This document shows, one piece after another, positions 1 through 64,000 of a DNA stretch of 64,000 nt. Location of the stretch: NCBI RefSeq assembly GCF_013009555.1, contig NZ_CP046176.1, positions 62,001 through 126,000 on the forward strand. Reading direction: 5' to 3'. The position numbers and the translations under genes are program-made. Within the stretch, counting starts at the first letter, position 1; every line of letters starts with the position of its first letter. The DNA comes from Phocaeicola dorei. Lineage in GTDB: Bacteria > Bacteroidota > Bacteroidia > Bacteroidales > Bacteroidaceae. Under the pieces are notes generated by a model. The model made no database searches, was not told the DNA's origin, and saw only the letters and a program-made list of their open reading frames with translations.

Positions 1-396
1 GTGGAGCAGAAGAAAGGGGCTATTGTGAATTTCTCTTCTATGGCGGCATTCCGTCCGATGACTCGTGTATGTGGTTATGCGGCTGCAAAAGCGGGAATCT
101 CTAATTTCACTGCGTTCATGGCCAATGAAGTGGCTACGAAATTTGGTGAAGGCATCCGCGTGAATGCCATTGCTCCGGGATTCTTCCTGACCGAACAGAA
201 CCGTACTTTGTTGACAAACGAAGATGGTACATATACTCAGCGTGGTAATGATGTGATTCGCCAGACTCCGTTCAAACGTTTCGGTAAAGCAGAGGAACTG
301 TGTGGAACCATCCAGTATCTCATCAGCGATGCCAGCAGCTTTGTAACCGGTACAGTAGCCGTAGTAGATGGTGGTTTCAATGCATTTGCCATGTAA
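1..396 (+). CDS. SDR-family oxidoreductase, C-terminal part (probable fructuronate/mannonate reductase)
   Basis: The gene is cut by the left window edge; 131 C-terminal residues are visible. The short-chain dehydrogenase signature is present: a catalytic Ser in NFSSMAAF, the YxxxK pair in GYAAAKAG, the RVNAIAPGFF strand-loop after it, and the C-terminal VDGGFNAFAM. The next gene downstream, 39 bp away on the same strand, is mannonate dehydratase. In Bacteroidales an SDR beside uxuA usually acts as D-mannonate oxidoreductase, reducing fructuronate to mannonate. That substrate is inferred from context only; the SDR fold itself is clear. Confidence 0.85.
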   Translation: MEQKKGAIVNFSSMAAFRPMTRVCGYAAAKAGISNFTAFMANEVATKFGEGIRVNAIAPGFFLTEQNRTLLTNEDGTYTQRGNDVIRQTPFKRFGKAEELCGTIQYLISDASSFVTGTVAVVDGGFNAFAM

Positions 397-435
397 CAAG
401 TCTTTAGTTTTTAATTCTCAATTTTTTTATTTGAT

Positions 436-1611
436 ATGATTTTATGTGAGCAAACATGGCGCTGGTACGGACCGAATGATCCCGTATCATTGTGGGATAT
501 CAAACAAGCCGGAGCAACCGGTATTGTCAATGCCTTACATCATATTCCCAACGGTGAAGTATGGACAGTAGAGGAAATAATGAAGCGCAAGAAATTGATT
601 GAAGAAGCAGGATTAACTTGGAGTGTCGTAGAGTCCGTGCCCGTACACGAACATGTTAAGACACAGACAGGAGACTATCTGAGATATATCGAGAACTATA
701 AACAGAGTTTGCGCAATCTGGCAGCATGTGGTATCTATATTGTGACTTATAACTTCATGCCTGTACTGGATTGGACCCGTACGGACCTGGCATATACGTT
801 GCCCGATGGTTCCAAGGCATTGCGTTTTGAGCGGGCTGCTTTTGTAGCGTTCGATCTGTTCATCTTGAAACGTCCGGGAGCCGAAAAGGAATACTCGGCC
901 GAAGAGATAGAAAAGGCAAAAGCGCGTCTGGCACAAATGGATGAGGAAGAAATTCATCGTCTGACACGAAATATGATTGCAGGATTGCCCGGTTCGGAGG
1001 AAAGTTTTACATTGGAGCAATTCCAAAAAGAACTGGACCGTTACAAGGATATTGATGCGGACAAGCTCCGCAATAATTTGATTTTCTTCTTGAAAGAAAT
1101 TTGTCCGGTAGCCGATGAAATGGGAGTAAAGCTGGTTATTCATCCGGATGATCCGCCTATGTCTATTCTGGGCTTGCCGCGCATTATGAGTACGGAAGCG
1201 GATTTCAAGCTGTTGGTGGAAGCTGTACCTAATCCGTCAAACGGACTTTGTCTGTGCTGTGGTTCATTTGGCGTATCTGCACAGAATGATTTGCCGGGTA
1301 TCATGGAACGTTGGGGAGACCGTATCAATTTTGTTCATTTACGCAGTACCCAACGTGATGCTGAAGGGAACTTTTATGAGGCGAATCATCTGGAGGGTGA
1401 TGTGGACATGTATCATGTAGTTAAGAACTTGTTGAAAGTGCAGCAACGTCGTGGAATATCTATTCCTATGCGTCCGGATCATGGCCATCAGATGATAGAT
1501 GATTTGAACAAGAAAACAAATCCGGGTTATTCTTGTTTGGGACGTATGCGTGGCCTTGCCGAGCTTCGTGGCTTAGAAAAAGGAATAGCGATGAGTATGG
1601 AAACAAAATAA
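436..1611 (+). CDS. uxuA: Mannonate dehydratase UxuA
   Basis: The 391-residue protein matches the UxuA family in length and along its whole sequence. It dehydrates D-mannonate to 2-keto-3-deoxy-D-gluconate in glucuronate/galacturonate catabolism (EC 4.2.1.8). It starts with the family-typical [17 protein letters not shown]. Conserved metal-site regions are visible: HPDDPP (about residues 236-241), LCLCCGSFG (about 272-280), NFVHLR (about 298-303) and RPDHGHQM (about 349-356). It follows the SDR gene with a 39-bp gap, so the two probably form one transcript that ends at the strong hairpin at 1634. The pair would process uronic acids released by the adjacent polysaccharide utilization genes. 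Confidence 0.95.
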
Positions 1612-1633
1612 TCTTTTTTTTAACATATAGAAA

Positions 1634-1692
1634 GAAGGCCTGAATGTCTTCCGGTGATGAGGTATATCCGGAAGTATTCAGGTCTTCTTTTT
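1634..1692 (+). terminator. Rho-independent terminator after uxuA
   Basis: Nearly perfect 12-bp arms lie at 1634-1645 and 1676-1687, with an inner 7-bp stem (1648-1654 with 1668-1674) and a run of T at 1688-1692. It separates uxuA from the SusC promoter region. Confidence 0.85.
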
Positions 1693-1787
1693 GTCTAAGA
1701 GGTAGATAATGAGGACTATTCTAGACAAGTATAGAGATTAATTAGACAAATAAAGAGGTGCAGGCAAGGGGAGGAGGTTTATATTTG
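1691..1787 (+). promoter_or_regulatory. SusC promoter with repeated TAGACAA heptamer
   Basis: A Bacteroides-type -7 box TATATTTG (TAnnTTTG) lies at 1780-1787, 39 bp before the SusC start. No TTTG -33 element is visible at the usual 19-21 bp spacing, which fits an activator-dependent promoter. The heptamer TAGACAA occurs directly repeated at 1722-1728 and 1743-1749, 21 bp apart (two helical turns), and inverted as TTGTCTA at 1691-1697. The direct pair is a candidate operator for the hybrid two-component regulator encoded at 8564-12457. The binding assignment is inference. Confidence 0.5.
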
Positions 1788-1826
1788 CAACAGATTTAAT
1801 CTAATTAACCCTTAAATTCTTTTATT

Positions 1827-4800
1827 ATGAATAAAAAAACAAAACTGCTTTCAATCCTTGGATTGGTGACAGCTATCCTGTTTTTGTTCTCATCGGAGGT
1901 GTTGGCCCAATCCTTATCTATCAGTGGTAAGGTAATTGACAAAAACAGTCAGGAGCCTGTAATTGGGGCCAGTGTTTTAATTGAAGGAACCTCAAACGGT
2001 ACAATAACCGATTTGGATGGTAACTTTATGCTTTCTAATGTTCCTTCCAAAGGAAATTTAGTTGTGTCTTACATTGGTTATGCTACACAAACTCTTCCTA
2101 TTAATGGGAGGACTAGTTTCAGTGTTGTATTGGCTGAGGATACCGAAACGTTGGATGAAGTTGTTGTAATAGGTTATGGCGTACAGAAAAAAGTGAATCT
2201 TACCGGATCTGTGTCTTCAGTGAAAGGAGATGCATTGGAACGTCGTCCGGTAGCTGATGCCACACAGAGTTTGCAAGGGATGGTTCCGGGGTTGTTGGTG
2301 AGCAACTCAAATACGGGCCGTCCGGGAGCTAGTGGTACATTGACTTTGCGCGGACAAGGCAATCTGGATAATAATGCGAATCCTTATATTTTGGTTGATG
2401 GAGTGGAAATGAGTCTCTCGGACGTGAATCCGAATGATATTGAAAGTATTTCTGTATTGAAAGATGCTGCTGCTTGTGCCATTTATGGTGCACGTGCGGC
2501 GTATGGTGTCATTTTGGTCACTACCAAGAAAGGTGAGGAAGGTAAAATGCGTGTAAATTACCAAGGAAACGTAGGTTGGAGTACGCCGACTGTATTGCCT
2601 GATATGGTTGATTCCTATGAATTTGCTCAGTATTGGAATGCCGGATGTATTAATGCAGGTTCTCCTCGTTTGTATAGTGAGGAAAAAATGGGTTTATTAC
2701 AGCAATATATTAAAGATCCCAGTAGTGTGGATCCTTGGTTCGAGCTTCCTAAAAATTCTAATATGAACCCGGCATTCGAAAATTCAGAATTAGGAGTAGG
2801 AAATACTAATTATTTCGATTTGCATTATAAGGATTGGGCATTCAAGCAAAATCATAATCTTAGCTTGAGTGGGGGTGGCAAAAAAGCACAATATTATATT
2901 TCTGGTGGTTATTATTCGGAAGATGGTATTCTCCGTTATGCCGATATGGATTTCAGCCGTTATAATTTTGCCGCTAATATTTCTTCTCAGATTACCGATT
3001 GGATGAAGGTAAAAGTAAATACGAAGTTTATGCATTCCGATGAGGATACTCCTTTTGGTGACGGAGGGCTTAGTGAAGGCTTTTATCATTCATTAGCACG
3101 TTTCCGTCCTACAGTTGCTCCTATTGATCCGAATGGGCATTTTACAGAACTGACTATGATTCCTTATTTGCAGAGTGGTACGTATACAAATACTCAACGT
3201 GACCGTTTTAGTTTAACGGCAGGTTTAGATATCCAACCTGTGAAAAACTGGTTTATCTTTTTTGATTATACATATAAATTGATGGATTTGGAATATGAGG
3301 CATTGAACGTGAGCCCGTTAATTTATGGGGCTGACGGGGTGAGTACTTCGAAAGGTGTGCGTGATGAGTTGGGTGTATCACCCGATGGCAAGTTTACCCG
3401 TTATTATGCGCATACTCGCTACCAATCTATAAATTTATATTCGAATTATCTCTTTACTTTGGGAGACAAGCATAATTTTACCGTAATGGCAGGTTATCAG
3501 GAAGAAAATAATGACTATAGTTATATGAAGAACTCGATTACCGGACTTTATTCAACTTCAAATCCTAATGTAGGTATGGGAACCGGTGATAAGACGGTAG
3601 TCGATACTCGTAATGGCTGGGCAACCCGTGGCTTTTTCGGACGTGTGAATTATGATTATGACGGACGTTATCTTCTTGAATTGAATGGACGATATGATGG
3701 ATCGTCACGTTTTGCCAAAGGTAATCGTTGGGGCTTCTTTCCATCTGCATCTTTAGGATGGAATATTACCCGGGAACAGTTTATGATGCCAATAGCCGAT
3801 GTAGTTTCCAACTTGAAACTTCGTGCTTCTTACGGATTACTGGGTAATCAGGCGGGTGCGGCCCTTTATACTTTTGCCGCTACTATGGATTTGAATGATA
3901 AATTGGGAAATTATATATTCTCTGATGGACGCCACATCTTTACTAAGGCCCCTGCCGTAGTCAACCCGAATACGACTTGGGAAAAAGTGGAGAGTAAGAA
4001 TATAGGTTTGGATTTCGGTTTCTTTGGTAATTCGTTGACCGGTTCTTTTGATGTTTTTCAACGTGATACGAAGGATATGTTAGGACCTACGGTGGATTTC
4101 CCGGATTTCTTTGGTGCAGACGCTCCTAAAACCAATAATGCCCGTATGCGTAACCGTGGTTGGGAATTGGTGCTGAGTTATCGTGGAAAAATTGGAAAGG
4201 ATATTGACTATAGCATAGGCGGTTCTCTTTCGGATGCTACTGCTGAAGTAACTGAATATGAAGGGACTAGAACAAATCCTAAAGATAATTGGTATAAAGG
4301 AAAGAAAGCTGGTGAAATTTGGGGATATCGGGCGGACGGACTGATCCAGACTCAGGCAGAGGCGGATGAGTATAATAATACCTATGATTTGTCTTTTATA
4401 AGCGGTAAACCTTGGACGCCGGGAGATGTAAAATATCGTGACCTGAATGGGGATAAGAAAATCAATAATGGGCTTAATACCTTGGATGATATGGGTGATA
4501 TGACAGTAATCGGTAATACCACTCCTCGTTATCAATATACCATTAACGGTTCAATTAGCTGGAAAGGTGTAACCGTAAGCGCTATGTTCCAAGGGGTCGC
4601 TAAGCGGGACTGGGATCCTGGTACGGGAGCTTATTTTTGGGGAAGCGGACCTTATGCGCAGGTGACGGTGTTTAAAGAGCATTTGGATTATTGGAGTGAG
4701 ACAAATACAGGGGCTTATTATCCAAAACCTTATATTCATACAGCAGGAGGAGTGGTTCCTTTCCGTAATAAGACAATGACGCTTAGTGACCGTTATCTCC

Positions 4801-5048
4801 AGAGTGGTGCTTATTGTCGTCTGAAAAATCTGACAGTGAGTTATGATATCCCTGCCGTATGGACAAAAAAGGTAGGTTTACAGAAAGTGCAGGTGTTTTT
4901 CTCTGGTGAGAATTTGTTGACTTTTACCACTTTGAAAGGAATGTTTGACCCGGAAGCTATCTTTACCAAGAATGATTACACGGCTGAAGGTGGAAAGAAC
5001 TATCCTATGAACAAGGTGATATCTTTTGGTCTAGTTGTTAACTTATAA
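1827..5048 (+). CDS. SusC-like TonB-dependent outer-membrane glycan transporter
   Basis: The protein has 1073 residues, typical for SusC. It has a signal peptide (about residues 1-27, ending VLAQ), a carboxypeptidase-D-regulatory-like domain (about 30-115, with GASVLIEGTSNGTITDLDGNF in two pieces around residues 48-68), a TonB-box-like segment near EVVVIGYG, a plug (about 120-235, with GTLTLRGQG and ILVDG) and a 22-strand-type barrel to the C terminus. SusC proteins import oligosaccharides across the outer membrane with their SusD partner, which follows directly. The promoter region at 1691-1787 probably serves SusC, SusD and the sulfatase together. Confidence 0.95.
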   Translation: MNKKTKLLSILGLVTAILFLFSSEVLAQSLSISGKVIDKNSQEPVIGASVLIEGTSNGTITDLDGNFMLSNVPSKGNLVVSYIGYATQTLPINGRTSFSVVLAEDTETLDEVVVIGYGVQKKVNLTGSVSSVKGDALERRPVADATQSLQGMVPGLLVSNSNTGRPGASGTLTLRGQGNLDNNANPYILVDGVEMSLSDVNPNDIESISVLKDAAACAIYGARAAYGVILVTTKKGEEGKMRVNYQGNVGWSTPTVLPDMVDSYEFAQYWNAGCINAGSPRLYSEEKMGLLQQYIKDPSSVDPWFELPKNSNMNPAFENSELGVGNTNYFDLHYKDWAFKQNHNLSLSGGGKKAQYYISGGYYSEDGILRYADMDFSRYNFAANISSQITDWMKVKVNTKFMHSDEDTPFGDGGLSEGFYHSLARFRPTVAPIDPNGHFTELTMIPYLQSGTYTNTQRDRFSLTAGLDIQPVKNWFIFFDYTYKLMDLEYEALNVSPLIYGADGVSTSKGVRDELGVSPDGKFTRYYAHTRYQSINLYSNYLFTLGDKHNFTVMAGYQEENNDYSYMKNSITGLYSTSNPNVGMGTGDKTVVDTRNGWATRGFFGRVNYDYDGRYLLELNGRYDGSSRFAKGNRWGFFPSASLGWNITREQFMMPIADVVSNLKLRASYGLLGNQAGAALYTFAATMDLNDKLGNYIFSDGRHIFTKAPAVVNPNTTWEKVESKNIGLDFGFFGNSLTGSFDVFQRDTKDMLGPTVDFPDFFGADAPKTNNARMRNRGWELVLSYRGKIGKDIDYSIGGSLSDATAEVTEYEGTRTNPKDNWYKGKKAGEIWGYRADGLIQTQAEADEYNNTYDLSFISGKPWTPGDVKYRDLNGDKKINNGLNTLDDMGDMTVIGNTTPRYQYTINGSISWKGVTVSAMFQGVAKRDWDPGTGAYFWGSGPYAQVTVFKEHLDYWSETNTGAYYPKPYIHTAGGVVPFRNKTMTLSDRYLQSGAYCRLKNLTVSYDIPAVWTKKVGLQKVQVFFSGENLLTFTTLKGMFDPEAIFTKNDYTAEGGKNYPMNKVISFGLVVNL

Positions 5049-5052
5049 TTTG

Positions 5053-6915
5053 ATGAATATTATGAAGAAAAGAAATATATTTTTGGGTCTGGTTTTGATG
5101 TTAGGTCTTACCGGTTGCTATGATTTGGATAAGATGCCTGAAGGGGTATTGTCTACGACGATTCCTTTTGCAAGTACGGGGGAAATGAGAAATTATCTGG
5201 ATCAATTCTATCAGACAGGTAATTATAAATATGACTATGTCAGCTTTGGTGATGGAATGCGTGCGCAAGGTTTTGATGCCGGTGGTGGACAATATATTGC
5301 CGGGGCAGATACACATAGTGATAATATGGCTTCCAGTTCGGTCAGTACCCGTTTGGCAGGTGAAACGACATTGAGTAGTGCGGTCAAACTGCAAAATTAT
5401 ACAGCTATCCGTAATTTAAATTTTATGCTGTGTAATTTAGATAATTGTGTGGAAAAAGGATCTGCTGATTATAATCAGTATGTGGGTGAGGCTTATTATT
5501 TCCGCGCATGGTATTATTATCAGATGTTTATCAGCTATGGGCGCCTGACGTGGGTGAACACTCCGCTTGATCCTAATATGGAAGAAATGAAATTGCCTCG
5601 TGCTAACCGCACGATTATTGCCGACAGTATTTTGGCTGATCTGGATAAAGCGGTGATGTATCTCAATACTCAGAACAATAGTGCTACCATGCGGATTCAT
5701 AAAGATGTGGCGCGTGCTTTGAAAAGTGAAGTGGCCTTGTTTGAAGGAACTTGGGAAAAATACCATAAAGCGAAAAATGATAAGTTTTTTGATTCTACGG
5801 TGACCGATGAAAAAATTCGCGATTATTTTAATCAGGCTGTTGCAGCTGCAAAAGAAGTGATGGATCGTGGCGTATGGGCCATTTATAATACTGGTAACAA
5901 ATTGGATGATTATCGTCAGATGTTTCAGACTACAGATTTATCGGGTAATCCGGAAGTACTTTGGTATAAACAGTATGATGGAGATCAGATTGGTAATAAT
6001 GTAAACCGTTACTTAAATCAAGGAGGAGGGAGTGTAGGTGTTACGGCTTCATTAGTGGATGATTATCTGACAATTGATGGTAAACCGTTTGTTGGTGATG
6101 AGCGGATTGAAGCGAAAAAGGTGTTCGGGAATGAATTGCAGCCGACTTTGCGTGATCCGCGTTTGTCACAGACTGTTTGTATGCCGGGGCAGCAATTACG
6201 TCCGGATGACAAGGCTCCTTATTATGTTGTACCGCCATTGATTGGTACTTCATCCTATAATCAGAATATGACTGGTTATTCTTTATTAAAACATGTGCAA
6301 ATTGATTATACGGGCAGTCTGGATGCCGAGTTCAAGGGAGCCACACCGGCTATTCAGTTCCGTTATGCAGATATCCTGCTGAATTATGCAGAAGCTCTGG
6401 CTGAACTGGATGGTGTGGGGAATGCGCAGAAAATTATTGATGCCTTGCAACCTTTACGTGACCGTGTAGGTATGCCTCCGGTGGATCTTGACAGGGAGTA
6501 TAATCAGGAAGCTGATTATGGTTTCCGCAATCTTGATAAGTATATTCAGGCTGTACGTCGTGAACGCCGGGTTGAAAAAGCCTGTGAAGGACGCCGTCAG
6601 GAAGATATCATGCGCTGGGCTGCTGCGGACGAATTAATAGTGGGCAAATGGCCGAAAGGTGCGCTCTTTGTGGGAAGTAATCTTGAGAACCATCCTGTAT
6701 ATGGTGATAAGTTAATTTATGATCAAGCTTCGGGAAATAATCTTTTCCTGACAGGCAAGCCCGGGGATCCGTTGCGCTATATTATACCTACGAATCCCGC
6801 AGGATATGAATCGGGTTGGAAATTTAATGTCAACCGTGACTATCTGTTACCCATTCAGACACGTATGTTAGGAGATTTGACCGGTGGTATGTGGGAACAA
6901 AATCCTGGATGGTAG
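5053..6915 (+). CDS. SusD-like outer-membrane glycan-binding lipoprotein
   Basis: About 620 residues. The signal peptide ends at the lipobox LTGC, so the mature protein is lipidated. The fold is SusD/RagB: TPR-like helices with the conserved GEAYYFRAWYYYQMF near residues 145-160, and the C-terminal region with IQFRYADILLNYAEAL and the RRERRVEKACEGRRQEDIMRW segment (as separate parts). It lies 4 bp after SusC and forms the lid of the transporter. ATG at 5053 is chosen because it clears the SusC stop; ATG at 5062 (MKKRN) would also give a normal signal peptide. Confidence 0.94.
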   Translation: MNIMKKRNIFLGLVLMLGLTGCYDLDKMPEGVLSTTIPFASTGEMRNYLDQFYQTGNYKYDYVSFGDGMRAQGFDAGGGQYIAGADTHSDNMASSSVSTRLAGETTLSSAVKLQNYTAIRNLNFMLCNLDNCVEKGSADYNQYVGEAYYFRAWYYYQMFISYGRLTWVNTPLDPNMEEMKLPRANRTIIADSILADLDKAVMYLNTQNNSATMRIHKDVARALKSEVALFEGTWEKYHKAKNDKFFDSTVTDEKIRDYFNQAVAAAKEVMDRGVWAIYNTGNKLDDYRQMFQTTDLSGNPEVLWYKQYDGDQIGNNVNRYLNQGGGSVGVTASLVDDYLTIDGKPFVGDERIEAKKVFGNELQPTLRDPRLSQTVCMPGQQLRPDDKAPYYVVPPLIGTSSYNQNMTGYSLLKHVQIDYTGSLDAEFKGATPAIQFRYADILLNYAEALAELDGVGNAQKIIDALQPLRDRVGMPPVDLDREYNQEADYGFRNLDKYIQAVRRERRVEKACEGRRQEDIMRWAAADELIVGKWPKGALFVGSNLENHPVYGDKLIYDQASGNNLFLTGKPGDPLRYIIPTNPAGYESGWKFNVNRDYLLPIQTRMLGDLTGGMWEQNPGW

Positions 6916-6920
6916 GAATT

Positions 6921-8513
6921 ATGTTAATAAAAAAAGATATGAGTAGAGTAACACCTGTGTTATTATATTCTTTGACGGGAGCAGTGGTGTTGTCATCGCT
7001 GTCTTCCTGCAAAGAAAAGAAATCTGAAGAGGTAAAAAAAACGATGAATGTAGTCTATATCATGTGTGACGACCATTCTTATCAGACGATCAGTGCCTAT
7101 GACCAACGTTATATGCAGACGCCCAATATTGACCGGATAGCCAGTGAGGGTGTCCGTTTCACAAACAGCTTTGTAGCAAACTCTCTGAGTGGTCCCAGCC
7201 GTGCCTGCATGCTGACCGGTAAACATAGTCATGCCAATGGATTTACGGATAATACCACCACATTTGACGGTAGTCAGCAGACTTTTCCGAAATTGCTTCA
7301 GGCTAATGGCTATCAGACTGCTATGATCGGTAAATGGCATCTGGTATCTGAACCTACAGGATTCGATTATTGGGACATCCTGATAGGACAAGGAGATTAT
7401 TATAATCCGAAATTTATTAAAAATGGTGAACGGGTACAACGGGAAGGTTATGCTACCAATATTGTGACAGATTTAGCAATAAATTGGATGGACAGTATCC
7501 GGGACAAGAGTAAACCATTCTGTCTTTTTATTCATCATAAGGCTCCTCATCGTACCTGGATGCCCGATCTTTGTGATCTTGACTTGTATGATGATGTGAT
7601 TTATCCGATGCCCGAAAACTTCTATGATAAATATGAAGGTAGAATTCCTGCATCCAAGCAGGAAATGAGTATTATAAAGGATATGGATTTGGTGTATGAC
7701 CTGAAAATGGCGGATAAGGAGAATGAGATCCATACCACGACAGGACTGGAAGAAGCGGGCAGAAATATGTATAATGCTCTGAACCCGGAACAGAAGGCTG
7801 CTTGGGATAAGCACTATGATCCTATCATTGCCAGATTCAAAAAGGATAAACTGACGGGTAAAGCCTTGGCGGAATGGAAATATCAGCAATATATGCATGA
7901 TTATATGCGAGTTATTCATTCTGTAGACCGTAATGTGGGGCGTGTCTTGAAATATCTGGAAGAAAATGGATTGATGGGGAATACGATGATTGTCTATACT
8001 TCCGATCAGGGCTTCTATATGGGGGAACATGGTTGGTTTGACAAACGTTTTATGTATGAAGAATCTTTCCGTACTCCTCTGATGGTCCGTTTGCCGGGTG
8101 GAAAGAAAGGTGATATTGATGAAATGGTACAGAATATTGATTATGGCCCTACTATATTGGACCTTGCAGGAGTGAAGGTGCCATCGGATATGCACGGAGT
8201 TTCTTTCCTGCCTTTACTGAAAGGAGAGAAAGTTTCCGATTGGCGTAAGTCATTGTATTATCATTTTTATGAATACCCGGCTGAACATGCTGTCCGCCGT
8301 CATTATGGTGTACGTACAGATCGTTATAAATTGATGCATTTTTATAATGACATAGACTGTTGGGAACTATATGATTTACAGGAAGATCGTATGGAAATGC
8401 ATAATATCTACGGACAACCCGGAACGGAAAAATTAACAAAAGAACTGAAAGACGAATTGTTGCGTCTTCAAGTGCAGTATGATGATCCTATCCGGAATAT
8501 ATACAAAGACTGA
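6921..8513 (+). CDS. Sulfatase lipoprotein, S1 family, Ser-type formylglycine
   Basis: About 530 residues. It has a signal peptide with lipobox LSSC followed by KEKK. The alkaline-phosphatase-like fold is shown by the N-terminal MCDDHSY metal-binding segment (DD pair), the activation motif SGPSR (Ser near residue 90) followed by ACMLTGKH, GKWHL, and YTSDQGFYMGEHGWFDKR. Ser in place of Cys implies maturation by an anaerobic sulfatase-maturating radical-SAM enzyme; none is in this window. It lies 5 bp after SusD, so it is co-transcribed. It should remove sulfate from the imported glycan, but the subfamily and linkage cannot be told. A second start at 6939 (MSRVTPV) is equally plausible. Confidence 0.93.
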   Translation: MLIKKDMSRVTPVLLYSLTGAVVLSSLSSCKEKKSEEVKKTMNVVYIMCDDHSYQTISAYDQRYMQTPNIDRIASEGVRFTNSFVANSLSGPSRACMLTGKHSHANGFTDNTTTFDGSQQTFPKLLQANGYQTAMIGKWHLVSEPTGFDYWDILIGQGDYYNPKFIKNGERVQREGYATNIVTDLAINWMDSIRDKSKPFCLFIHHKAPHRTWMPDLCDLDLYDDVIYPMPENFYDKYEGRIPASKQEMSIIKDMDLVYDLKMADKENEIHTTTGLEEAGRNMYNALNPEQKAAWDKHYDPIIARFKKDKLTGKALAEWKYQQYMHDYMRVIHSVDRNVGRVLKYLEENGLMGNTMIVYTSDQGFYMGEHGWFDKRFMYEESFRTPLMVRLPGGKKGDIDEMVQNIDYGPTILDLAGVKVPSDMHGVSFLPLLKGEKVSDWRKSLYYHFYEYPAEHAVRRHYGVRTDRYKLMHFYNDIDCWELYDLQEDRMEMHNIYGQPGTEKLTKELKDELLRLQVQYDDPIRNIYKD

Positions 8514-8549
8514 CAACCTAATCTAACCTAAATTTAACATAGTATGGAG

Positions 8550-8592
8550 TATTCCCGATTCTTCTATTTGCAAGAAGGTCGGGAATCTTTTT
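8550..8592. terminator. Terminator between the convergent sulfatase and HTCS genes
   Basis: Arms ATTCCCGA (8551-8558) and TCGGGAAT (8579-8586) are followed by a T run (8588-8592). It serves the sulfatase operon on the plus strand. On the minus strand it overlaps the last codons of the regulator gene. Confidence 0.8.
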
Positions 8593-11500
8593 TCCTATAA
8601 TCAGACGGACTCATTCCCACTATATTCTTAAATACAGTACTGAAATTACGTGAGTGTTTGAATCCTGTCTGTTCTGCCACTTCGCCAATGGATAATGTGG
8701 TCGTGTCTAATAATTTACGTGCATATTCCAGACGGCATTTAATGATGTATTCGCTGATGCCCATATCCATCATCCCTTTAGTCTTATTGTAGAGTGATGC
8801 ACGGCTCATTCCCATTTGTTGTGCTATGAAATTAACGTCCATATTTACATTGCTGATATTTTCATTGATAATGCGGTTGAATTGGATCATTAGCTGTTCA
8901 TTGATATAATTCAGGTTCTCCTGTTTTTGTATAGGGATATCTATGGTGGCATAGTGATTTTTCATGAAGTTGTGATTATGCATGATATTCTGTATCTGAA
9001 TAAACAGCATATCCATATCGAACGGTTTGGTAATATAGGCTTCTGCGCCCATTTTGTATCCTTCTTCCATACTGGTGTCATCAACGCAGGAGGTAAGTAA
9101 GATTACGGGCATGTAGTTTAAATCAGGCTTTTGTTTAATATAGCGACATAGTTCGAAGCCGTTCATGCGAGGCATTTTTATGTCACTTAATACAATTTGG
9201 GGACGTCGTGACGTGAGGATAGGGAGTGCTTCCATACCATCATGGGCTTCATATACTTCTTCAAACAGAACTTGTAGATTACAAATCAGGTAATTACATA
9301 AGTCACGATCATCTTCCACTATTAAAATAGAATGGAATTTCTCTATGCTGTCTTGTTGAGGTTGTTTGCGATCTATGTCGGCTGATAGATGTAATGCGTC
9401 ATTCAAATAGGTTTGAGGTGTGGATTGAATGTCGGCGGCTTCCTGTCTATACGGTAAGGTGAAAAAGAAGGTCGCTCCTTTGGTTTCATTATTTTGTGCT
9501 CCGATAATGCCTCCATGCATTTCGACCAGTTGTTTGGCATATGACAAGCCGATTCCTGAACCTTGCAGGCTATGTTTGCCTTGATAGAAACGGGTGAATA
9601 AGTTGGCGATGTCCTCTTTTTGAAGTCCTGTTCCTTCGTCCTTTACAGTTATCCGGATGCGGCTCCCGTTGCCTTCCAGATAAGTGGAAACTGTAACGGT
9701 AGAGTTTTCTTCGCTGAATTTATAGGCATTTGTCAAGAGGTTATTTATAATGATTTCGCATTGGCTATGGTCGAAATACATACTATCTATAGCAGTATCG
9801 GGAGCAAATATCAACGAAATGTTACGTAATGAAAGTTCATCCTTGAAATCATTCAGGATACTTTGCAGCCATTCATTAAAAGGCGCGGGAGACATGCGCA
9901 GGATATTCTTCTCCACCTCCATTTTGCGCATGTTCAGAATCATGTCAATGATATTTTTCATTTGGCGTGCCTGTTTGAATGCACCATATAGCTTGCTACG
10001 GAGTTCGTATGGGATTTGCTTGCTGTTTGTGAGTTGTTTCAGCGGTGTATAGATTAAGGTTAAAGGAGTGCGTAGTTCATGGTTGATATTGATTAACGCT
10101 TTTACCTTTTCCTTATAGATGGTACGTTCTTGTTCCTTGTATTTTCGTTTCAGATGTTGGTCGTGGGCTCGTATGGCATAGATAATGGAAAGAATAATGA
10201 TGACTGCACATATTAGGATGAACCAAGACTGCTGCCACCACGGAGGAAGAACGGTAAATTTCAGTAACGTGAATTCAGAACTCCAATTCCCATCGTTTTG
10301 GGTACATTGAACAGTTATGCTGTAATTACCCGGAGAGATGGTGTGCAAAATAAGATGAGGACGGGATGTTTCCGTGTATTCTTTATTTAACCCTTTTATG
10401 CGGAACCGATATATACGCTTGTGAAAAACATTTTCTCCTTCTAGTTGTGTATGTATTTGTAGAGAGGAGAAATTGTAAGGAATTTCCATCGTTGATTGGG
10501 AATTGAAGGGGACTATAGTACCGTTTAAAGATACTTCCTGTAATTCAAGAGTGATGGGCGGAGGAATGGAGGCAGATTTTAGGGCTTTGTTTATTCGTAC
10601 CAATCCTTCAGAACCACCCATGTATATATTGCCGTCACTAGCCACCAATACAGGTTTGGCCAAGAAATCATTAGGTAATACTCCATCCATTTCATTGTAG
10701 ATTACAAAATGATTTTTTTGTGGATTATAAGCGTATATGATCCCTAATGATCCCATCCATACGATTCCTTCATGATCGATGACTAAAGAAGTGATTACGT
10801 CGTTTCCATCGGGTAACTTTAAGGGCTCTTTACGGTTTGAGGGCAGGTAAATTCGGGTAATTCCGTTAGGTCCTGCTATCCATAGAGTCCCTAAAGTGTC
10901 AATGCTTGCAGCTAATATTTGGTTGTTCTTCTCATAAGCTATGGTTTCGTATTCATTCTTTTCTTTATTGTACTGGAATACGTTGCTTCGGTCGTGAAAA
11001 AAAGGATAAGTACGGTATTTTCCCATGTAAACCCAGGAATATTGCAATTGTTGATTACTGGGAAAAATGGGAATCAATTGTTGACTACCGGGTATATATC
11101 GATAAAAAGCATTGCCATATAGTTCGATTTCGTTTTGATCATTAACTCGTATATTGGTGGGTGCACTGGAGCTTGCCAGCTTTGTTTCTGCATCTTTGTC
11201 CGGAAGAGAGAAACGTTGGTAGCTTCCAGTCTTTTTATTGAAACGAAAAATTCCTTTTGAGAAACTGGACGCTAGCAGTTCGGTTTCGGATAAAGGACAA
11301 ATAGATACTATCTTTTCTCCCAATGTTTGCGGATAGTGGGTAAAATGTTCCGTTTGCGGGTCAAAGCAGTTGATGCCGCCTCCATCTGTACCAATCCAGA
11401 TTCGTCCGTCTTTGTCTTCCCATAAACATAAGGGGCATTTGTCGGATAAACCTGAGGCTGGGTTTTGTGCAGCTTTGGTATAGGTGGTGATAAAGCCTTT

Positions 11501-12457
11501 TTCTGCTCCTAATACTCCTTCCCGGACCATACCTATCCACATGTGGTTGTTGCTATGGCATAGGCATGTTACTGAATTGGCTGGGAATTGTCGGTTTTCC
11601 TTGTTTGATAAGATTTGAATATCACGAGTGTCCGGATAGATGATATTCACTCCGCCTCCGTCTGTTGCCAGCCAAATGGTTTTATTCCATTCTGTTATAT
11701 CAAGAACGATATCGTTGCTCAAGTTTGAATTACGGGTATTATAGGAGGTCAGCAGTTGTCCGTCCTGATTATAACATTTTACTCCTTGCCCATAGAAGGA
11801 AACCCAGTAATGTCCGGAAGAATCCTTATATAGATCGTATGCATTGTATGATTCACCGAATGGAGAATCGGTTATTTCTCCTGTATGTTTATTTAATAAC
11901 TTTATTTTCCATGCATTGTTTATTATCAAGTAATGAGTGGAATCGAAAGGCTCCATCTTGATAATACGGATTCCTGTTGTTTTTAAAGGGATTGCTTTGG
12001 AATGTTTTAATTCTTTTTCATATACAAGTAATGTGTCGGTTACAGGTATCAACAGTTTGCTTCCTTCTGTTGCTATAATGGAAGTCTTTACCGGTTTATT
12101 ATGCCGCAGAAAGATTTGCAGGGAGTCTTTCTCATATTCATAATAACTGATTCCTTGTGAGGTGACCGCCCATATCCGCTCTTCATTATCTCCGAAAATA
12201 TCGTTGATGTAGTGGCTGTTTTTACGTAATAAGTCCGGTAGATTATATTTCTTGATTTTTTCTCCATTGAAACGATATATTCCCTGAGTGGTTCCGACCC
12301 ATAATGAACCGTTTTTGTCATCGTATAGGGATGTTATAGAGGTTGGAAGCCCTTCTTTAATAGAAAGTTGTTTAAAATGATAATAAGGACGGTTGATGGA
12401 ATAAGTCTTTATGATAAAACAACATAGAGCCAGGATTACATAGACGGTTTTTCTCAT
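8564..12457 (-). CDS. Hybrid two-component system regulator (HTCS)
   Basis: 1297 residues in the order usual for Bacteroides HTCS. There is an N-terminal signal/anchor, then a long periplasmic sensor of about 14 beta-propeller repeats (motifs such as GSLWVGTTQGIYRF, RIWIGTDGGGINCF) and a Y_Y_Y domain (about 660-745). A transmembrane helix follows near 745-770, then HisKA with NHELRTPL (His about 792), HATPase (NNLLTNAYKFS, GSGIGLSYAKQ), a receiver with VEDD and phospho-Asp in LSDIKMPRMNG (about 1090), and an AraC HTH at about 1190-1290. It senses an oligosaccharide in the periplasm and activates the locus. It is convergent with the SusC operon and lies downstream of the GH95 gene on the same strand. 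Target operators are inferred. Confidence 0.96.
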   Translation of the reverse strand: MRKTVYVILALCCFIIKTYSINRPYYHFKQLSIKEGLPTSITSLYDDKNGSLWVGTTQGIYRFNGEKIKKYNLPDLLRKNSHYINDIFGDNEERIWAVTSQGISYYEYEKDSLQIFLRHNKPVKTSIIATEGSKLLIPVTDTLLVYEKELKHSKAIPLKTTGIRIIKMEPFDSTHYLIINNAWKIKLLNKHTGEITDSPFGESYNAYDLYKDSSGHYWVSFYGQGVKCYNQDGQLLTSYNTRNSNLSNDIVLDITEWNKTIWLATDGGGVNIIYPDTRDIQILSNKENRQFPANSVTCLCHSNNHMWIGMVREGVLGAEKGFITTYTKAAQNPASGLSDKCPLCLWEDKDGRIWIGTDGGGINCFDPQTEHFTHYPQTLGEKIVSICPLSETELLASSFSKGIFRFNKKTGSYQRFSLPDKDAETKLASSSAPTNIRVNDQNEIELYGNAFYRYIPGSQQLIPIFPSNQQLQYSWVYMGKYRTYPFFHDRSNVFQYNKEKNEYETIAYEKNNQILAASIDTLGTLWIAGPNGITRIYLPSNRKEPLKLPDGNDVITSLVIDHEGIVWMGSLGIIYAYNPQKNHFVIYNEMDGVLPNDFLAKPVLVASDGNIYMGGSEGLVRINKALKSASIPPPITLELQEVSLNGTIVPFNSQSTMEIPYNFSSLQIHTQLEGENVFHKRIYRFRIKGLNKEYTETSRPHLILHTISPGNYSITVQCTQNDGNWSSEFTLLKFTVLPPWWQQSWFILICAVIIILSIIYAIRAHDQHLKRKYKEQERTIYKEKVKALININHELRTPLTLIYTPLKQLTNSKQIPYELRSKLYGAFKQARQMKNIIDMILNMRKMEVEKNILRMSPAPFNEWLQSILNDFKDELSLRNISLIFAPDTAIDSMYFDHSQCEIIINNLLTNAYKFSEENSTVTVSTYLEGNGSRIRITVKDEGTGLQKEDIANLFTRFYQGKHSLQGSGIGLSYAKQLVEMHGGIIGAQNNETKGATFFFTLPYRQEAADIQSTPQTYLNDALHLSADIDRKQPQQDSIEKFHSILIVEDDRDLCNYLICNLQVLFEEVYEAHDGMEALPILTSRRPQIVLSDIKMPRMNGFELCRYIKQKPDLNYMPVILLTSCVDDTSMEEGYKMGAEAYITKPFDMDMLFIQIQNIMHNHNFMKNHYATIDIPIQKQENLNYINEQLMIQFNRIINENISNVNMDVNFIAQQMGMSRASLYNKTKGMMDMGISEYIIKCRLEYARKLLDTTTLSIGEVAEQTGFKHSRNFSTVFKNIVGMSPSDYRKKDSRPSCK

Positions 12458-12478
12458 TCAGATAAGGTCTTAAAACAA

Positions 12479-12495
12479 ATATTTGTACAAATATA
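12479..12495 (-). promoter_or_regulatory. HTCS promoter -7 box inside a 16-bp palindrome
   Basis: On the minus strand TATATTTG (12495-12488) fits the TAnnTTTG -7 consensus, about 30 bp before the HTCS start. It overlaps the perfect palindrome ATATTTGTACAAATAT at 12479-12494, which could be a repressor or autoregulatory site. Confidence 0.45.
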
Positions 12496-12568
12496 AGAAA
12501 TAGGTTTTGAAATTCAAAGCGGTAAAGAGGATATTGATAACCGAGAATAGCTGTGATATTATATGTAA

Positions 12569-12619
12569 TTTGTCATTCTGAACAGATGTAGAAGATAACA
12601 TAGTGTTCAGAATGACAAA
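12569..12619. repeat. 15-bp perfect inverted repeat between GH95 and HTCS
   Basis: TTTGTCATTCTGAAC at 12569-12583 is exactly complementary to 12605-12619, with a 21-bp loop. It sits after the GH95 stop on the minus strand. It could be a weak terminator for GH95 or a dispersed REP-like element. No clear U tract follows on either strand. Confidence 0.55.
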
Positions 12620-12664
12620 ATAGATTGGAGAATGAGGGGGATTTGTCTGACAGGTTTTTTGTCC

Positions 12665-15121
12665 TTATAATGGGATTTTTTTCAGTTTTTCATTCTCAAC
12701 CATTATTTTATATTTCTTTCCTTTAGTTGTCTTAAAGGTAAAAGTCCGGTTACCATATCTCAGATTGCAGGGTTCACCGGCTTTGGACAAAATAACGGCC
12801 TCTTTTAATTTACCATCCTGCCAGGTAATGTTAATTTCAAAGTTACCTTTGGCACAAAGCCCCTTTACAGAACCTTCTTTCCATGCGTCTGGCAAGGCTG
12901 GGAGCAATTGGATGAATCCCATGTGACTTTGCAACAGCATTTCTGTGATACCGGCAGTTCCGCCAAAGTTACCGTCAATTTGAAAAGGCGGATGGGTATC
13001 CCATAAGTTGTCCAAAGTCCCATTTTTTAGTAAGTTGCCAAATAGTTTGTAGGCGTGGTTACCGTCTTGCAGACGTGCCCATTGATTCAGTTTCCATCCC
13101 ATACTCCAGCCGGTAGCTCCGTCACCGCGGTGTTCTAAAACAACTTTGGCGGCATGGGTCAATTCGGGAGTCATAATTGGTGAGAGGGTGTGTCCCGGAT
13201 GCAGTCCGAATAAATGGTTGACGTGACGATGCTCGTCTTTGGGGTCGTCTATGTCTGTTGACCATTCCATTAACTGACCATAACGTCCTATTTGATAGGG
13301 TACAAGATGGTTCAATACATATTGCCATTGTTTACGGTCTTTGGAATCGACACCCAGTGCTTTGCTGGCATCAATGGCATTGAGTAATATTTCGCGGACT
13401 ACAGCATGTACAAAAGTGGCTCCTTGGTCTACAGGTCCATGCTCGGGAGAAGTGGAAGGAGCAGCAGTATAGGTTCCGTCTGGTTTATGCCATAAATAGT
13501 CTATAGCGAAGTTGGCACTGCTCTTGATAAGATCATAGCCTACTTCTTTCAGGAATTTTTTGTCGCGGGTGTAATCATAGTATTCCCAAATGTGAGTTGC
13601 CAGCCAGGGACCTGCCATCGGGTTAAAGTTCCAGGACATATTTTCATCGGTCAAAGGGGAGGTGAATCCGAAAATGTTTCCGGAGATGGAGGCTGTCCAT
13701 CCACGTGCGCCGAAATAGGCTTGGGCTGTCTTTTCTCCCGGTTTCACCAAGGTACGGATGAAGTCTATCAAAGGCCATACACATTCGTTCAGATTGGTGG
13801 AGCAAGCAGGCCAGTAGTTCATCTGGATGTTGATATTATTATGGTAATCTACATGCCATGGGCCATCTACCCCGTTGGCCCACATTCCTTGCAGGTTGGC
13901 CGGGAGATTGCCGGGGCGTGAACTGGCAATTAATAAGTATCGCCCGAACTGATAATAGATTTCTTCCAGCCGGTAGTCCGGATTTCCTTTGCGATAGCGT
14001 GCTAGACGTTGATAGGTGGGGAGGTCTGTAACGGCAGGATATTGTAAGGTCATGGGGGCACGAGGGTTCAGTTGTAGTTGGACTCTTCCAAACAGTTGGG
14101 TATAGTCCGTTTTGTGCCGTTCGCATAATTCGTTGTAACTTTTGGCGGCGGCAGCGTCCATCATGGCTAGGGTTGTTTGTTCCGGATCAGGACCGACATA
14201 CGTCTTGGGGTCTTTGAAGTCTGGATTGAAGTTGAGTTTATAATCGGTATCTGCGGTTAGCAGAAAAATGACTTCATCCGCATTGCGAACAATGAATTTG
14301 CCATCAGTCGTGTTCAGGCTTCCTCCTTTGTTTATGGCTTGTATGCGGAGAGCAAATTTCATTTGGTTGTTTTTGAGGCAACCGGTGTAGAGTAAACGAT
14401 TGGGGCCATCTGCTTTGATATCACCTATGGCTTCAGGGTTGCTGCCATAGCTGAATATCAGGTTTTGCATACCGGGACGGTCGGCTGTGAACTTCAGCAC
14501 CATCACGCTGTCGGGGTAGGAAACAAAGTATTTACGCTCGTAGTTCACTTCATCTTTGCGAAAACTGACTACTGCCATGGCCGAGTCAAGAGACAGGATG
14601 CGTTTATAATTGGTCATACCGATCTCACTTAAACCGGTTTCGATGTAAGCTTCTCCTAATGTAGTAAAGGAGCCGAAACGAAAAGGTGTTTCACGGCTTG
14701 GCTCATAATCGGCTAGTCCGTTGAAATTTTTGCAGGTAAGTTCTTCTGCTTTTTTCTGGTTGCCGTCTGTAAATGCTTGGCGGATTTCGGGTAATAGGTG
14801 TGCTGACTCTTTATTTACGTTCCAATAATAAGCTGCTCCCTTTTCTGTGTTTGGTCCTCCGCGCCATAGTGTCTTTTCGTTTAAAGTGATTCGTTCTGCC
14901 GCTATAGATCCCATAACATTGCCTCCTAAACTGCCGTTTCCTATGGGGAGCGAGTTGTTTTCCCACGCTTTGTCTGTTACAGGAGAATACCAGGAAGCGC
15001 GTCCGTCCAAATTATTAGGGGTATCAAACCAGATGCTCAATCCTTTGGTGTAATCTGTACTCTGTGCCTGTAAGGAAGCTGCGAATAGGCTTCCTAAAAT
15101 GCATAGCTGAAGTTTCTTCAT
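12665..15121 (-). CDS. Glycoside hydrolase family 95 (alpha-L-fucosidase / alpha-L-galactosidase type)
   Basis: 818 residues with a type I signal peptide (MKKLQLCILGSLFAASLQAQ), as for periplasmic GH95 enzymes. Features include the N-terminal domain start WYSPVTDKAWENNSLPIGNG, the NxN motif in HNNINIQMNYWPACS (about residue 430), the candidate general acid Glu in PSTSPEHGP (about 559) and the Asp in QIDGNFGGTAGI (about 715). These match the Asn/Asn/Glu/Asp active-site set of GH95, which uses an inverting mechanism. Substrates in the family are terminal alpha-1,2-L-fucose or L-galactose; this sequence does not decide between them. It is encoded upstream of the HTCS on the same strand and is the only glycosidase of this locus inside the window. 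Confidence 0.93.
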   Translation of the reverse strand: MKKLQLCILGSLFAASLQAQSTDYTKGLSIWFDTPNNLDGRASWYSPVTDKAWENNSLPIGNGSLGGNVMGSIAAERITLNEKTLWRGGPNTEKGAAYYWNVNKESAHLLPEIRQAFTDGNQKKAEELTCKNFNGLADYEPSRETPFRFGSFTTLGEAYIETGLSEIGMTNYKRILSLDSAMAVVSFRKDEVNYERKYFVSYPDSVMVLKFTADRPGMQNLIFSYGSNPEAIGDIKADGPNRLLYTGCLKNNQMKFALRIQAINKGGSLNTTDGKFIVRNADEVIFLLTADTDYKLNFNPDFKDPKTYVGPDPEQTTLAMMDAAAAKSYNELCERHKTDYTQLFGRVQLQLNPRAPMTLQYPAVTDLPTYQRLARYRKGNPDYRLEEIYYQFGRYLLIASSRPGNLPANLQGMWANGVDGPWHVDYHNNINIQMNYWPACSTNLNECVWPLIDFIRTLVKPGEKTAQAYFGARGWTASISGNIFGFTSPLTDENMSWNFNPMAGPWLATHIWEYYDYTRDKKFLKEVGYDLIKSSANFAIDYLWHKPDGTYTAAPSTSPEHGPVDQGATFVHAVVREILLNAIDASKALGVDSKDRKQWQYVLNHLVPYQIGRYGQLMEWSTDIDDPKDEHRHVNHLFGLHPGHTLSPIMTPELTHAAKVVLEHRGDGATGWSMGWKLNQWARLQDGNHAYKLFGNLLKNGTLDNLWDTHPPFQIDGNFGGTAGITEMLLQSHMGFIQLLPALPDAWKEGSVKGLCAKGNFEINITWQDGKLKEAVILSKAGEPCNLRYGNRTFTFKTTKGKKYKIMVENEKLKKIPL

Positions 15122-15219
15122 AAATTAATGATATTAGTTAAAGGTATTTCTACAAAAATACAATTAGATTTTTATTTGTGAGAAATGTAATGTTTGAAAT
15201 TTAGGGTGATTTCCTGTTT

Positions 15220-16440
15220 TTATAGGTATATCAGGGTTGAAAGATAATTTTCATCGAACATTTCATTGGCGATATCCCACAAATGTTCTGCTGTCAGCAT
15301 TTCTATCCGTTTGAATACTTCTTCCGGACCTTCAAATTTACCATAGTGTAAGAAAGTTTTTCCCATATCCAATGCATTGTTCTCAAAATTGTCTCCGGCA
15401 ACCCCTATTTGTCCGATGATTTGTTTTTTTGCAGCATTCAGTTGTGAGGAACTTAGTTTGCTGTCACGCAGTTTTTTCAATTCTTTATGAACTAGTCCGA
15501 TGCAACGGTCTGCATCTTCCGGATCAGTTCCGAAATAGATGCAGAACACTCCTGTGTCTGTGTATGAGGTCAGATTGGCTTCTACGTTATAGACCAGCCC
15601 CCGGCGTTCGCGCAAGGAAACGTTTAGCCGGCTGTTCATACCAGGTCCGCCCAACAGATTGTTAAGCAGGTAAAGTCCGGTTCGTTTTTCATTATATGCA
15701 TTATATCCTCGGCTGCCTATCATTACATGGGCTTGATGTGTTTCTTTATTCAGTGTCAATGCCTTAGGAATATAGAGAAAAGGTTCTGTCCGTTGGCGTT
15801 CAGTAATGGAAAAAGGGATGTCGGCTGTCACTTTCTCTATGGTGCGTATCACTTTTTTAAAGTCTATATTGCCTTGAATGAAAAAGATCATATTGGTAGC
15901 TTTGTAAAAACGGGAAGTGAAATTCAAGGCATGTTTGCTTTTGAAACTACGCAATAAGTCCGGTTTTCCCAAAATATTTCTTCCCAAAGGATGATCGGGA
16001 AATATCAATTCCTCAAAATCATCAAAAATCAGTTCTGACGGACTGTCTTCATAACTTTGTATTTCATCAATAATCACTTCCACTTCTTTGTCAATCTCAT
16101 GTTGTGGGAAGGTGCTGTGAAATACAATATCTGCCAGCAATTCTGCTGCCCGTGAGAAGTGTTCTACCAGGAAAGCACTGTATATCACTGTTTCTTCCTT
16201 ATTTGTATATGCATTTAAATCTCCGCCTACATTTTCCATGCGGTTCAGGATGTGCCATGCATGTCTTTTTTGTGTTCCTTTAAAGATAAGGTGTTCCACG
16301 AAATGGGCCATTCCCTGTTCTTGTTCGTTTTCATCACGGGTTCCGGCATCGACGGCAAAGCCGCAATAGGCTACATTAGACTGATTGGGAGCGTGAATAA
16401 TGCGCAGCCCGTTAGGCAAGGTGAAAGTATTGTATGACAT
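15220..16440 (-). CDS. M16-family zinc metallopeptidase (mitochondrial processing peptidase-like)
   Basis: About 406 residues from MSYNTFTLPNG. The inverted zinc motif HxxEH is present in MAHFVEHLIFKGT, with the distal Glu region DKEVEVIIDEI, and the family glycine-rich and arginine segments appear in LLNNLLGGPGMNSRLNVSLRE. Length and lack of a second M16 pair mark the short soluble MPP/PqqF-like type. No signal peptide is obvious, so it is probably cytoplasmic. The start at 16440 is preferred over one 33 bp upstream because family alignments begin at the TLPNGLRI strand. It is divergent from the LOG gene across about 100 bp. Confidence 0.92.
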   Translation of the reverse strand: MSYNTFTLPNGLRIIHAPNQSNVAYCGFAVDAGTRDENEQEQGMAHFVEHLIFKGTQKRHAWHILNRMENVGGDLNAYTNKEETVIYSAFLVEHFSRAAELLADIVFHSTFPQHEIDKEVEVIIDEIQSYEDSPSELIFDDFEELIFPDHPLGRNILGKPDLLRSFKSKHALNFTSRFYKATNMIFFIQGNIDFKKVIRTIEKVTADIPFSITERQRTEPFLYIPKALTLNKETHQAHVMIGSRGYNAYNEKRTGLYLLNNLLGGPGMNSRLNVSLRERRGLVYNVEANLTSYTDTGVFCIYFGTDPEDADRCIGLVHKELKKLRDSKLSSSQLNAAKKQIIGQIGVAGDNFENNALDMGKTFLHYGKFEGPEEVFKRIEMLTAEHLWDIANEMFDENYLSTLIYL

Positions 16441-16541
16441 TGTTTTTTGCTTCAAATAAGTTTCGGTTGGCAAAAATACAACAAAAGTTATTGCCGTTCT
16501 TCAAAAAATGCAGATATTTGTATTTACTAACAGAAAACAAG

Positions 16542-17078
16542 ATGATGGATAAAATTGCTATTTTCTGTTCCGCATCCGAGAATATAGAGCCTGTGTTTTT
16601 TGAAAAAGCACGTGAGTTGGGCGTTTGGATGGGACAAAACAAGAAGACGTTAGTGTATGGAGGTGCTAATATCGGATTGATGGAATGTATTGCCAAGGCA
16701 GCCAAAGACAACGGTTCGATGATAATGGGAGTTATTCCGACCAAATTGGAAGAACGTGGACGAGCCAGCGATTTGGTGGATGTGACTTTCCGTACGGATA
16801 ATTTGAGTGACCGTAAAGATGTGATGTTGAATGAGTCGGATGTAGTGATAGCTTTGCCGGGAGGAGTGGGTACACTGGATGAGGTTTCTCATGTAATGGC
16901 GGCCGCTACGCTGGACTATCATCGTAAAAAAGTAATTTTTTATAATATAAATGGCTTTTGGAATGGCATTATCGACTTTTTGGCCGGATTGGAGAGGCAG
17001 CATTTTGCCCATCATCCGTTGAACAGTTATTTTGCTGTTGCCAATGACTTGAGAGAACTAACCGAACTACTTAAATAA
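16542..17078 (+). CDS. LOG-family (TIGR00730) nucleotide phosphoribohydrolase-like protein
   Basis: 178 residues with a Rossmann-like fold. Family motifs are VYGGANIGLM (about 37-46) and PGGVGTLDE (about 104-112), the GGxGT loop that binds the phosphate of AMP-type nucleotides. Plant and some bacterial LOG proteins release cytokinin bases from riboside monophosphates; the bacterial role is mostly unknown. The start at 16542 (MMDKIAIFCSAS) is chosen because the upstream in-frame extension is AT-rich and overlaps the promoter space of the divergent M16 gene. The SIS gene follows after 17 bp, probably in one operon. Confidence 0.9.
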   Translation: MMDKIAIFCSASENIEPVFFEKARELGVWMGQNKKTLVYGGANIGLMECIAKAAKDNGSMIMGVIPTKLEERGRASDLVDVTFRTDNLSDRKDVMLNESDVVIALPGGVGTLDEVSHVMAAATLDYHRKKVIFYNINGFWNGIIDFLAGLERQHFAHHPLNSYFAVANDLRELTELLK

Positions 17079-17095
17079 TATTCATGTAACCTATT

Positions 17096-17698
17096 ATGAT
17101 GACATCTATACACGAATTGTTGCAGAAAGAGGCTCAGGCTGTTTTGAATATTCCTATAACTGATGCTTATGAGAAAGCAGTGGAATTGATTGTTGAGCAA
17201 ATACACCGTAAAAAAGGAAAGCTGGTGACTACCGGTATGGGTAAGGCTGGACAGATAGCTATGAATATAGCTACGACTTTTTGCTCTACAGGTATTCCGG
17301 CAGTGTTTTTACATCCCAGTGAAGCCCAACATGGGGATTTGGGGATTTTGCAGGAGAATGATTTGCTGCTTCTGATTTCTAATTCAGGAAAAACCCGTGA
17401 AATTGTGGAACTGACACAACTTGCACATAATTTGAACCCGAAGTTGAAATATATTGTTATTACCGGAAATGCGGATAGTCCATTGGCTAGAGAATCTGAT
17501 ATTTGCTTGTGTACAGGGCATCCTGATGAAGTGTGTGCTCTGGGTATGACCCCCACAACTTCAACTACGGTTATGACTGTGATAGGTGATATTTTGGTAG
17601 TGGAAACCATGAAAAAGACCGGTTTTACCATCGAAGAGTATAGTAAACGTCATCATGGAGGATACTTAGGTGAGCGTTCACGTGAGTTAAGTAAGTAA
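17096..17698 (+). CDS. Single-domain SIS sugar isomerase, probable arabinose-5-phosphate isomerase
   Basis: 200 residues, a lone SIS domain: TTGMGKAGQIAMNIATTFCSTG, HPSEAQHGDLG, LLISNSGKTREI, and the C-terminal HHGGYLGERSREL. The HPxEAxHGDLG and SNSG motifs are typical of KdsD/GutQ/KpsF, which convert ribulose-5-P to arabinose-5-P for Kdo synthesis. The usual C-terminal CBS pair is missing. Single-domain A5P isomerases are known from Bacteroides, so this need not be truncation. It follows the LOG gene closely. A 6-phospho-3-hexuloisomerase is the main alternative. Confidence 0.87.
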   Translation: MMTSIHELLQKEAQAVLNIPITDAYEKAVELIVEQIHRKKGKLVTTGMGKAGQIAMNIATTFCSTGIPAVFLHPSEAQHGDLGILQENDLLLLISNSGKTREIVELTQLAHNLNPKLKYIVITGNADSPLARESDICLCTGHPDEVCALGMTPTTSTTVMTVIGDILVVETMKKTGFTIEEYSKRHHGGYLGERSRELSK

Positions 17699-17726
17699 AA
17701 TAAAATAGAACCAACTGGAAGGCAAA

Positions 17727-17780
17727 GAACACAAATAATGCAAATAGAATTTTATTAAAGGATTTGTGTCATTTGTGTTC
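17727..17780. repeat. 10-bp inverted repeat in the SIS-PfkB intergenic region
   Basis: GAACACAAAT (17727-17736) pairs with ATTTGTGTTC (17771-17780). It could be a weak hairpin terminating the LOG-SIS transcript or an operator before the kinase gene. Nothing distinguishes the two. Confidence 0.35.
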
Positions 17781-17812
17781 CGGTTTTATGTATATAAATC
17801 GTAAATATAAAA

Positions 17813-18733
17813 ATGAGAAAAGTAATAGGTATAGGTGAAACCATTCTGGATATTCTTTTTAAAGATAGCCAACCTACGGCAGCAGTTCCCGGTGGCTCGG
17901 TTTTCAATGGAATTATTTCATTGGGGCGTTTGGGAGTCAATGTAACTTTTATCAGTGAAACGGGAAATGACAAAGTGGGCGATATCATTCTGAAGTTTAT
18001 GCGAGAGAATGGAGTAAGCACAGATCATGTGAATGTGTTTCCTGAAGGAAAGTCACCTGTGTCTTTAGCTTTTCTGAATGAACAGAATGATGCTGAATAT
18101 CTTTTTTATAAAGATTATCCACGGTTGAGGCTGGATGTGACAATGCCTGAAATACATCGGGATGACATTGTGATGATCGGCTCTTATTATGCTGTAACGC
18201 CTCAATTGCGTGATAAAGTAAAAGAACTGTTGGATAAAGCTCGTGAAAAAGGGGCTATCATTTATTATGACGTGAATTTCCGCAGTACTCACAAGAACGA
18301 GGCGATAAAGCTGCTTCCTGTTATTCTTGAGAATTTTGAATATGCTGATATTATTCGTGGCTCCGTTGAGGATTTTGAGAATATGTTTGGTTTGACAGAT
18401 GCGGATAAGGTTTATAAAAGTAAGATTGAATTTTATTGTCCGCATTTTATTTGCACGCACGGTGGAAAAGGAATTCGCCTGTATACAAAGAATATAAAAA
18501 AGCATTATGAAGCGGATCCTTTGCAGACTGTCAGTACAGTGGGAGCCGGAGATAATTTTAACGCCGGAGTAGTTTTCGGATTGCTAAAATATCGTATCCG
18601 TCAGGATGATTTGGATGAACTGTCGGAAGATGACTGGGACCATGTGATTCGTTGTGGAAAGGATTTCAGTGCCGATGTTTGTATGAGTTTGAATAATTCG
18701 ATTTCAAAAGAGTTTGCTGCCGGTTACAAATAA
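17813..18733 (+). CDS. PfkB-family carbohydrate kinase
   Basis: 306 residues with the ribokinase fold: N-terminal GIGETILDILF, substrate motif GGSVFNGIISLGRLG (about 29-43), YYDVNFRSTH, and the ATP-site signature TVGAGDNFNAG (about 243-253) with the catalytic Asp in GAGD. It phosphorylates a sugar, probably fructose or a related ketose by family likeness; the substrate cannot be fixed. It lies 114 bp after the SIS gene and 39 bp before the GH18 gene. Confidence 0.9.
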   Translation: MRKVIGIGETILDILFKDSQPTAAVPGGSVFNGIISLGRLGVNVTFISETGNDKVGDIILKFMRENGVSTDHVNVFPEGKSPVSLAFLNEQNDAEYLFYKDYPRLRLDVTMPEIHRDDIVMIGSYYAVTPQLRDKVKELLDKAREKGAIIYYDVNFRSTHKNEAIKLLPVILENFEYADIIRGSVEDFENMFGLTDADKVYKSKIEFYCPHFICTHGGKGIRLYTKNIKKHYEADPLQTVSTVGAGDNFNAGVVFGLLKYRIRQDDLDELSEDDWDHVIRCGKDFSADVCMSLNNSISKEFAAGYK

Positions 18734-18772
18734 ATCGAATAGCTCTCATTGTTTTAAACTCTTTTATTATGT

Positions 18773-19810
18773 ATGAGAACCTTTAAATTAATAGCAGGTC
18801 TTTTCTTTTTGCTACTGGTGGTTGCTTGTCAGGACAAAAAGCGGTCTTCGCAGATTAAGGTAGCGGAGAATGAGTCGAAATATGTGGTTCTGGCATATGT
18901 CACTTCATGGGGAGAAAGTACGCCCGATCCGGCATGTTTGACCCATATTAATTATGCATTTGGGCATGTTACAGATAATTTCAAAGGAATACGTATAGAT
19001 AATGAACCACGTTTGCAAATGGTGGTGGGGCTGCGTGAAAAGAAAACGTCTTTGAAAGTTTTGCTGTCTGTAGGCGGATGGGGAAGCAGTAGGTTTAGTG
19101 AGATGGCACAGACAGATAGTACACGTATGGCGTTTGCTGCAGATTGTAAACGGGTGATAGACCAGTTTGATTTGGACGGAATTGATATAGATTGGGAATA
19201 TCCCGGTATAGGAACTGCCGGTGTATCTTTTTCGCCGGAGGATACTGATAACTTTTCTTTGTTGATGAAGGATGTACGCCATGCTATCGGTAAAGACAAA
19301 CTGCTGACCATTGCTACACAGGCAGGTGCCAAATATTACAACTTAAGGGCTGTCGAACCTTATGTGGATTATGTCAATATCATGACATACGATATGGAGG
19401 AATCTCCTAATCACCATTCGGCCTTGTACCGTTCGGAAATGGCTGAGGAATGGTCTTGCGAGGATGCGGTTGCCGCCCATGTTGCCGCAGGTTTTCCTGT
19501 CGGACGCTTGGTATTGGGTATTCCGTTCTATGGGCATGGGACTAATGAAGCTCCAGAATTATTGGATTATCGTCATATTATCGCTTTGGATTCTTTACAG
19601 AGTTGTTGGGATAGTGCGGCACAAGTTCCTTATATGGTAAATTCGCAAGGACATGTGGTCGTTAATTATGAAAATGCCCAATCCATCGCATTCAAGTGTC
19701 AGTTCCTGCATCAGAAAGGGATGCTGGGGGCTATGTACTGGGATTATGATAGCGATGATGAAAAGGGTACATTACGCCATGCCGTCTATCAAGGTGTAAT
19801 GAATCCTTGA
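18773..19810 (+). CDS. GH18 glycoside hydrolase lipoprotein (chitinase / endo-beta-N-acetylglucosaminidase-like)
   Basis: 345 residues. The N-terminal signal peptide ends LLLVVACQDKK, a lipobox Cys followed by charged residues. The catalytic GH18 motif DxxDxDxE is complete in FDLDGIDIDWEYPG (catalytic Glu about 142). Other family strands are VLLSVGGWG, NIMTYDM and the C-terminal GAMYWDYDSD. It hydrolyses beta-1,4-GlcNAc linkages; a compact single domain without carbohydrate-binding modules suits small chito-oligosaccharides or N-glycan cores. It is convergent with the aminopeptidase gene, 5 bp apart. Confidence 0.93.
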   Translation: MRTFKLIAGLFFLLLVVACQDKKRSSQIKVAENESKYVVLAYVTSWGESTPDPACLTHINYAFGHVTDNFKGIRIDNEPRLQMVVGLREKKTSLKVLLSVGGWGSSRFSEMAQTDSTRMAFAADCKRVIDQFDLDGIDIDWEYPGIGTAGVSFSPEDTDNFSLLMKDVRHAIGKDKLLTIATQAGAKYYNLRAVEPYVDYVNIMTYDMEESPNHHSALYRSEMAEEWSCEDAVAAHVAAGFPVGRLVLGIPFYGHGTNEAPELLDYRHIIALDSLQSCWDSAAQVPYMVNSQGHVVVNYENAQSIAFKCQFLHQKGMLGAMYWDYDSDDEKGTLRHAVYQGVMNP

Positions 19811-19815
19811 CTCTT

Positions 19816-22347
19816 TCAGCTTATTTTTTCTTTATCTGCATATTTCCTGTAGAGAGGATAAGCCGCTTGCAGTATTTTGTTCTTTAATAAAGGAGAATAG
19901 TCGGGATAAACCGATAAAAAAGTTTCTACTGCTTTGTAGGCCGCTTCGCTATCGTGATTCCTTAATAAAGCCCCGACCCAATTGCGGGGGAAAAAGATAT
20001 CTCCGGTACGTTGAACCTCTGTTAGTTCTTCTAATGCCGGACGGATATATTTCACCGCATAATCCTTTCTTGTAGAATGATTCAGATAGCTTAAGGTCGT
20101 AGCTGCCCAGGGCTCAATCCTTCTGTTTTCCGCTTGCAATAAAGATTGGAACAAACTGTCCAATTTTAAAGTATCGGCAGTCATCGCACGTGATATGAAA
20201 TCGAATTGACGTAGACGGTCCGGATTGTGGATGCGTTGGCGCTGTGTCTTAAGTATTTCTTTTCCTTGTTCAGGTATACGCAAGGCCAGTTCGTAGGCCA
20301 ATGTAGTGTAATCTTTTTCATTTAATTGTTGGACTCTTTCGGTTTCCCATAAGGAATAAAGGCACTGAATCATAGCCGGACTTGCTGCTTCTGTAATTAG
20401 AAGGCGTAATAACTGGATGCGACAAGAAGGAATCGGATGAGAATAGCTGAGTCTATAAAGCTCATTTTCTATTTTATCACGTTCTACCGAAGATGTCTCT
20501 TGCAGAGGAGAGGACAAGTAATTGGTTAATGTCGAAGCTATCAACGGGTTCTTTTCACAATGTATTCCGTTGAGTAATGCATTCATCCATGTAGTATTCG
20601 GAATTCTTTTTGCTTGATAATTTTCATGCATCATCATTAAAACTGCCTGTCGGGTTGTTTCATTGTCTATTTCTTGCCAATGTTCCAGCAGCCAGTGGAG
20701 ACTGTTGTTGTCAGGAATAAACAAACCATATCCTCTTCCGTCCGTATTGGGCAAAATACGGGTGGGGGTAAAGGGTAACGTAATACGGCATAAGCTGTCT
20801 GTCAGGCTAGCTTCTATCGTTGTGTCTCTTGTTCCGCAAAGGGTGATATTGAATTTTTGAGGCCAGTTTAATCCTCTTTGATATGGGTCTTGCTGATGTA
20901 TGGTCTGCTGTTTGCCGGATACTTCGAAATTGATTATCGGCATTCCTTTTTGGTTTACCCATACATCGCTGAAAGCGGTTAGATCTTGCTCTGTTTTACT
21001 GTTTAGAATTTGTATCAAGTCATCCCAAGTAGCGTTGGCGTAAGCGTAAGTTTTTAAATATTCTTGAATCCCTTCCCGAAATGCTTCTTTTCCCATTAAT
21101 TCCACCAGTTTTACCATCATGACAGGGGCTTTGTTATAAATGATCTGTCCATAAATTAATCCTGCATTTTGAAGGTTATCTAGCGGTTGCCGGATTGCAG
21201 TGGTTCCGGGTGTACGGTCTTCTGACAAGGATGCGGCTGTATAAGTCTTCATCCAATTCAGCTGGTGATTGACTTGTGGGAATAATGGTTCGGTAATCAG
21301 AGCTGCAAAATAATTGGCAAATACCTCTTTAGTCCAGACATCATCAAACCAGTTCATCGTTACTAAATCGCCGAACCACATGTGGGCGGTTTCGTGGGCG
21401 ATTAATTGGGTTCGGCGAAGTTCTTCATCAGGAGTGGGATTTTCGCTTAGGAACATTTGCGTGTCATTATATAAGGTGGCGCCTGTGTGCTCCATACCTC
21501 CATATTGGAATCCCGGCAAGATAATAAAATCGTATTTGGCAAAAGGGTAGGGGACATTGGTGTATTCTTCCAGCCAGTTCAGCGAAGCGGTCACTTGTTT
21601 GAAGATGGTATCTAATTGGGCTACTTTTTTAGAATCTGTTTCGCGGTAGTATGCTGAGATTTTCCGATTGCCTTCTGTATATTCTTGATGTTCTAATTTA
21701 CCGGTGACAAAGGAAAAGAGATAAGTGCTTAACGGTTCAGTTGGGGCAAAAGTTACCGTTTTGCAGTTGCCTTTTGTTTCTTCTTTAGTAATATAGGTAT
21801 TGGAAACAGCTTTCCATGCTGTTGGTATATCCAGTCGTAGGGAAAATGTGGCTTTCAGATTCGGCTGTTCGAAACAAGGGAATAAGGTACGGGCACGGTC
21901 GGGCACTAATAGCGTATACAGAAATTCATCATTTCTGTTTAGCGACTGGTTGCCGGCAATAAATTTGATAGTGATATTATTTTTGCCTTCTACTATATTT
22001 TTTTCAGGTAGGATGATGTGCTCGTTATGGAATTCATAACGGGCAGTTTGTCCATTGACGGATACCGATTTTATTTTTTCAGGCTTTTCTCTGAAGTCGA
22101 GAATAATTTCTTGCGGTGCATCCAGATTAAATTCAATGGCAATCTCTCCATTTACCGGAACTGATTTTTGTTCAGGAATGGAGAAATATAGCTTATATTT
22201 CAACTCTTTAATCTCCTGTTTGCGTAGTATTGCCAGTTCTTGCGATACGCCCTCGTCGTAGAAACGAGGATTGCTTGTTGTCTGTTGGCAACTGCATAAT
22301 AATAAGTTGCACATGACAATAAGATATCCGATATATGTTTTCATCAT
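19816..22347 (-). CDS. M1-family zinc aminopeptidase lipoprotein
   Basis: 843 residues, a full-length PepN/leukotriene-A4-hydrolase-type enzyme. The signal peptide ends at the lipobox LLLCSCQQ. The substrate-anchoring GxMEN-like motif reads YGGMEHTGATLY (about 283), the zinc motif HETAHMWFGDLV supplies HExxH (about 316-320), and the distal Glu lies in WTKEVFANYFA. A C-terminal ERAP1-like helical region follows. It trims N-terminal residues from peptides outside the inner membrane. The start abuts the mnmA stop with no gap, so it is the third gene of the operon ferredoxin protein, mnmA, aminopeptidase. Confidence 0.94.
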   Translation of the reverse strand: MMKTYIGYLIVMCNLLLCSCQQTTSNPRFYDEGVSQELAILRKQEIKELKYKLYFSIPEQKSVPVNGEIAIEFNLDAPQEIILDFREKPEKIKSVSVNGQTARYEFHNEHIILPEKNIVEGKNNITIKFIAGNQSLNRNDEFLYTLLVPDRARTLFPCFEQPNLKATFSLRLDIPTAWKAVSNTYITKEETKGNCKTVTFAPTEPLSTYLFSFVTGKLEHQEYTEGNRKISAYYRETDSKKVAQLDTIFKQVTASLNWLEEYTNVPYPFAKYDFIILPGFQYGGMEHTGATLYNDTQMFLSENPTPDEELRRTQLIAHETAHMWFGDLVTMNWFDDVWTKEVFANYFAALITEPLFPQVNHQLNWMKTYTAASLSEDRTPGTTAIRQPLDNLQNAGLIYGQIIYNKAPVMMVKLVELMGKEAFREGIQEYLKTYAYANATWDDLIQILNSKTEQDLTAFSDVWVNQKGMPIINFEVSGKQQTIHQQDPYQRGLNWPQKFNITLCGTRDTTIEASLTDSLCRITLPFTPTRILPNTDGRGYGLFIPDNNSLHWLLEHWQEIDNETTRQAVLMMMHENYQAKRIPNTTWMNALLNGIHCEKNPLIASTLTNYLSSPLQETSSVERDKIENELYRLSYSHPIPSCRIQLLRLLITEAASPAMIQCLYSLWETERVQQLNEKDYTTLAYELALRIPEQGKEILKTQRQRIHNPDRLRQFDFISRAMTADTLKLDSLFQSLLQAENRRIEPWAATTLSYLNHSTRKDYAVKYIRPALEELTEVQRTGDIFFPRNWVGALLRNHDSEAAYKAVETFLSVYPDYSPLLKNKILQAAYPLYRKYADKEKIS

Positions 22348-23475
22348 CTAAAATTTATCTTGGTTATCTGCGGCAATTTTTCGGATGCCGCGCTGTGAAG
22401 CTATGAATGCACCTCCTAATACTCGTTTCCCCTCGTAAAAAACGGCTGATTGTCCGGGAGCGATGGCGGATGCTTCGGAAAGGAAACGGACCAATAGTTG
22501 TTTTTCATCTAATACGAGCACTTGACATGGAATAGGCTTGCTGCGATAGCGGATACGTACTGACAAGTCCTTGCATTGTAGTAAATCCTGCATTTCTGTG
22601 ATATGATAGTCTTCTACCAACATATATTCTGCTTTAAGTTCCTCGGCGTCCCCTAACATGACTGTATTCTTTTCTGCATTGATGCGTAGAACGTATGCAG
22701 GATGCCCCAAAGCGATTTCCAACCCTTTCCGTTGACCTATTGTATAATAAGGAAAGCCTTTGTGCTGACCTATCTTGACTCCTTTACTATTTACAAACCA
22801 TCCCGGTCCTACTTGGGTGTCAATATCCGGGCATTGCGAACGCAGAAAGTTTCGGTAATCCCCTTCTATAAAGCAGATTTCCATACTTTCACCTCCACGA
22901 GCCTTCGCTTCGAATCCCTTTTGTCGGAGATATTCCCGTACTTCCTGCTTGGTATAAGTTCCCAATGGAAAGAGAAAACGTTGGAGTATCTCCTGAGGAA
23001 GTTTCCATAGAAAATAGGATTGGTCTTTTGTCTGATCATCTCCCGCTACGATATACAGTTTTCCCTTCCGTTCTTCCAGTCTGCAATAATGCCCGGTAGA
23101 GATATGAGCACAATTCGTTTGGTCCGCCCATTCACAGAGAATTCGCTCTTTGAATAGCGGATTGCAAAGGACACAAGGATTGGGAGTTCTTCCTTGCATA
23201 TACTCATCAATGAAGTGTTTTACAATAATCTGTTTGAACTCTTTCCTCACATCAGCTACATGGTGTTCTATTCCCAGCCGTTCTGCCAAGGCTTTTGCTT
23301 CCAGCACATCATCAGGTTCATCTTGACCGGGGGTGGAAAAGCGGGAAGGGATATCCCACGTTCTCATGGTAACTCCTACCACTTCATATCCTTGTTCTTG
23401 CAGCATGATGCAAGTGGCGGAGCTATCTATTCCGCCACTCATTCCTACCAAGACTCTTTTATCTCTGTTATTCAT
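22348..23475 (-). CDS. mnmA: tRNA 2-thiouridine(34) synthase MnmA
   Basis: 375 residues, full length. The N-terminal PP-loop [13 protein letters not shown] (about 14-26) adenylates the wobble uridine. The catalytic Cys pair comprises Cys in [11 protein letters not shown] (about 105) and the partner Cys in [14 protein letters not shown] (about 205). A C-terminal beta-barrel ([32 protein letters not shown]) completes the enzyme. It thiolates U34 of tRNA for Lys, Glu and Gln. Bacteroidales often carry more than one paralog, so this may not be the only copy. Its ATG overlaps the stop of the upstream gene by one base. Confidence 0.95.
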
Positions 23476-24254
23476 TATATAAATAGTTCAGGTTCACGGC
23501 GTGCCGCACATTTTTGGTGCAGCATGGGAGTGTAAGGAGTATCAAAAACTCGTGCACCATTAGGGCATTCTTTTACGCAAGCGCAGCACTTGATGCATTT
23601 GGTAATCTCTGTTTCTATTTTTCCTTCATCGCTTAAAGCAATGGCATGAGTAGGACATACTTCGATACATTCGCCACAGGCAAAACATTCTTCTGTGCAA
23701 ACTGGAGCGGCAGGAGTAGAGGGGCCTACAAAGCGATAAGGTATATTTCCTTTTATGTAAAAATCGGATAATATTTCATCTTTCTCCAGTTTTGTCAGAC
23801 AGTCTTTCCCAAATTGTTCCGCAGTCTGTAAATCGGTAATATCCGGACGACCTTCTGCAATGGGCATGTTAGGACGGCTATAACTGTGTTCACCAATAAA
23901 GGCACCGGCAGCCAGTGGAGTGAACCCTAATTGAATAGTTTCATCTCTCAATTCGACTAGTGCATCTTCGTAATCGCGGTTACCATATACAGTGATTAAA
24001 ATAGCCGGAGCATTGTTGCCTCTTAATCTTCGTAGCCGTTGCAATGCTATTGGGGCTACCCTTCCTGCATACACAGGAACTGCAATGATCGTGATAGAAT
24101 CTTTGATTTCTATCGGGCTACTATTCTCATCTGTAGTGAGATCTATTTCTATTCTTTTGCCCATACCTATACTTCCTCCGATGGCACGGGCTATTTTCGC
24201 GGACGTATGTGTAGGCGAAAAAAATATGATGTGATTGCTTGTATATGTTTTCAT
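23475..24254 (-). CDS. Flavodoxin-like / 2[4Fe-4S] ferredoxin fusion (EFR1-type)
   Basis: 259 residues. The N-terminal half (about 1-165) is flavodoxin-like with a phosphate-loop segment [13 protein letters not shown]. The C-terminal part holds two ferredoxin clusters: [16 protein letters not shown] and [12 protein letters not shown], each supplying the CxxCxxCxxxC(P) ligands, with an extra Cys in the first. It is a cytoplasmic electron carrier or reductase of unknown partner. It overlaps mnmA by one base, so both are translated from one mRNA. A TATATTTG box (24266-24259, minus) ends only 4 bp from the ATG, so if that is the promoter the transcript would be nearly leaderless. Confidence 0.88.
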
Positions 24255-24850
24255 AAACGCAAATATAGTGACTTTTGTCCAAAGGTAACCAAATATATAG
24301 ATAAGATGTACAAGGATATCGAAGATTATTGTAACATGGGTGTAAAATATGATTGGTAAAATGGTATTCTGTACCTTTGGTTAATAGAAGTGATATAATA
24401 GATTATACAGGTTAAATTATACTTAGTTGTGAACAATAAAAAGCCCCTGTTTAGGACGATTAAAAGATTTTTTAACCGGAAAATAAGTGACATGATTTTA
24501 TGTGATGATTGTTAATCCTTACTGACTTGAGATGTTATATAAAAGGAGAGTGTTAGATTTTTGTTTTTCTTTTTATAGAGAATAAAGTGCGTTTCATCTG
24601 TTATAAACCTTGCTTTGTCGATGTTATTTATACTATTATATATAAGATATATAATGAAAGTAATTACTGACTTTAATAGGCTTTTAAGGCTTTCTATAGT
24701 TGTTTGTGAGGTAAAGAATATATAGATATTCCTATTTCTTAAAATATTCCTGTATTTTATAAAGATTTTTAGTGGAAAGTCTTGCAGAATAGAGTAAAAT
24801 GGGTACTTTTGTCCGATGAAATTATGGCTATTATAGAAACTGACTAAAAT
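24255..24850. other. AT-rich intergenic region before the regulator of the inversion locus
   Basis: About 600 bp without a plausible gene. It marks the left edge of the accessory island. The only clear element is the promoter at 24782-24811. A long untranslated regulatory region is possible but I see no recognisable riboswitch fold. Confidence 0.6.
24782..24811 (+). promoter_or_regulatory. Promoter of the intact regulator (expression site of the shufflon)
   Basis: A perfect -7 box TACTTTTG (TAnnTTTG) lies at 24804-24811 and a TTG -33 core at 24782-24784, spaced 19 bp. It is 40 bp before the ATG at 24851. I see no equivalent regulator head at the other three core sites. Confidence 0.6.
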
Positions 24851-25333
24851 ATGGATGCTCTATTTCAAACGCAAAGCAATGAGCTTTCTACTATAACGCA
24901 GAAAGAAAAGCTGTTTAAAGATGCAGAACGGCAGTGGAATACACTGTCTTCCGAGAAAGGAGCGCCCGGAAGAAAAGTTGATTTTGAGATCTATAAAAGC
25001 ATTTTGTATAACCTAGAAATCAGAAAAGTATATTTGGATTCAAAGCTCTCTTTAGAAAAGTTTAGTTCAATAGTCGGCACGAATACGACCTACCTGAGTA
25101 ATGCGGTGAACAACTACTTCGGATGCAACTTCAAGCGGTTGATAAATTCCTACAGGGTGGCTCGCGCCAAGGAGCTGCTGGACGGTAAAGATTGCCCGGT
25201 GAGCGAGCTTTTCAGCCGTTGTGGGTTCGCTTCCAAGAGCGTGTTCTATGTGGCGTTCAAAAAAGTAGTTGGCATGACTCCCCTGCAATATATATCGCAG
25301 AGCCGGAGTCCTTTTATGATTCAACGCAATTAA
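24851..25333 (+). CDS. AraC-type HTH regulator, the only cassette joined to a 5' head
   Basis: 160 residues. Residues 1-75 are a helical head rich in Lys/Glu. Residues 76-95 are encoded by the 62-bp core shared with three other sites and form the first helix-turn-helix (GTNTTYLSNAVNNYFGCNFK). Residues 96-160 form the second HTH (CGFASKSVFYVAFKKVVGMTPLQY) and tail. The architecture resembles the HTH end of larger Bacteroides sensor regulators, without any sensor. Base composition jumps from AT-rich to GC-rich exactly at the core, as expected for an exchangeable 3' end. The stop is 61 bp before the lipoprotein gene it probably controls or is co-transcribed with. Its target is inferred. Confidence 0.88.
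   Translation: MDALFQTQSNELSTITQKEKLFKDAERQWNTLSSEKGAPGRKVDFEIYKSILYNLEIRKVYLDSKLSLEKFSSIVGTNTTYLSNAVNNYFGCNFKRLINSYRVARAKELLDGKDCPVSELFSRCGFASKSVFYVAFKKVVGMTPLQYISQSRSPFMIQRN
25075..25136 (+). repeat. 62-bp core recombination site, copy A
   Basis: The sequence begins CGGCACGAATACGACC and ends ACTTCAAGC, and is identical at 31125-31186 (minus), 40610-40671 (plus) and 48399-48460 (minus). In the plus direction upstream flanks are unrelated between copy A and the others, so the repeat ends sharply on that side. Downstream, homology continues through the regulator tail in copies A, B and D but stops in C. That makes the 62 bp the minimal shared unit and the likely crossover site. Confidence 0.9.
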
Positions 25334-25363
25334 GTCCTTTTATAACAATAAACATTTTGAGTT

Positions 25364-25383
25364 TTTAAATTTATAAATTTAAA
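25364..25383. repeat. 20-bp perfect palindrome in the lipoprotein leader, copy A
   Basis: TTTAAATTTATAAATTTAAA reads the same on both strands and ends 11 bp before the lipoprotein ATG. It recurs unchanged at 30878-30897, 40895-40914 and 48152-48171, always in the same place relative to its gene. It could be an operator or an RNA hairpin near the ribosome-binding site. Confidence 0.85.
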
Positions 25384-25394
25384 GTTTTTCTATT

Positions 25395-28070
25395 ATGAAC
25401 AAAAAATTTTTAAGTGCAATCCTGTTCGGAGCCTTGATGGTTTCTTCAACAGGAACGTTTGTATCTTGTAAAGACTATGATGATGACATCGATCGTATCG
25501 ACAAGGAGTTGACGGAGCTGAAGTCTCAGATCGCAGCTTTACAGACAACAGTTGACAACGGAGACTATGTAACTGGTGTGGCAAAAACTGCTGATGGCAA
25601 GGGTATTACGTTTACTTTTTCTAAAGGAAGTCCTGTCACAGTAACTTTGGATGTGAAAGACGGTGAGCCGGGCAAAGATGCTCAGAAAATTACTTTTGAC
25701 AAAGACGGCCAGATGTTAATTGACAATGAGCCTACTGGCATTTACCCGACTAAAGATGCAGAAAAAGCTCCTGTAAAAATCGAGGGTGGATTCTGGTATA
25801 CTTTAAATGATAAAGGCGAATACGAAAATAGCAATATTCCCGTATCTGGCTTAGCCGTTGCTGGTAGCGAGGCGGACGGATGGACATTGACAGTGATTGA
25901 TGCTAACGGCAACAAACAAGAAGTAAAAGTTCCAACAGCAGCTTCTTTGATGAGCGAATTTGAAATCGTTGGTTTGCTTGGTGATGATAACAAGATAAGC
26001 TCTGATGCTGTCGTATTGAATTATTCAGCAAATAAAGTTATTGCAAAATGGGAAGGTCCTAAAGGTACAATTGCAAAAGATGACTATATCGTTGCAACAG
26101 CTAAAGATCAAAAGACTTTATTGGTTCGTATGGCTCCGTCATCAGTTGACTTTACCGGCCAGTCATTTATTTTGGTAAATAGCAAGGGAAATTCTCAGGA
26201 TTGGCTTGCATTGAACAGTGCTGTAGCTTATAATAAAGTATTGGCCAGAGCTGCTCAGAAAGCAGGATTATATACTTTCTCTTTGGCTCCTACAGTAGTC
26301 AAGAAAGCTGATTACAAAGCTGATGCTTGGAAAGTGGATGGTTCGGACATCAATACGCAAAAACTTGCTTTACAAAATGAGGCAGGAACTTTCACCAGCC
26401 AATTTGGCATTGGAGTTACCCATGATGGTACTAAAATGGATGATGCTACAGTTAAATTAAATGGTAGTACTGTATTAGGCACCGAATCAACTCCTGTTGA
26501 AATCGACTTGAATGTTGATAATAAGATTACTTTTGATGCAGCAAATGCCGTATATGATGCATATATTGAATATTCTAATGACGATGATGTATTGTTTGCT
26601 ATCGATCATGACAATGCTGCTATGACTTTCAAGGCAACTCAGATGCCGGATAGCGATACAAAGGCTGTATTTAAAGTTGTCGTTAGATACTTGAATGTTA
26701 ATGGTAACGTAGCGTCAAAGGATATTTATGTGAAGGTTACCAAGTCTTTAGTTGACGGAGTTGTTTATGAAAGAACTCATAAGATTGTTGCAGATGCTAC
26801 AAAGAACTTCTTCTCTATTGATTTGAAGAGCATGACAGATAAGATGAGTGCTGAAAACCTAGCTGTATTCAACAGAAATGCATTGGTAAATAATACAACA
26901 TTCACTGTAAAGGATGCTAAGGGCGATGTTGTTGCCGGGTTAAATGGTGCTAAAGCTGCTACCCTGGTCGCTAAGGGTATCACTCCTTCTTTCCTTGATA
27001 AGGATGGTAAAGCAGTAACAGACAAGATTGCTGCTGCTACTACTGTGAAATTCGCTATTGATAATGAAAAAGCTGCTTCTAATTTCAAAGTCAATACTCC
27101 GTATACTATTGAAGTAGTTTATGCAGGTGCTGATGCCAAATTAGCTGATGCTACTATTAAGTTGACTCTGACATTACCTGCTTTGAAGGATATGTTCGTT
27201 CATCAGGATGGTATTTGGGTTAATGATATCGCTAGTGCTTATATGGATGAAGCAGCTAATGAAGGTGGTTCTACTGCTGCAAACAAAGCTGCTATCTATA
27301 CAATTAAGAATGCATTCAAGAACCTGGCAACAACTGTTGGTACTTCTACATTTGATGCTAACCTTGACAATGCAACCAAGATTGTTGGTGACTATACATC
27401 TTATGGCTTGGCAGAATTAAGCAATGTGACTTCTACTTCAGCGAAAGTAACTGATATTACTACATGGACTATTAGATTGAAAGATGATTTGAATACCGAT
27501 GGTACAAAGGATTTAAATGATAACGGTACTCAGAAGGGTTACAAACAGAATCTGACTATAGTAATCAGTAATGTCAACTACTTAGGATACTGGTCTTATG
27601 GCGATGAAACTTATAGCTTCACATTGAAAGTTATGAGTCCGATTTTGGAGGGTAAAGTATACGCTGTAGGTAATGAGGTCGTTATTCCTTCTGCTTCTTT
27701 GGATGGATATACAATTAACGACAATCATATCAAGGCTCATACTTACAATACAGAAGTGGTTTACAGTATCTTCTCTGATACAGACAATGGTACTTGGAAG
27801 CGTAAAGAAATCAAAGCTGTAACATTTAAGTCTGGTAACGAAGAATTGTTCACAGTTCCGGTAAATGGTACTGAGTATAAAGCTGCAACTGGTACTCCGG
27901 GTAAGGATGATTACGTAGCAGCTAAGAACGGTTCTCTTACTATAACCAAGGTTTCTGGAACTAGCATTGATACTGAAGTTAAGACTAACATCAAAGTCAC
28001 CGTAACTGATGCTTGGGGTTATGATCTTGATCAAGAAGTTCCCGTTAAGATTACGGTAAAGAAGGATTAA
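25395..28070 (+). CDS. Cassette A surface lipoprotein with PL29-lyase N-terminal-like (DUF4988) region
   Basis: 891 residues. The signal peptide ends TFVSC, and the Cys is followed by KDYDDDID, an acidic surface-export signal of the Bacteroidetes type. A short coiled coil (about 35-55) and a DUF4988-like region follow (GDYVTGVAKTADGKGITF, DGEPGKDAQ, GGFWYTLNDKGEYEN). The rest is Thr/Asp/Lys-rich beta-sandwich-like repeats ending in a strand that contains VKITVKKD. No catalytic motif is recognised. It lies directly downstream of the intact regulator and is the copy predicted to be expressed in this orientation. A surface-layer or adhesin-like role is possible but unproven. Confidence 0.85.
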   Translation: MNKKFLSAILFGALMVSSTGTFVSCKDYDDDIDRIDKELTELKSQIAALQTTVDNGDYVTGVAKTADGKGITFTFSKGSPVTVTLDVKDGEPGKDAQKITFDKDGQMLIDNEPTGIYPTKDAEKAPVKIEGGFWYTLNDKGEYENSNIPVSGLAVAGSEADGWTLTVIDANGNKQEVKVPTAASLMSEFEIVGLLGDDNKISSDAVVLNYSANKVIAKWEGPKGTIAKDDYIVATAKDQKTLLVRMAPSSVDFTGQSFILVNSKGNSQDWLALNSAVAYNKVLARAAQKAGLYTFSLAPTVVKKADYKADAWKVDGSDINTQKLALQNEAGTFTSQFGIGVTHDGTKMDDATVKLNGSTVLGTESTPVEIDLNVDNKITFDAANAVYDAYIEYSNDDDVLFAIDHDNAAMTFKATQMPDSDTKAVFKVVVRYLNVNGNVASKDIYVKVTKSLVDGVVYERTHKIVADATKNFFSIDLKSMTDKMSAENLAVFNRNALVNNTTFTVKDAKGDVVAGLNGAKAATLVAKGITPSFLDKDGKAVTDKIAAATTVKFAIDNEKAASNFKVNTPYTIEVVYAGADAKLADATIKLTLTLPALKDMFVHQDGIWVNDIASAYMDEAANEGGSTAANKAAIYTIKNAFKNLATTVGTSTFDANLDNATKIVGDYTSYGLAELSNVTSTSAKVTDITTWTIRLKDDLNTDGTKDLNDNGTQKGYKQNLTIVISNVNYLGYWSYGDETYSFTLKVMSPILEGKVYAVGNEVVIPSASLDGYTINDNHIKAHTYNTEVVYSIFSDTDNGTWKRKEIKAVTFKSGNEELFTVPVNGTEYKAATGTPGKDDYVAAKNGSLTITKVSGTSIDTEVKTNIKVTVTDAWGYDLDQEVPVKITVKKD

Positions 28071-28097
28071 TTTGATTATTTCTAAACTATAAAAATA

Positions 28098-28132
28098 AAG
28101 AGGTTGTGCCTGTTGGACACAACCTCTTTTTT
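28098..28132. terminator. Bidirectional terminator between cassettes A and B
   Basis: AAAGAGGTTGTG and CACAACCTCTTT form a stem of about 12 bp with a 9-bp loop, flanked by A and T runs on both sides. It lies between two converging lipoprotein genes and can stop both transcripts. Confidence 0.85.
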
Positions 28133-28184
28133 CTATACAGATTTTACAGAATGTAAAAACCTTCTAATAAATACAAATCCAAAA

Positions 28185-30866
28185 CTATTTACGAGGTTTA
28201 ACAACCATCTTCAATGTAATAGTTACATCATGTCCATAGGAATCCTTACAATTAATAGTCAATGTAGAAGGAACATCTTGTTTCGGATTAGAGCCAATAT
28301 CTGTTTTTATAGCTTCAAAGACATTTGCCTTAGTGAAATCAACTTTGAAGTAGTCTTCTTTACCAGTTGCATCAGAAGTCAACTTAGCACTTTCAATGCT
28401 CAGACTTGATCCATAAGCATCTTTAAGTGCTGTACTAAACAATTTATCTATAGCATTAGTACCCCAGATATGTGCAGTGGTAGGAGCGGCTGCATTATTG
28501 CCATAAGTCAAATTTGTTGAATAAGGCAAGTTAGCATTAGCAGCTAATCCTAAATTTTCGCGAGTAGCCCATGCCCAAGTATGTACTTCCGGTTTATAGA
28601 AGCAGCAGTAAACTGTATTAAATGTTGCAGCTTCTACTATAACATTTTCATATTCACCAGCACTATTTTTCTTTGAAGAAATCTTACCATAATTGTAAAC
28701 AACCTTAGTTGCATGCTCTGTCTTATTATCAATATAAGATTTTACAACTTCAATGCTTTGAGCACCGTTTACTGTTACATCTTTATCTTTATCTCCATCT
28801 TTTACAGAAGAAGCAAATGTTACATTGTATTGGTCAGCTTGGCCCAACCCGAAATTAATCAAGTTTTCAATAGGCATTGCACCCTTAGAAGCTTGACTTG
28901 CAGCCCAATTATCAGCAATCATATAACAATTATAGATGCCGTCAATTACTTGTTTGTCTTTAATGGAGAAGCCTTGTGGTAAAGTGGTTGGAATTTCTTT
29001 AGTCATAGTAACATTTAACGTTGCTAATACAAATCCATCCTCATTTTTGATAGTCAATGTACCATTATATTCCTTACCGTCTTCATATTTCTTCCAGTCT
29101 ACTCCAGTTGGTCTAGTATAAACTTTAACAACTTTGCTGAAATCAACTCTCTCCAAAGTAGCATTTAACATATAGTTTGTATCATAAATCTCATGTCCTT
29201 CTGAGTCTACAAAATATGCATGGAATACAGGTTGGTTATTATCAATCTTATCAGTAGTCCATGTGGCTTGATAAGGTGCGGATAATTTACTTAATGTAAC
29301 AGCTTCTGCTTCTGATTTAGTCATATCTACAAGAGTTGCATCATTTGCAGATGGAGTTACTACCGTATTAACAGTTTCCCATGTAGCAGCTTCTTTACCT
29401 AATTTCACATAGAAAGCTTTACCATCAGGATCAACCAATGTACCATCATAGTTTACAGCATACACACGGAAACCAATGATATCATCAATGATATTATCTC
29501 CATTAATAGTAATTTCTGTAGAAGTACCTTCCACAACGGTATTTAATCCTGTATATTCATAAGAGTTCCAAGCATTGATTTCAGATGGAGCTGACTCTAC
29601 AGCATTTTGGCTATCTAATGTAACATAAATAGCACGAATATTTTTAGGAGCTTCTACTTCATTATCTTTTGTTGACAATGAAATAGTCAATGCCTTACCT
29701 TGAACAGCTGGATAAACAGATTCTCTTTGACGATTATCACCTTGCTTAACGTTTGTATTTGATTTGTCTAAACCAATAACAGTAGTAGATACACCATTTT
29801 TCCATTCTAACTCTTTATATTCTACAGGAGTATTATTTTCAGAAGCAGAATAACGATTGTGTATTTTATTTACATTCTTTTCATTAACAAAGAAGTTCAA
29901 TCCATTTTGTGGAGTATACGCCTGCCAATCCAGAGTTAAGTCATAAGATGAAATAACTTCTCTTGTTTCAGCGGTAGATAAGGTGTTATTTACCTGTACA
30001 GCAAAGAGAATAGCTTTAGTATCATTACCAACTTTGGTTTCTGTTACAGCAGAAAAAGCTTTTTCATCATAATTCTTTAAAGCAACTGTAACTTCCCATA
30101 ATCCATTATTTCCTGCCGCACGGCTTAATAACCCGTTATATTTCTCAACTTTCTGAACAGATAAGAATTCATTCAGATTCTGTCCTTGGCTATTAGTCAA
30201 AGAAATCATTTCTGGAGTCAAGACTGCATTAGTCGGAGACACACGTACTACAAACTTATCTCCTGTTTGAATTTGATTACCTTTGGTGAAGGTAATGGCA
30301 TTTGTAATACCTTCACTAAATACATTTTCTTTTTCAATAGCAGTAGAAAAAGTCAGTCCATCGCCTGTAGGATTAGCAGAATACGAAGCCACCAGTTCTA
30401 CACTAGTAACCATATCAGCAATCTTACCAACAATGTCTTCTACTTTCTTAGTAGCAGCATCAACTTTCTCTGCCATATCTTTTAATGCAGCATCTGTGGA
30501 TTCTTCTACTTCCTTTTTTAATGTCGCAATTTCTGCTTGAACAGCTTTGATCGCTTCTGCCTTTGCATCTGCAACAGCCTTGTCTGCAGCGGCTTTTGCA
30601 GCAGCGGCAGCATCACCAGCAGCTTTTGCAGCAGTTTCAGCGGCAGTTGCCTTAGCAAGAGCATCGCTTGCATCTTTTGCGGCAGTAGTTAAAGCAGCCT
30701 GCAAAGTAGCGATCTGAGAAGTCATGTCCTCCTTAGTCGCCAGTTTGTTAATTTGTTCCTGCAAATTGTCTATGTCATCATCATAGTCTTTACAAGATAC
30801 AAATGTTCCTGTCGAAGAAACCATCAAGGCTCCGAACAGGATTGCACTTAAAAATTTTTTGTTCAT
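28185..30866 (-). CDS. Cassette B surface lipoprotein with long Ala/Lys coiled coil
   Basis: 893 residues. The first 33 residues, including lipobox and acidic export signal, equal those of cassette A. After that the sequence departs: residues about 35-150 form an Ala-rich heptad coiled coil (AAAKAAADKAVADAKAEA and similar) unlike the short coils of A, C and D. The remainder is beta-rich with DxD and NG turns and no enzyme motif. It ends VKPRK. No regulator head or promoter of the copy A type stands in front of it, so it is predicted silent until inverted. Function unknown; a surface filament or shielding protein is a guess. Confidence 0.85.
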   Translation of the reverse strand: MNKKFLSAILFGALMVSSTGTFVSCKDYDDDIDNLQEQINKLATKEDMTSQIATLQAALTTAAKDASDALAKATAAETAAKAAGDAAAAAKAAADKAVADAKAEAIKAVQAEIATLKKEVEESTDAALKDMAEKVDAATKKVEDIVGKIADMVTSVELVASYSANPTGDGLTFSTAIEKENVFSEGITNAITFTKGNQIQTGDKFVVRVSPTNAVLTPEMISLTNSQGQNLNEFLSVQKVEKYNGLLSRAAGNNGLWEVTVALKNYDEKAFSAVTETKVGNDTKAILFAVQVNNTLSTAETREVISSYDLTLDWQAYTPQNGLNFFVNEKNVNKIHNRYSASENNTPVEYKELEWKNGVSTTVIGLDKSNTNVKQGDNRQRESVYPAVQGKALTISLSTKDNEVEAPKNIRAIYVTLDSQNAVESAPSEINAWNSYEYTGLNTVVEGTSTEITINGDNIIDDIIGFRVYAVNYDGTLVDPDGKAFYVKLGKEAATWETVNTVVTPSANDATLVDMTKSEAEAVTLSKLSAPYQATWTTDKIDNNQPVFHAYFVDSEGHEIYDTNYMLNATLERVDFSKVVKVYTRPTGVDWKKYEDGKEYNGTLTIKNEDGFVLATLNVTMTKEIPTTLPQGFSIKDKQVIDGIYNCYMIADNWAASQASKGAMPIENLINFGLGQADQYNVTFASSVKDGDKDKDVTVNGAQSIEVVKSYIDNKTEHATKVVYNYGKISSKKNSAGEYENVIVEAATFNTVYCCFYKPEVHTWAWATRENLGLAANANLPYSTNLTYGNNAAAPTTAHIWGTNAIDKLFSTALKDAYGSSLSIESAKLTSDATGKEDYFKVDFTKANVFEAIKTDIGSNPKQDVPSTLTINCKDSYGHDVTITLKMVVKPRK

Positions 30867-30877
30867 AATAGAAAAAC

Positions 30878-30897
30878 TTTAAATTTATAAATTTAAA
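30878..30897. repeat. 20-bp perfect palindrome, copy B
   Basis: Same palindrome and same distance from the lipoprotein start as at 25364-25383, on the minus-strand cassette. Confidence 0.85.
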
Positions 30898-30927
30898 AAC
30901 TCAAAATGTTTATTGTTATAAAAGGAC

Positions 30928-31185
30928 TTAATTGCGTTGAATCATAAAAGGACTCCGACTCTGCGATATATATTGCAGGGGAGTCATGCCAACTACTTTT
31001 CTGAATGCCACATAGAACACGCTCTTGGAGGCAAACCCGCAACGGCTGAAAAGCTCGCTCACCGGGCAATCTTTACCGTCCAGCAGCTCCTTGGCGCGAG
31101 CCACCCTGTAGGAATTTATCAACCGCTTGAAGTTGCATCCGAAGTAGTTGTTCACCGCATTACTCAGGTAGGTCGTATTCGTGCC
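30928..31185 (-). pseudogene. Headless 3' regulator cassette B (AraC-type HTH)
   Basis: 86 codons stay open from the first full codon of the core to the stop and encode a tail that differs from that of copy A by about one residue (AFRKVV for AFKKVV). There is no head: upstream of the core the sequence is unrelated to 24851-25074. A GTG inside the core could in principle start a 75-residue protein, but it lacks a plausible ribosome-binding site. I read it as a stored 3' end that becomes functional when inversion joins it to the head at 24851. Confidence 0.75.
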
Positions 31186-31186
31186 G
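31125..31186 (-). repeat. 62-bp core recombination site, copy B (inverted)
   Basis: Exact inverted copy of 25075-25136. The next 14 bases outward (31187-31200) match the flank of copy C at 40596-40609 in 12 of 14 positions, so the segment between B and C is bounded by a 76-bp imperfect inverted repeat. Confidence 0.9.
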
Positions 31187-31462
31187 GAAACGAAAGAATA
31201 TGTATAATGCTGATAAACAATGATATAGCAAATTCAGTAGAAGAAATATATCTTATTGCAAAATAGATAGATTCTAAATACTTTTCAAAGTATCCTTTAA
31301 AGGATAGAATGCCAATATATATGGACAGAAATAGGCGATTATCATCCATTAATAGGAAATAGAAAAACTTGTCATAAGCAGAAAAAACAAATCCTTTATT
31401 TGCTTTGTTTGTCATTTACTAATATCTTTGTTTCATCATTCATTCTAGAACCGCAACAAAAT

Positions 31463-33073
31463 ATGAAATACCCTATTGGAATACAGAGTTTTGACCAAAT
31501 CCGTGAAGATGGCTATGTATATGTGGATAAGACCGGCTTGATTTACAACTTGGTAACACAAGGCAAGACTTATTTCTTGAGCCGTCCACGCCGTTTTGGC
31601 AAAAGCCTGCTGGTAAGTACCCTTGCCTGTTATTTCCAGGGACGCAAAGATTTGTTTGCCGGACTGGAAATCGACGGATTGGAAAAGGACTGGTATGAGT
31701 ATCCTATCTTCCGTATAGACTTTAATGGAGGACTGTATACACAACCCGGAATTCTGGAGGCTACCATTGAAGGCTATTTAGGGAACTGGGAAGATATTTA
31801 TGGCAAGAATCCCAATTATACAACCATAGGAACCCGTTTCATTGAAATACTTCGCCGGGCTTATGAACAGACAGGGCGGCGTGCGGTGGTTCTGATTGAT
31901 GAATATGACAAACCTATTTTGGATGTATTAGATACGGAAGCTTGTTTTTATGATGATTATGGAAAGCAAGTTCTGTTGGAGAACCATAACCGGGAAATAT
32001 TGAAATCCTTTTATTCTACCTTTAAAGGAGCCGATCAATACTTGAGATTCGTATTGTTGACCGGAGTAACAAAGTTTTCCCAAGTAAGTGTTTTCAGTGG
32101 ATTTAACCAGCCTAAGGATATCAGTATGGATGAACGGTACGAAGCCTTGTGCGGTATCACCCAGAATGAGCTGGAAGCATTTTTCGAAGAACCCACCATA
32201 CAGTTGGCTGCTAAATATCAGTACACAGTGAAAGAAATGAAGGAACTTCTCAGACGGCAATATGACGGATATCATTTTGGAGAGAGGATGACCGACATTT
32301 ACAATCCGTTCAGCATTCTTAATGCTTTTGACAGTATGGCAATTCGTGATTACTGGTTCTCTACAGGTACTCCCACCTATTTGGTTCGTCTGCTGCAACA
32401 CAGCCGCGAGCAGATAAACGAACTTGCCGGACGTTATTATGTTCCCTCTTTGTTTGTGGATTATAAGGCTGATGTGGAACAGCCTCTACCCATGATTTAT
32501 CAGAGCGGATATCTCACTATTAAAGAATATAATAGACGTATGGGAACTTATCTGCTCGATTTTCCCAATAATGAGGTGCGTAAAGGGTTCTTGTCCGTAT
32601 TGGCAGCACATTATTTGAAACCCGGAGGTGGAGAGGTCAACAGTTGGATTATCGATGCTGTCACTTGCCTTGAGCAAGGGAACACCTCCGCTTTTTGTGA
32701 TTCTCTGACCGCCTTTCTTGCAAGCATCCCGTATGACTCTCACACTTCCTTGAAGGAATTGGATATGACTGAGAAACATTTCCAATACACTTTTTATCTG
32801 ATTCTCCGTTTGATAGGAGTTTATTGCCGTGCAATCCATTGTGAGAATCGCCAGAGCTTCGGACGAGTGGACTGCATATTGGAAATGGACGAATATGTTT
32901 ACATTTTCGAATTCAAGATGGACGGAACAGCAGAGGAGGCTTTACAGCAAATAGCAGAGAAAGGCTATGCCCGATCTTATTTGACCGATAACCGTAAAAT
33001 AGTCTGTATCGGGGTGAATTTTTCTTCCCTTACACGTACTGTAGAAGAATGGAAGGAGATAATTTACAGGTAA
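31463..33073 (+). CDS. AAA-ATPase-like protein with C-terminal PD-(D/E)XK nuclease-like domain
   Basis: 536 residues. The start is MKYPIGIQSFDQIREDGYVYVDKTG, the standard opening of the PF09820 AAA-ATPase_like family, in two parts. The P-loop is RPRRFGKSLL (about 42-51) and Walker B is VVLIDEYDKP (about 148-157). The C-terminal domain (about 430-536) carries nuclease-superfamily traits: FGRVDCILEMDEYVYIFEFKMDG with the D...ExK core (split around residue 480). These genes are abundant in Bacteroidales accessory regions; their role is not established. ATG at 31463 is chosen because the family begins there; the in-frame upstream stretch is not conserved-looking. Confidence 0.9.
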   Translation: MKYPIGIQSFDQIREDGYVYVDKTGLIYNLVTQGKTYFLSRPRRFGKSLLVSTLACYFQGRKDLFAGLEIDGLEKDWYEYPIFRIDFNGGLYTQPGILEATIEGYLGNWEDIYGKNPNYTTIGTRFIEILRRAYEQTGRRAVVLIDEYDKPILDVLDTEACFYDDYGKQVLLENHNREILKSFYSTFKGADQYLRFVLLTGVTKFSQVSVFSGFNQPKDISMDERYEALCGITQNELEAFFEEPTIQLAAKYQYTVKEMKELLRRQYDGYHFGERMTDIYNPFSILNAFDSMAIRDYWFSTGTPTYLVRLLQHSREQINELAGRYYVPSLFVDYKADVEQPLPMIYQSGYLTIKEYNRRMGTYLLDFPNNEVRKGFLSVLAAHYLKPGGGEVNSWIIDAVTCLEQGNTSAFCDSLTAFLASIPYDSHTSLKELDMTEKHFQYTFYLILRLIGVYCRAIHCENRQSFGRVDCILEMDEYVYIFEFKMDGTAEEALQQIAEKGYARSYLTDNRKIVCIGVNFSSLTRTVEEWKEIIYR

Positions 33074-33370
33074 GATTTAGTCATAGTCAGCCTAAAGCGT
33101 TAAACAAAAGATTGCCTTCCACTATTTTTTATGGGAATATACCGGTAAGAATGTTCATGCTGTTGCCGGCATAACACATTTAATTTTCATCTTTTTATCA
33201 TTTTATTTTTCTTTTTGCTAAGAATGAATTATTTTCGCAGCCGAACACAAGTTTAATTTCTTACCGACAATAAGCAGACATGCTTTAATCCTCGACCAAT
33301 TCAACTTGTCCTCATTTTAATTTTAACGGATAAGCTGATGTTTTGTCCCTCACTATTATAAAATAAAAGA
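33074..33370. other. Intergenic region before the fimbrillin pair
   Basis: About 300 bp, AT-rich, probably holding the promoter of the fimbrillin operon. I find no convincing -33/-7 pair at normal spacing and no other structure. Confidence 0.5.
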
Positions 33371-34366
33371 ATGAAAAGATCATTGTATGTATCGCTATTG
33401 ACGTTCATGTGCTTCTCTGCCTGCCAAGGTAGTGAGGAATTAGAGCAACTACAAGAAAAAGAGTACACGGTATCCATTATGGCAAGAATCGGGAAAACAG
33501 TTTCCGGAGCACGCTATTTGCAAGATAATGAAAATGCCATCGCTAGTTTTAGTAAAGCCGATGATATAGGTGTTTTTATGGACAATGACAGTGCTGTCCG
33601 CTGGATATTCGATGGAACTTCCTGGACTACAGAAAAGAGTGTCTTTTGGAAAGATAAAAACCAGGAACATACTTTTTACGCATATTATCCCCACTCCGGT
33701 TCCAAAGCCGAAAGTAAGGAAAATATAAAAATGCCTTCTCTCGACAGCCAGAACGGGACTTGGGAAAATATTGACCAATATGACTTTCTAGTAGCATCCA
33801 GGAAGCTTTCCTACGATACCGACCTTGGCAATGTGGCCTTTTCGGGCGATTATTCATTTAAGCACGTTTTGTCACTATTAAAGATAAACATAAAGGGTGA
33901 AGGAGATATGGCACAGGCCGTTATTGACAAAATCAGACTTGAAGGAAATGGGTTGATGACTCAAGGATACTACTCCTTTGAAACGAACAGCATCACCATC
34001 AGCGAAACTCCCAAGGAAACCTTCCAGATTACTCCGTCACACACCATGAACAATCAGGATGCTTCTTTTTATTTTATCCTGAACGGGGGCGAGAATGACG
34101 GAAACATTGATCCGAAAGCCGTGAAAAACCATTCTGTTAATCTCACCATTGAATATACCCGTAACAACAAATATTACATAACACGACGAGATGGCCTGTC
34201 TCCGGGCTTATTGTCCGGATGTATTCATAAATACAATATTGTAGTAAAAGACGGAAATGTAATTATAACGGGAGGAAGTATTTCGGGTTGGACTCCGGGA
34301 AATGAAGAAGAGGATATAGTTATAAATGGAGAAGAAATAAACCCACAAACAAATAATATGTTATGA
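33371..34366 (+). CDS. Fimbrillin-family lipoprotein (Mfa-like_1)
   Basis: 331 residues. The lipoprotein signal ends CFSACQGSEELE. The body follows the fimbrillin_A/Mfa-like pattern: ADDIGVFMDND, a Trp-rich strand WIFDGTSWTTEKSVFWKD, FYAYYPHSG, DFLVASRK, then FKHVLSLLKINIKGEG and a C-terminal GSISGWTPGNEEEDIVING (each a separate strand). Such proteins form or cap type V-like pili on the Bacteroidales surface. The stop overlaps the start of the next gene (ATGA), so the two are translationally coupled. Confidence 0.87.
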   Translation: MKRSLYVSLLTFMCFSACQGSEELEQLQEKEYTVSIMARIGKTVSGARYLQDNENAIASFSKADDIGVFMDNDSAVRWIFDGTSWTTEKSVFWKDKNQEHTFYAYYPHSGSKAESKENIKMPSLDSQNGTWENIDQYDFLVASRKLSYDTDLGNVAFSGDYSFKHVLSLLKINIKGEGDMAQAVIDKIRLEGNGLMTQGYYSFETNSITISETPKETFQITPSHTMNNQDASFYFILNGGENDGNIDPKAVKNHSVNLTIEYTRNNKYYITRRDGLSPGLLSGCIHKYNIVVKDGNVIITGGSISGWTPGNEEEDIVINGEEINPQTNNML

Positions 34367-35679
34367 ATTATAGATTAACCGAATTAAAGGTGCTTCTGTT
34401 TCTATTGCTGCTGTCTGCTGTTTCTTGCCAACGCCCGATGTATGATGAAGAAGACGATGAAGACGGAGTCTCGCAAACAAATCTTCCTTTAAAGATATCT
34501 GCCAGGTCTAGCGGAGAATCCCAGATTAATTATCCGGCCTATATCTATGCGTTTGCAGAGGACGGCAGCTGTTCTGCCAGTCTGAAAATGACAGATAACG
34601 CCCAGATTGAAATGAAGTTACCTCCTGCCCGATATACTATTGTTGCAATAGCCGGTTTGGGAGAGGAATATATCGTTCCGAAAGATCCTAGCCTTGATGA
34701 TGTAATTGTTATGAAAGAAAATAACAGAAGCTCACGCGCGCTAATGATGGGCACTTCAACTGTGACAATTGCCAATAAGAAAAATATATCTGTTTCTGTA
34801 ACCCTCTATTATGCTGTATCTTTAGTCAATATCAGTTTGGAAGATATACCGGCAAACGTTAAAAAGGTGAGTTTGCAGATTTCGCCTTTATATTCTTCCC
34901 TGTCGTTTACAAGGGAGTATTCCGGCAAAGACAAGAGTACGGAAATTATTTGTGAGTCTGAGCCGGGTGGAATTTGGAGTGCAAAGCCTTTTTATATTTT
35001 TCCGGGGAGCGGCTCTCAGACCGTTTTTTCCATAACCTTGGAAGATAATAGTCAGACAAAGACGTTTGGATACACTTTCAAAGGAAAGCCGGAAGCGAAC
35101 GTGCCATTGAATATCGGGGGGAGCTATTCGGGTGATGTCACGGTAGGGGGCAGTTTGATATCAGGTGAATGGAAGGCTCCGGTAGACATCAAATTCAATT
35201 TTGGCGGTGCTGATGAAGGTAATGGCGATAGTGAGCCGCCTCCCATTAATCCGGATCTTTCCGGGCTACCCGAAATTGGTAATATCTGGAACGGAGGAAT
35301 TGTAGCTGGCATAGAGAATGCAAGTTCCACAGGGGCGGATATTTTGTTGATGAGTCTGGATGAGTGGAGTGGATTCGCTTCCGATGTGCGGAATATCATA
35401 CAGGAGGAGGAAGCAGACGGATGGCATCTTCCGACTGAAGAGGAGGCAAAAGTATTGCATAAGACGTTCAGCGGATCATCACTGGATGAACTGAATGAAA
35501 CCATAGAGGGATTAAGAAACGGAGACCCGTTATTGGATATTGAGAAACGGTATGTATATGATCATAACGGAAGCATATATGCATTCGGATTTAAAACCTC
35601 ATCCAAATTTTTACAGGCGGGGAGTACGGTGAAATACAAAATACGTTTGGTATGCAGCGCTCATTATGATGCCGGATGA
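34363..35679 (+). CDS. FimB/Mfa2-like fimbrial lipoprotein with C-terminal Fib_succ_major/DUF1566-like domain
   Basis: 438 residues. The signal peptide ends LSAVSCQRP, followed by the very acidic YDEEDDEDG, a strong surface-export signal. Residues about 40-270 look like a Mfa2/FimB-type anchor: YIYAFAEDGSC, MKLPPARYTIVAIAGLGEE and SRALMMGTSTVTI. Residues about 310-438 (IGNIWNGGIVAGI, WHLPTEEEAKVLHKTF, YKIRLVCS) resemble the DUF1566-like domain often found at fimbrial tips. It overlaps the preceding fimbrillin by 4 bp. Likely role: anchor or tip partner of that fimbrillin. Confidence 0.8.
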   Translation: MNYRLTELKVLLFLLLLSAVSCQRPMYDEEDDEDGVSQTNLPLKISARSSGESQINYPAYIYAFAEDGSCSASLKMTDNAQIEMKLPPARYTIVAIAGLGEEYIVPKDPSLDDVIVMKENNRSSRALMMGTSTVTIANKKNISVSVTLYYAVSLVNISLEDIPANVKKVSLQISPLYSSLSFTREYSGKDKSTEIICESEPGGIWSAKPFYIFPGSGSQTVFSITLEDNSQTKTFGYTFKGKPEANVPLNIGGSYSGDVTVGGSLISGEWKAPVDIKFNFGGADEGNGDSEPPPINPDLSGLPEIGNIWNGGIVAGIENASSTGADILLMSLDEWSGFASDVRNIIQEEEADGWHLPTEEEAKVLHKTFSGSSLDELNETIEGLRNGDPLLDIEKRYVYDHNGSIYAFGFKTSSKFLQAGSTVKYKIRLVCSAHYDAG

Positions 35680-35701
35680 CCCATTCATATACTAGAAAAG
35701 G

Positions 35702-35744
35702 GCATTCACACTTCTTGACAATATATGCTTGAGAGTGTGAATGC
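35702..35744. terminator. Hairpin after the fimbrial operon
   Basis: GCATTCACACT (35702-35712) pairs perfectly with 35734-35744. There is no strong T run, so terminator function is uncertain. The left arm motif GGCATTCACAC recurs at 39772 after the second ATPase gene. Confidence 0.5.
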
Positions 35745-35806
35745 GTCTAATCGACTTCCATACCGGGAATCTCATTTCCATAGATAAATTCTCAATTAAT
35801 TGAAAG

Positions 35807-37420
35807 TTAACATTCTACCACCCGGTATACATTTCCTTTGGTGGTATGTACCCGTTCGCCCAGCTGGGGCAGGATACGGCTCAGGCTGTAAGCGGTCATC
35901 CCTCTCATGATCGAAGGATGGGCTGCCTTCATACGTTCAAACAGCTGGGTGGCGGAGAGGCTAAGCACTTCCTGCGGATTGTCCTCTTCTGTAGCAAAGC
36001 GAAAGCAAAGGCGGAACACCTCTTCTTCGGGTACATGCTTGTAGAATAGGGCATTATGTTGCTGTATAGTCTGTTCCTCTTCTTTATTGAACCAGCTTCG
36101 TTCACCGGATAGAAGTTCTGTTTTAAGCTGGGCGTACAATTGCTTATGCTCTACGGACGTGGTGCAGTCTATGGCATGTTTCAGACTGACGCAAAGAAAG
36201 CGGCGTGAGCCGGTGCGGTCTACCAGCAAATCCTCCCGGTTGCTGGTGCCGATGAACGAGGCAATACGGGGAAGCGATGAAGCGCTGTGTTTGTAAGCCT
36301 TGCGGATATTCAGTGCGGAGGCTTGCATCAAGTTCTTCAGCAAAGGCATTTTGGATGCACCTAGTTTGTCGAATTCATCCAAGTTGATTAATCCGTAGGC
36401 GGCCAGCTTGGCTTCGGCGGATGCCGGGGAACTTAGGTCATAACTTTCCGTGTAGTAGGATTTCAGCGTATCGGGCATCAGCAGACGGCAGAACGTACTT
36501 TTCCCCAATCCCTGGCGGCTGCTCACCAGCAGGGGAGCCACACTGTTGGCGCGGTTGTTATCCGGATTGAGCTGCATCCATTGAGCGGAGAGTCCCAGCA
36601 TCCAACGGTGGAAACCGTTCACCCATACCGGGTCGTCGGACACCCTGCGTGCCAACGCGGACACCCGGTCCGTGCCGTCCCATTCGGGAAGCTGCTCAAA
36701 ATAGGCAGTAAAGGGATGGTATTCACTGATGCGGCGTGAACGCACAAAGCGTTGAATGTCCCTGTCCCAACAGTCTATGCCCGTTTCAATAGCCTCCAGA
36801 CTTAGTGAGTTCATCCATCGTTCGTCCACTTTGGTGTAACGCAGATGAGTATCGGGAATGTTGTTTTCTACACTTGCCACTTCAGTTTCTTCAGTAAGCA
36901 CATTGAACCGGAAGCGGTAGCGGGAGGTGAGGAAAGCGGTCACTTCCTGCATCAGGGTATGTGATTTCGCCTTCTTGCCAGTATCTTCTGGGGAGGTTGG
37001 TCCCGCTTTTTTCTGAACATCTTTTTTCAAGTGAGCGGAATCCTTCTCTGTTTTTTCAGTTGAGACTATCGGATGTATCCGAGAATCGTCCATACTCCCC
37101 GGCAGGTTATCCTTACCGTTTTCAGTGAGAAGAACCTGTGAGTCGGCTATCTCTCTTACTCCGTCTTCGTCCGACACGATGTAGTGGTAACTGCCCGTGG
37201 GAGCATTCCCGTCAGTGCGCGGAGTCCAGTTCAATGCCAGAACTACTTGGCCCTCGCGGATATCCAGCGCCAGACGCACGCCGGGTATAGTCCGGCAAAG
37301 CGGCATCAGCCCGTTGAGAGCGGATACGAGATCACGACGCGGTGTTCCGTCAATAGGAACAGGGCTTGACAGGAATTTGCTTCCGAAGAAGACTGTTTTG
37401 AGAGTAGCGAATACATTCAT
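35807..37420 (-). CDS. VapE/VirE-like P-loop protein (DUF3874-type)
   Basis: 537 residues. The N-terminal 80 residues and a Lys-rich linker (about 110-160) are followed by the virulence-associated-E type ATPase domain. Motifs are HPFTAYFEQLPEWDGTDR, Walker A SRQGLGKST (about 301-309), Walker B INLDEFDKL, and the sensor region FIGTSNREDLLVDRTGSRRFL. The C-terminal DUF3874-like region (about 440-537) ends YRVVEC. Relatives occur in mobile elements and accessory islands and resemble superfamily 3 helicases/primase partners. No primase domain is seen here. It is preceded upstream by the periodic array at 37501-37860, which could be its target or control region (inference). Confidence 0.85.
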   Translation of the reverse strand: MNVFATLKTVFFGSKFLSSPVPIDGTPRRDLVSALNGLMPLCRTIPGVRLALDIREGQVVLALNWTPRTDGNAPTGSYHYIVSDEDGVREIADSQVLLTENGKDNLPGSMDDSRIHPIVSTEKTEKDSAHLKKDVQKKAGPTSPEDTGKKAKSHTLMQEVTAFLTSRYRFRFNVLTEETEVASVENNIPDTHLRYTKVDERWMNSLSLEAIETGIDCWDRDIQRFVRSRRISEYHPFTAYFEQLPEWDGTDRVSALARRVSDDPVWVNGFHRWMLGLSAQWMQLNPDNNRANSVAPLLVSSRQGLGKSTFCRLLMPDTLKSYYTESYDLSSPASAEAKLAAYGLINLDEFDKLGASKMPLLKNLMQASALNIRKAYKHSASSLPRIASFIGTSNREDLLVDRTGSRRFLCVSLKHAIDCTTSVEHKQLYAQLKTELLSGERSWFNKEEEQTIQQHNALFYKHVPEEEVFRLCFRFATEEDNPQEVLSLSATQLFERMKAAHPSIMRGMTAYSLSRILPQLGERVHTTKGNVYRVVEC

Positions 37421-37500
37421 GAGTTACTTTTTTAAGTTTGGCAAACTACAAATATACAACATAAAAAGGCGTTTGTCAAGAGGGGGCGGAAATATGGCAG

Positions 37501-37860
37501 ATCTTGGTGCAAAGTTCAATGAAACTTGGTACAAGATATGGTGAAACTTGATACAATATATACGTACAGGCCTACACATTACTAACGTTACGGTTCATAC
37601 GTTACTAATGTTGAGGCTTGCACGTTACTAATGTTTATTGTTGAATAAGCCGACATGTTTTTAAAATATACCTTCAGGTTTTAAATATACATCTTCAGGT
37701 TTTTAAAAAACAACAATACGTTTAAAAAAAACGTCAGCATGTTCCGTGTACAAAGTTGCCGTGTTCTGCGTACAGGCCTATCATGTTCCGTGTGCCAGCC
37801 AAGCTTGTTCATCGCATTACTTCCTTGTTAAGCCGATATGCTTCCTTCTCCATTCATCCT
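37501..37860. repeat. Degenerate array with 20-23-bp period upstream of the VapE-like gene
   Basis: The stretch can be cut into about 14 units of 20-23 bp. The clearest set is ACATTACTAACGTT, ACGTTACTAATGTT, ACGTTACTAATGTT at 37576, 37599 and 37622 (exactly 23-bp steps). TGAAACTTGRTACAA repeats at 37520 and 37542. From 37658 on, units begin TT and most end TG or GG: two with CTTCAGG ends, two with long A runs, three starting TTCYGYGT. CGTACAGGCCTA (37563 and 37769) and AAGCCGAYATG (37647 and 37830) are long-range echoes. Unit sequence drifts, unlike a CRISPR. Two-turn helical phasing suggests a protein-binding array. Confidence 0.6.
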
Positions 37861-38447
37861 GTCATTTTATTTAAGACATACAGACGATCAGCTGGTTAAG
37901 GTTGAAATTACTTCCTCTCACTCCCGTTTCAGCCGTATGTTTGTACCCTTTTACGGAAAGGTGTGAAAGAACGGTAGGAAAGGAGAATGAAAAGGCAATG
38001 ACAGGATGTCCCTTCATAGCCGGAACGCCTATCGACAGGGTGTTTCGACGGTAGATGAAAGGAAGAAAGAAACAACTGGCTTTTATCGCTGAGCCATTCA
38101 AGATTAAGAGAATCTCAGAATCCCGACATGCTAATAAACAGATAATCATCAATGTTTTGAGCCTGATTTATGATCGGTATGAAAGATTTATATTTTTCAG
38201 ACTATGTAACAATAATCCTCCCAGCCTTTCCATTCTCAGGATACATTGTTGCTTCATACAGATGAAAATGAGATTCCGGATAGCTTCTTCTTCCAGTTTA
38301 TCAGGTCCGATAATTCTTTTCAGCTTTTTTTCAGATAAATTATATCACAATTCTTGCTGCTCCAAATAAACAAAAGTATATTTGCAAAAATAACCATGGT
38401 TATTATAACCGTTATTATTTTTATAAACATCTAAATGTTAACAATAT
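37861..38447. other. Intergenic region before the second ATPase gene
   Basis: About 590 bp with no gene I can support. An open frame on the minus strand (37871-38152) has no recognisable family features. The last 100 bp are AT-rich and probably hold the promoter of the ATPase gene. Confidence 0.5.
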
Positions 38448-39758
38448 ATGAATTTCTTTGGCAGAGAAAAAGAATTAGAAATTCTCAGAAGAGAGGAAGA
38501 ATTGTCCGCATCATCGGCACGGTTCACCATAGTCATGGGCAGACGCCGCATCGGCAAAACCAGTCTGATAAGACGGAATTTTCAAGGTAGGCAATGCCTT
38601 TATATATTGGCGAAAAACGAGGCGGAAGCTACCTTCTGCAGTTCTATACAAAGACAGATACAGAGAGAACTTGGTATATCCGTTTATGGCTCGGTACGTT
38701 CTATGCGTGATATTTTTGATATTCTTTTTTCGTATGCCACTCAGAACCAGCTGAATCTAGTGATAGATGAAGTACAGGAGTTCTTTTATGTACGCAAGAG
38801 TATTTTTGCCGACATGCAAGAATTATGGGATAAATACAAGTCGGATATGAAAATAAACTTCATTACTTGCGGCTCCATTTATTCACTGATGAAAGAACTG
38901 TTTGAGGATAAAAAATCGGCCATGTATGGACGGATGACCAAGCGTCTGGACTTGCAGCCGTTCAGCATAGCAACACAGAAACAGATTCTAAGGCATTATC
39001 ATCCTGCTTATACTCCGGCGGATTTACTTTGTCTTTATATGCTGACCGGTGGGGTGGCAAAATATATAGAAACATTGATGGACGAAGGTGCTTTCAAGAA
39101 AGAACGAATGCTTACTTGCTTTACCAATGAATACATGCCTTTTCTTACAGAAGGGAATGATTTGATCAATATGGAATTTAGAAAAGAGGGAGCCGTTTAT
39201 TATTCTATCTTGAGCCTGATAGCTGACGGGAAAAATACATCCGGTGAGATCGACTCAGTTTTAGGTATCACCACAAGTGCCTATCTGCGCAACCTTGAAA
39301 TCAATTATACCCTTTTGAAGAAGATGCGTCCCATCTTTGCGTCTGAACGGAGCAAGGGAGTTAAGTACAAGCTGAATGACAATTTTCTGCAGTTCTGGTT
39401 CCGCTTTATCTATCCTAACCTTGATTTGGTGGAGAATCACCGGTCGGATTTATTATTGGATATTGTAAAGAAAGGATATGATGTTTATTCCGGTTTGGTA
39501 TTGGAGCGATATTTCCAACAAAAGTTATGGGAAGAGGAGCGTTTCACGATTATAGGAAACTGGTGGGATTCAAAAGGAGAAAATGAAATTGATATCGTAG
39601 CTGTAAACCGTATTGACCGTACAGCCCGGATAGCAGAGGTAAAGATTAACCGGAATAAAATATCTATGCCGGTCTTGAAAGAAAAATCCCAAAAACTTAT
39701 AGGCGAGTTAAAAAGATATCAGATAGAATATACAGGCTACTCATTGGAGGATATGTAA
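38448..39758 (+). CDS. Archaeal-type ATPase (PF01637-like) with C-terminal DUF234 nuclease-like domain
   Basis: 436 residues. It opens FFGREKELEILRREE, typical of the family. P-loop GRRRIGKTSLIRR (about 28-40), Walker B LNLVIDEVQEF (about 103-113), and FITCGS as sensor 1. A winged-helix segment (about 255-300, LGITTSAYLRNLEI) precedes the DUF234 domain (about 330-436), whose core has NEIDIVAVNR and AEVKIN, a PD-(D/E)XK-like D...ExK arrangement. Function of these ATPases is not established; they are typical of Bacteroidales accessory DNA. Confidence 0.9.
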   Translation: MNFFGREKELEILRREEELSASSARFTIVMGRRRIGKTSLIRRNFQGRQCLYILAKNEAEATFCSSIQRQIQRELGISVYGSVRSMRDIFDILFSYATQNQLNLVIDEVQEFFYVRKSIFADMQELWDKYKSDMKINFITCGSIYSLMKELFEDKKSAMYGRMTKRLDLQPFSIATQKQILRHYHPAYTPADLLCLYMLTGGVAKYIETLMDEGAFKKERMLTCFTNEYMPFLTEGNDLINMEFRKEGAVYYSILSLIADGKNTSGEIDSVLGITTSAYLRNLEINYTLLKKMRPIFASERSKGVKYKLNDNFLQFWFRFIYPNLDLVENHRSDLLLDIVKKGYDVYSGLVLERYFQQKLWEEERFTIIGNWWDSKGENEIDIVAVNRIDRTARIAEVKINRNKISMPVLKEKSQKLIGELKRYQIEYTGYSLEDM

Positions 39759-40037
39759 GATACGGAATAAAGGCATTCACACCCCTATTTTATGGTACGC
39801 CTATCAGCTGGGAGATACACAATGGATTACAACATGACACGTTTGGAATTGTATATCAGTTCCATCGCTTTTTTCAGGAACCTTCCGGAATAAGAAATCT
39901 TACCCTGGGGAAGCTTCATGCCGCTTTCCCTTTATAACGACAGGTACAGTTCACCAATGGGCATTTGTTACTGAAATTCCTCATTGACCGGCTTTTTAAT
40001 AACCCAAACCTAATTGCCACAAGGGTATGACATTCAT

Positions 40038-40361
40038 TTATCCGGCTTCTTCAATGTACAGGCTATAATCTTCAATATTATTACGGCTGGCGCTCAATAT
40101 GGCGGCAATTTCAGATTCCAAAGTATGGTTGATAATCTGTTGCAATCGCACATCGAAATCATCTTCCAAAACGAAAGGATAATAACCTCTCTTTAAATAA
40201 TTAGTAAAATATACCAAGGGGCGGAAATCTTTCGGCAATTCGACTTTGTGTTGCAGGATATCTGATAAAGAATAAGTATTGATGGAAATACGGTGAAACA
40301 GTTGGAGATATCCCTGAAAGAGAGGCTCTGCATTTGATACATAACGGTACGGCGGCTTAAA
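40038..40361 (-). pseudogene. Remnant of an AAA ATPase with DUF4143-like domain, frameshifted
   Basis: Read on the minus strand the region encodes RRTVMYQMQSLSF, then after a one-base deletion near 40311 continues in a second frame as YLQLFHRISINTYSLSDILQ, and on as ELPKDFRPLVYFTNYLKRGYYPF and RLQQIINHTLES to YIEEAG and a stop at 40038. This is the junction between AAA_14 and DUF4143 in Bacteroides ATPases that normally exceed 350 residues. Both the P-loop end and the nuclease end are missing. From 39759 to 40037 there is nothing I can assign apart from possible further decayed coding sequence. Confidence 0.75.
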
Positions 40362-40609
40362 TCGGCCCCCCTTTTATCTGCACACTCTTGCTGTACATAT
40401 ATTTGCTTATTTTGCACTATTAAGGTGCATTTTGAAATAATAGAAAACCTTTCCTATCTTCAATAAATGTAATTATTCGTGCAAACTGTCCTCCGTTGAT
40501 AATATATAAAAATTTATTTAGACCTTCTATAGATAACCAATAGACAGAGTAGTTTTTTATTTGGTAGTTACATTGTTGATTTATAGTGATATAAGTATTC
40601 TTTTGTTTT
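40362..40609. other. Intergenic region upstream of core site C
   Basis: About 250 bp of AT-rich sequence without a gene. Nothing resembles the regulator head present at 24851-25074. Confidence 0.5.
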
Positions 40610-40671
40610 CGGCACGAATACGACCTACCTGAGTAATGCGGTGAACAACTACTTCGGATGCAACTTCAAGC
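40610..40671 (+). repeat. 62-bp core recombination site, copy C
   Basis: Exact copy of 25075-25136 in the same orientation. Homology to copy A stops one base after the AAG codon at its end, and returns only at AAGTCCTTTTATAAC before the lipoprotein gene. Confidence 0.9.
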
Positions 40672-40877
40672 AGCTTCTTAATAAATATCGTGTTGAGTAT
40701 GCAAAGTCCTTATTACTAGAGGGTACGTATTCAACCAGTTCTCTTTTTAGGAAGTGTGGGTTTGCATCCCAAAGCGTTTTTTATGCCGCATTTCATAAAG
40801 TGGTCGGCGCATCTCCCTTGCAGTTTCTATATAAAGCACCATCCAAACGCGGAAAAAGATTTAAAGTCCTTTTATAA
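40611..40877 (+). pseudogene. Headless 3' regulator cassette C with a divergent HTH tail
   Basis: 89 codons remain open from the core. Unlike B and D, the part after the core is clearly different from copy A: LLNKYRVEYAKSLLLEGTYS and CGFASQSVFYAAFHKVVG against NSYRVARAKELLDGKD and CGFASKSVFYVAFKKVVG. It uses AT-rich codons instead of GC-rich ones and ends in KRGKRFKVLL by reading into the shared leader. It would give a regulator with the same first HTH but a different second HTH after recombination with the head at 24851. Confidence 0.75.
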
Positions 40878-40894
40878 CAATAACATTTTGAGTT

Positions 40895-40914
40895 TTTAAA
40901 TTTATAAATTTAAA
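40895..40914. repeat. 20-bp perfect palindrome, copy C
   Basis: Unchanged copy of the palindrome at 25364-25383, 11 bp before the cassette C lipoprotein ATG. Confidence 0.85.
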
Positions 40915-40925
40915 GTTTTTCTATT

Positions 40926-43900
40926 ATGAACAAAAAATTTTTAAGTGCAATCCTGTTCGGAGTCCTTATGGTCACTTCAACAGGAACATTTGTATCTTGT
41001 AAGGATTACGATGACGACATCGACCGCTTGGATCAAGAAATATCCAATGTGAAAGATGCAATCAAGGCCCTTGAAGACAAAGTAGGCTCAGGCAAATATG
41101 TCGAAAGCTGTACTCCGTTCACTGATGGTAATGGTGGTTATGAAATCAAATTCAGTGATGGAGAGACCATTAAATTATACAATGGTGCAAAAGGAGAACA
41201 AGGTGAACCAGGCAAACCAGGTACTCCGGGTACTTCTGCTGATGATTATGTAGTATCAGTAGAAGAAGGTGAGTCAGCTTATGAATTAGTTATTACTTAC
41301 GCTAATGGCACTAAAAAGACTATCAGTATGCCTAAAGCTACTTCTGTAGTTAGCGGAGTTAAGTTTATCCCTACTTTCCTTTCTGAAGGTGAAGCTGCCA
41401 GAATCCATTTCCCTACCATCGTTACTGATAGTGTGGCAGGTAAAACAGAGATTGCAGGTGCAGATTGGAGTGAAAGTAACTTTAATACATTTAAAATCGT
41501 TTACTCAGGTAAGGCAGACGTGAAGTATCAGGTAAATCCTAACAGCGTATCATTCAAGGATATGGAAGTGGTAGGATTTGTTCGTGATACTGCTGAAATA
41601 TGGAACTACAATACAAATAACAAGAATTGGGAATTGTTCAATGCCGGACAAAAGCTATACACTGATGGAAAAATCACCGTTGATTCTTATAAAGAAGGAC
41701 ATGGTATGTTAAACTTCCGTGTAAAGGATTGGGCTTTTGCTGAGCAATCTAATCTGGACGAAAGAACAGTATATTCATTGAGAATTAAGAACAATGACCA
41801 AATCGTTCATTCTGATTTTGTTCCCGCCAAGCATGAAGTAATTTTGCAGAAGAACGTACATTTGGTTAAAGTCGCTGATGCATTTGACCAAACTAACGCT
41901 CCTGCTCAGATTAAAAATGCAATTGCTCCTAACAAGGTAAATTATAGAGAATTCATCGAAGATGAATATTATCTTAACACCTTGAATCCGACTGGTACTG
42001 AAGAGGCTAAATTAAAAGCTTATCAAGCAGATAAAGCCAAGTTCGAAGCCAATGCTGAAAACCAGTTATATAAGGGAGATACTGAATCTAAAGATGATGC
42101 AAACCGTATTGTTGTAGAACTGAATTACACGGGCGATGGACATTCAAAAGATTTAAGAGATATCGTAACTTCTTTCTTTGATAACCGTAGTGGAAAAGCC
42201 AAAGATGCTCAGTATCCTTTGATGGATAATGGTTTTGATGACTATTCATTGGTGTTTGAACCGGTTGACTTCTACTATGATGGTGTTAACCAGACTAAAC
42301 GTTACTTGGAAGTTACCAAAGATGGTGTTGCTACAGTAAAACAAACTCCGGACCCGATTTGGGGTGCAGAAACTGATGCCAGTCACACAGCTGCTATAGA
42401 CAGAACTCCTATTGTTCGTGTGAAACTGGTAGCACCGGGTGAAGACAATGGTAATGTAGTTAAAACAGCAATCATCAAGATTCACATTGTACGCAAGACA
42501 GTTGTTCCTGAAATTAATGTTACAGAAACAAAAGATGTCACTCTGAAACATATCAATCAAGTTCTTGATATGGATATGGATAAGATATTCAACCATAAAG
42601 ATGTACAGTTGAGCAAAGACGAATTCCGTAAGACTTATGAGTTTGTTCCTGAATTTGCGACAGCAGACGAGGCTAAACAACACGCTGTATATGCATGGGA
42701 CGGAAAAGATAATAAAGACTATTCATTAGATCCGAATTTTGTTCCTGAAGAATATAATCAGCTGTTCGTTACAGTGAAGAATACAGCATTCTCTCGTCAT
42801 GACGATCACGACGTTTACACTGTTAAGGGTACATACAAGCCAAATGCTGATCATAAGGGATTACCTGACATCCATGTTACTTATACTATCAATGTGAAGT
42901 ATCCGAATGTGGTTGCTCCTGAAAAGACCAAGTTGAACTGGGTAGATGATTCTTACTTCATTGCTCACGGTAGATATGATAACTTTGATGCTCCTAAAAC
43001 TTATGAAATGGTTGCAGCATTGAATGACGAATTCGATTTGATCAACTATAATCCTTATAAGGGTCAGACTCATGATAAGGATTGGGCTAGAGCTACCTTG
43101 TCATTCGAATTGGTTGACCAGCATAATAATGCATCTAAGATAGCTGACGGTCACAATTCCGGTATTCGTTTGTATCAAGGTAAAGACAATAAGTGGTATA
43201 TCGCCTTGGAAGCAACAGACGCAGGACGTGCTTGGATCAATGCTGCTGACGCTAAAGATTTGAAGAAGATCAAAATGCGTGCTGTAGTAAGCTTCAACGA
43301 AGATGTTGACGGATTGTATGGTACTTGCAACAAGGAAGCCAATGCTCATAACAAGTATGCTAAAGAAGATTACAATAACTTCTCTTGCGATACTATCAAT
43401 ATGGTAAACAATACTCCTTGGGCTAAAGATCATACTACTAATTATACTGGTGCTGCTGCTCCTGAAAATGGACGTTCTACAGTGGTTATCGATGAATTTG
43501 AAGTTGCATTTGTAACTCCGATGGTATTCCACGCTTACGAAGCAGGTCCTTTGTATGACAAGTACCAAGAAGCTGAAAATACAGTATCATTGAAGGATGC
43601 ATTCTTCTTGTCAGATTATCTGTGGTCTGAAGGTGCTCAGGCACAATTCAATAACAACCATGTTATCTATGACCACAAAGATATGGCTGAGAATAATACT
43701 TTGGTTCAAACTGGTAATAATGCAGGCTGGTCACAAAAACTGGTAGTTACCAACAACGTATTCGATGTCAATACAACAGTTAACTTCCAGGTTTCTAAGG
43801 CATACTTTGCTGATGGAAGTGAATTGGATGCTGAAAACATGAATAAGATCAAGCTTGATAATACTAAGCAGACTATCACATGGATTAACAATGGTGAAGA

Positions 43901-44042
43901 TATTGCCCAACCGTTTACTATTGATGTAGAAGTTTGTGTAAATCACAAGTGGGGCGGTATCTGCGAGCATACTTGGAAGGGAGATCTCGGACATTCTGTC
44001 GGAACTATCCAAATTCAGGTTAAAAAGCACAATGATAAGTAA
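40926..44042 (+). CDS. Cassette C surface lipoprotein (largest), DUF4988-like, short collagen-like stretch
   Basis: 1038 residues, the longest of the four. The leader differs from A by a few residues (GVLMVTS for GALMVSS) but keeps the lipobox and CKDYDDDID. A short coil (DRLDQEISNVKDAIKALED) is followed by a DUF4988-like segment and a brief GxY run (GEQGEPGKPGTPG). The remainder is rich in Asp, Asn, Lys and aromatic residues, with many calcium-site-like Dx[DN]x[DN] patterns, and ends VKKHNDK. No enzyme motif is seen. It lacks a regulator head. It is followed by a terminator and then a C11 protease gene. Confidence 0.85.
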   Translation: MNKKFLSAILFGVLMVTSTGTFVSCKDYDDDIDRLDQEISNVKDAIKALEDKVGSGKYVESCTPFTDGNGGYEIKFSDGETIKLYNGAKGEQGEPGKPGTPGTSADDYVVSVEEGESAYELVITYANGTKKTISMPKATSVVSGVKFIPTFLSEGEAARIHFPTIVTDSVAGKTEIAGADWSESNFNTFKIVYSGKADVKYQVNPNSVSFKDMEVVGFVRDTAEIWNYNTNNKNWELFNAGQKLYTDGKITVDSYKEGHGMLNFRVKDWAFAEQSNLDERTVYSLRIKNNDQIVHSDFVPAKHEVILQKNVHLVKVADAFDQTNAPAQIKNAIAPNKVNYREFIEDEYYLNTLNPTGTEEAKLKAYQADKAKFEANAENQLYKGDTESKDDANRIVVELNYTGDGHSKDLRDIVTSFFDNRSGKAKDAQYPLMDNGFDDYSLVFEPVDFYYDGVNQTKRYLEVTKDGVATVKQTPDPIWGAETDASHTAAIDRTPIVRVKLVAPGEDNGNVVKTAIIKIHIVRKTVVPEINVTETKDVTLKHINQVLDMDMDKIFNHKDVQLSKDEFRKTYEFVPEFATADEAKQHAVYAWDGKDNKDYSLDPNFVPEEYNQLFVTVKNTAFSRHDDHDVYTVKGTYKPNADHKGLPDIHVTYTINVKYPNVVAPEKTKLNWVDDSYFIAHGRYDNFDAPKTYEMVAALNDEFDLINYNPYKGQTHDKDWARATLSFELVDQHNNASKIADGHNSGIRLYQGKDNKWYIALEATDAGRAWINAADAKDLKKIKMRAVVSFNEDVDGLYGTCNKEANAHNKYAKEDYNNFSCDTINMVNNTPWAKDHTTNYTGAAAPENGRSTVVIDEFEVAFVTPMVFHAYEAGPLYDKYQEAENTVSLKDAFFLSDYLWSEGAQAQFNNNHVIYDHKDMAENNTLVQTGNNAGWSQKLVVTNNVFDVNTTVNFQVSKAYFADGSELDAENMNKIKLDNTKQTITWINNGEDIAQPFTIDVEVCVNHKWGGICEHTWKGDLGHSVGTIQIQVKKHNDK

Positions 44043-44064
44043 TTAATACGCTCATTGTTTATTT

Positions 44065-44096
44065 AAAAAGAGGGGGGCAAAATGTTCCCCTCTTTT
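44065..44096 (+). terminator. Terminator after cassette C lipoprotein
   Basis: AAAAGAGGGG and CCCCTCTTTT pair perfectly around an 11-12-bp loop and end in a T run at 44093-44096. It separates the lipoprotein from the protease gene 35 bp further on. Confidence 0.85.
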
Positions 44097-44130
44097 AGTC
44101 TTTACAATCGTTTATCCAATTATATTGTGT

Positions 44131-45246
44131 ATGAAGTATATATATGCTGTCTGTTTTCTGTTATTAGTATGTAGCTGTCATAAAGAGAATGACACCCCTG
44201 TTGTTTTACCTGCACGGACACTATTGGTTTATCTGGGAGGAGATAATAATCTTGATGCGGAAACCTATGACAAACTTGTTCAAATTAAAAATGGATGGCA
44301 AGACGGAACAGATGGAAAAATAATAGTGTATCAGGATACACCATTTAAGGACTCTCCACGATTGATGGAAATTGATGGAAAAAGTGAGAAAGGCTATATT
44401 ACCATACATACCTATGACCAAGAAAACTCAGCCTCCCCCCAAGTACTTAAACGAGTTATAAACGACGTAACTCGGCTTTATCCTGCTAAAAGCTACGGTT
44501 TAATCGTGTTTTCCCATGGCAGTGGCTGGCTTCCTCCACATACATTGGTTAATGGCTCGCGGTCTATCATCATCGATAATGATAATGAAATGGAAATAAC
44601 AGATTTTGCTATGGCCCTCCCGGACCATTTATTTGAATTCATAATCTTTGAAGCATGTAATATGGCAGGTATTGAGGTGGCTTATGAATTAAGAAATAAA
44701 GCAGCATATATCATGGCTTCCTCTGCCCCAGTAGTATCTCCGGGATTCACTCCTATCTATGCCGGCAGTATTTCCTGTCTGCTTGAAGAAGCTGCTGATT
44801 TGCAAAGATTTGCAGAAAATTATTTTCATTATTGGAATTTGATGGAAGGCGATAAACGTTCTGCTACCATTAGCATAATAAAAACTGCCGGATTATCAAA
44901 TTTAGCGAATTTGATACGACAGATCAATACAGAAATATCTGGTTCTTTCCTCCCGGTCGGTAACCTTCAAAATTATGATGGAGTTTTAAAAGCCCCATTC
45001 TATTTTTTTGATTTCGCTCAATGTTATCAATCATTATCAGATGAAAACACATACAATGCACTTCAAGAGTGTATCAGCCAATGTGTGGTTTACAAAAGAA
45101 ATACTCCATTTTATGCTACGGAAGAAGGAACATTCCCTATCACAGCATTTTCAGGTATGACCACTTTTATCATGCAGAGAGAACTTAATGACTTAAATGA
45201 GGAATATACAAAACTACAATGGTATAAAGATACTAATACACATTAG
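44131..45246 (+). CDS. C11 (clostripain-family) cysteine protease lipoprotein
   Basis: 371 residues from ATG at 44131; an upstream TTG start at 44125 is possible. The signal ends LLLVCSCHKEND, a lipobox Cys. The caspase-like fold is shown by LLVYLGGDNNLD, the catalytic His in IVFSHGSGW (about 129) and the catalytic Cys in IIFEACNMAGIEVA (about 176). Clan CD C11 enzymes cut after Arg or Lys and often self-activate. It stands directly downstream of cassette C, between core sites C and D. It may process surface proteins, perhaps the neighbouring lipoprotein (inference). Confidence 0.9.
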   Translation: MKYIYAVCFLLLVCSCHKENDTPVVLPARTLLVYLGGDNNLDAETYDKLVQIKNGWQDGTDGKIIVYQDTPFKDSPRLMEIDGKSEKGYITIHTYDQENSASPQVLKRVINDVTRLYPAKSYGLIVFSHGSGWLPPHTLVNGSRSIIIDNDNEMEITDFAMALPDHLFEFIIFEACNMAGIEVAYELRNKAAYIMASSAPVVSPGFTPIYAGSISCLLEEAADLQRFAENYFHYWNLMEGDKRSATISIIKTAGLSNLANLIRQINTEISGSFLPVGNLQNYDGVLKAPFYFFDFAQCYQSLSDENTYNALQECISQCVVYKRNTPFYATEEGTFPITAFSGMTTFIMQRELNDLNEEYTKLQWYKDTNTH

Positions 45247-45486
45247 AGAATATGTAGGATAACTTTCTATGGAATGACATTTGGGGAGAAATCTTTTATC
45301 AGTTCAAAGAGATAAGACATATATAAAGATCTACTACTTTTTTACATCAATAGAATACAATTTAATTATTATAATATACAGAAAATTATTAGCTCAAAGG
45401 AATAGAATTAACAGAAGAAATTATTACTAAACATTGATGTTACTATTCAAAGAAATAAATAACTAAGATAGTTATTCTATAAGTTA
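45247..45486. other. AT-rich spacer between C11 protease and cassette D
   Basis: About 240 bp with no gene or clear signal before the hairpin at 45487. Confidence 0.5.
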
Positions 45487-45517
45487 AAAGGGGCTGTCTC
45501 TGAAAAACAGCCCCTTT
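45487..45517 (-). terminator. Terminator of cassette D
   Basis: AAAGGGGCTGT (45487-45497) pairs with ACAGCCCCTTT (45507-45517) around a 9-bp loop. It stands just after the cassette D stop on the minus strand. Confidence 0.8.
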
Positions 45518-45539
45518 ATATTATATACCAATTTTAATA

Positions 45540-48140
45540 TTATTCGAATGCAATTGTAGCGGTTGTCACAATGCCTGCGAAGTCAGTGAATGTTAGAACT
45601 AAAGTACCCTTATCACCGATTTGGGCATTTACCAATTTAATACCTTCGCTATCTGAAACGGCAGTAACATTATTCAAGCCGTCTACGCCATAAGCTACTT
45701 TAACTTTGTCTGCAGCAGTAGAATTAGATTCTTGAACAGTTACACCTTCGATTGCAGGAATGCTATTGCATACAGCAGATTCTCCCTTACCATACTGTAA
45801 TGCCAAACCATTCTTCTTATTATTAGCAGTAGTAAGTTTAGCGATAGTAAAGTCCGCACCAACCTTAGCAGTTGCACCAGCTACATTATTAGTATAGTAA
45901 ACCAACTTAGCACCTTCAAAGATAGACATGATCTTAGTAGTGAACTTAGAAGACTTAACAGTCAAGTCATTTACACCTCCAAATGTATAAGAAGCTACAA
46001 CACCCAATTCATTAACTTTCAAAGTCTTATTAGTATTTTGGATATTCTGTAGAGTTACAGAAGCACTTGATTGGTTTGCTATAACATCCTTATTATCCAC
46101 TTTGTCAATTGCCAACTTGATATCATTTACAGCAGCCTTTGTATTGGGAAGGAATGCTCTTGTGAAGTTTACCACAGGTGTATTAGCAACTGAAGCTGTC
46201 AAACGGGCAACAAACTTACCATCTTCCCAAGCAGTTGTGTTCTTGAACAGTTTATCCCAAGCAGGCAGAGCAACTGTTACAGGAATTGTAACTGTCTTGA
46301 TTGTGCTAACGGCAGTACCTGATTTTTGATCCTTGATTGTCAAAGTCAAATTATAGTTACCTGGCTTAGCCTTAGCATTAACATTACCATTTACGGCAAT
46401 CTTCATCCAACGGATATTGCGAGCATCTGAGTTAGCTAATACTACTTCACCATTATTTGCTGATCCATCTACAAATTTATCAGCAGGTTTACCATCCTTA
46501 TCAGTATAGAATGTTACATTAGTAGAAGTCAAGTCATTTGCCAAGAAATTAACTTGATCTTTAACATTTTCAACAGTAATCTGAGTTAACTTATTAATTT
46601 CTTCAGCATTAGCAGCAGACAAGCTAGAGAAGGCATCCTTCAAATCTACAACAATAGCATTTAAATCTCCGCTGTCATCCAAACCTAATTCATAAGTAGT
46701 AGCAGCGATAGTTTGAGTATCATCAGATTTGACACCACCAATCTTCAATGTTATGTTTTTGGTTGTTTCCTTTCCGTCAACACTCATGATATGGACAGTA
46801 GCAATCACTTCTTCTGCTTTTGCAGATTCTTTAATAGACAGATTCATACCATTAGCAGAAACGCCTAACTTTTCAGCTTTTGCTGTCTGAGTACCTTCAA
46901 AAGCAATGTAACCATCATAGAACTTAGAATCTGAGCAAACTAATGATGAAGAGCCAACAGGTACTTCAATATTACTGTTGTTGTCCAGTGCTTTGTTATG
47001 ATTGTTTCCTATTGATTTCAGGTTAGTTGTACTCAAAGTAATACCATTTCCAACTGTTGTAGCATTTGTAATGGCATTATCTTTAGCCACTTTTACAGCA
47101 ATTGTATAATCGGTATAAACTTTACCATTAATACGTAAAGCGTACAATTTTGCATTATAGGTGGAATTATCCCATGCACCAAATACTTTTGTAATATTAT
47201 CTTTAGTAACATCACTCTTCAAAGTGATAGCTAAATTCCATTTACCATTAGTTGCAGCAGCTCTAGGAGCGGTTGCAGCACCATCAGTACTATTCGGAGT
47301 GGCAACGATATTAACGGGAGCGATATCACCTTTTGTGTCAATTAATTCAAGTGTCATGCCTGATAAATCCACACTGGCAGGAGTAACAGATAATAATCCT
47401 TCAGCAGGTGCTATTTGTCCAATCATCAACTGGTTGGCTGCAATATTTCCTTTGGGTCCTTTCCAATCAATCTTTCCATTGCTCTTATAGCCCCAATCAA
47501 GCCCAGTTGCAGAAGAGGTGGTGGTAACAGCTCCGAATGTTAGATCGCCAATCATGATTTCTGTAATTGTAGAAGAGGCAGTCGGTAATTTGATAACCTT
47601 TTCACCATCAGCACTATATACTGTCAATGTATAGCCTGTAGCTTCAGTTCCAGTAACAGTAATACCAGATACAGGGATATTTGTATTTTCATATTCACCC
47701 TTTTCATTCAAAGTGTACCAATATCCACCTTCTGCTTTGACAGGAGCTTTTGCAGCATCTTTGGCAGGGAAAATACCTGTACCTTTACCATCAATCTTCA
47801 ATTCACCAGTCTTTTCATCAACAGTAACTTGCTGAGCATCTTTACCCGGAGTTCCAGGAGCACCAGCTTCACCATCTTTTACATCCAAAGTAACGGTTAC
47901 AGTACTTCCTTTAGAGAAAGTAAAAGTCATTCCTTTGCCATCAGCAGTCTTGGTGATACCTGTTACATAATCACCATTCTCTACTTTTGTCTGCAAAGCT
48001 GCCAGCTGAGATTTCAAATCGGTCAACGTAGCGTTGATCTCATCGATTTCGTCATCATAGTCTTTACAAGATACAAACGTTCCTGTTGAAGAAACCATCA
48101 AGGCTCCGAACAGGATTGCACTTAAAAATTTTTTGTTCAT
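45540..48140 (-). CDS. Cassette D surface lipoprotein, DUF4988-like, paralog of cassette A
   Basis: 866 residues with the same leader as cassette A up to CKDYDDEID. Resemblance to A continues for roughly 190 residues (GDYVTGITKTADGKGMTF, GTPGKDAQQVTVD, GGYWYTLNEKGEYEN) and then fades, giving a conserved membrane-proximal part and a variable outer part. The outer part is Thr/Ala/Asn-rich with no catalytic motif and ends in TTATIAFE. It lacks a regulator head and is predicted silent. It is the cassette closest to the recombinase gene. Confidence 0.85.
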   Translation of the reverse strand: MNKKFLSAILFGALMVSSTGTFVSCKDYDDEIDEINATLTDLKSQLAALQTKVENGDYVTGITKTADGKGMTFTFSKGSTVTVTLDVKDGEAGAPGTPGKDAQQVTVDEKTGELKIDGKGTGIFPAKDAAKAPVKAEGGYWYTLNEKGEYENTNIPVSGITVTGTEATGYTLTVYSADGEKVIKLPTASSTITEIMIGDLTFGAVTTTSSATGLDWGYKSNGKIDWKGPKGNIAANQLMIGQIAPAEGLLSVTPASVDLSGMTLELIDTKGDIAPVNIVATPNSTDGAATAPRAAATNGKWNLAITLKSDVTKDNITKVFGAWDNSTYNAKLYALRINGKVYTDYTIAVKVAKDNAITNATTVGNGITLSTTNLKSIGNNHNKALDNNSNIEVPVGSSSLVCSDSKFYDGYIAFEGTQTAKAEKLGVSANGMNLSIKESAKAEEVIATVHIMSVDGKETTKNITLKIGGVKSDDTQTIAATTYELGLDDSGDLNAIVVDLKDAFSSLSAANAEEINKLTQITVENVKDQVNFLANDLTSTNVTFYTDKDGKPADKFVDGSANNGEVVLANSDARNIRWMKIAVNGNVNAKAKPGNYNLTLTIKDQKSGTAVSTIKTVTIPVTVALPAWDKLFKNTTAWEDGKFVARLTASVANTPVVNFTRAFLPNTKAAVNDIKLAIDKVDNKDVIANQSSASVTLQNIQNTNKTLKVNELGVVASYTFGGVNDLTVKSSKFTTKIMSIFEGAKLVYYTNNVAGATAKVGADFTIAKLTTANNKKNGLALQYGKGESAVCNSIPAIEGVTVQESNSTAADKVKVAYGVDGLNNVTAVSDSEGIKLVNAQIGDKGTLVLTFTDFAGIVTTATIAFE

Positions 48141-48151
48141 AATAGAAAAAC

Positions 48152-48171
48152 TTTAAATTTATAAATTTAAA
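48152..48171. repeat. 20-bp perfect palindrome, copy D
   Basis: Unchanged copy of the palindrome at 25364-25383, before the cassette D lipoprotein. Confidence 0.85.
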
Positions 48172-48201
48172 AACTCAAAATGTTTATTGTTATAAAAGGA
48201 C

Positions 48202-48459
48202 TTAATTGCGTTGAATCATAAAAGGACTCCGACTCTGCGATATATATTGCAGGGGAGTCATGCCAACTACTTTTCTGAATGCCACATAGAACACGCTCTT
48301 GGAGGCAAACCCGCAACGGCTGAAAAGCTCGCTCACAGGGCAATCTTTACCGTCCAGCAACTCTTTCGCGCGAGCCACTCTGTAAGAATTTATCAACCGC
48401 TTGAAGTTGCATCCGAAGTAGTTGTTCACCGCATTACTCAGGTAGGTCGTATTCGTGCC
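48202..48459 (-). pseudogene. Headless 3' regulator cassette D (AraC-type HTH)
   Basis: 86 open codons from the core to the stop. The protein is identical to that of cassette B across the tail, but several codons differ by silent changes (for example around 48338-48385), so B and D are not a very recent duplication. No head is present upstream. It is read as a stored 3' end like cassette B. Confidence 0.75.
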
Positions 48460-48460
48460 G
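48399..48460 (-). repeat. 62-bp core recombination site, copy D (inverted)
   Basis: Exact inverted copy of 25075-25136, 85 bp from the end of the tyrosine recombinase gene. The outer flank is unrelated to the flanks of A, B and C apart from a few bases. Confidence 0.9.
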
Positions 48461-48545
48461 GATACTATACAGTAATACTAATTGTTTGAATACCAGTTGT
48501 ATGTGTGACAACTTTAATGATGTAAGGGCCATTTCAGGTTCTTTT

Positions 48546-49664
48546 TTATTTATAATTGACAATAATATCCGGTAAACTATCTACTGCTTTTTGTTTGAGT
48601 TCATCTATGATATGAACATATTTTTCAGTGTGCCGGGTAGTAGAATGTCCTGCAAGACTGGCGGCTGTTTTGATATTAGCTCCATTTGCCATAATGTTGG
48701 TGATAAATGAGTGTCGGGCACAGTGGAAGGTAATGTGTTTGTGTATATTAGCTCTTTTTACCCATTTGTTTAAAATCCTTAGTGTGTAAGAATAGGAGGG
48801 GAGCCCGAATACCAAGTCCTCATTAATGCCTTTATGCCTTTGTAGGAGTTTGATGGCAGTGTGGTTTAAGTTTAGATGCAAGATTGCGTTTTTGGAGTGT
48901 GACTGTACTTTCTGTTGCAGAATAGTAAGGCGGTTTGATGAGAAATCTATGTCTTTATATTGCAGTTGATGTACATCACACCAGCGCAGCCCGCAATAGC
49001 AAGAAAACAAGAATGCCCTTTTTACTTCGTTGTTGGGGCATGGAGTGATAGCAAGTTTCTGAATCTCTTTTAAACTGAGGATTGCTTTGGTTACTTCATC
49101 AAACTGCATCAGGCGGATACCATCTGTAGGATTAGATGTCATTAACTTTTTTTCTATACATTTATTAATGCACATTCTGAACTTCTTGAAATATCCGATG
49201 GGAGTGTTGCCTCGGAGATGATCCCTGAGATACTCAAGAAAGTTTATACAAAAATCTTTTGTGAGAAGGTTTACAGGTAAGCTTTTCTTTCTTGTAAACA
49301 GTCGCAGATGGGTGATACATGCCCTAACCATTTTCTTGTCCTTTTTGTGATAGGTATCCAGGAATTGTCCTATCAGAATATAGAAATCGGGAACATTGCT
49401 TTTATCTGTTGGAAGTATATCATTGAATGTATTTTCTATATCGTTCAGATGATATTCAACGGATAAGAATTCTAGTTCCTTTTTTGCTCTTATCTGCCTG
49501 GCAATTAGTATCTTGTTTTTGTTCTCCGCTCTTCGCTCTGCACTGGTAGGAGCATCCAGAATGATACCCAAATACTCTTTGCGGCGTTTTCCGTTATAAC
49601 TGTAATTTAAATAAAGCGAAACTCTTCCTTTGTTCAATTGTTTCTTTCCTAATGTAATTCCCAT
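48546..49664 (-). CDS. Tyrosine recombinase (phage-integrase family), probable invertase of the cassette locus
   Basis: 372 residues. The N-terminal 80 residues form the Bacteroidetes arm-type DNA-binding domain (GRVSLYLNYSYNGKRRKEYLG), followed by a SAM-like core-binding domain (about 95-185). The catalytic domain has Arg in CGLRWCDV (about 226), a Lys in LQQKVQSHSK, HCARHSF (about 313-319), GHSTTRHT (about 339) and Tyr in EKYVHI (about 349), so the R-K-HxxR-H-Y set is complete. It stands alone beside core site D with no phage or conjugation genes. That position and four matching inverted sites make it the prime candidate for catalysing the inversions. Confidence 0.92.
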   Translation of the reverse strand: MGITLGKKQLNKGRVSLYLNYSYNGKRRKEYLGIILDAPTSAERRAENKNKILIARQIRAKKELEFLSVEYHLNDIENTFNDILPTDKSNVPDFYILIGQFLDTYHKKDKKMVRACITHLRLFTRKKSLPVNLLTKDFCINFLEYLRDHLRGNTPIGYFKKFRMCINKCIEKKLMTSNPTDGIRLMQFDEVTKAILSLKEIQKLAITPCPNNEVKRAFLFSCYCGLRWCDVHQLQYKDIDFSSNRLTILQQKVQSHSKNAILHLNLNHTAIKLLQRHKGINEDLVFGLPSYSYTLRILNKWVKRANIHKHITFHCARHSFITNIMANGANIKTAASLAGHSTTRHTEKYVHIIDELKQKAVDSLPDIIVNYK

Positions 49665-49742
49665 AATGAATAATAATTAATACAATAATAATGTTGAAAA
49701 GAAGGACCATAGAGGGACTGAAAATGAATTCCTCCATCTTTC

Positions 49743-49774
49743 TTTCTATAATAATAATATCTTTTGTACCTTTG
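49743..49774 (+). promoter_or_regulatory. ruvB operon promoter
   Basis: The -7 box TACCTTTG at 49767-49774 matches TAnnTTTG, with TTTC (one mismatch to TTTG) at 49743-49746, spaced 20 bp. The ruvB ATG is at 49791. Confidence 0.55.
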
Positions 49775-49790
49775 TGTCATAAACAAAAAA

Positions 49791-50819
49791 ATGGAAGAAA
49801 ATTTTGATATACGCGAGCAACAGCTCACAACTAAAGAACGCGATTTTGAGAATGCCTTACGTCCGTTGAATTTTGAAGATTTTAGTGGGCAGGATAAGGT
49901 GGTAGATAATCTGCGCATCTTTGTCAAGGCGGCGCGTCTGCGGGCCGAGGCGTTAGACCATGTTCTTTTGCACGGACCTCCTGGCTTGGGCAAGACGACC
50001 TTAAGTAATATCATTGCCAATGAACTGGGAGTAGGTTTTAAAGTAACCTCAGGACCGGTGCTGGATAAACCGGGGGATTTGGCGGGAGTACTGACCAGCT
50101 TGGAACCCAATGATGTGCTTTTTATTGATGAAATACATCGGTTGAGCCCTGTGGTAGAAGAATATCTGTATTCTGCCATGGAGGATTATCGTATTGATAT
50201 AATGATAGACAAGGGACCTTCGGCGCGTAGTATCCAGTTGGAGCTGAGTCCGTTTACTTTGGTTGGAGCCACTACTAGGAGTGGGTTGCTGACTGCGCCT
50301 TTGCGTGCCCGTTTTGGAATTAATCTTCATTTGGAGTATTATGACGATGATGTATTGACAAGCATTATCCGTCGCTCTGCTAATATATTGAATGTGCCTT
50401 GTGACATGAAAGCAGCGGGTGAGATTGCTTCGCGCAGCCGTGGAACGCCCCGTATTGCAAATGCGTTGTTGAGGCGTGTCCGTGATTTTGCCCAGGTGAA
50501 AGGTTCCGGAAGGATTGATGTGGAAATTGCCCGGTTTGCTTTAGAAGCCTTGAACATTGACAGATATGGACTGGATGAGATAGATAACAAGATTTTATGT
50601 ACTATTATAGATAAGTTTAAGGGAGGTCCTGTGGGGCTGACTACTATTGCAACCGCTTTGGGTGAAGACGCCGGAACAATAGAGGAGGTTTATGAACCTT
50701 TTTTGATTAAAGAAGGTTTCTTAAAACGTACTCCGCGTGGACGTGAGGTCACGGAACTGGCCTATATACACTTGGGACGGAGCATTTATAATAGTCAGAA
50801 GACATTATTTGATGATTAG
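49791..50819 (+). CDS. ruvB: Holliday junction branch migration ATPase RuvB
   Basis: 342 residues, full length. Walker [10 protein letters not shown] (about 62-70), Walker [12 protein letters not shown], sensor 1 [11 protein letters not shown], the arginine-finger region [10 protein letters not shown], and the C-terminal winged helix ([22 protein letters not shown]). It drives branch migration with RuvA at Holliday junctions. It is the first conserved gene right of the accessory island and the first of a tight four-gene operon. The start at 49791 ([10 protein letters not shown]) matches the family and follows the promoter at 49743-49774. Confidence 0.97.
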
Positions 50820-50822
50820 AAG

Positions 50823-52268
50823 ATGGCAGGATTAAAAGCATTAGCCAAGGAAACAGCCATATATGGGATGAGTAGCATCATCGGGCGGTTCCTGAATTAT
50901 TTGTTAGTACCGATATATACCAACGCTTTGCCTGTGGAATCGGGGGGCTATGGTGTCATTACCAATATGTATGCTATAACTGCCTTGTTGATGGTGCTTT
51001 TAACATATGGTATGGAAACCGGCTTTTTCCGATTTGCCAATAAGGGGGTGGATGATCCGATGCGTGTCTATTCCACTACTTTGCTTTCGGTGGGGGCGAC
51101 TGCGGTCTTGTTTTTAATTGTTTGTCTTTCTTTTCTGTATCCCATAGCAGGTTTCTTGGGATATGGAGAGCATCCGTGGTATATGGGGATGATGCTGATT
51201 GTAGTTGCAATGGACGCTTTCCAAGCTATTCCTTTCGCTTATTTGCGGTATAAGAAACGCCCTGTTAAGTTTGCTGCATTGAAATTGTTGTTCATTTTTG
51301 CCAGCATTGTCTTGAATATCGCTTATTTTGTAGGTATGAAGGGAGAGAATGTCGGAGTGGCTTTTGCTATAAATTTGGCTTGTACTTCTTTGGTGATGCT
51401 ATGTATGTGGAAAGAATTGGTGGGCTTCAGATATGTGCTAGACAGGGAGTTGTTGCGGCGTATGCTGCATTATTCTTTCCCGATTCTGATTCTGGGTATT
51501 GCCGGAATCTTAAATCAGGTAGCTGATAAAATTATTTTTCCGTTTGTTTATCCTGATAAGGCGGAGGCGACTATCCAGTTGGGTATTTATGGAGCAGCCA
51601 GTAAGATAGCTATGATCATGGCCATGCTGACACAGGCTTTCCGGTTTGCATACGAGCCGTTTGTTTTTAGTAAGAGTAAAGAAAAGGATAGTCGGGAAAT
51701 GTATGCCAAAGCGATGAAGTTTTTCATTATCTTCACTTTGCTGGCTTTTTTGGCTGTTATGTTTTACCTTGATATACTGCGTTATATTTTAGGACGTGAT
51801 TACTGGGTAGGGCTTAAGGTTGTACCTATTGTCATGGCTGCCGAGATGTTTATGGGTATTTATTTCAATCTTTCTTTTTGGTATAAACTGATTGATGAAA
51901 CAAAATGGGGAGCTTATTTTTCACTGGTGGGATGCAGTATCATTATTCTGATAAATATTTTCCTTATTCCGGTATTTGGCTATATGGCGTGTGCTTGGGC
52001 GGGTTTTGCCGGATATGGAGTAGCTATGCTTCTCTCTTATTTTGTAGGGCAGAAAAAATATCCTATTAATTATGATTTGAAAGCAATAGGTAACTATGTG
52101 GTGTTAGCGCTGGTACTTTACATTGTTTCAGTTTATCTTCCTATTCAAAATATATTCTTGTTGTTGGGTGTTCGTACATTACTGTTGTTATTGTTTGTGG
52201 CATATATTGTGAAAACGGATTTCCCCTTACAGCAAATACCTGTTATAAACCGATACATAAAGAAATAG
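50823..52268 (+). CDS. Wzx-type polysaccharide flippase / lipid II flippase-like membrane protein
   Basis: 481 residues with about 14 predicted transmembrane segments, belonging to the MOP superfamily (polysaccharide biosynthesis protein/oligosaccharide flippase). The N-terminal GLKALAKETAIYGMSSIIGRFLNYL (split near residue 15) and YTNALPVESGGYGVI are typical of the Bacteroidetes branch. It moves lipid-linked sugars across the inner membrane; the cargo is unknown. It lies 3 bp after ruvB. This ruvB-flippase neighbourhood is ordinary for Bacteroides. Confidence 0.9.
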   Translation: MAGLKALAKETAIYGMSSIIGRFLNYLLVPIYTNALPVESGGYGVITNMYAITALLMVLLTYGMETGFFRFANKGVDDPMRVYSTTLLSVGATAVLFLIVCLSFLYPIAGFLGYGEHPWYMGMMLIVVAMDAFQAIPFAYLRYKKRPVKFAALKLLFIFASIVLNIAYFVGMKGENVGVAFAINLACTSLVMLCMWKELVGFRYVLDRELLRRMLHYSFPILILGIAGILNQVADKIIFPFVYPDKAEATIQLGIYGAASKIAMIMAMLTQAFRFAYEPFVFSKSKEKDSREMYAKAMKFFIIFTLLAFLAVMFYLDILRYILGRDYWVGLKVVPIVMAAEMFMGIYFNLSFWYKLIDETKWGAYFSLVGCSIIILINIFLIPVFGYMACAWAGFAGYGVAMLLSYFVGQKKYPINYDLKAIGNYVVLALVLYIVSVYLPIQNIFLLLGVRTLLLLLFVAYIVKTDFPLQQIPVINRYIKK

Positions 52269-52270
52269 CA

Positions 52271-53635
52271 ATGAGTGACCTGAAGAATAATTTAAAGAAT
52301 GTGCCCTATATAAAGCAGTTCTTTAGTGAATATCTTGATTTGCGCAAGGATAAGGACAATGAAGCCTTGATTGTAGAAAGTATTCGTAATGGTGTTGAGT
52401 TCAAAGGAACTAATTTGTGGATTCTTATTTTCGCAATTTTTATAGCTTCATTGGGCTTGAACGTGAATTCTACGGCAGTTATTATTGGTGCCATGCTGAT
52501 ATCTCCGCTGATGGGACCGATAATGGGAGTAGGGTTAGCTATTGGACAGAATGATTTTGAATTGTTGAAGCGTTCTCTAAAAAGTTATTTGGTGGCAACT
52601 GTATTTAGTGTGATTACAGCTACCCTTTATTTTTCGCTGACTCCGTTGGATGAAGTACAATCGGAGTTGCTGGCACGTACTTCTCCTACCATATATGATG
52701 TGCTTATAGCTTTGTGCGGTGGTTTAGCCGGTATAATCGCTTTGTCTACAAAGGAGAAAGGGAATGTAATTCCAGGGGTTGCTATTGCTACGGCTTTGAT
52801 GCCGCCTTTGTGTACTGCTGGATTCGGGCTTGCTACCGGAAATTTACTTTATTTTTTAGGTGCATTCTATTTGTATTTTATTAATTCAGTATTTATCAGT
52901 TTGGCTACTTTTATCGGGGTACGTGTCATGCATTTCCAACGTAAGGAATTTGTGGATAAGGAGCGCGAAAAATTAGTCAAAAAATATATCATTGTTATTA
53001 CTTTAGCCACCATGTGTCCTGCTATTTATTTGACTTATGGTATTGTGAAAAGCACTATTTATGAGGCCTCTGCCAATAATTTTATTAATGAAGAATTGGA
53101 TTTTAATAATACTCAAGTAATAGACCGGAAGATTTCTTTTGAGAAGAAGGAAATACGTGTTGTGCTAATAGGCAATGAGGTCCCGGAAACAGAAATAGCA
53201 ACCGCAAGGGATAATTTGAAACATTTTAATTTGGCAGGTACTAAACTAGTTATTCTTCAAGGAATGAATAATGATGCGATGGATATTGGTAGTATAAAGG
53301 CCCAAGTGATGGAGGATTTCTATAAGAATAGTGAAAAGCGTTTACTGGAGCAGCAGGAGAGAATTAAGTCTTTGGAAAACGAGCTTAAAGTATATGCTGC
53401 ATATAATACTGTAGATAAAAAAATAATTCCTGAACTTAAAGTACTTTATCCTACAGTAGAAGCCATAGCTATGGCAAAGACTGTGGAATTACAGGTGGAC
53501 TCAACTAAAACGGATACATTGACAATAGTCTTGATGAAATTCAGTAAAAGACCCATTGAGAAAGAACAAGAAAAAATATCCGAATGGTTGAAAGCACGTG
53601 TCGGAGCAAAAAAACTTAAATTAATTGTAGAATAA
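52271..53635 (+). CDS. DUF389 (TIGR00341-like) membrane protein
   Basis: 454 residues. The DUF389 membrane core spans about residues 45-270: NSTAVIIGAMLISPLMGPI, GLAIGQNDFELLKRSLKS, ELLARTSPTIYDVLIALCGG (separate motifs) and IPGVAIATALMPPLCTAGFGLA. The C-terminal about 190 residues are soluble with a coiled coil (NSEKRLLEQQERIKSLENEL) and a further alpha/beta part. Function of the family is unknown. It starts 2 bp after the flippase stop, within the same operon. Confidence 0.92.
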   Translation: MSDLKNNLKNVPYIKQFFSEYLDLRKDKDNEALIVESIRNGVEFKGTNLWILIFAIFIASLGLNVNSTAVIIGAMLISPLMGPIMGVGLAIGQNDFELLKRSLKSYLVATVFSVITATLYFSLTPLDEVQSELLARTSPTIYDVLIALCGGLAGIIALSTKEKGNVIPGVAIATALMPPLCTAGFGLATGNLLYFLGAFYLYFINSVFISLATFIGVRVMHFQRKEFVDKEREKLVKKYIIVITLATMCPAIYLTYGIVKSTIYEASANNFINEELDFNNTQVIDRKISFEKKEIRVVLIGNEVPETEIATARDNLKHFNLAGTKLVILQGMNNDAMDIGSIKAQVMEDFYKNSEKRLLEQQERIKSLENELKVYAAYNTVDKKIIPELKVLYPTVEAIAMAKTVELQVDSTKTDTLTIVLMKFSKRPIEKEQEKISEWLKARVGAKKLKLIVE

Positions 53636-53639
53636 AACC

Positions 53640-55766
53640 ATGAAAAAACTACTGTTGCTGCTAGTCTTCCTACCTTTATATATATGGGGTAGTGAAGGAA
53701 TGTGGCTTCCTTGTTGTCTTAGCAAACAAACTCAACAAGTGATGAAAGAAATGGGGTTGGAACTTTCATCTGAACAATTGTATAATCCTGGTGGAAAAGC
53801 ATTGGCTAATGCTGTTGTTAGTTTTGGAGGTTTTTGTTCGGGTGTTGTTGTATCTCCGGATGGTTTGGTTTTTACTAACCACCATTGTGGGTATGATGCC
53901 ATTCAGCAGCATAGTTCTGTGGAGCATGATTATTTGCGAGATGGTTTTGTAGCCGATTCCTTAAGTAAGGAGCTTCCTAATCCGGATTTATTTGTCAGTT
54001 TTCTGATACGCACAGAGGATGTGACGGAGCGTGTGTTGCAAGCTATTCCAGTCGGAACAAAGGAAAATGACCGTGCACTGATTGTAGATTCTATTTCCAC
54101 ATTGATTGCTCAGGAAGCTGTGGCGAATGATACGTTGCTGCGTGCTGAGATAACTCCTTTTTATGGTGGCAATGAGTTTTATCTATCTGTGTATAAGGAT
54201 TATTATGATGTTCGTTTGGTATTTGCTCCTCCCTCTTCTGTAGGCAAGTTTGGCGGAGATACAGATAATTGGGTATGGCCCCGCCATACCGGGGATTTCT
54301 CTGTCTTCCGTATTTATGCTGATCAGAATAATCAACCGGCAGCTTATTCTCCGGAGAATGTGCCTTATCATCCGGATTATTTTGCTCCTGTTTCTTTGGG
54401 AGGGTATGAACAGGGATCATTTTGCATGACTATGGGATATCCCGGTTCTACCAGCAGATATTTATCTTCATTTGGGATAGACGAAAGAGTCAATACGGAT
54501 AATGCCGCCATGATTAATGTTCGTACCATCAAGCAAGCTATTTGGAAAAATGCAATGGAAAAAAGTGATGATATCCGCATTAAATATGCTTCCAAGTATG
54601 CACAAAGCTCTAACTATTGGAAGAATAGTATAGGGATGAATCAAGCGGTAAAAGAATTGAAAGTGATAGAGAAAAAACAAGCTTTGGAGTGCCAATTGCA
54701 AGAATGGGTTCGTCGGGAACCTGATAAACGAAGCAAATATGCAAGGGTTTTGACTGAACTGGAGTTAAATTATCGTAATCGTAGAAATGCGGCACGGGCT
54801 ATGGCATATTTTGGAGAAACATTTGCCAATGGACCGGAGTTGATTACGGCAGCCTTAGCTGTACTGAATTTTGATTTTGAGGCAGAGGAGAGTGATTTGG
54901 AGCGTAATATGCGGCAATTGTTGGAGATTTATGCCAATATGGATATAAGTGTGGATAAACAAGTCTTTGTGGCTATGTTGAAAGAATATGCAACTGAGGT
55001 AGGCAAGGAATTTTTACCTGATGTTTATTCATTGATAGAGAAAGATTTTAAAGGTGATTACCAAGCTTATGTAGATGATTTGTATACTCGTTCCTCTTTA
55101 AAGACACCACATGGTTTTGAACAGGTAGTGAGAGGAGATACCACTTATGTCTTGTTTGATGACCCTGCGGCTTCTTTTGCCATCGATATGTTGGTGAAAT
55201 TTTATGAATTCAATCAGTCGGTGGAAGAAGCTAGTATGAATATTGAGAAAAATGAACGTTTGCTGAATGAAGCAATGCGTGAGATGGAGGCAGATAGGGT
55301 GTTTTATCCGGATGCTAATTCTACTATGCGTCTGAGTTTTGGCATGGTGGGTGGTTACTCACCGAAAGATGCTATTGAGTATTCTTATTTTACGACGACA
55401 AAAGGAATTTTTGACAAGATAAGGCAGTATAAGGGAGATAGTGATTTCGATGTGCTTCCTTCTGTAGTCGAATGCTTGAGAAGGAAGGATTTCGGACGTT
55501 ATGCTGCTGGGGATGGTAATATGAATGTTTGCTTTATTTCGGATAATGATATTACAGGAGGGAATTCCGGTAGTGGAATGTTTAATGGAAAAGGGGAATT
55601 AATAGGTCTTGCTTTTGACGGGAATTGGGAAGCAATGAGTGGAGATATTGTTTTTGAACCTAATTTGCAGCGTTGTATCGGGGTGGATATCCGCTATGTT
55701 CTTTACATGATTGAAAAATATGGGAAAGCTTCCTGTTTAATCGATGAACTGAAATTGAAAGACTAA
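53640..55766 (+). CDS. S46-family dipeptidyl-peptidase (DPP7/DPP11 type)
   Basis: 708 residues with a signal peptide (about 1-16), so periplasmic or exported. The trypsin-like catalytic parts are the His in VFTNHHCGYDAI (about 82), the Asp region GGDTDNWVWPRHTGDF, and Ser in ITGGNSGSGMFN (about 643). The helical S46 insertion spans about 290-560. S46 enzymes release N-terminal dipeptides and are characteristic of asaccharolytic and gut Bacteroidetes. Whether it prefers hydrophobic (DPP7) or acidic (DPP11) P1 residues depends on one S1-pocket residue I cannot place with certainty. It is last in the ruvB operon, 4 bp after DUF389. Confidence 0.93.
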   Translation: MKKLLLLLVFLPLYIWGSEGMWLPCCLSKQTQQVMKEMGLELSSEQLYNPGGKALANAVVSFGGFCSGVVVSPDGLVFTNHHCGYDAIQQHSSVEHDYLRDGFVADSLSKELPNPDLFVSFLIRTEDVTERVLQAIPVGTKENDRALIVDSISTLIAQEAVANDTLLRAEITPFYGGNEFYLSVYKDYYDVRLVFAPPSSVGKFGGDTDNWVWPRHTGDFSVFRIYADQNNQPAAYSPENVPYHPDYFAPVSLGGYEQGSFCMTMGYPGSTSRYLSSFGIDERVNTDNAAMINVRTIKQAIWKNAMEKSDDIRIKYASKYAQSSNYWKNSIGMNQAVKELKVIEKKQALECQLQEWVRREPDKRSKYARVLTELELNYRNRRNAARAMAYFGETFANGPELITAALAVLNFDFEAEESDLERNMRQLLEIYANMDISVDKQVFVAMLKEYATEVGKEFLPDVYSLIEKDFKGDYQAYVDDLYTRSSLKTPHGFEQVVRGDTTYVLFDDPAASFAIDMLVKFYEFNQSVEEASMNIEKNERLLNEAMREMEADRVFYPDANSTMRLSFGMVGGYSPKDAIEYSYFTTTKGIFDKIRQYKGDSDFDVLPSVVECLRRKDFGRYAAGDGNMNVCFISDNDITGGNSGSGMFNGKGELIGLAFDGNWEAMSGDIVFEPNLQRCIGVDIRYVLYMIEKYGKASCLIDELKLKD

Positions 55767-55882
55767 AGGAAAAGTATGAAATGATAGGGAGCTGAGTATG
55801 TCAAAGTTCCGATAGATAGCTTATCATATAATCTTTCATCTGGAAGATAGTAAAAAATCTGTTAATATAAATTCGATGTAAA

Positions 55883-55948
55883 CAAGGATATTCGGCAAAT
55901 AATATAATAAATCTGTTGGGTTTTTATATTATTTGCCGAATATCCTTG
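55883..55948. repeat. 25-bp perfect inverted repeat between convergent genes
   Basis: Arms at 55883-55907 and 55924-55948 are exactly complementary over 25 bp (beginning CAAGGATATTCGGC), with a 16-bp loop. The repeat lies between the S46 peptidase and the helicase, whose genes converge. It may terminate both transcripts, but the stem is much longer than the usual terminator here and no typical T run follows. Confidence 0.8.
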
Positions 55949-56055
55949 AAATGACAGGTTGTTTCAATTCCGCATACTCCGCTATTATTCAAGAGAAGTG
56001 GATGTTATTTGCATATTTCTACTATGTCCAATCCTCTTTCATTAAGTTGGATTCC

Positions 56056-57930
56056 TTATTTCTTGGATTTCTTTTTCTTATTGTTATCGCTGTTAAAGAA
56101 TTGTTTCCAGTCGTCTTTCGTTTTGGGGCCTCGTTCTTCAATGTAGCCACGTTCCGCACGGCTAGTTTTTCCTTCTTTTGAGGTCGTTTTTTTATTGGAC
56201 CTGTCACCTTTTTTGCCGAATGAAGCATTCCTTGCCGCACTGCTCCTGCGTTCGCCATTGTCGTTTTTGCCATTATTGTCACCGGCAACTTCTACTACAA
56301 TTTTCCGGCCGCCATTCAGATTGACCTTGTTTAACGCCTTGATAACATCCTGTGCCTGATTTTCTGCTACTTCGAAGAAAGAGAAATTCTGCATCAGATC
56401 TATTCGCCCGATGGTGGTACGTTGCTTCTTCATGTTGCGGTTAATCAGTTCAATGATTTGATTGGCATAAAAACCATCTGTCTTTCCCACATTCAGGAAC
56501 AGGCGGGTATATCCTTTCTCGGCCTTGCGTTCTGTCTTTTCACGGGCGCTACCATGGTCTTTGCGTCCTTTCGGTTCACGTTCGCTACGGCGGTCGTTCA
56601 TGCTGGGAGTTTCTATTTCCGGAGCGTTGCTGTAATATTCCAAGAAGCGGTTGAACTCCATCGATACTACACGCTTTATCAGGTCTTCCTTCGAAAGCCA
56701 TTCCAGTTTGCGATAGATACCGGGTAGGAAGGACTCGATTTCCTCGTCGTTCACTTTTACCTTTTCTATATCATCGATCAGTTTGATTAATTGTTGTTCG
56801 CAGATTTGTTTACCGCTAGGCATTTCACCCATGATAAATTTCTTGTTGATGATACGTTCTATCTCGCGCATTTTTCCTTTTTCACGCAGATTGATGATAG
56901 CGATAGAAATACCGGTTTTGCCGGCACGTCCTGTACGTCCGCTACGGTGAGTATAGCTTTCTATATCATCGGGCAGGCCATAATTAATGACATGTGTCAA
57001 ATCATTTACATCCAAACCGCGGGCAGCTACATCTGTAGCAACCAGAAGCTGTAAATGACGTTGACGGAATTTCTGCATCACCAAGTCACGTTGTGCTTGT
57101 GAAAGCTCGCCGTGTAGAGAATCTGCATTATAACCATCTTGAATCAATTTATCAGCTATTTCCTGAGTTTCCTTACGGGTACGGCAGAAAATGATACCGT
57201 AAATTTGTGGGTAATAATCCGCGATACGCTTCAATGCAGCATATTTATCTTTGGCGTGTACCAGATAGGCAATGTGGTTTACGTTCTTGCTGCCTTCATT
57301 CTTAGTACCGATTGTAATCTCTTTCGCATCGTGCAGGTATTTTTTTGCAATACGCGAGATTTCGGGACTCATGGTAGCTGAGAACATCAAAGTGTTCCGG
57401 TCTTCGGGAACCTTTTCAAGAATAGCATTGATGCTGTCGGTAAATCCCATATTCAGCATCTCGTCAGCTTCGTCCATTACTACATCGGCAATGGTCTCCA
57501 GTTTGGCGACTTTTCTTTCCATCAGGTCAATCAGTCGTCCGGGAGTGGCTACAATAATGTGTACACCTGCCTTCAACATGCGTATCTGGCTTTCGATGGA
57601 TGAGCCACCGTATACAGGAAGGACTTTCAGTCCATCAATATACTTGGAATAATCATTCAGATCACCTGCGATCTGCAAGCATAACTCACGTGTGGGGCAT
57701 AATATAAGTGCTTGAGGCACACGTTTTTTTACTTCAATTTTTTGGATAAGCGGCAGACCAAATGCGGCTGTTTTTCCAGTCCCTGTTTGTGCTAGGGCTA
57801 CTACGTCGTTGCCGTTCCCCAATAAATACGGTATTACTTCTTCTTGTACCGGCATGGGGTTTTCATACCCCATTTCTTTAATTGCTTTTAGTATTTCCGG
57901 GGAAACGCCTAACTCTTCAAATGTCTTCAT
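56056..57930 (-). CDS. DEAD-box RNA helicase with DbpA-type RNA-binding domain
   Basis: 624 residues. The helicase core shows the Q motif (FEELGVSPEILKAIKEMGYENPMPVQ, in two parts), motif I AQTGTGKTAAFG, DEAD box VMDEADEML, SAT in MFSATMS, and motif VI HRSGRTGRAG. A DbpA/CsdA-like RNA-binding domain (about 475-550, YTRLFLNVGKTDGFYANQ) follows, then a Lys/Arg/Gly-rich tail (about 555-624). It is likely a cold-shock or ribosome-assembly helicase. The length and basic tail are normal for the Bacteroidetes DeaD group. It is monocistronic and convergent with the S46 gene. Confidence 0.95.
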   Translation of the reverse strand: MKTFEELGVSPEILKAIKEMGYENPMPVQEEVIPYLLGNGNDVVALAQTGTGKTAAFGLPLIQKIEVKKRVPQALILCPTRELCLQIAGDLNDYSKYIDGLKVLPVYGGSSIESQIRMLKAGVHIIVATPGRLIDLMERKVAKLETIADVVMDEADEMLNMGFTDSINAILEKVPEDRNTLMFSATMSPEISRIAKKYLHDAKEITIGTKNEGSKNVNHIAYLVHAKDKYAALKRIADYYPQIYGIIFCRTRKETQEIADKLIQDGYNADSLHGELSQAQRDLVMQKFRQRHLQLLVATDVAARGLDVNDLTHVINYGLPDDIESYTHRSGRTGRAGKTGISIAIINLREKGKMREIERIINKKFIMGEMPSGKQICEQQLIKLIDDIEKVKVNDEEIESFLPGIYRKLEWLSKEDLIKRVVSMEFNRFLEYYSNAPEIETPSMNDRRSEREPKGRKDHGSAREKTERKAEKGYTRLFLNVGKTDGFYANQIIELINRNMKKQRTTIGRIDLMQNFSFFEVAENQAQDVIKALNKVNLNGGRKIVVEVAGDNNGKNDNGERRSSAARNASFGKKGDRSNKKTTSKEGKTSRAERGYIEERGPKTKDDWKQFFNSDNNKKKKSKK

Positions 57931-58046
57931 TTATTTTCAAATATCTAATTCGTTACAAAGATACGGATAATCACGGGATTATATAGTATTTATACAATAT
58001 TTGTTTTCTTCAGGGATAGAATTTAGGGAATATTGGCTAAATGCCG

Positions 58047-58079
58047 TTTGGGAGCAAAAGAAAAAAGTCGTTATCTTTG
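58047..58079 (+). promoter_or_regulatory. Promoter of the metal-handling operon
   Basis: TTTG at 58047-58050 and TATCTTTG at 58072-58079 match the -33 and -7 consensus with a 21-bp spacer, 44 bp before the first ATG. Confidence 0.65.
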
Positions 58080-58123
58080 TACCCGAATGTAGTATATGAC
58101 ATTGGTGGACTGCAATTTGAACA

Positions 58124-58603
58124 ATGAAAGAGTTTCATTACATATTATTCTCAATCTTTCTTTCTTCCATGATTATATATATGGGAGTCGGAATACCTAT
58201 TGTGCAGTCCCGTTGCTATCAGTGCGCTGATAAGGATGCGGCATTATTGACAGTGGTGGATATTTCCAATTATGGATGTACTTGCGGATGTGGTGATGTT
58301 GGAAATAAAAACGTGAAATCTGGTTCGGGATGTTCTTGCCATCATGACAAGATGATGGAGCGGAAGTCATCAGATGTTCCTTGTTCTAGCGTGAAAATCC
58401 AGAAAATTAACTTGCCTGTTTTAGGTACATCACTTCATTTGGACAACGTAACACTGTCCGTTATTCATTTGATATTCAATGCATACAGTGTAAACTTCGA
58501 TCTGTTGTCTTCTGTAAAAAAGGAGAGCTGCTATACGGATACCTCATTGTGTCGACAGCCTCCAAGAGGATATTTGAATCTTATTTGTACACTTTTGATT
58601 TAG
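58124..58603 (+). CDS. Cys-rich small exported protein, HYC_CC_PP-like
   Basis: 159 residues with one N-terminal hydrophobic segment (about 8-28). The middle holds clustered cysteines and histidines (CYQCADK, CTCGCGD, CSCHHDKMM, DVPCSS), suited to binding soft metals. The end reads RQPPRGYLNLICTLLI, close to the PPR-xYLxLICxLLI ending of the small HYC_CC_PP proteins found in Bacteroidetes ahead of TonB receptors. It is followed after 72 bp by a TonB-dependent receptor and an HMA protein. The metal-binding role is inferred. Confidence 0.65.
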   Translation: MKEFHYILFSIFLSSMIIYMGVGIPIVQSRCYQCADKDAALLTVVDISNYGCTCGCGDVGNKNVKSGSGCSCHHDKMMERKSSDVPCSSVKIQKINLPVLGTSLHLDNVTLSVIHLIFNAYSVNFDLLSSVKKESCYTDTSLCRQPPRGYLNLICTLLI

Positions 58604-58675
58604 TAAGATAACTCTTTGGGTAGGGAAGAATTGCTAAATTGTATAAGTGTGTAACAGATAAAGAAAAATAAAAAC

Positions 58676-60907
58676 ATGAAATTTATAGTTTTCTTAGGTG
58701 CTTTTCTGTGGCATTTGATGCCTGTAAGCGCTCAAGTAAAAGGAATGGTGAAGGACAACCAAGGTGAACCTGTTGTTGCTGCCAATGTCTTTTGGATAAA
58801 TACAACAAATGGAACTGTCACAGATGAGAATGGGGCATTTACTATTGAACAGCCTGTTGGTGCAAAAAAATTGGTCGTAAGTTTTATAGGATATGAGAAT
58901 GATACGATTGTGGTTGAAAATGATCATAAGGAGCTGGCTATCATATTACAAGGTAGTGTAATGATGGATGAGGTCCAAGTGGTGGAACGTAAGATAGGAG
59001 TTGTAAAATCCCGTTCCAGTGTGTTGAATCAGGATATGATTTCAAGTGCGGAACTGGCTCGGGCGGCTTGTTGTAACTTGGGTGAAAGTTTCACAACAAA
59101 CCCTTCTGTAGATGTAAGCTATGCTGATGCTGCCACAGGGGCCAGACAAATTAAATTGTTGGGGCTCTCGGGAACTTATGTACAAATGCTGACAGAGAAT
59201 ATTCCTAATTATCGTGGAGCATCCGCTCCTTTTGCTTTGGGGTATATTCCCGGCCCATGGATGCAAAGCATACAGGTGTCCAAGGGTAGTTCATCTGTAA
59301 AGAATGGTTATGAGGCGATTACCGGACAGATAAATGTTGAATTTAAGAAGCCTCAAACTACCCAGTCCTTGAATGTCAATCTTTTTGCTAGCAGTAAAGA
59401 GAAGTATGAGGCTAATTTTGATGCTAATGTACATTTGAATAGCCGACTGAGTACTGGAGTATTGGCACATTATGAAAATAGTACTAGGTCGCATGATGAT
59501 AATGGAGATGGATTCTTGGATATGCCTAAAGTAGAGCAATATAATCTTCAGAACCGTTGGGCTTGGATGGGAGATCAGTATGTATTTCAGGCTTCTGTCA
59601 AAGCAATGAAAGAGGATCGTACAAGCGGACAAGCTACTCATTTACATGTGGATAATTCTGTTGGTGGCTTTGTAGGTAGGGAACTTTATAAAATAGGTAT
59701 CCATACGGATCGTTATGAGGCATTTACTAAAAATGCTTATATTTTTGATAAGGAAAAGGGAACTAACTTGGCTTTGATTCTCTCGGGATCTTTGCATAAG
59801 CAGGATGCAGGATACGGTTATAAATTATATAATGTGGACCAGAAGAATTTGTATACTTCATTAATGTTCGAAACGAATTTCGATGAGCGTAACAGTATTT
59901 CTGCAGGGTTAAGTTTGAACTATGATTATTTCAATCAGACCTATCGTTTAGAAAATGATGATACAGGTTTATTATATGGAAAGGAGAAAGAGACCGTGCC
60001 TGGTGCTTATGTGCAGTATACGTATAATTGGAAGGATAAAATTATTCTTATGGGAGGGATTCGTGCTGATCATAGTGATATATATGGTACCTTTGTTACT
60101 CCGCGTGCTCATATCAAATATGCTCCTGATGATTGGGTGAACCTACGTGTGTCTGTAGGCAAAGGATATCGCACTAATCATGTGTTGGCGGAGAACAATT
60201 ATTTACTTGCCAGCAGTCGTAAAGTAAAGATAGATAATGATTTGGATCAGGAAGAAGCATGGAATTATGGTTTCAGCTCTTCATTTTATATTCCGGTATT
60301 CGGTAAAACCTTGAATGTGAATACCGAATACTATTACACTGATTTTAGGCGTCAAATGATTATTGATTTGGATACGGACCCCCACATTGTACATTTTGCT
60401 AACTTGGAAGGGAAGTCTTATTCTCATACTTTTCAAGCCGAGGCAACTTATCCTTTTTTTAAGGGTTTTACATTAACTGCAGCTTATCGCTTGACAGATG
60501 TGAAAACTACTTATAATAAGAAATTATTGGAGCGTCCTCTTACCGGAAAATATAAGGGACTTTTGACTGCTTCTTACCAAACACCACTGGGCCTATGGCA
60601 ATTTGATGTGACTTTGCAGATGAATGGTGGTGGTAGAATGCCCTCCCCTTATACATTGCCGGACGGTGCTCCTTCGTGGAATACCCGATACCAGTCTTAT
60701 CAATTGTTAAGTGCTCAGATTACTCGCTGGTTCCGGCATTGGTCTATTTATGTGGGAGGAGAGAATATGACGAACTTTAAGCAAAAGAATCCGATTGTAG
60801 GAGCTTCGAATCCTTGGGGGACAAATTTTGATTCAACCATGATTTGGGGACCTGTACACGGAGCGATGTATTATGTAGGCTTTCGCTTCAATTGGGATAG
60901 AAACTAA
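58676..60907 (+). CDS. TonB-dependent outer-membrane receptor, probable metal or metallophore transporter
   Basis: 743 residues. Signal peptide MKFIVFLGAFLWHLMPVSAQ, carboxypeptidase-D-regulatory-like domain (about 22-100, GEPVVAANVFWINTTNGTVT), plug (about 115-230, with ITGQINVEFKKP) and barrel. It is shorter than SusC proteins and has no SusD neighbour, which points away from glycans. It lies between a Cys/His-rich exported protein and an HMA metal-binding protein, so copper or another transition metal is the likely cargo. The final residues are GFRFNWDRN; an aromatic followed by a few residues is normal for BAM-inserted barrels. Confidence 0.9.
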   Translation: MKFIVFLGAFLWHLMPVSAQVKGMVKDNQGEPVVAANVFWINTTNGTVTDENGAFTIEQPVGAKKLVVSFIGYENDTIVVENDHKELAIILQGSVMMDEVQVVERKIGVVKSRSSVLNQDMISSAELARAACCNLGESFTTNPSVDVSYADAATGARQIKLLGLSGTYVQMLTENIPNYRGASAPFALGYIPGPWMQSIQVSKGSSSVKNGYEAITGQINVEFKKPQTTQSLNVNLFASSKEKYEANFDANVHLNSRLSTGVLAHYENSTRSHDDNGDGFLDMPKVEQYNLQNRWAWMGDQYVFQASVKAMKEDRTSGQATHLHVDNSVGGFVGRELYKIGIHTDRYEAFTKNAYIFDKEKGTNLALILSGSLHKQDAGYGYKLYNVDQKNLYTSLMFETNFDERNSISAGLSLNYDYFNQTYRLENDDTGLLYGKEKETVPGAYVQYTYNWKDKIILMGGIRADHSDIYGTFVTPRAHIKYAPDDWVNLRVSVGKGYRTNHVLAENNYLLASSRKVKIDNDLDQEEAWNYGFSSSFYIPVFGKTLNVNTEYYYTDFRRQMIIDLDTDPHIVHFANLEGKSYSHTFQAEATYPFFKGFTLTAAYRLTDVKTTYNKKLLERPLTGKYKGLLTASYQTPLGLWQFDVTLQMNGGGRMPSPYTLPDGAPSWNTRYQSYQLLSAQITRWFRHWSIYVGGENMTNFKQKNPIVGASNPWGTNFDSTMIWGPVHGAMYYVGFRFNWDRN

Positions 60908-60935
60908 TATATTGATAATCAAATAGAAATGGATT

Positions 60936-61301
60936 ATGAGAACAAAATTAATCGCTATTATGGCAGCTGTCTGCTTTACTGCCACTTGCTTTGCAAAAGA
61001 CATTAAAATTGTAGTTTTAAACACTGATCCTCAGATGCACTGTGCCAACTGTGAGAGCAAGATTAAGAACAATATTCGTTTTGAGAAGGGTATAAAAGAA
61101 ATTGAAACAAATTTGGCGGATAAAACGGTTACTATTAAGTATGATGCTGATAAAACCACGGTAGAAAAAATAATTGCTGGATTTGCCAAGATTCATTATA
61201 CAGCTACTGTTGTTGAAAATGAGAGTAAGCAGAAGGATGATCTCCGTGGCAAACAGCCGAAAGCAGATGAGGATGGTTGTAAACAAGAAAGAGGAAAATA
61301 G
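60936..61301 (+). CDS. Exported heavy-metal-associated (HMA) domain protein
   Basis: 121 residues. A signal peptide (about 1-20, ending TCFAK) is followed by one HMA domain (about 21-92) with the metal-binding pair in MHCANCESKI (CxxC about residues 38-41). The C-terminal 30 residues are charged and end with a lone Cys. Unlike cytoplasmic CopZ, it is predicted periplasmic and could hand metal between the outer-membrane receptor and an inner-membrane pump. It lies 28 bp after the receptor gene. Confidence 0.88.
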   Translation: MRTKLIAIMAAVCFTATCFAKDIKIVVLNTDPQMHCANCESKIKNNIRFEKGIKEIETNLADKTVTIKYDADKTTVEKIIAGFAKIHYTATVVENESKQKDDLRGKQPKADEDGCKQERGK

Positions 61302-61599
61302 ATGAGATGCTATGTGATAAGAGGGAAAAAACGATGGAATGGATATTTTGGGAACTCTTTTGCACCACTTCGTGGCTTTAAATGACTGATAAATAAGATG
61401 CTATATCAGAGTGGAAAGGGGTTTAACCACCTAGTGGAAAAAGAGGAAATATCAATCTTGGTTAAAAACTTTATTATAACTGCATCATAAAAAGACTCCG
61501 CATGAAGCAATTAATCTTTAATTGCTTCATTGCGGGGGGTATGGGTGAAGATGAGAGAATTTTATAGTGTTCGAGTGTTTGTGTATGTGACTGTTTATA
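61302..61599. other. Intergenic region with a long hairpin
   Basis: About 300 bp between convergent operons. ATGAAGCAATTAA (61502-61514) pairs perfectly with 61518-61530 over a 3-base loop. CCGC before and GCGG after extend the stem with one bulged T (61498-61535). A T run is not evident. It could be a shared terminator or a small structured RNA. Confidence 0.55.
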
Positions 61600-61812
61600 T
61601 CATTCATCTTCTTCCCTATATTCTAGAATATCTCCAGGTTGACAGTCTAGTTCCCTGCAGATAGCCTCTAAGGTTGAGAAGCGGATGGCTTTTGCCTTCC
61701 CGGTTTTCAGTATGGAGAGGTTGGCAGGCGTCAGATCTATCTTTTCGGCTAAATCTCCTAGCGAAATCTTTCGTTTCGCCATCATTACGTCTAAGTTTAC
61801 TATAATCGGCAT
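61600..61812 (-). CDS. Small XRE-family HTH regulator (YozG-like)
   Basis: 70 residues, a bare Cro/C1-type HTH. LGDLAEKIDLTPANLSILKTGKAKAIRF (two helices around residues 18-45) and LEAICRELDCQPGDILEY are typical of the YozG group. These small regulators are regularly encoded beside DUF2975 membrane proteins, as here. It is the last gene of the minus-strand operon, 3 bp after its neighbour, and likely autoregulates it. Confidence 0.9.
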   Translation of the reverse strand: MPIIVNLDVMMAKRKISLGDLAEKIDLTPANLSILKTGKAKAIRFSTLEAICRELDCQPGDILEYREEDE

Positions 61813-61815
61813 AGG

Positions 61816-62073
61816 TTAGTTATTTTGGGATTTATTCGGGTTCTCATCTAATGCGTGCCACCAAAAGGTGTAGCGTTGTGTTAGTCTTTTAAAGGCATAC
61901 AGACAGAAGCAAGTCCATCCAATGTTGATTGATATCCTCACTGCTTTGTTGTCCAACGATGGATGCAACACAAGGAAATAGATGAATGAACTTACAAACA
62001 GAGTGGTTGTCAAGGAAAGCATTAAATAAAAAATGCTTTTCCCTTTTGAGGGTAGAGTATTCTTTTCTTTCAT
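61816..62073 (-). CDS. Small membrane protein of unknown function
   Basis: 85 residues with two predicted transmembrane helices (about 13-33 and 45-62) and a charged N terminus. I do not recognise a family. Close spacing (3 and 12 bp) to its neighbours on both sides supports its reality and its membership of the operon. Confidence 0.7.
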   Translation of the reverse strand: MKEKNTLPSKGKSIFYLMLSLTTTLFVSSFIYFLVLHPSLDNKAVRISINIGWTCFCLYAFKRLTQRYTFWWHALDENPNKSQNN

Positions 62074-62085
62074 AACTTTTCTTTT

Positions 62086-62721
62086 TTAAATGGTTAGGTC
62101 TTGTTCCTCTTTCATTTTTACTCCGATAGCAAATATCTCGGCAAAGAGGATAGGGAGGATTATTGCCACCCAGTCGGGGGAATAACCAACATAGCTGATG
62201 ATTTTGTAACCCGGTATGCTAATTTGATTCATAGCTGCGCTTCCTGTTAGCCATTCTCCGATGGCTGTGAGAATTTTTAAACTTGCGCTGGTATATGCAA
62301 ACCAACGTAGGCGTAGCACATTGGCTGGTGTAAATACTTTGCGGCGTGAGATGGAGATGAGCAGCCGGATTAATGAGTAAAAACCGATTAGAAAAAAGAA
62401 TAGTCCGGGTATGGCTAACCCTATGACAAGGATATACCAGGCCGATGGCTTGGCATACGTTTCTATTTCAGTTACTGTATAAGGAAGTGGACTATCTACA
62501 CGGTTGTTGTTCAGTGAATCGACTGTCGTTCCAGATAATGGCTTTACATTTAGTTTGACACGGGTTATCATGTGGTGTCCGGATTCATACATCTCTGTTG
62601 CACCGCTTTGTCCTTCTTCAAATCCCTTTTTGAAATCTTTCCAATCTTCATCCAATCCTCCGATGAAATTTGCAAGTATTGCAATAATGGCTATAATACC
62701 TAATATCCTGAACTTCTTCAT
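62086..62721 (-). CDS. DUF2975 membrane protein (first paralog)
   Basis: 211 residues. An N-terminal helix, a soluble loop of about 70 residues and three further helices match DUF2975 topology. The hallmark arg/lys segment SRRKVFTPANVLRLRWFAY (about 126-144) is present. It ends KMKEEQDLTI, as does its neighbour. Function unknown. The pairing with a YozG-type regulator is a recurrent gene arrangement. Confidence 0.85.
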   Translation of the reverse strand: MKKFRILGIIAIIAILANFIGGLDEDWKDFKKGFEEGQSGATEMYESGHHMITRVKLNVKPLSGTTVDSLNNNRVDSPLPYTVTEIETYAKPSAWYILVIGLAIPGLFFFLIGFYSLIRLLISISRRKVFTPANVLRLRWFAYTSASLKILTAIGEWLTGSAAMNQISIPGYKIISYVGYSPDWVAIILPILFAEIFAIGVKMKEEQDLTI

Positions 62722-62733
62722 ACCGTATGATTT

Positions 62734-63381
62734 TTATATGGTTAAATCTTGTTCTTCTTTCATTTTCAATCCAACAGCGAATACTTCAGCAACCAGCAAT
62801 GCGATGAATCCCAATATGAAGGTTGGTTCGGAAAACGCAAATATATTAGAGTATTCACATCCCTTGAGTTCCAAAACTTGTGCCGCTTCATAGTTCCCGA
62901 TCATGATGGTGGTAAAAGAACAAATGAATAGAAGTATCAGTGACACACCCAGCTTGCGGAGAAATTTGACGTTCTTCCAACTGAAAATGTCACCACGGTT
63001 GATATTTCGGATCAAATAGAAAAATTGTATCAGGCAGAAGATACTTGCTAGGACCGAAATTAAGGTAGTGATTCCATTCGCCGTTCGGGATAGGCTGCTT
63101 CCTGTTGTCGGGGCTTCTATCAAACTTATGATTGGTTTGATGGAAGCCTGTGAGGAATTTTTCAGATTTGTCACGCTTCCTGTTTCTGCAAATAGGTCAG
63201 AAGGTATCGTACAAACTATTTTGTAGTCGGATATGTTAAGCTCCTTCCCTTTTTCTACACTTTCATATCCGGCTTTAAACCCGGCACTGACGGCTTGAAC
63301 CATCAGACTGATTACCGTGGAAGTAGAAAGGAGCAGGCCGATAAGTACGCAGGCACAGAGAAGATTGAGTCTCTTTTTCAT
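62734..63381 (-). CDS. DUF2975 membrane protein (second paralog)
   Basis: 215 residues, same topology as the previous gene with NRGDIFSWKNVKFLRKLGVS as the family segment and the identical C-terminal motif KMKEEQDLTI. The soluble loops of the two paralogs differ strongly, so they are old duplicates and might form a heteromer. The gap to the next gene is 12 bp and to the CPBP gene 15 bp. Confidence 0.85.
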   Translation of the reverse strand: MKKRLNLLCACVLIGLLLSTSTVISLMVQAVSAGFKAGYESVEKGKELNISDYKIVCTIPSDLFAETGSVTNLKNSSQASIKPIISLIEAPTTGSSLSRTANGITTLISVLASIFCLIQFFYLIRNINRGDIFSWKNVKFLRKLGVSLILLFICSFTTIMIGNYEAAQVLELKGCEYSNIFAFSEPTFILGFIALLVAEVFAVGLKMKEEQDLTI

Positions 63382-63396
63382 GATTGGTTGTGTTTG

Positions 63397-63999
63397 TTAA
63401 ATGGTTATATCTTGTTCATTAATAGCTTTGACTTGTATGTTGGTAGGTTTCGGCAAGTATTTGTTCAGGTAGAGATACATACCTATAAAAACGATTATGG
63501 CTAGTACTAAGAGAATGTAAGTGATTGTTGTGCCCAAGGTCTCCATAGTCGTTTGGCTGAGTTCCTCTCGGGTGGCTGTGAACATGGTCCATGCGCCGAA
63601 TGAGTTGTTGATAATGTGTCCCACAATACCTGGAACTAAACTTCCGGTGCGATAATATAACCATCCGAAGAGCAGACCGATGAGAAATGCAAAAGGTATT
63701 TGTGCAGGATTGCCGTGTATGATCCCGAATATGAGTGCGGAAACCAGTATGGCCCATTTAGGTGACCATCCTTTTCTTAGTAAATGTCCTTCTATAGCTC
63801 CACGAAATAAAACTTCTTCCAAAATAGGGACGACGATAGCAATGCTGAGAACACCGAAGATATTATGGCTCATCGAAATAAATAGTTCTTGATTAGTGTC
63901 TGTCAGATCGAGCGCTTCATTTAATATTCCTGCTATGAACTGTGCGGATAGCAGGAGAGGGATGCACAAGAGAATGATTTTTTTTGAAACTTCATACAT
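63397..63999 (-). CDS. CPBP-family intramembrane glutamic protease, partial at window edge
   Basis: 200 residues visible; the start may lie beyond the right edge. The CPBP (Rce1/abi) motifs are VVPILEEVLFRGAIEGHLL (EExxxR, about 58-76), ALIFGIIHGNP (FxxxH about 93-97) and the third motif GIVGHIINNSFGAW with the distal His/Asn. Several transmembrane helices surround them. It ends NEQDITI, close to the EEQDLTI tails of the two DUF2975 proteins. It may cleave membrane partners or act in peptide immunity (inference). Confidence 0.87.
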   Translation of the reverse strand: MYEVSKKIILLCIPLLLSAQFIAGILNEALDLTDTNQELFISMSHNIFGVLSIAIVVPILEEVLFRGAIEGHLLRKGWSPKWAILVSALIFGIIHGNPAQIPFAFLIGLLFGWLYYRTGSLVPGIVGHIINNSFGAWTMFTATREELSQTTMETLGTTITYILLVLAIIVFIGMYLYLNKYLPKPTNIQVKAINEQDITI

Positions 64000-64000
64000 A

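Follow-up and report, generated by a model that had tools for sequence, protein, structure and literature searches.

A putative recombinase-driven shufflon in Phocaeicola dorei with one expression site for alternative regulator tails and surface lipoproteins

The window analyzed here, a 64,000-nt stretch of the chromosome of the human gut bacterium Phocaeicola dorei, contains one AraC-type regulator gene with a promoter and three headless copies of its 3' end, each followed by a large lipoprotein gene. This arrangement raises the question of whether the headless copies can be brought into expression. A sequence-only reading had proposed a four-cassette inversion system. Our analysis favors, with a probability of roughly 0.88, a shufflon that is driven by a recombinase and has a single expression site, switching in this strain being predicted from sequence comparison.

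Cores, cassettes and recombinase

The four 62-bp cores reported by the sequence-only reading are exactly identical and alternate in orientation (+,-,+,-; Table 1). At 100% identity the 62-mer was found nowhere else in the 5.63-Mb chromosome, where the next-best matches (two places, 81% and 87%) span only partial length. Left of the cores the flanks are mutually unrelated, at 48-58% over 200 nt, which is the level of a forced alignment; to the right, A, B and D are 94-97% identical to one another, and C is 55-56% identical to A, B and D. After every core, again as had been described, come a regulator 3' end, a leader of 48-61 nt and a large lipoprotein gene, whose product in all four cassettes starts with MNKKFLSAILFG[A/V]L..SCKDYDD. 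The identity of the core is not a matter of chance, since A and C share 20/20 codons inside it and only 12/32 same-residue codons outside it (naive probability ~3e-9).

Of the four lipoproteins, A, C and D gave a DUF4988 match in Pfam searches (E up to 0.01) and B gave no match; neither SusD nor TonB-dependent receptor domains were detected in the cassettes. The AlphaFold model of lipoprotein A comprises stacked beta domains. Cassettes are carried by only two of the three blocks. The middle block, X2, holds passenger genes for an AAA-ATPase/PD-(D/E)XK protein, a pair of Mfa-like fimbrillins, a VapE-like protein and an ATPase. The C11 protein that accompanies cassette C, whose lipoprotein signal was judged by eye, has a 97.9% ortholog at the equivalent position in P. 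vulgatus.

A shufflon is marked by at least three recombination sites bounding several invertible segments, one constant expressed part with several in-frame partners, and an adjacent dedicated tyrosine recombinase. Here, four sites bound such segments, and all four regulator tails are open in the frame of the head, with B, C and D presumably silent. Adjoining the outermost core is a predicted recombinase gene that co-occurs with the site and that the sequence-only reading had not named; its Pfam and NCBIfam matches are to general tyrosine-recombinase families only.

Table 1. Coordinates of the features within the window
Feature	Position	Strand	Description	Basis
Head promoter	24782..24811	+	-33 TTG (24782-24784), 19-nt spacer, -7 TACTTTTG (24804-24811)	pattern scan
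AraC-type regulator, 160 aa as assembled	24851..25333	+	constant head 24851-25074, presumed exchangeable DNA-reading tail 25075-25333	ORF, Pfam
Core A	25075..25136	+	putative recombination site CGGCACG AATACGACCTACCT at 5' end	exact match and cross-species comparison
Leader of cassette A	25334..25394	+		
Lipoprotein A, 891 aa	25395..28070	+	currently behind head	ORF, DUF4988, AlphaFold model
Lipoprotein B, 893 aa	28185..30866	-	presumed silent	ORF
Leader of cassette B	30867..30927	-		
Headless regulator tail B	30928..31186	-	includes core B 31125-31186	
Middle block X2	31187..40609	.	cassette at neither end	ORFs, Pfam
Headless regulator tail C	40610..40877	+	diverged; includes core C 40610-40671	
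Leader of cassette C	40878..40925	+		
Lipoprotein C, 1038 aa	40926..44042	+	presumed silent here	ORF
Clostripain-family (C11) putative lipoprotein	44125..45246	+	travels with cassette C	Pfam Peptidase_C11
Lipoprotein D, 866 aa	45540..48140	-	presumed silent	ORF
Leader of cassette D	48141..48201	-		
Headless regulator tail D	48202..48460	-	includes core D 48399-48460	
Tyrosine recombinase, 372 aa	48546..49664	-	presumed shufflon invertase	Pfam Phage_integrase, Phage_int_SAM_5, Arm-DNA-bind_5

The expression head

The regulator matches HTH_18 (2.2e-18) and HTH_AraC (4.5e-11), and its C-terminal double helix-turn-helix, the hallmark of the AraC family, scores 66.7 bits against an HTH_18 cut-off of 33.6. 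Its head and promoter are present only at core A, in agreement with the earlier proposal, and the promoter is of the Bacteroides type, TTG-N19-TAnnTTTG. This pattern has 10 matches on the two strands of the entire window, and the 500 nt to the left of each of the other three cores, taken in the reading direction of that core, contain none. At the head, the -7 box predicts transcription from near 24818. The heads of P. vulgatus, P. massiliensis and genomes G016 and G020 have an identical promoter 30-mer, those of G068 and G075 have variants of it, and G005 yielded no head. Overall, the promoter accompanies 7/7 heads found and 0/15 silent sites. A search for inverted repeats around the head promoter (24255 to 24851) returned three 9-mer inverted matches only, and the window holds no repeat of the ATCTCTTA type; the promoter does not itself lie between inverted repeats as it does in BT1927-type systems. 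The predicted crossover splits the first helix-turn-helix of the regulator, a feature newly noted here, and both recognition helices would move with the lipoprotein.

The site and its probable rearrangement across species

The 62-bp core proposed as the recombination site is exact in the window, but the conserved site is shorter, with approximately 21 bp invariant across species. Identity between cores begins at CGGCACG in every species compared, and its left edge falls at one base in all of them, bar one or two bases that agree by chance and those P. massiliensis copies that have left flanks in common. Across 13 sites from five genomes, CGGCACG and AATACKACC are fixed and the left arms vary, which is the Rci/sfx-type architecture of a 7-bp core, a conserved right arm and a variable left arm; at the head site, the left arm forms only a poor inverted repeat with the right arm (3/9), so that strand exchange in CGGCACG is a prediction.

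The 21-bp site occurs in 7/61 genomes of the genus, at 21 places (reversed control, 0), and other genera gave three single 18-mer matches. Relatives of the recombinase (at least 74%) were detected in exactly 8/61 genomes, namely those with the site or with a head cut at the site: the seven site-bearing genomes and G020, in which the head contig stops immediately before the site and the recombinase contig within ~1 base of it. The sites alternate in all three genomes with a readable order, those of the window, P. vulgatus and P. massiliensis. The last has six alternating sites, an order that may rest on scaffolding, as the contig holds runs of N between them. Its six cores are 76-77% like those of the window; they agree with one another over the first 24 bases and differ from base 25 on. 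Both P. vulgatus cores carry one common substitution relative to the window, and this, together with the agreement among the P. massiliensis copies, points to concerted evolution.

Multi-cassette inversion with one expression head, as the sequence-only reading had it, also matches the comparison of related-species assemblies. At the P. vulgatus head site the left flank is 98.5% like that of A, whereas the right flank is 93.3% like C and 54.8% like A, with a 95.6% ortholog of lipoprotein C behind the head; at the recombinase-side site the left flank is 97.0% like D. Head-cassette junctions differ between two single-contig genomes of related species. Three breaks in nucleotide synteny between the window and P. 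vulgatus fall at most 2 bp from a core edge (25136, 40609, 31188), and others lie away from the cores (45256, 37550, 48043). In P. vulgatus no core separates the clostripain gene from the passenger block behind it, and, judged from these two sequences, the difference also requires the gain or loss of a cassette. Database proteins likewise join one head to several tail types: among the 120 proteins listed, the junction motif is present in 93, and the 71 in which head and tail are both complete fall into 27 tail groups, a line that is supportive only, as some of the fusions are plainly chimeric (e.g. P0111, P0088).

Proposed switching, its alternatives and known systems

In the mechanism we propose, a constant head, comprising the promoter and the first 74-75 codons of the regulator up to the turn of its first helix-turn-helix, would be the sole place of cassette transcription, and unjoined cassettes would be silent. 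Each cassette would present the site first, then the remainder of the regulator with both recognition helices, the conserved leader and a large surface lipoprotein of presumably S-layer-like role. The neighboring recombinase would exchange strands in or beside CGGCACG between inverted sites, and inversions of 6, 8, 9.5 or 23 kb would place one of the four cassettes in frame behind the head; the surface lipoprotein and the DNA-reading part of the regulator would change together every time. The segment sizes given earlier are correct, and successive inversions can indeed bring each cassette to the head: 16 arrangements are reachable, with each cassette at the head in four. The sizes predicted for A x C and B x D deletions (~15.5 and 17.3 kb) also agree with the repeat spacings of 15,535 and 17,274, but such deletions are probably disfavored, because a fixed core and right arm are combined with variable left arms and the sites alternate. 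A, B and D also have hundreds of bases of mutual homology, and RecA-type recombination between them could contribute.

That the machine was once active and is now frozen in this strain, with A permanently expressed, is unlikely; this reading overlaps the preferred one, and the odds given to the explanations together exceed one. Freezing can happen, because the recombinase gene of P. massiliensis lies in pieces on two contigs, the C-terminal piece having further integrase-like ORFs beside it; the recombinase ORF here, however, is full length and 98% like that of P. vulgatus, and the four cores remain identical. Slightly less likely still is a scenario in which duplicated regulator-lipoprotein units exchange sequence by RecA-dependent homologous recombination or gene conversion, with the recombinase a bystander and no programmed switching. 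Homology arms reach 592 nt (91%) and 418 nt (98%) and would serve such a process, but the left edge of identity falls at one base across species with the minor exceptions given above, the diverged cassette C shares the 62-bp core only, and the presence of the recombinase matches that of the site across individual genomes. A conventional family of lipoprotein genes, in which the core is merely a conserved domain and each highly conserved leader could hold an unusual, unrecognized promoter, is very improbable given that the silent copies have no strict promoter nearby, the headless tails start at a synonymously identical site beside unrelated left flanks, and tail C lies behind the head in P. 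vulgatus.

The recombinase-driven shufflon that we favor resembles several known systems. Mycoplasma vsa/Vpma and Campylobacter fetus sapA also have one expression site, to which silent surface-protein genes are brought by inversion; in these systems a 5' expression element or a surface-protein gene moves, and no regulator is known to be split. In the R64 shufflon, one constant part receives exchangeable C-terminal parts, and the C-termini of one pilus protein are swapped, whereas here the DNA-reading half of a regulator and the downstream lipoprotein gene would be. Several sites, an adjacent tyrosine recombinase gene and an asymmetric site are common to both, and the sections of PMC11852207 on R64, a paper that also names vsa variation, attribute the inversion-only behavior of Rci to the core-and-arm architecture of sfx described above. 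The recombinase here, with its Arm-DNA-bind_5 and SAM_5 domains, is likened to Rci by site architecture and layout. The Bacteroides fragilis SusC/SusD shufflon (Tsr0667) shares multi-site inversion of outer-surface genes in gut Bacteroidales, as outlined in parts of PMC11852207 and PMC12632263; in contrast, Pfam detected no SusC/SusD domain in the present cassettes and the crossover would fall inside a regulator gene. The BT1927 S-layer of B. thetaiotaomicron is similar in type, with large inversion-controlled surface lipoproteins and several homologues per genome (portions of PMC12548429, PMC12578637 and PMC12118408), and the five unlinked paralogs described below likewise have invertible-promoter-like segments. 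At BT1927, however, the promoter flips on and off, whereas at the present locus the promoter is fixed and content would be exchanged.

Segments that resemble invertible promoters and point away stand in front of five unlinked paralogous pairs, and these five lipoprotein loci carry the leader common to the shufflon cassettes. A further reading, which we consider less likely than not, is that inversion switches the DNA-binding specificity of the regulator: a constant N-terminal part would be joined to different recognition-helix halves, and each half would bring along a surface protein of its own. A single inversion would then alter both the cell coat and the regulator that acts on it, with the five unlinked loci that bear this leader perhaps also among its targets, and the cell might possess one always-on, content-switching coat locus and several default-off, promoter-flipping ones.

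Shufflons are already known; new here are the split helix-turn-helix, the asymmetric site like R64 sfx and the five unlinked paralogous pairs. Tools designed for short invertible promoters may miss inversions of 6-23 kb in which the exchange lies within a coding gene. PMC12548429 describes a comparable S-layer lipoprotein in B. thetaiotaomicron that undergoes phase variation and promotes resistance to phage and to complement. If the proposed mechanism is true, these bacteria would have a combinatorial switch of their surface, in which the coat protein and the DNA-reading half of its regulator are exchanged as one unit, and the invariance of the 21-bp site would allow its junction states to be counted in existing metagenomes, from reads with CGGCACGAATACKACCTACCT.

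Layout of the cassette array and proposed exchange

The sequence-only reading had described four identical 62-bp cores in +,-,+,- order, with a regulator head and promoter at the first only and a leader and large lipoprotein behind each, and our analysis bears this out. All four cores (A to D) are located between the Fer4 and ruvB genes of a chromosome assembled as a single 5.63 Mb contig, of which the window spans bases 62001-126000. The AraC-type regulator gene that contains core A is intact; B, C and D each start a headless copy of its 3' part, and the four lipoproteins comprise 866-1038 residues. The head promoter reads TTG-N19-TAnnTTTG, which we take to be the Bacteroides-type consensus.

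Coordinates of the locus (in the window) and of repeat-flanked segments elsewhere in the same genome (G000:C1)
Feature	Coordinates	Remark
Fer4 (iron-sulfur) protein gene	23475-24254	left boundary
Head promoter	24782-24811	upstream of intact regulator
AraC-type regulator gene	24851-25333	contains core A; HTH_18 match
Tyrosine recombinase gene	48546-49664	just outside core D
ruvB	49764-50819	right boundary
Paralog segment	G000:C1 18849-19052	regulator-lipoprotein pair
Paralog segment	G000:C1 206918-207122	regulator-lipoprotein pair
Paralog segment	G000:C1 278613-278818	regulator-lipoprotein pair
Paralog segment	G000:C1 403323-403526	regulator-lipoprotein pair
Paralog segment	G000:C1 5439581-5439786	regulator-lipoprotein pair
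Sixth segment (L125)	G000:C1 5591349-5591556	precedes DUF3575 gene

Very probably (roughly 0.88), the recombinase inverts DNA so that any one of the cassettes can be linked to the fixed promoter. The DNA-reading half of the regulator and the lipoprotein would be exchanged together. A simulation yielded 16 arrangements with each cassette at the head in four; B and D arrive in one step and C in two, and every inversion preserves the alternation of sites. In the regulator's reading frame the site encodes V-G-T-N, which on our reading of the HTH_18 match is the turn of the first helix-turn-helix; both recognition helices would therefore belong to the cassette.

The proposed recombination site and its presumed recombinase

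Alignment of 13 sites from five genomes revealed an invariant CGGCACG followed by AATACKACC. Within each genome, identity between copies begins at the first C of CGGCACG; the exceptions are three pairs in which 1-2 further bases agree by chance, and some P. massiliensis copies with common left flanks. The left arms are variable except at the recombinase-side site, where TAGTATY repeats the right arm in inverted form (8/9 in P. massiliensis, 5/9 in the window). In P. massiliensis the six copies agree up to base 24 and diverge at base 25; the minimal site is hence smaller than the 62 bp shared by the cores of the window. The site is asymmetric, as is that of Rci/sfx, for which one study ties asymmetry to inversion-only behavior (PMC11852207). 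This likeness suggests that the site recombines by inversion only, and the array would then be spared the deletions feared in the sequence-only reading.

The exact 21-mer of the site occurs at 21 places in 7 of 61 genus genomes, and the reversed 21-mer nowhere in the same 61. An 18-mer is present in 9 of 399 family genomes; three of these belong to other genera and have one copy apiece. Eight of the 61 genus genomes encode a recombinase relative with 74% identity or more, exactly the seven site-bearing genomes plus G020, whose head contig runs up to the base immediately preceding the site and whose recombinase contig ends within ~1 base of it. Among the named genomes scanned, a set from which the window's own species is possibly absent, the window's recombinase was closest to those of P. 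vulgatus ATCC 8482 and P. sartorii JCM 17136 (98% each). We read the flanks of five recombinase homologs in the remaining 53 genus genomes: two (66-68%; loci L138 and L139, genomes G009 and G006) feature a variant core, CGGGACG, and then a regulator tail; two feature only short repeats of 18-23 nt; and one (54%; L141, G033, 1-8473) adjoins a pair of large, oppositely oriented lipoprotein genes whose leaders match at 98%, with no regulator match beside them. This arrangement is perhaps the ancestral form. In P. massiliensis DSM 17679 (L042, L043), the recombinase gene is divided between two contigs and further integrase-like ORFs adjoin its C-terminal piece, so its six-site shufflon may be frozen.

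Evidence for exchange from other species and database proteins

P. vulgatus carries the same locus with two sites. The left flank of its head site is 98.5% identical to the window head, and the right flank 93.3% to cassette C versus 54.8% to A; the left flank of its recombinase-side site is 97.0% identical to D. Thus LipC (orthologs 95.6% identical) and the clostripain gene carried with it (97.9%) lie behind the promoter in P. vulgatus, and away from it in the window. Nucleotide synteny with P. vulgatus breaks at 25136, 40609 and 31188, each no more than 2 bp from a core edge; other breaks, at 45256, 37550 and 48043, lie away from core edges. P. massiliensis possesses six alternating sites across 49 kb, in an order that may derive from scaffolding given the runs of N in the contig. 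Both P. vulgatus cores differ from those of the window by one common substitution; in P. massiliensis the cores are mutually alike and 76-77% identical to those of the window, a pattern of concerted evolution. The promoter is present at 7/7 of the heads found, with an identical 30-mer in five, and at 0/15 silent sites.

The passenger block at 31195-37550, which encodes an ATPase/nuclease, a fimbrillin pair and a VapE-like protein, matches P. vulgatus at 98.5%; the other matched stretches >1 kb reach 87.0-96.7%, a difference that suggests recent transfer of the block.

Searching 5.8 billion proteins with the regulator returned 207 matches at E <=1e-25; in the best 120, 93 contain the junction motif and 71 possess a full head and tail, forming 27 tail groups. 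Among the matches listed, the window's head recurs at 100% identity, joined to an A/B/D-type tail (protein P0002) and to at least four clearly different full-length tail types (P0028, P0030, P0042/P0049, P0053). Within the same list, the P0028 and P0042 types also follow P. vulgatus-type heads; these two, together with the P0053 type, follow heads of P. massiliensis or G016 type; the P0030 type occurs only with the window-type head; and the B-side silent left flank bears several tail alleles (P0081-P0085, P0092, P0093, P0101, P0104). Since some listed fusions are obviously chimeric (P0111, P0088), we treat these combinations as supporting evidence only. P0030 and P0052 are apparent reciprocal hybrids that combine the window head or tail with parts of paralog-type regulators, among them the 5439-kb paralog's tail, and may represent either inter-locus exchange or artefact.

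Lipoproteins and unlinked paralogous loci

The last 33-36 nt of the leader through the ATG are identical in 15/15 cassettes from five genomes despite their differing tails, making it doubtful that tail differences serve recognition of different leaders. This ~33-nt element is AT-rich and directly precedes the lipoprotein ATG (example leader 25334-25394), and a 33-mer pattern of the element is present in eight of the 61 genus genomes. Lipoproteins A, C and D feature DUF4988 (Pfam). The AlphaFold model of lipoprotein A (mean pLDDT 82.8, pTM 0.50) comprises an N-terminal helix followed by many β-strands in stacked domains, with weak similarity to Ig-like, cadherin-like and S-layer chains; that these lipoproteins are S-layer-like is a fair guess. 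Shufflons and phase-variable S-layer lipoproteins are already known. The literature searched, with incomplete coverage, yielded no shufflon that both has its crossover inside a regulator gene and carries such lipoproteins in its cassettes.

At five further, unlinked places in this genome a lipoprotein gene with the shared leader and signal sequence follows an intact regulator, and an invertible-promoter-like segment of 204-212 bp, bounded by inverted repeats ATCTCTTRNYAAGAGAT, directly precedes each of these regulators (5/5). The genome contains six such segments in total. The DUF3575 product beside the sixth is perhaps comparable to Bt1926, for which a role as barrel partner of the Bt1927 S-layer protein is predicted (PMC12578637), and is possibly an outer-membrane partner of the lipoproteins. 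Our promoter survey covered this genome, P. vulgatus, P. massiliensis and G020. In 5/5 loci of this genome, 5/5 of P. vulgatus, 9/9 repeat-bearing P. massiliensis loci (a tenth lacks repeats) and the 2/2 examined in G020, which has more, the strand directed away from the regulator is the only one with a -7-like box. A search of the five own-genome segments for a strict -33/-7 pair found none. Read from the -7 box alone, the paralogous loci would be in the OFF state. Thus one fixed-ON, content-switching locus coexists with several apparently OFF promoter-flip loci.
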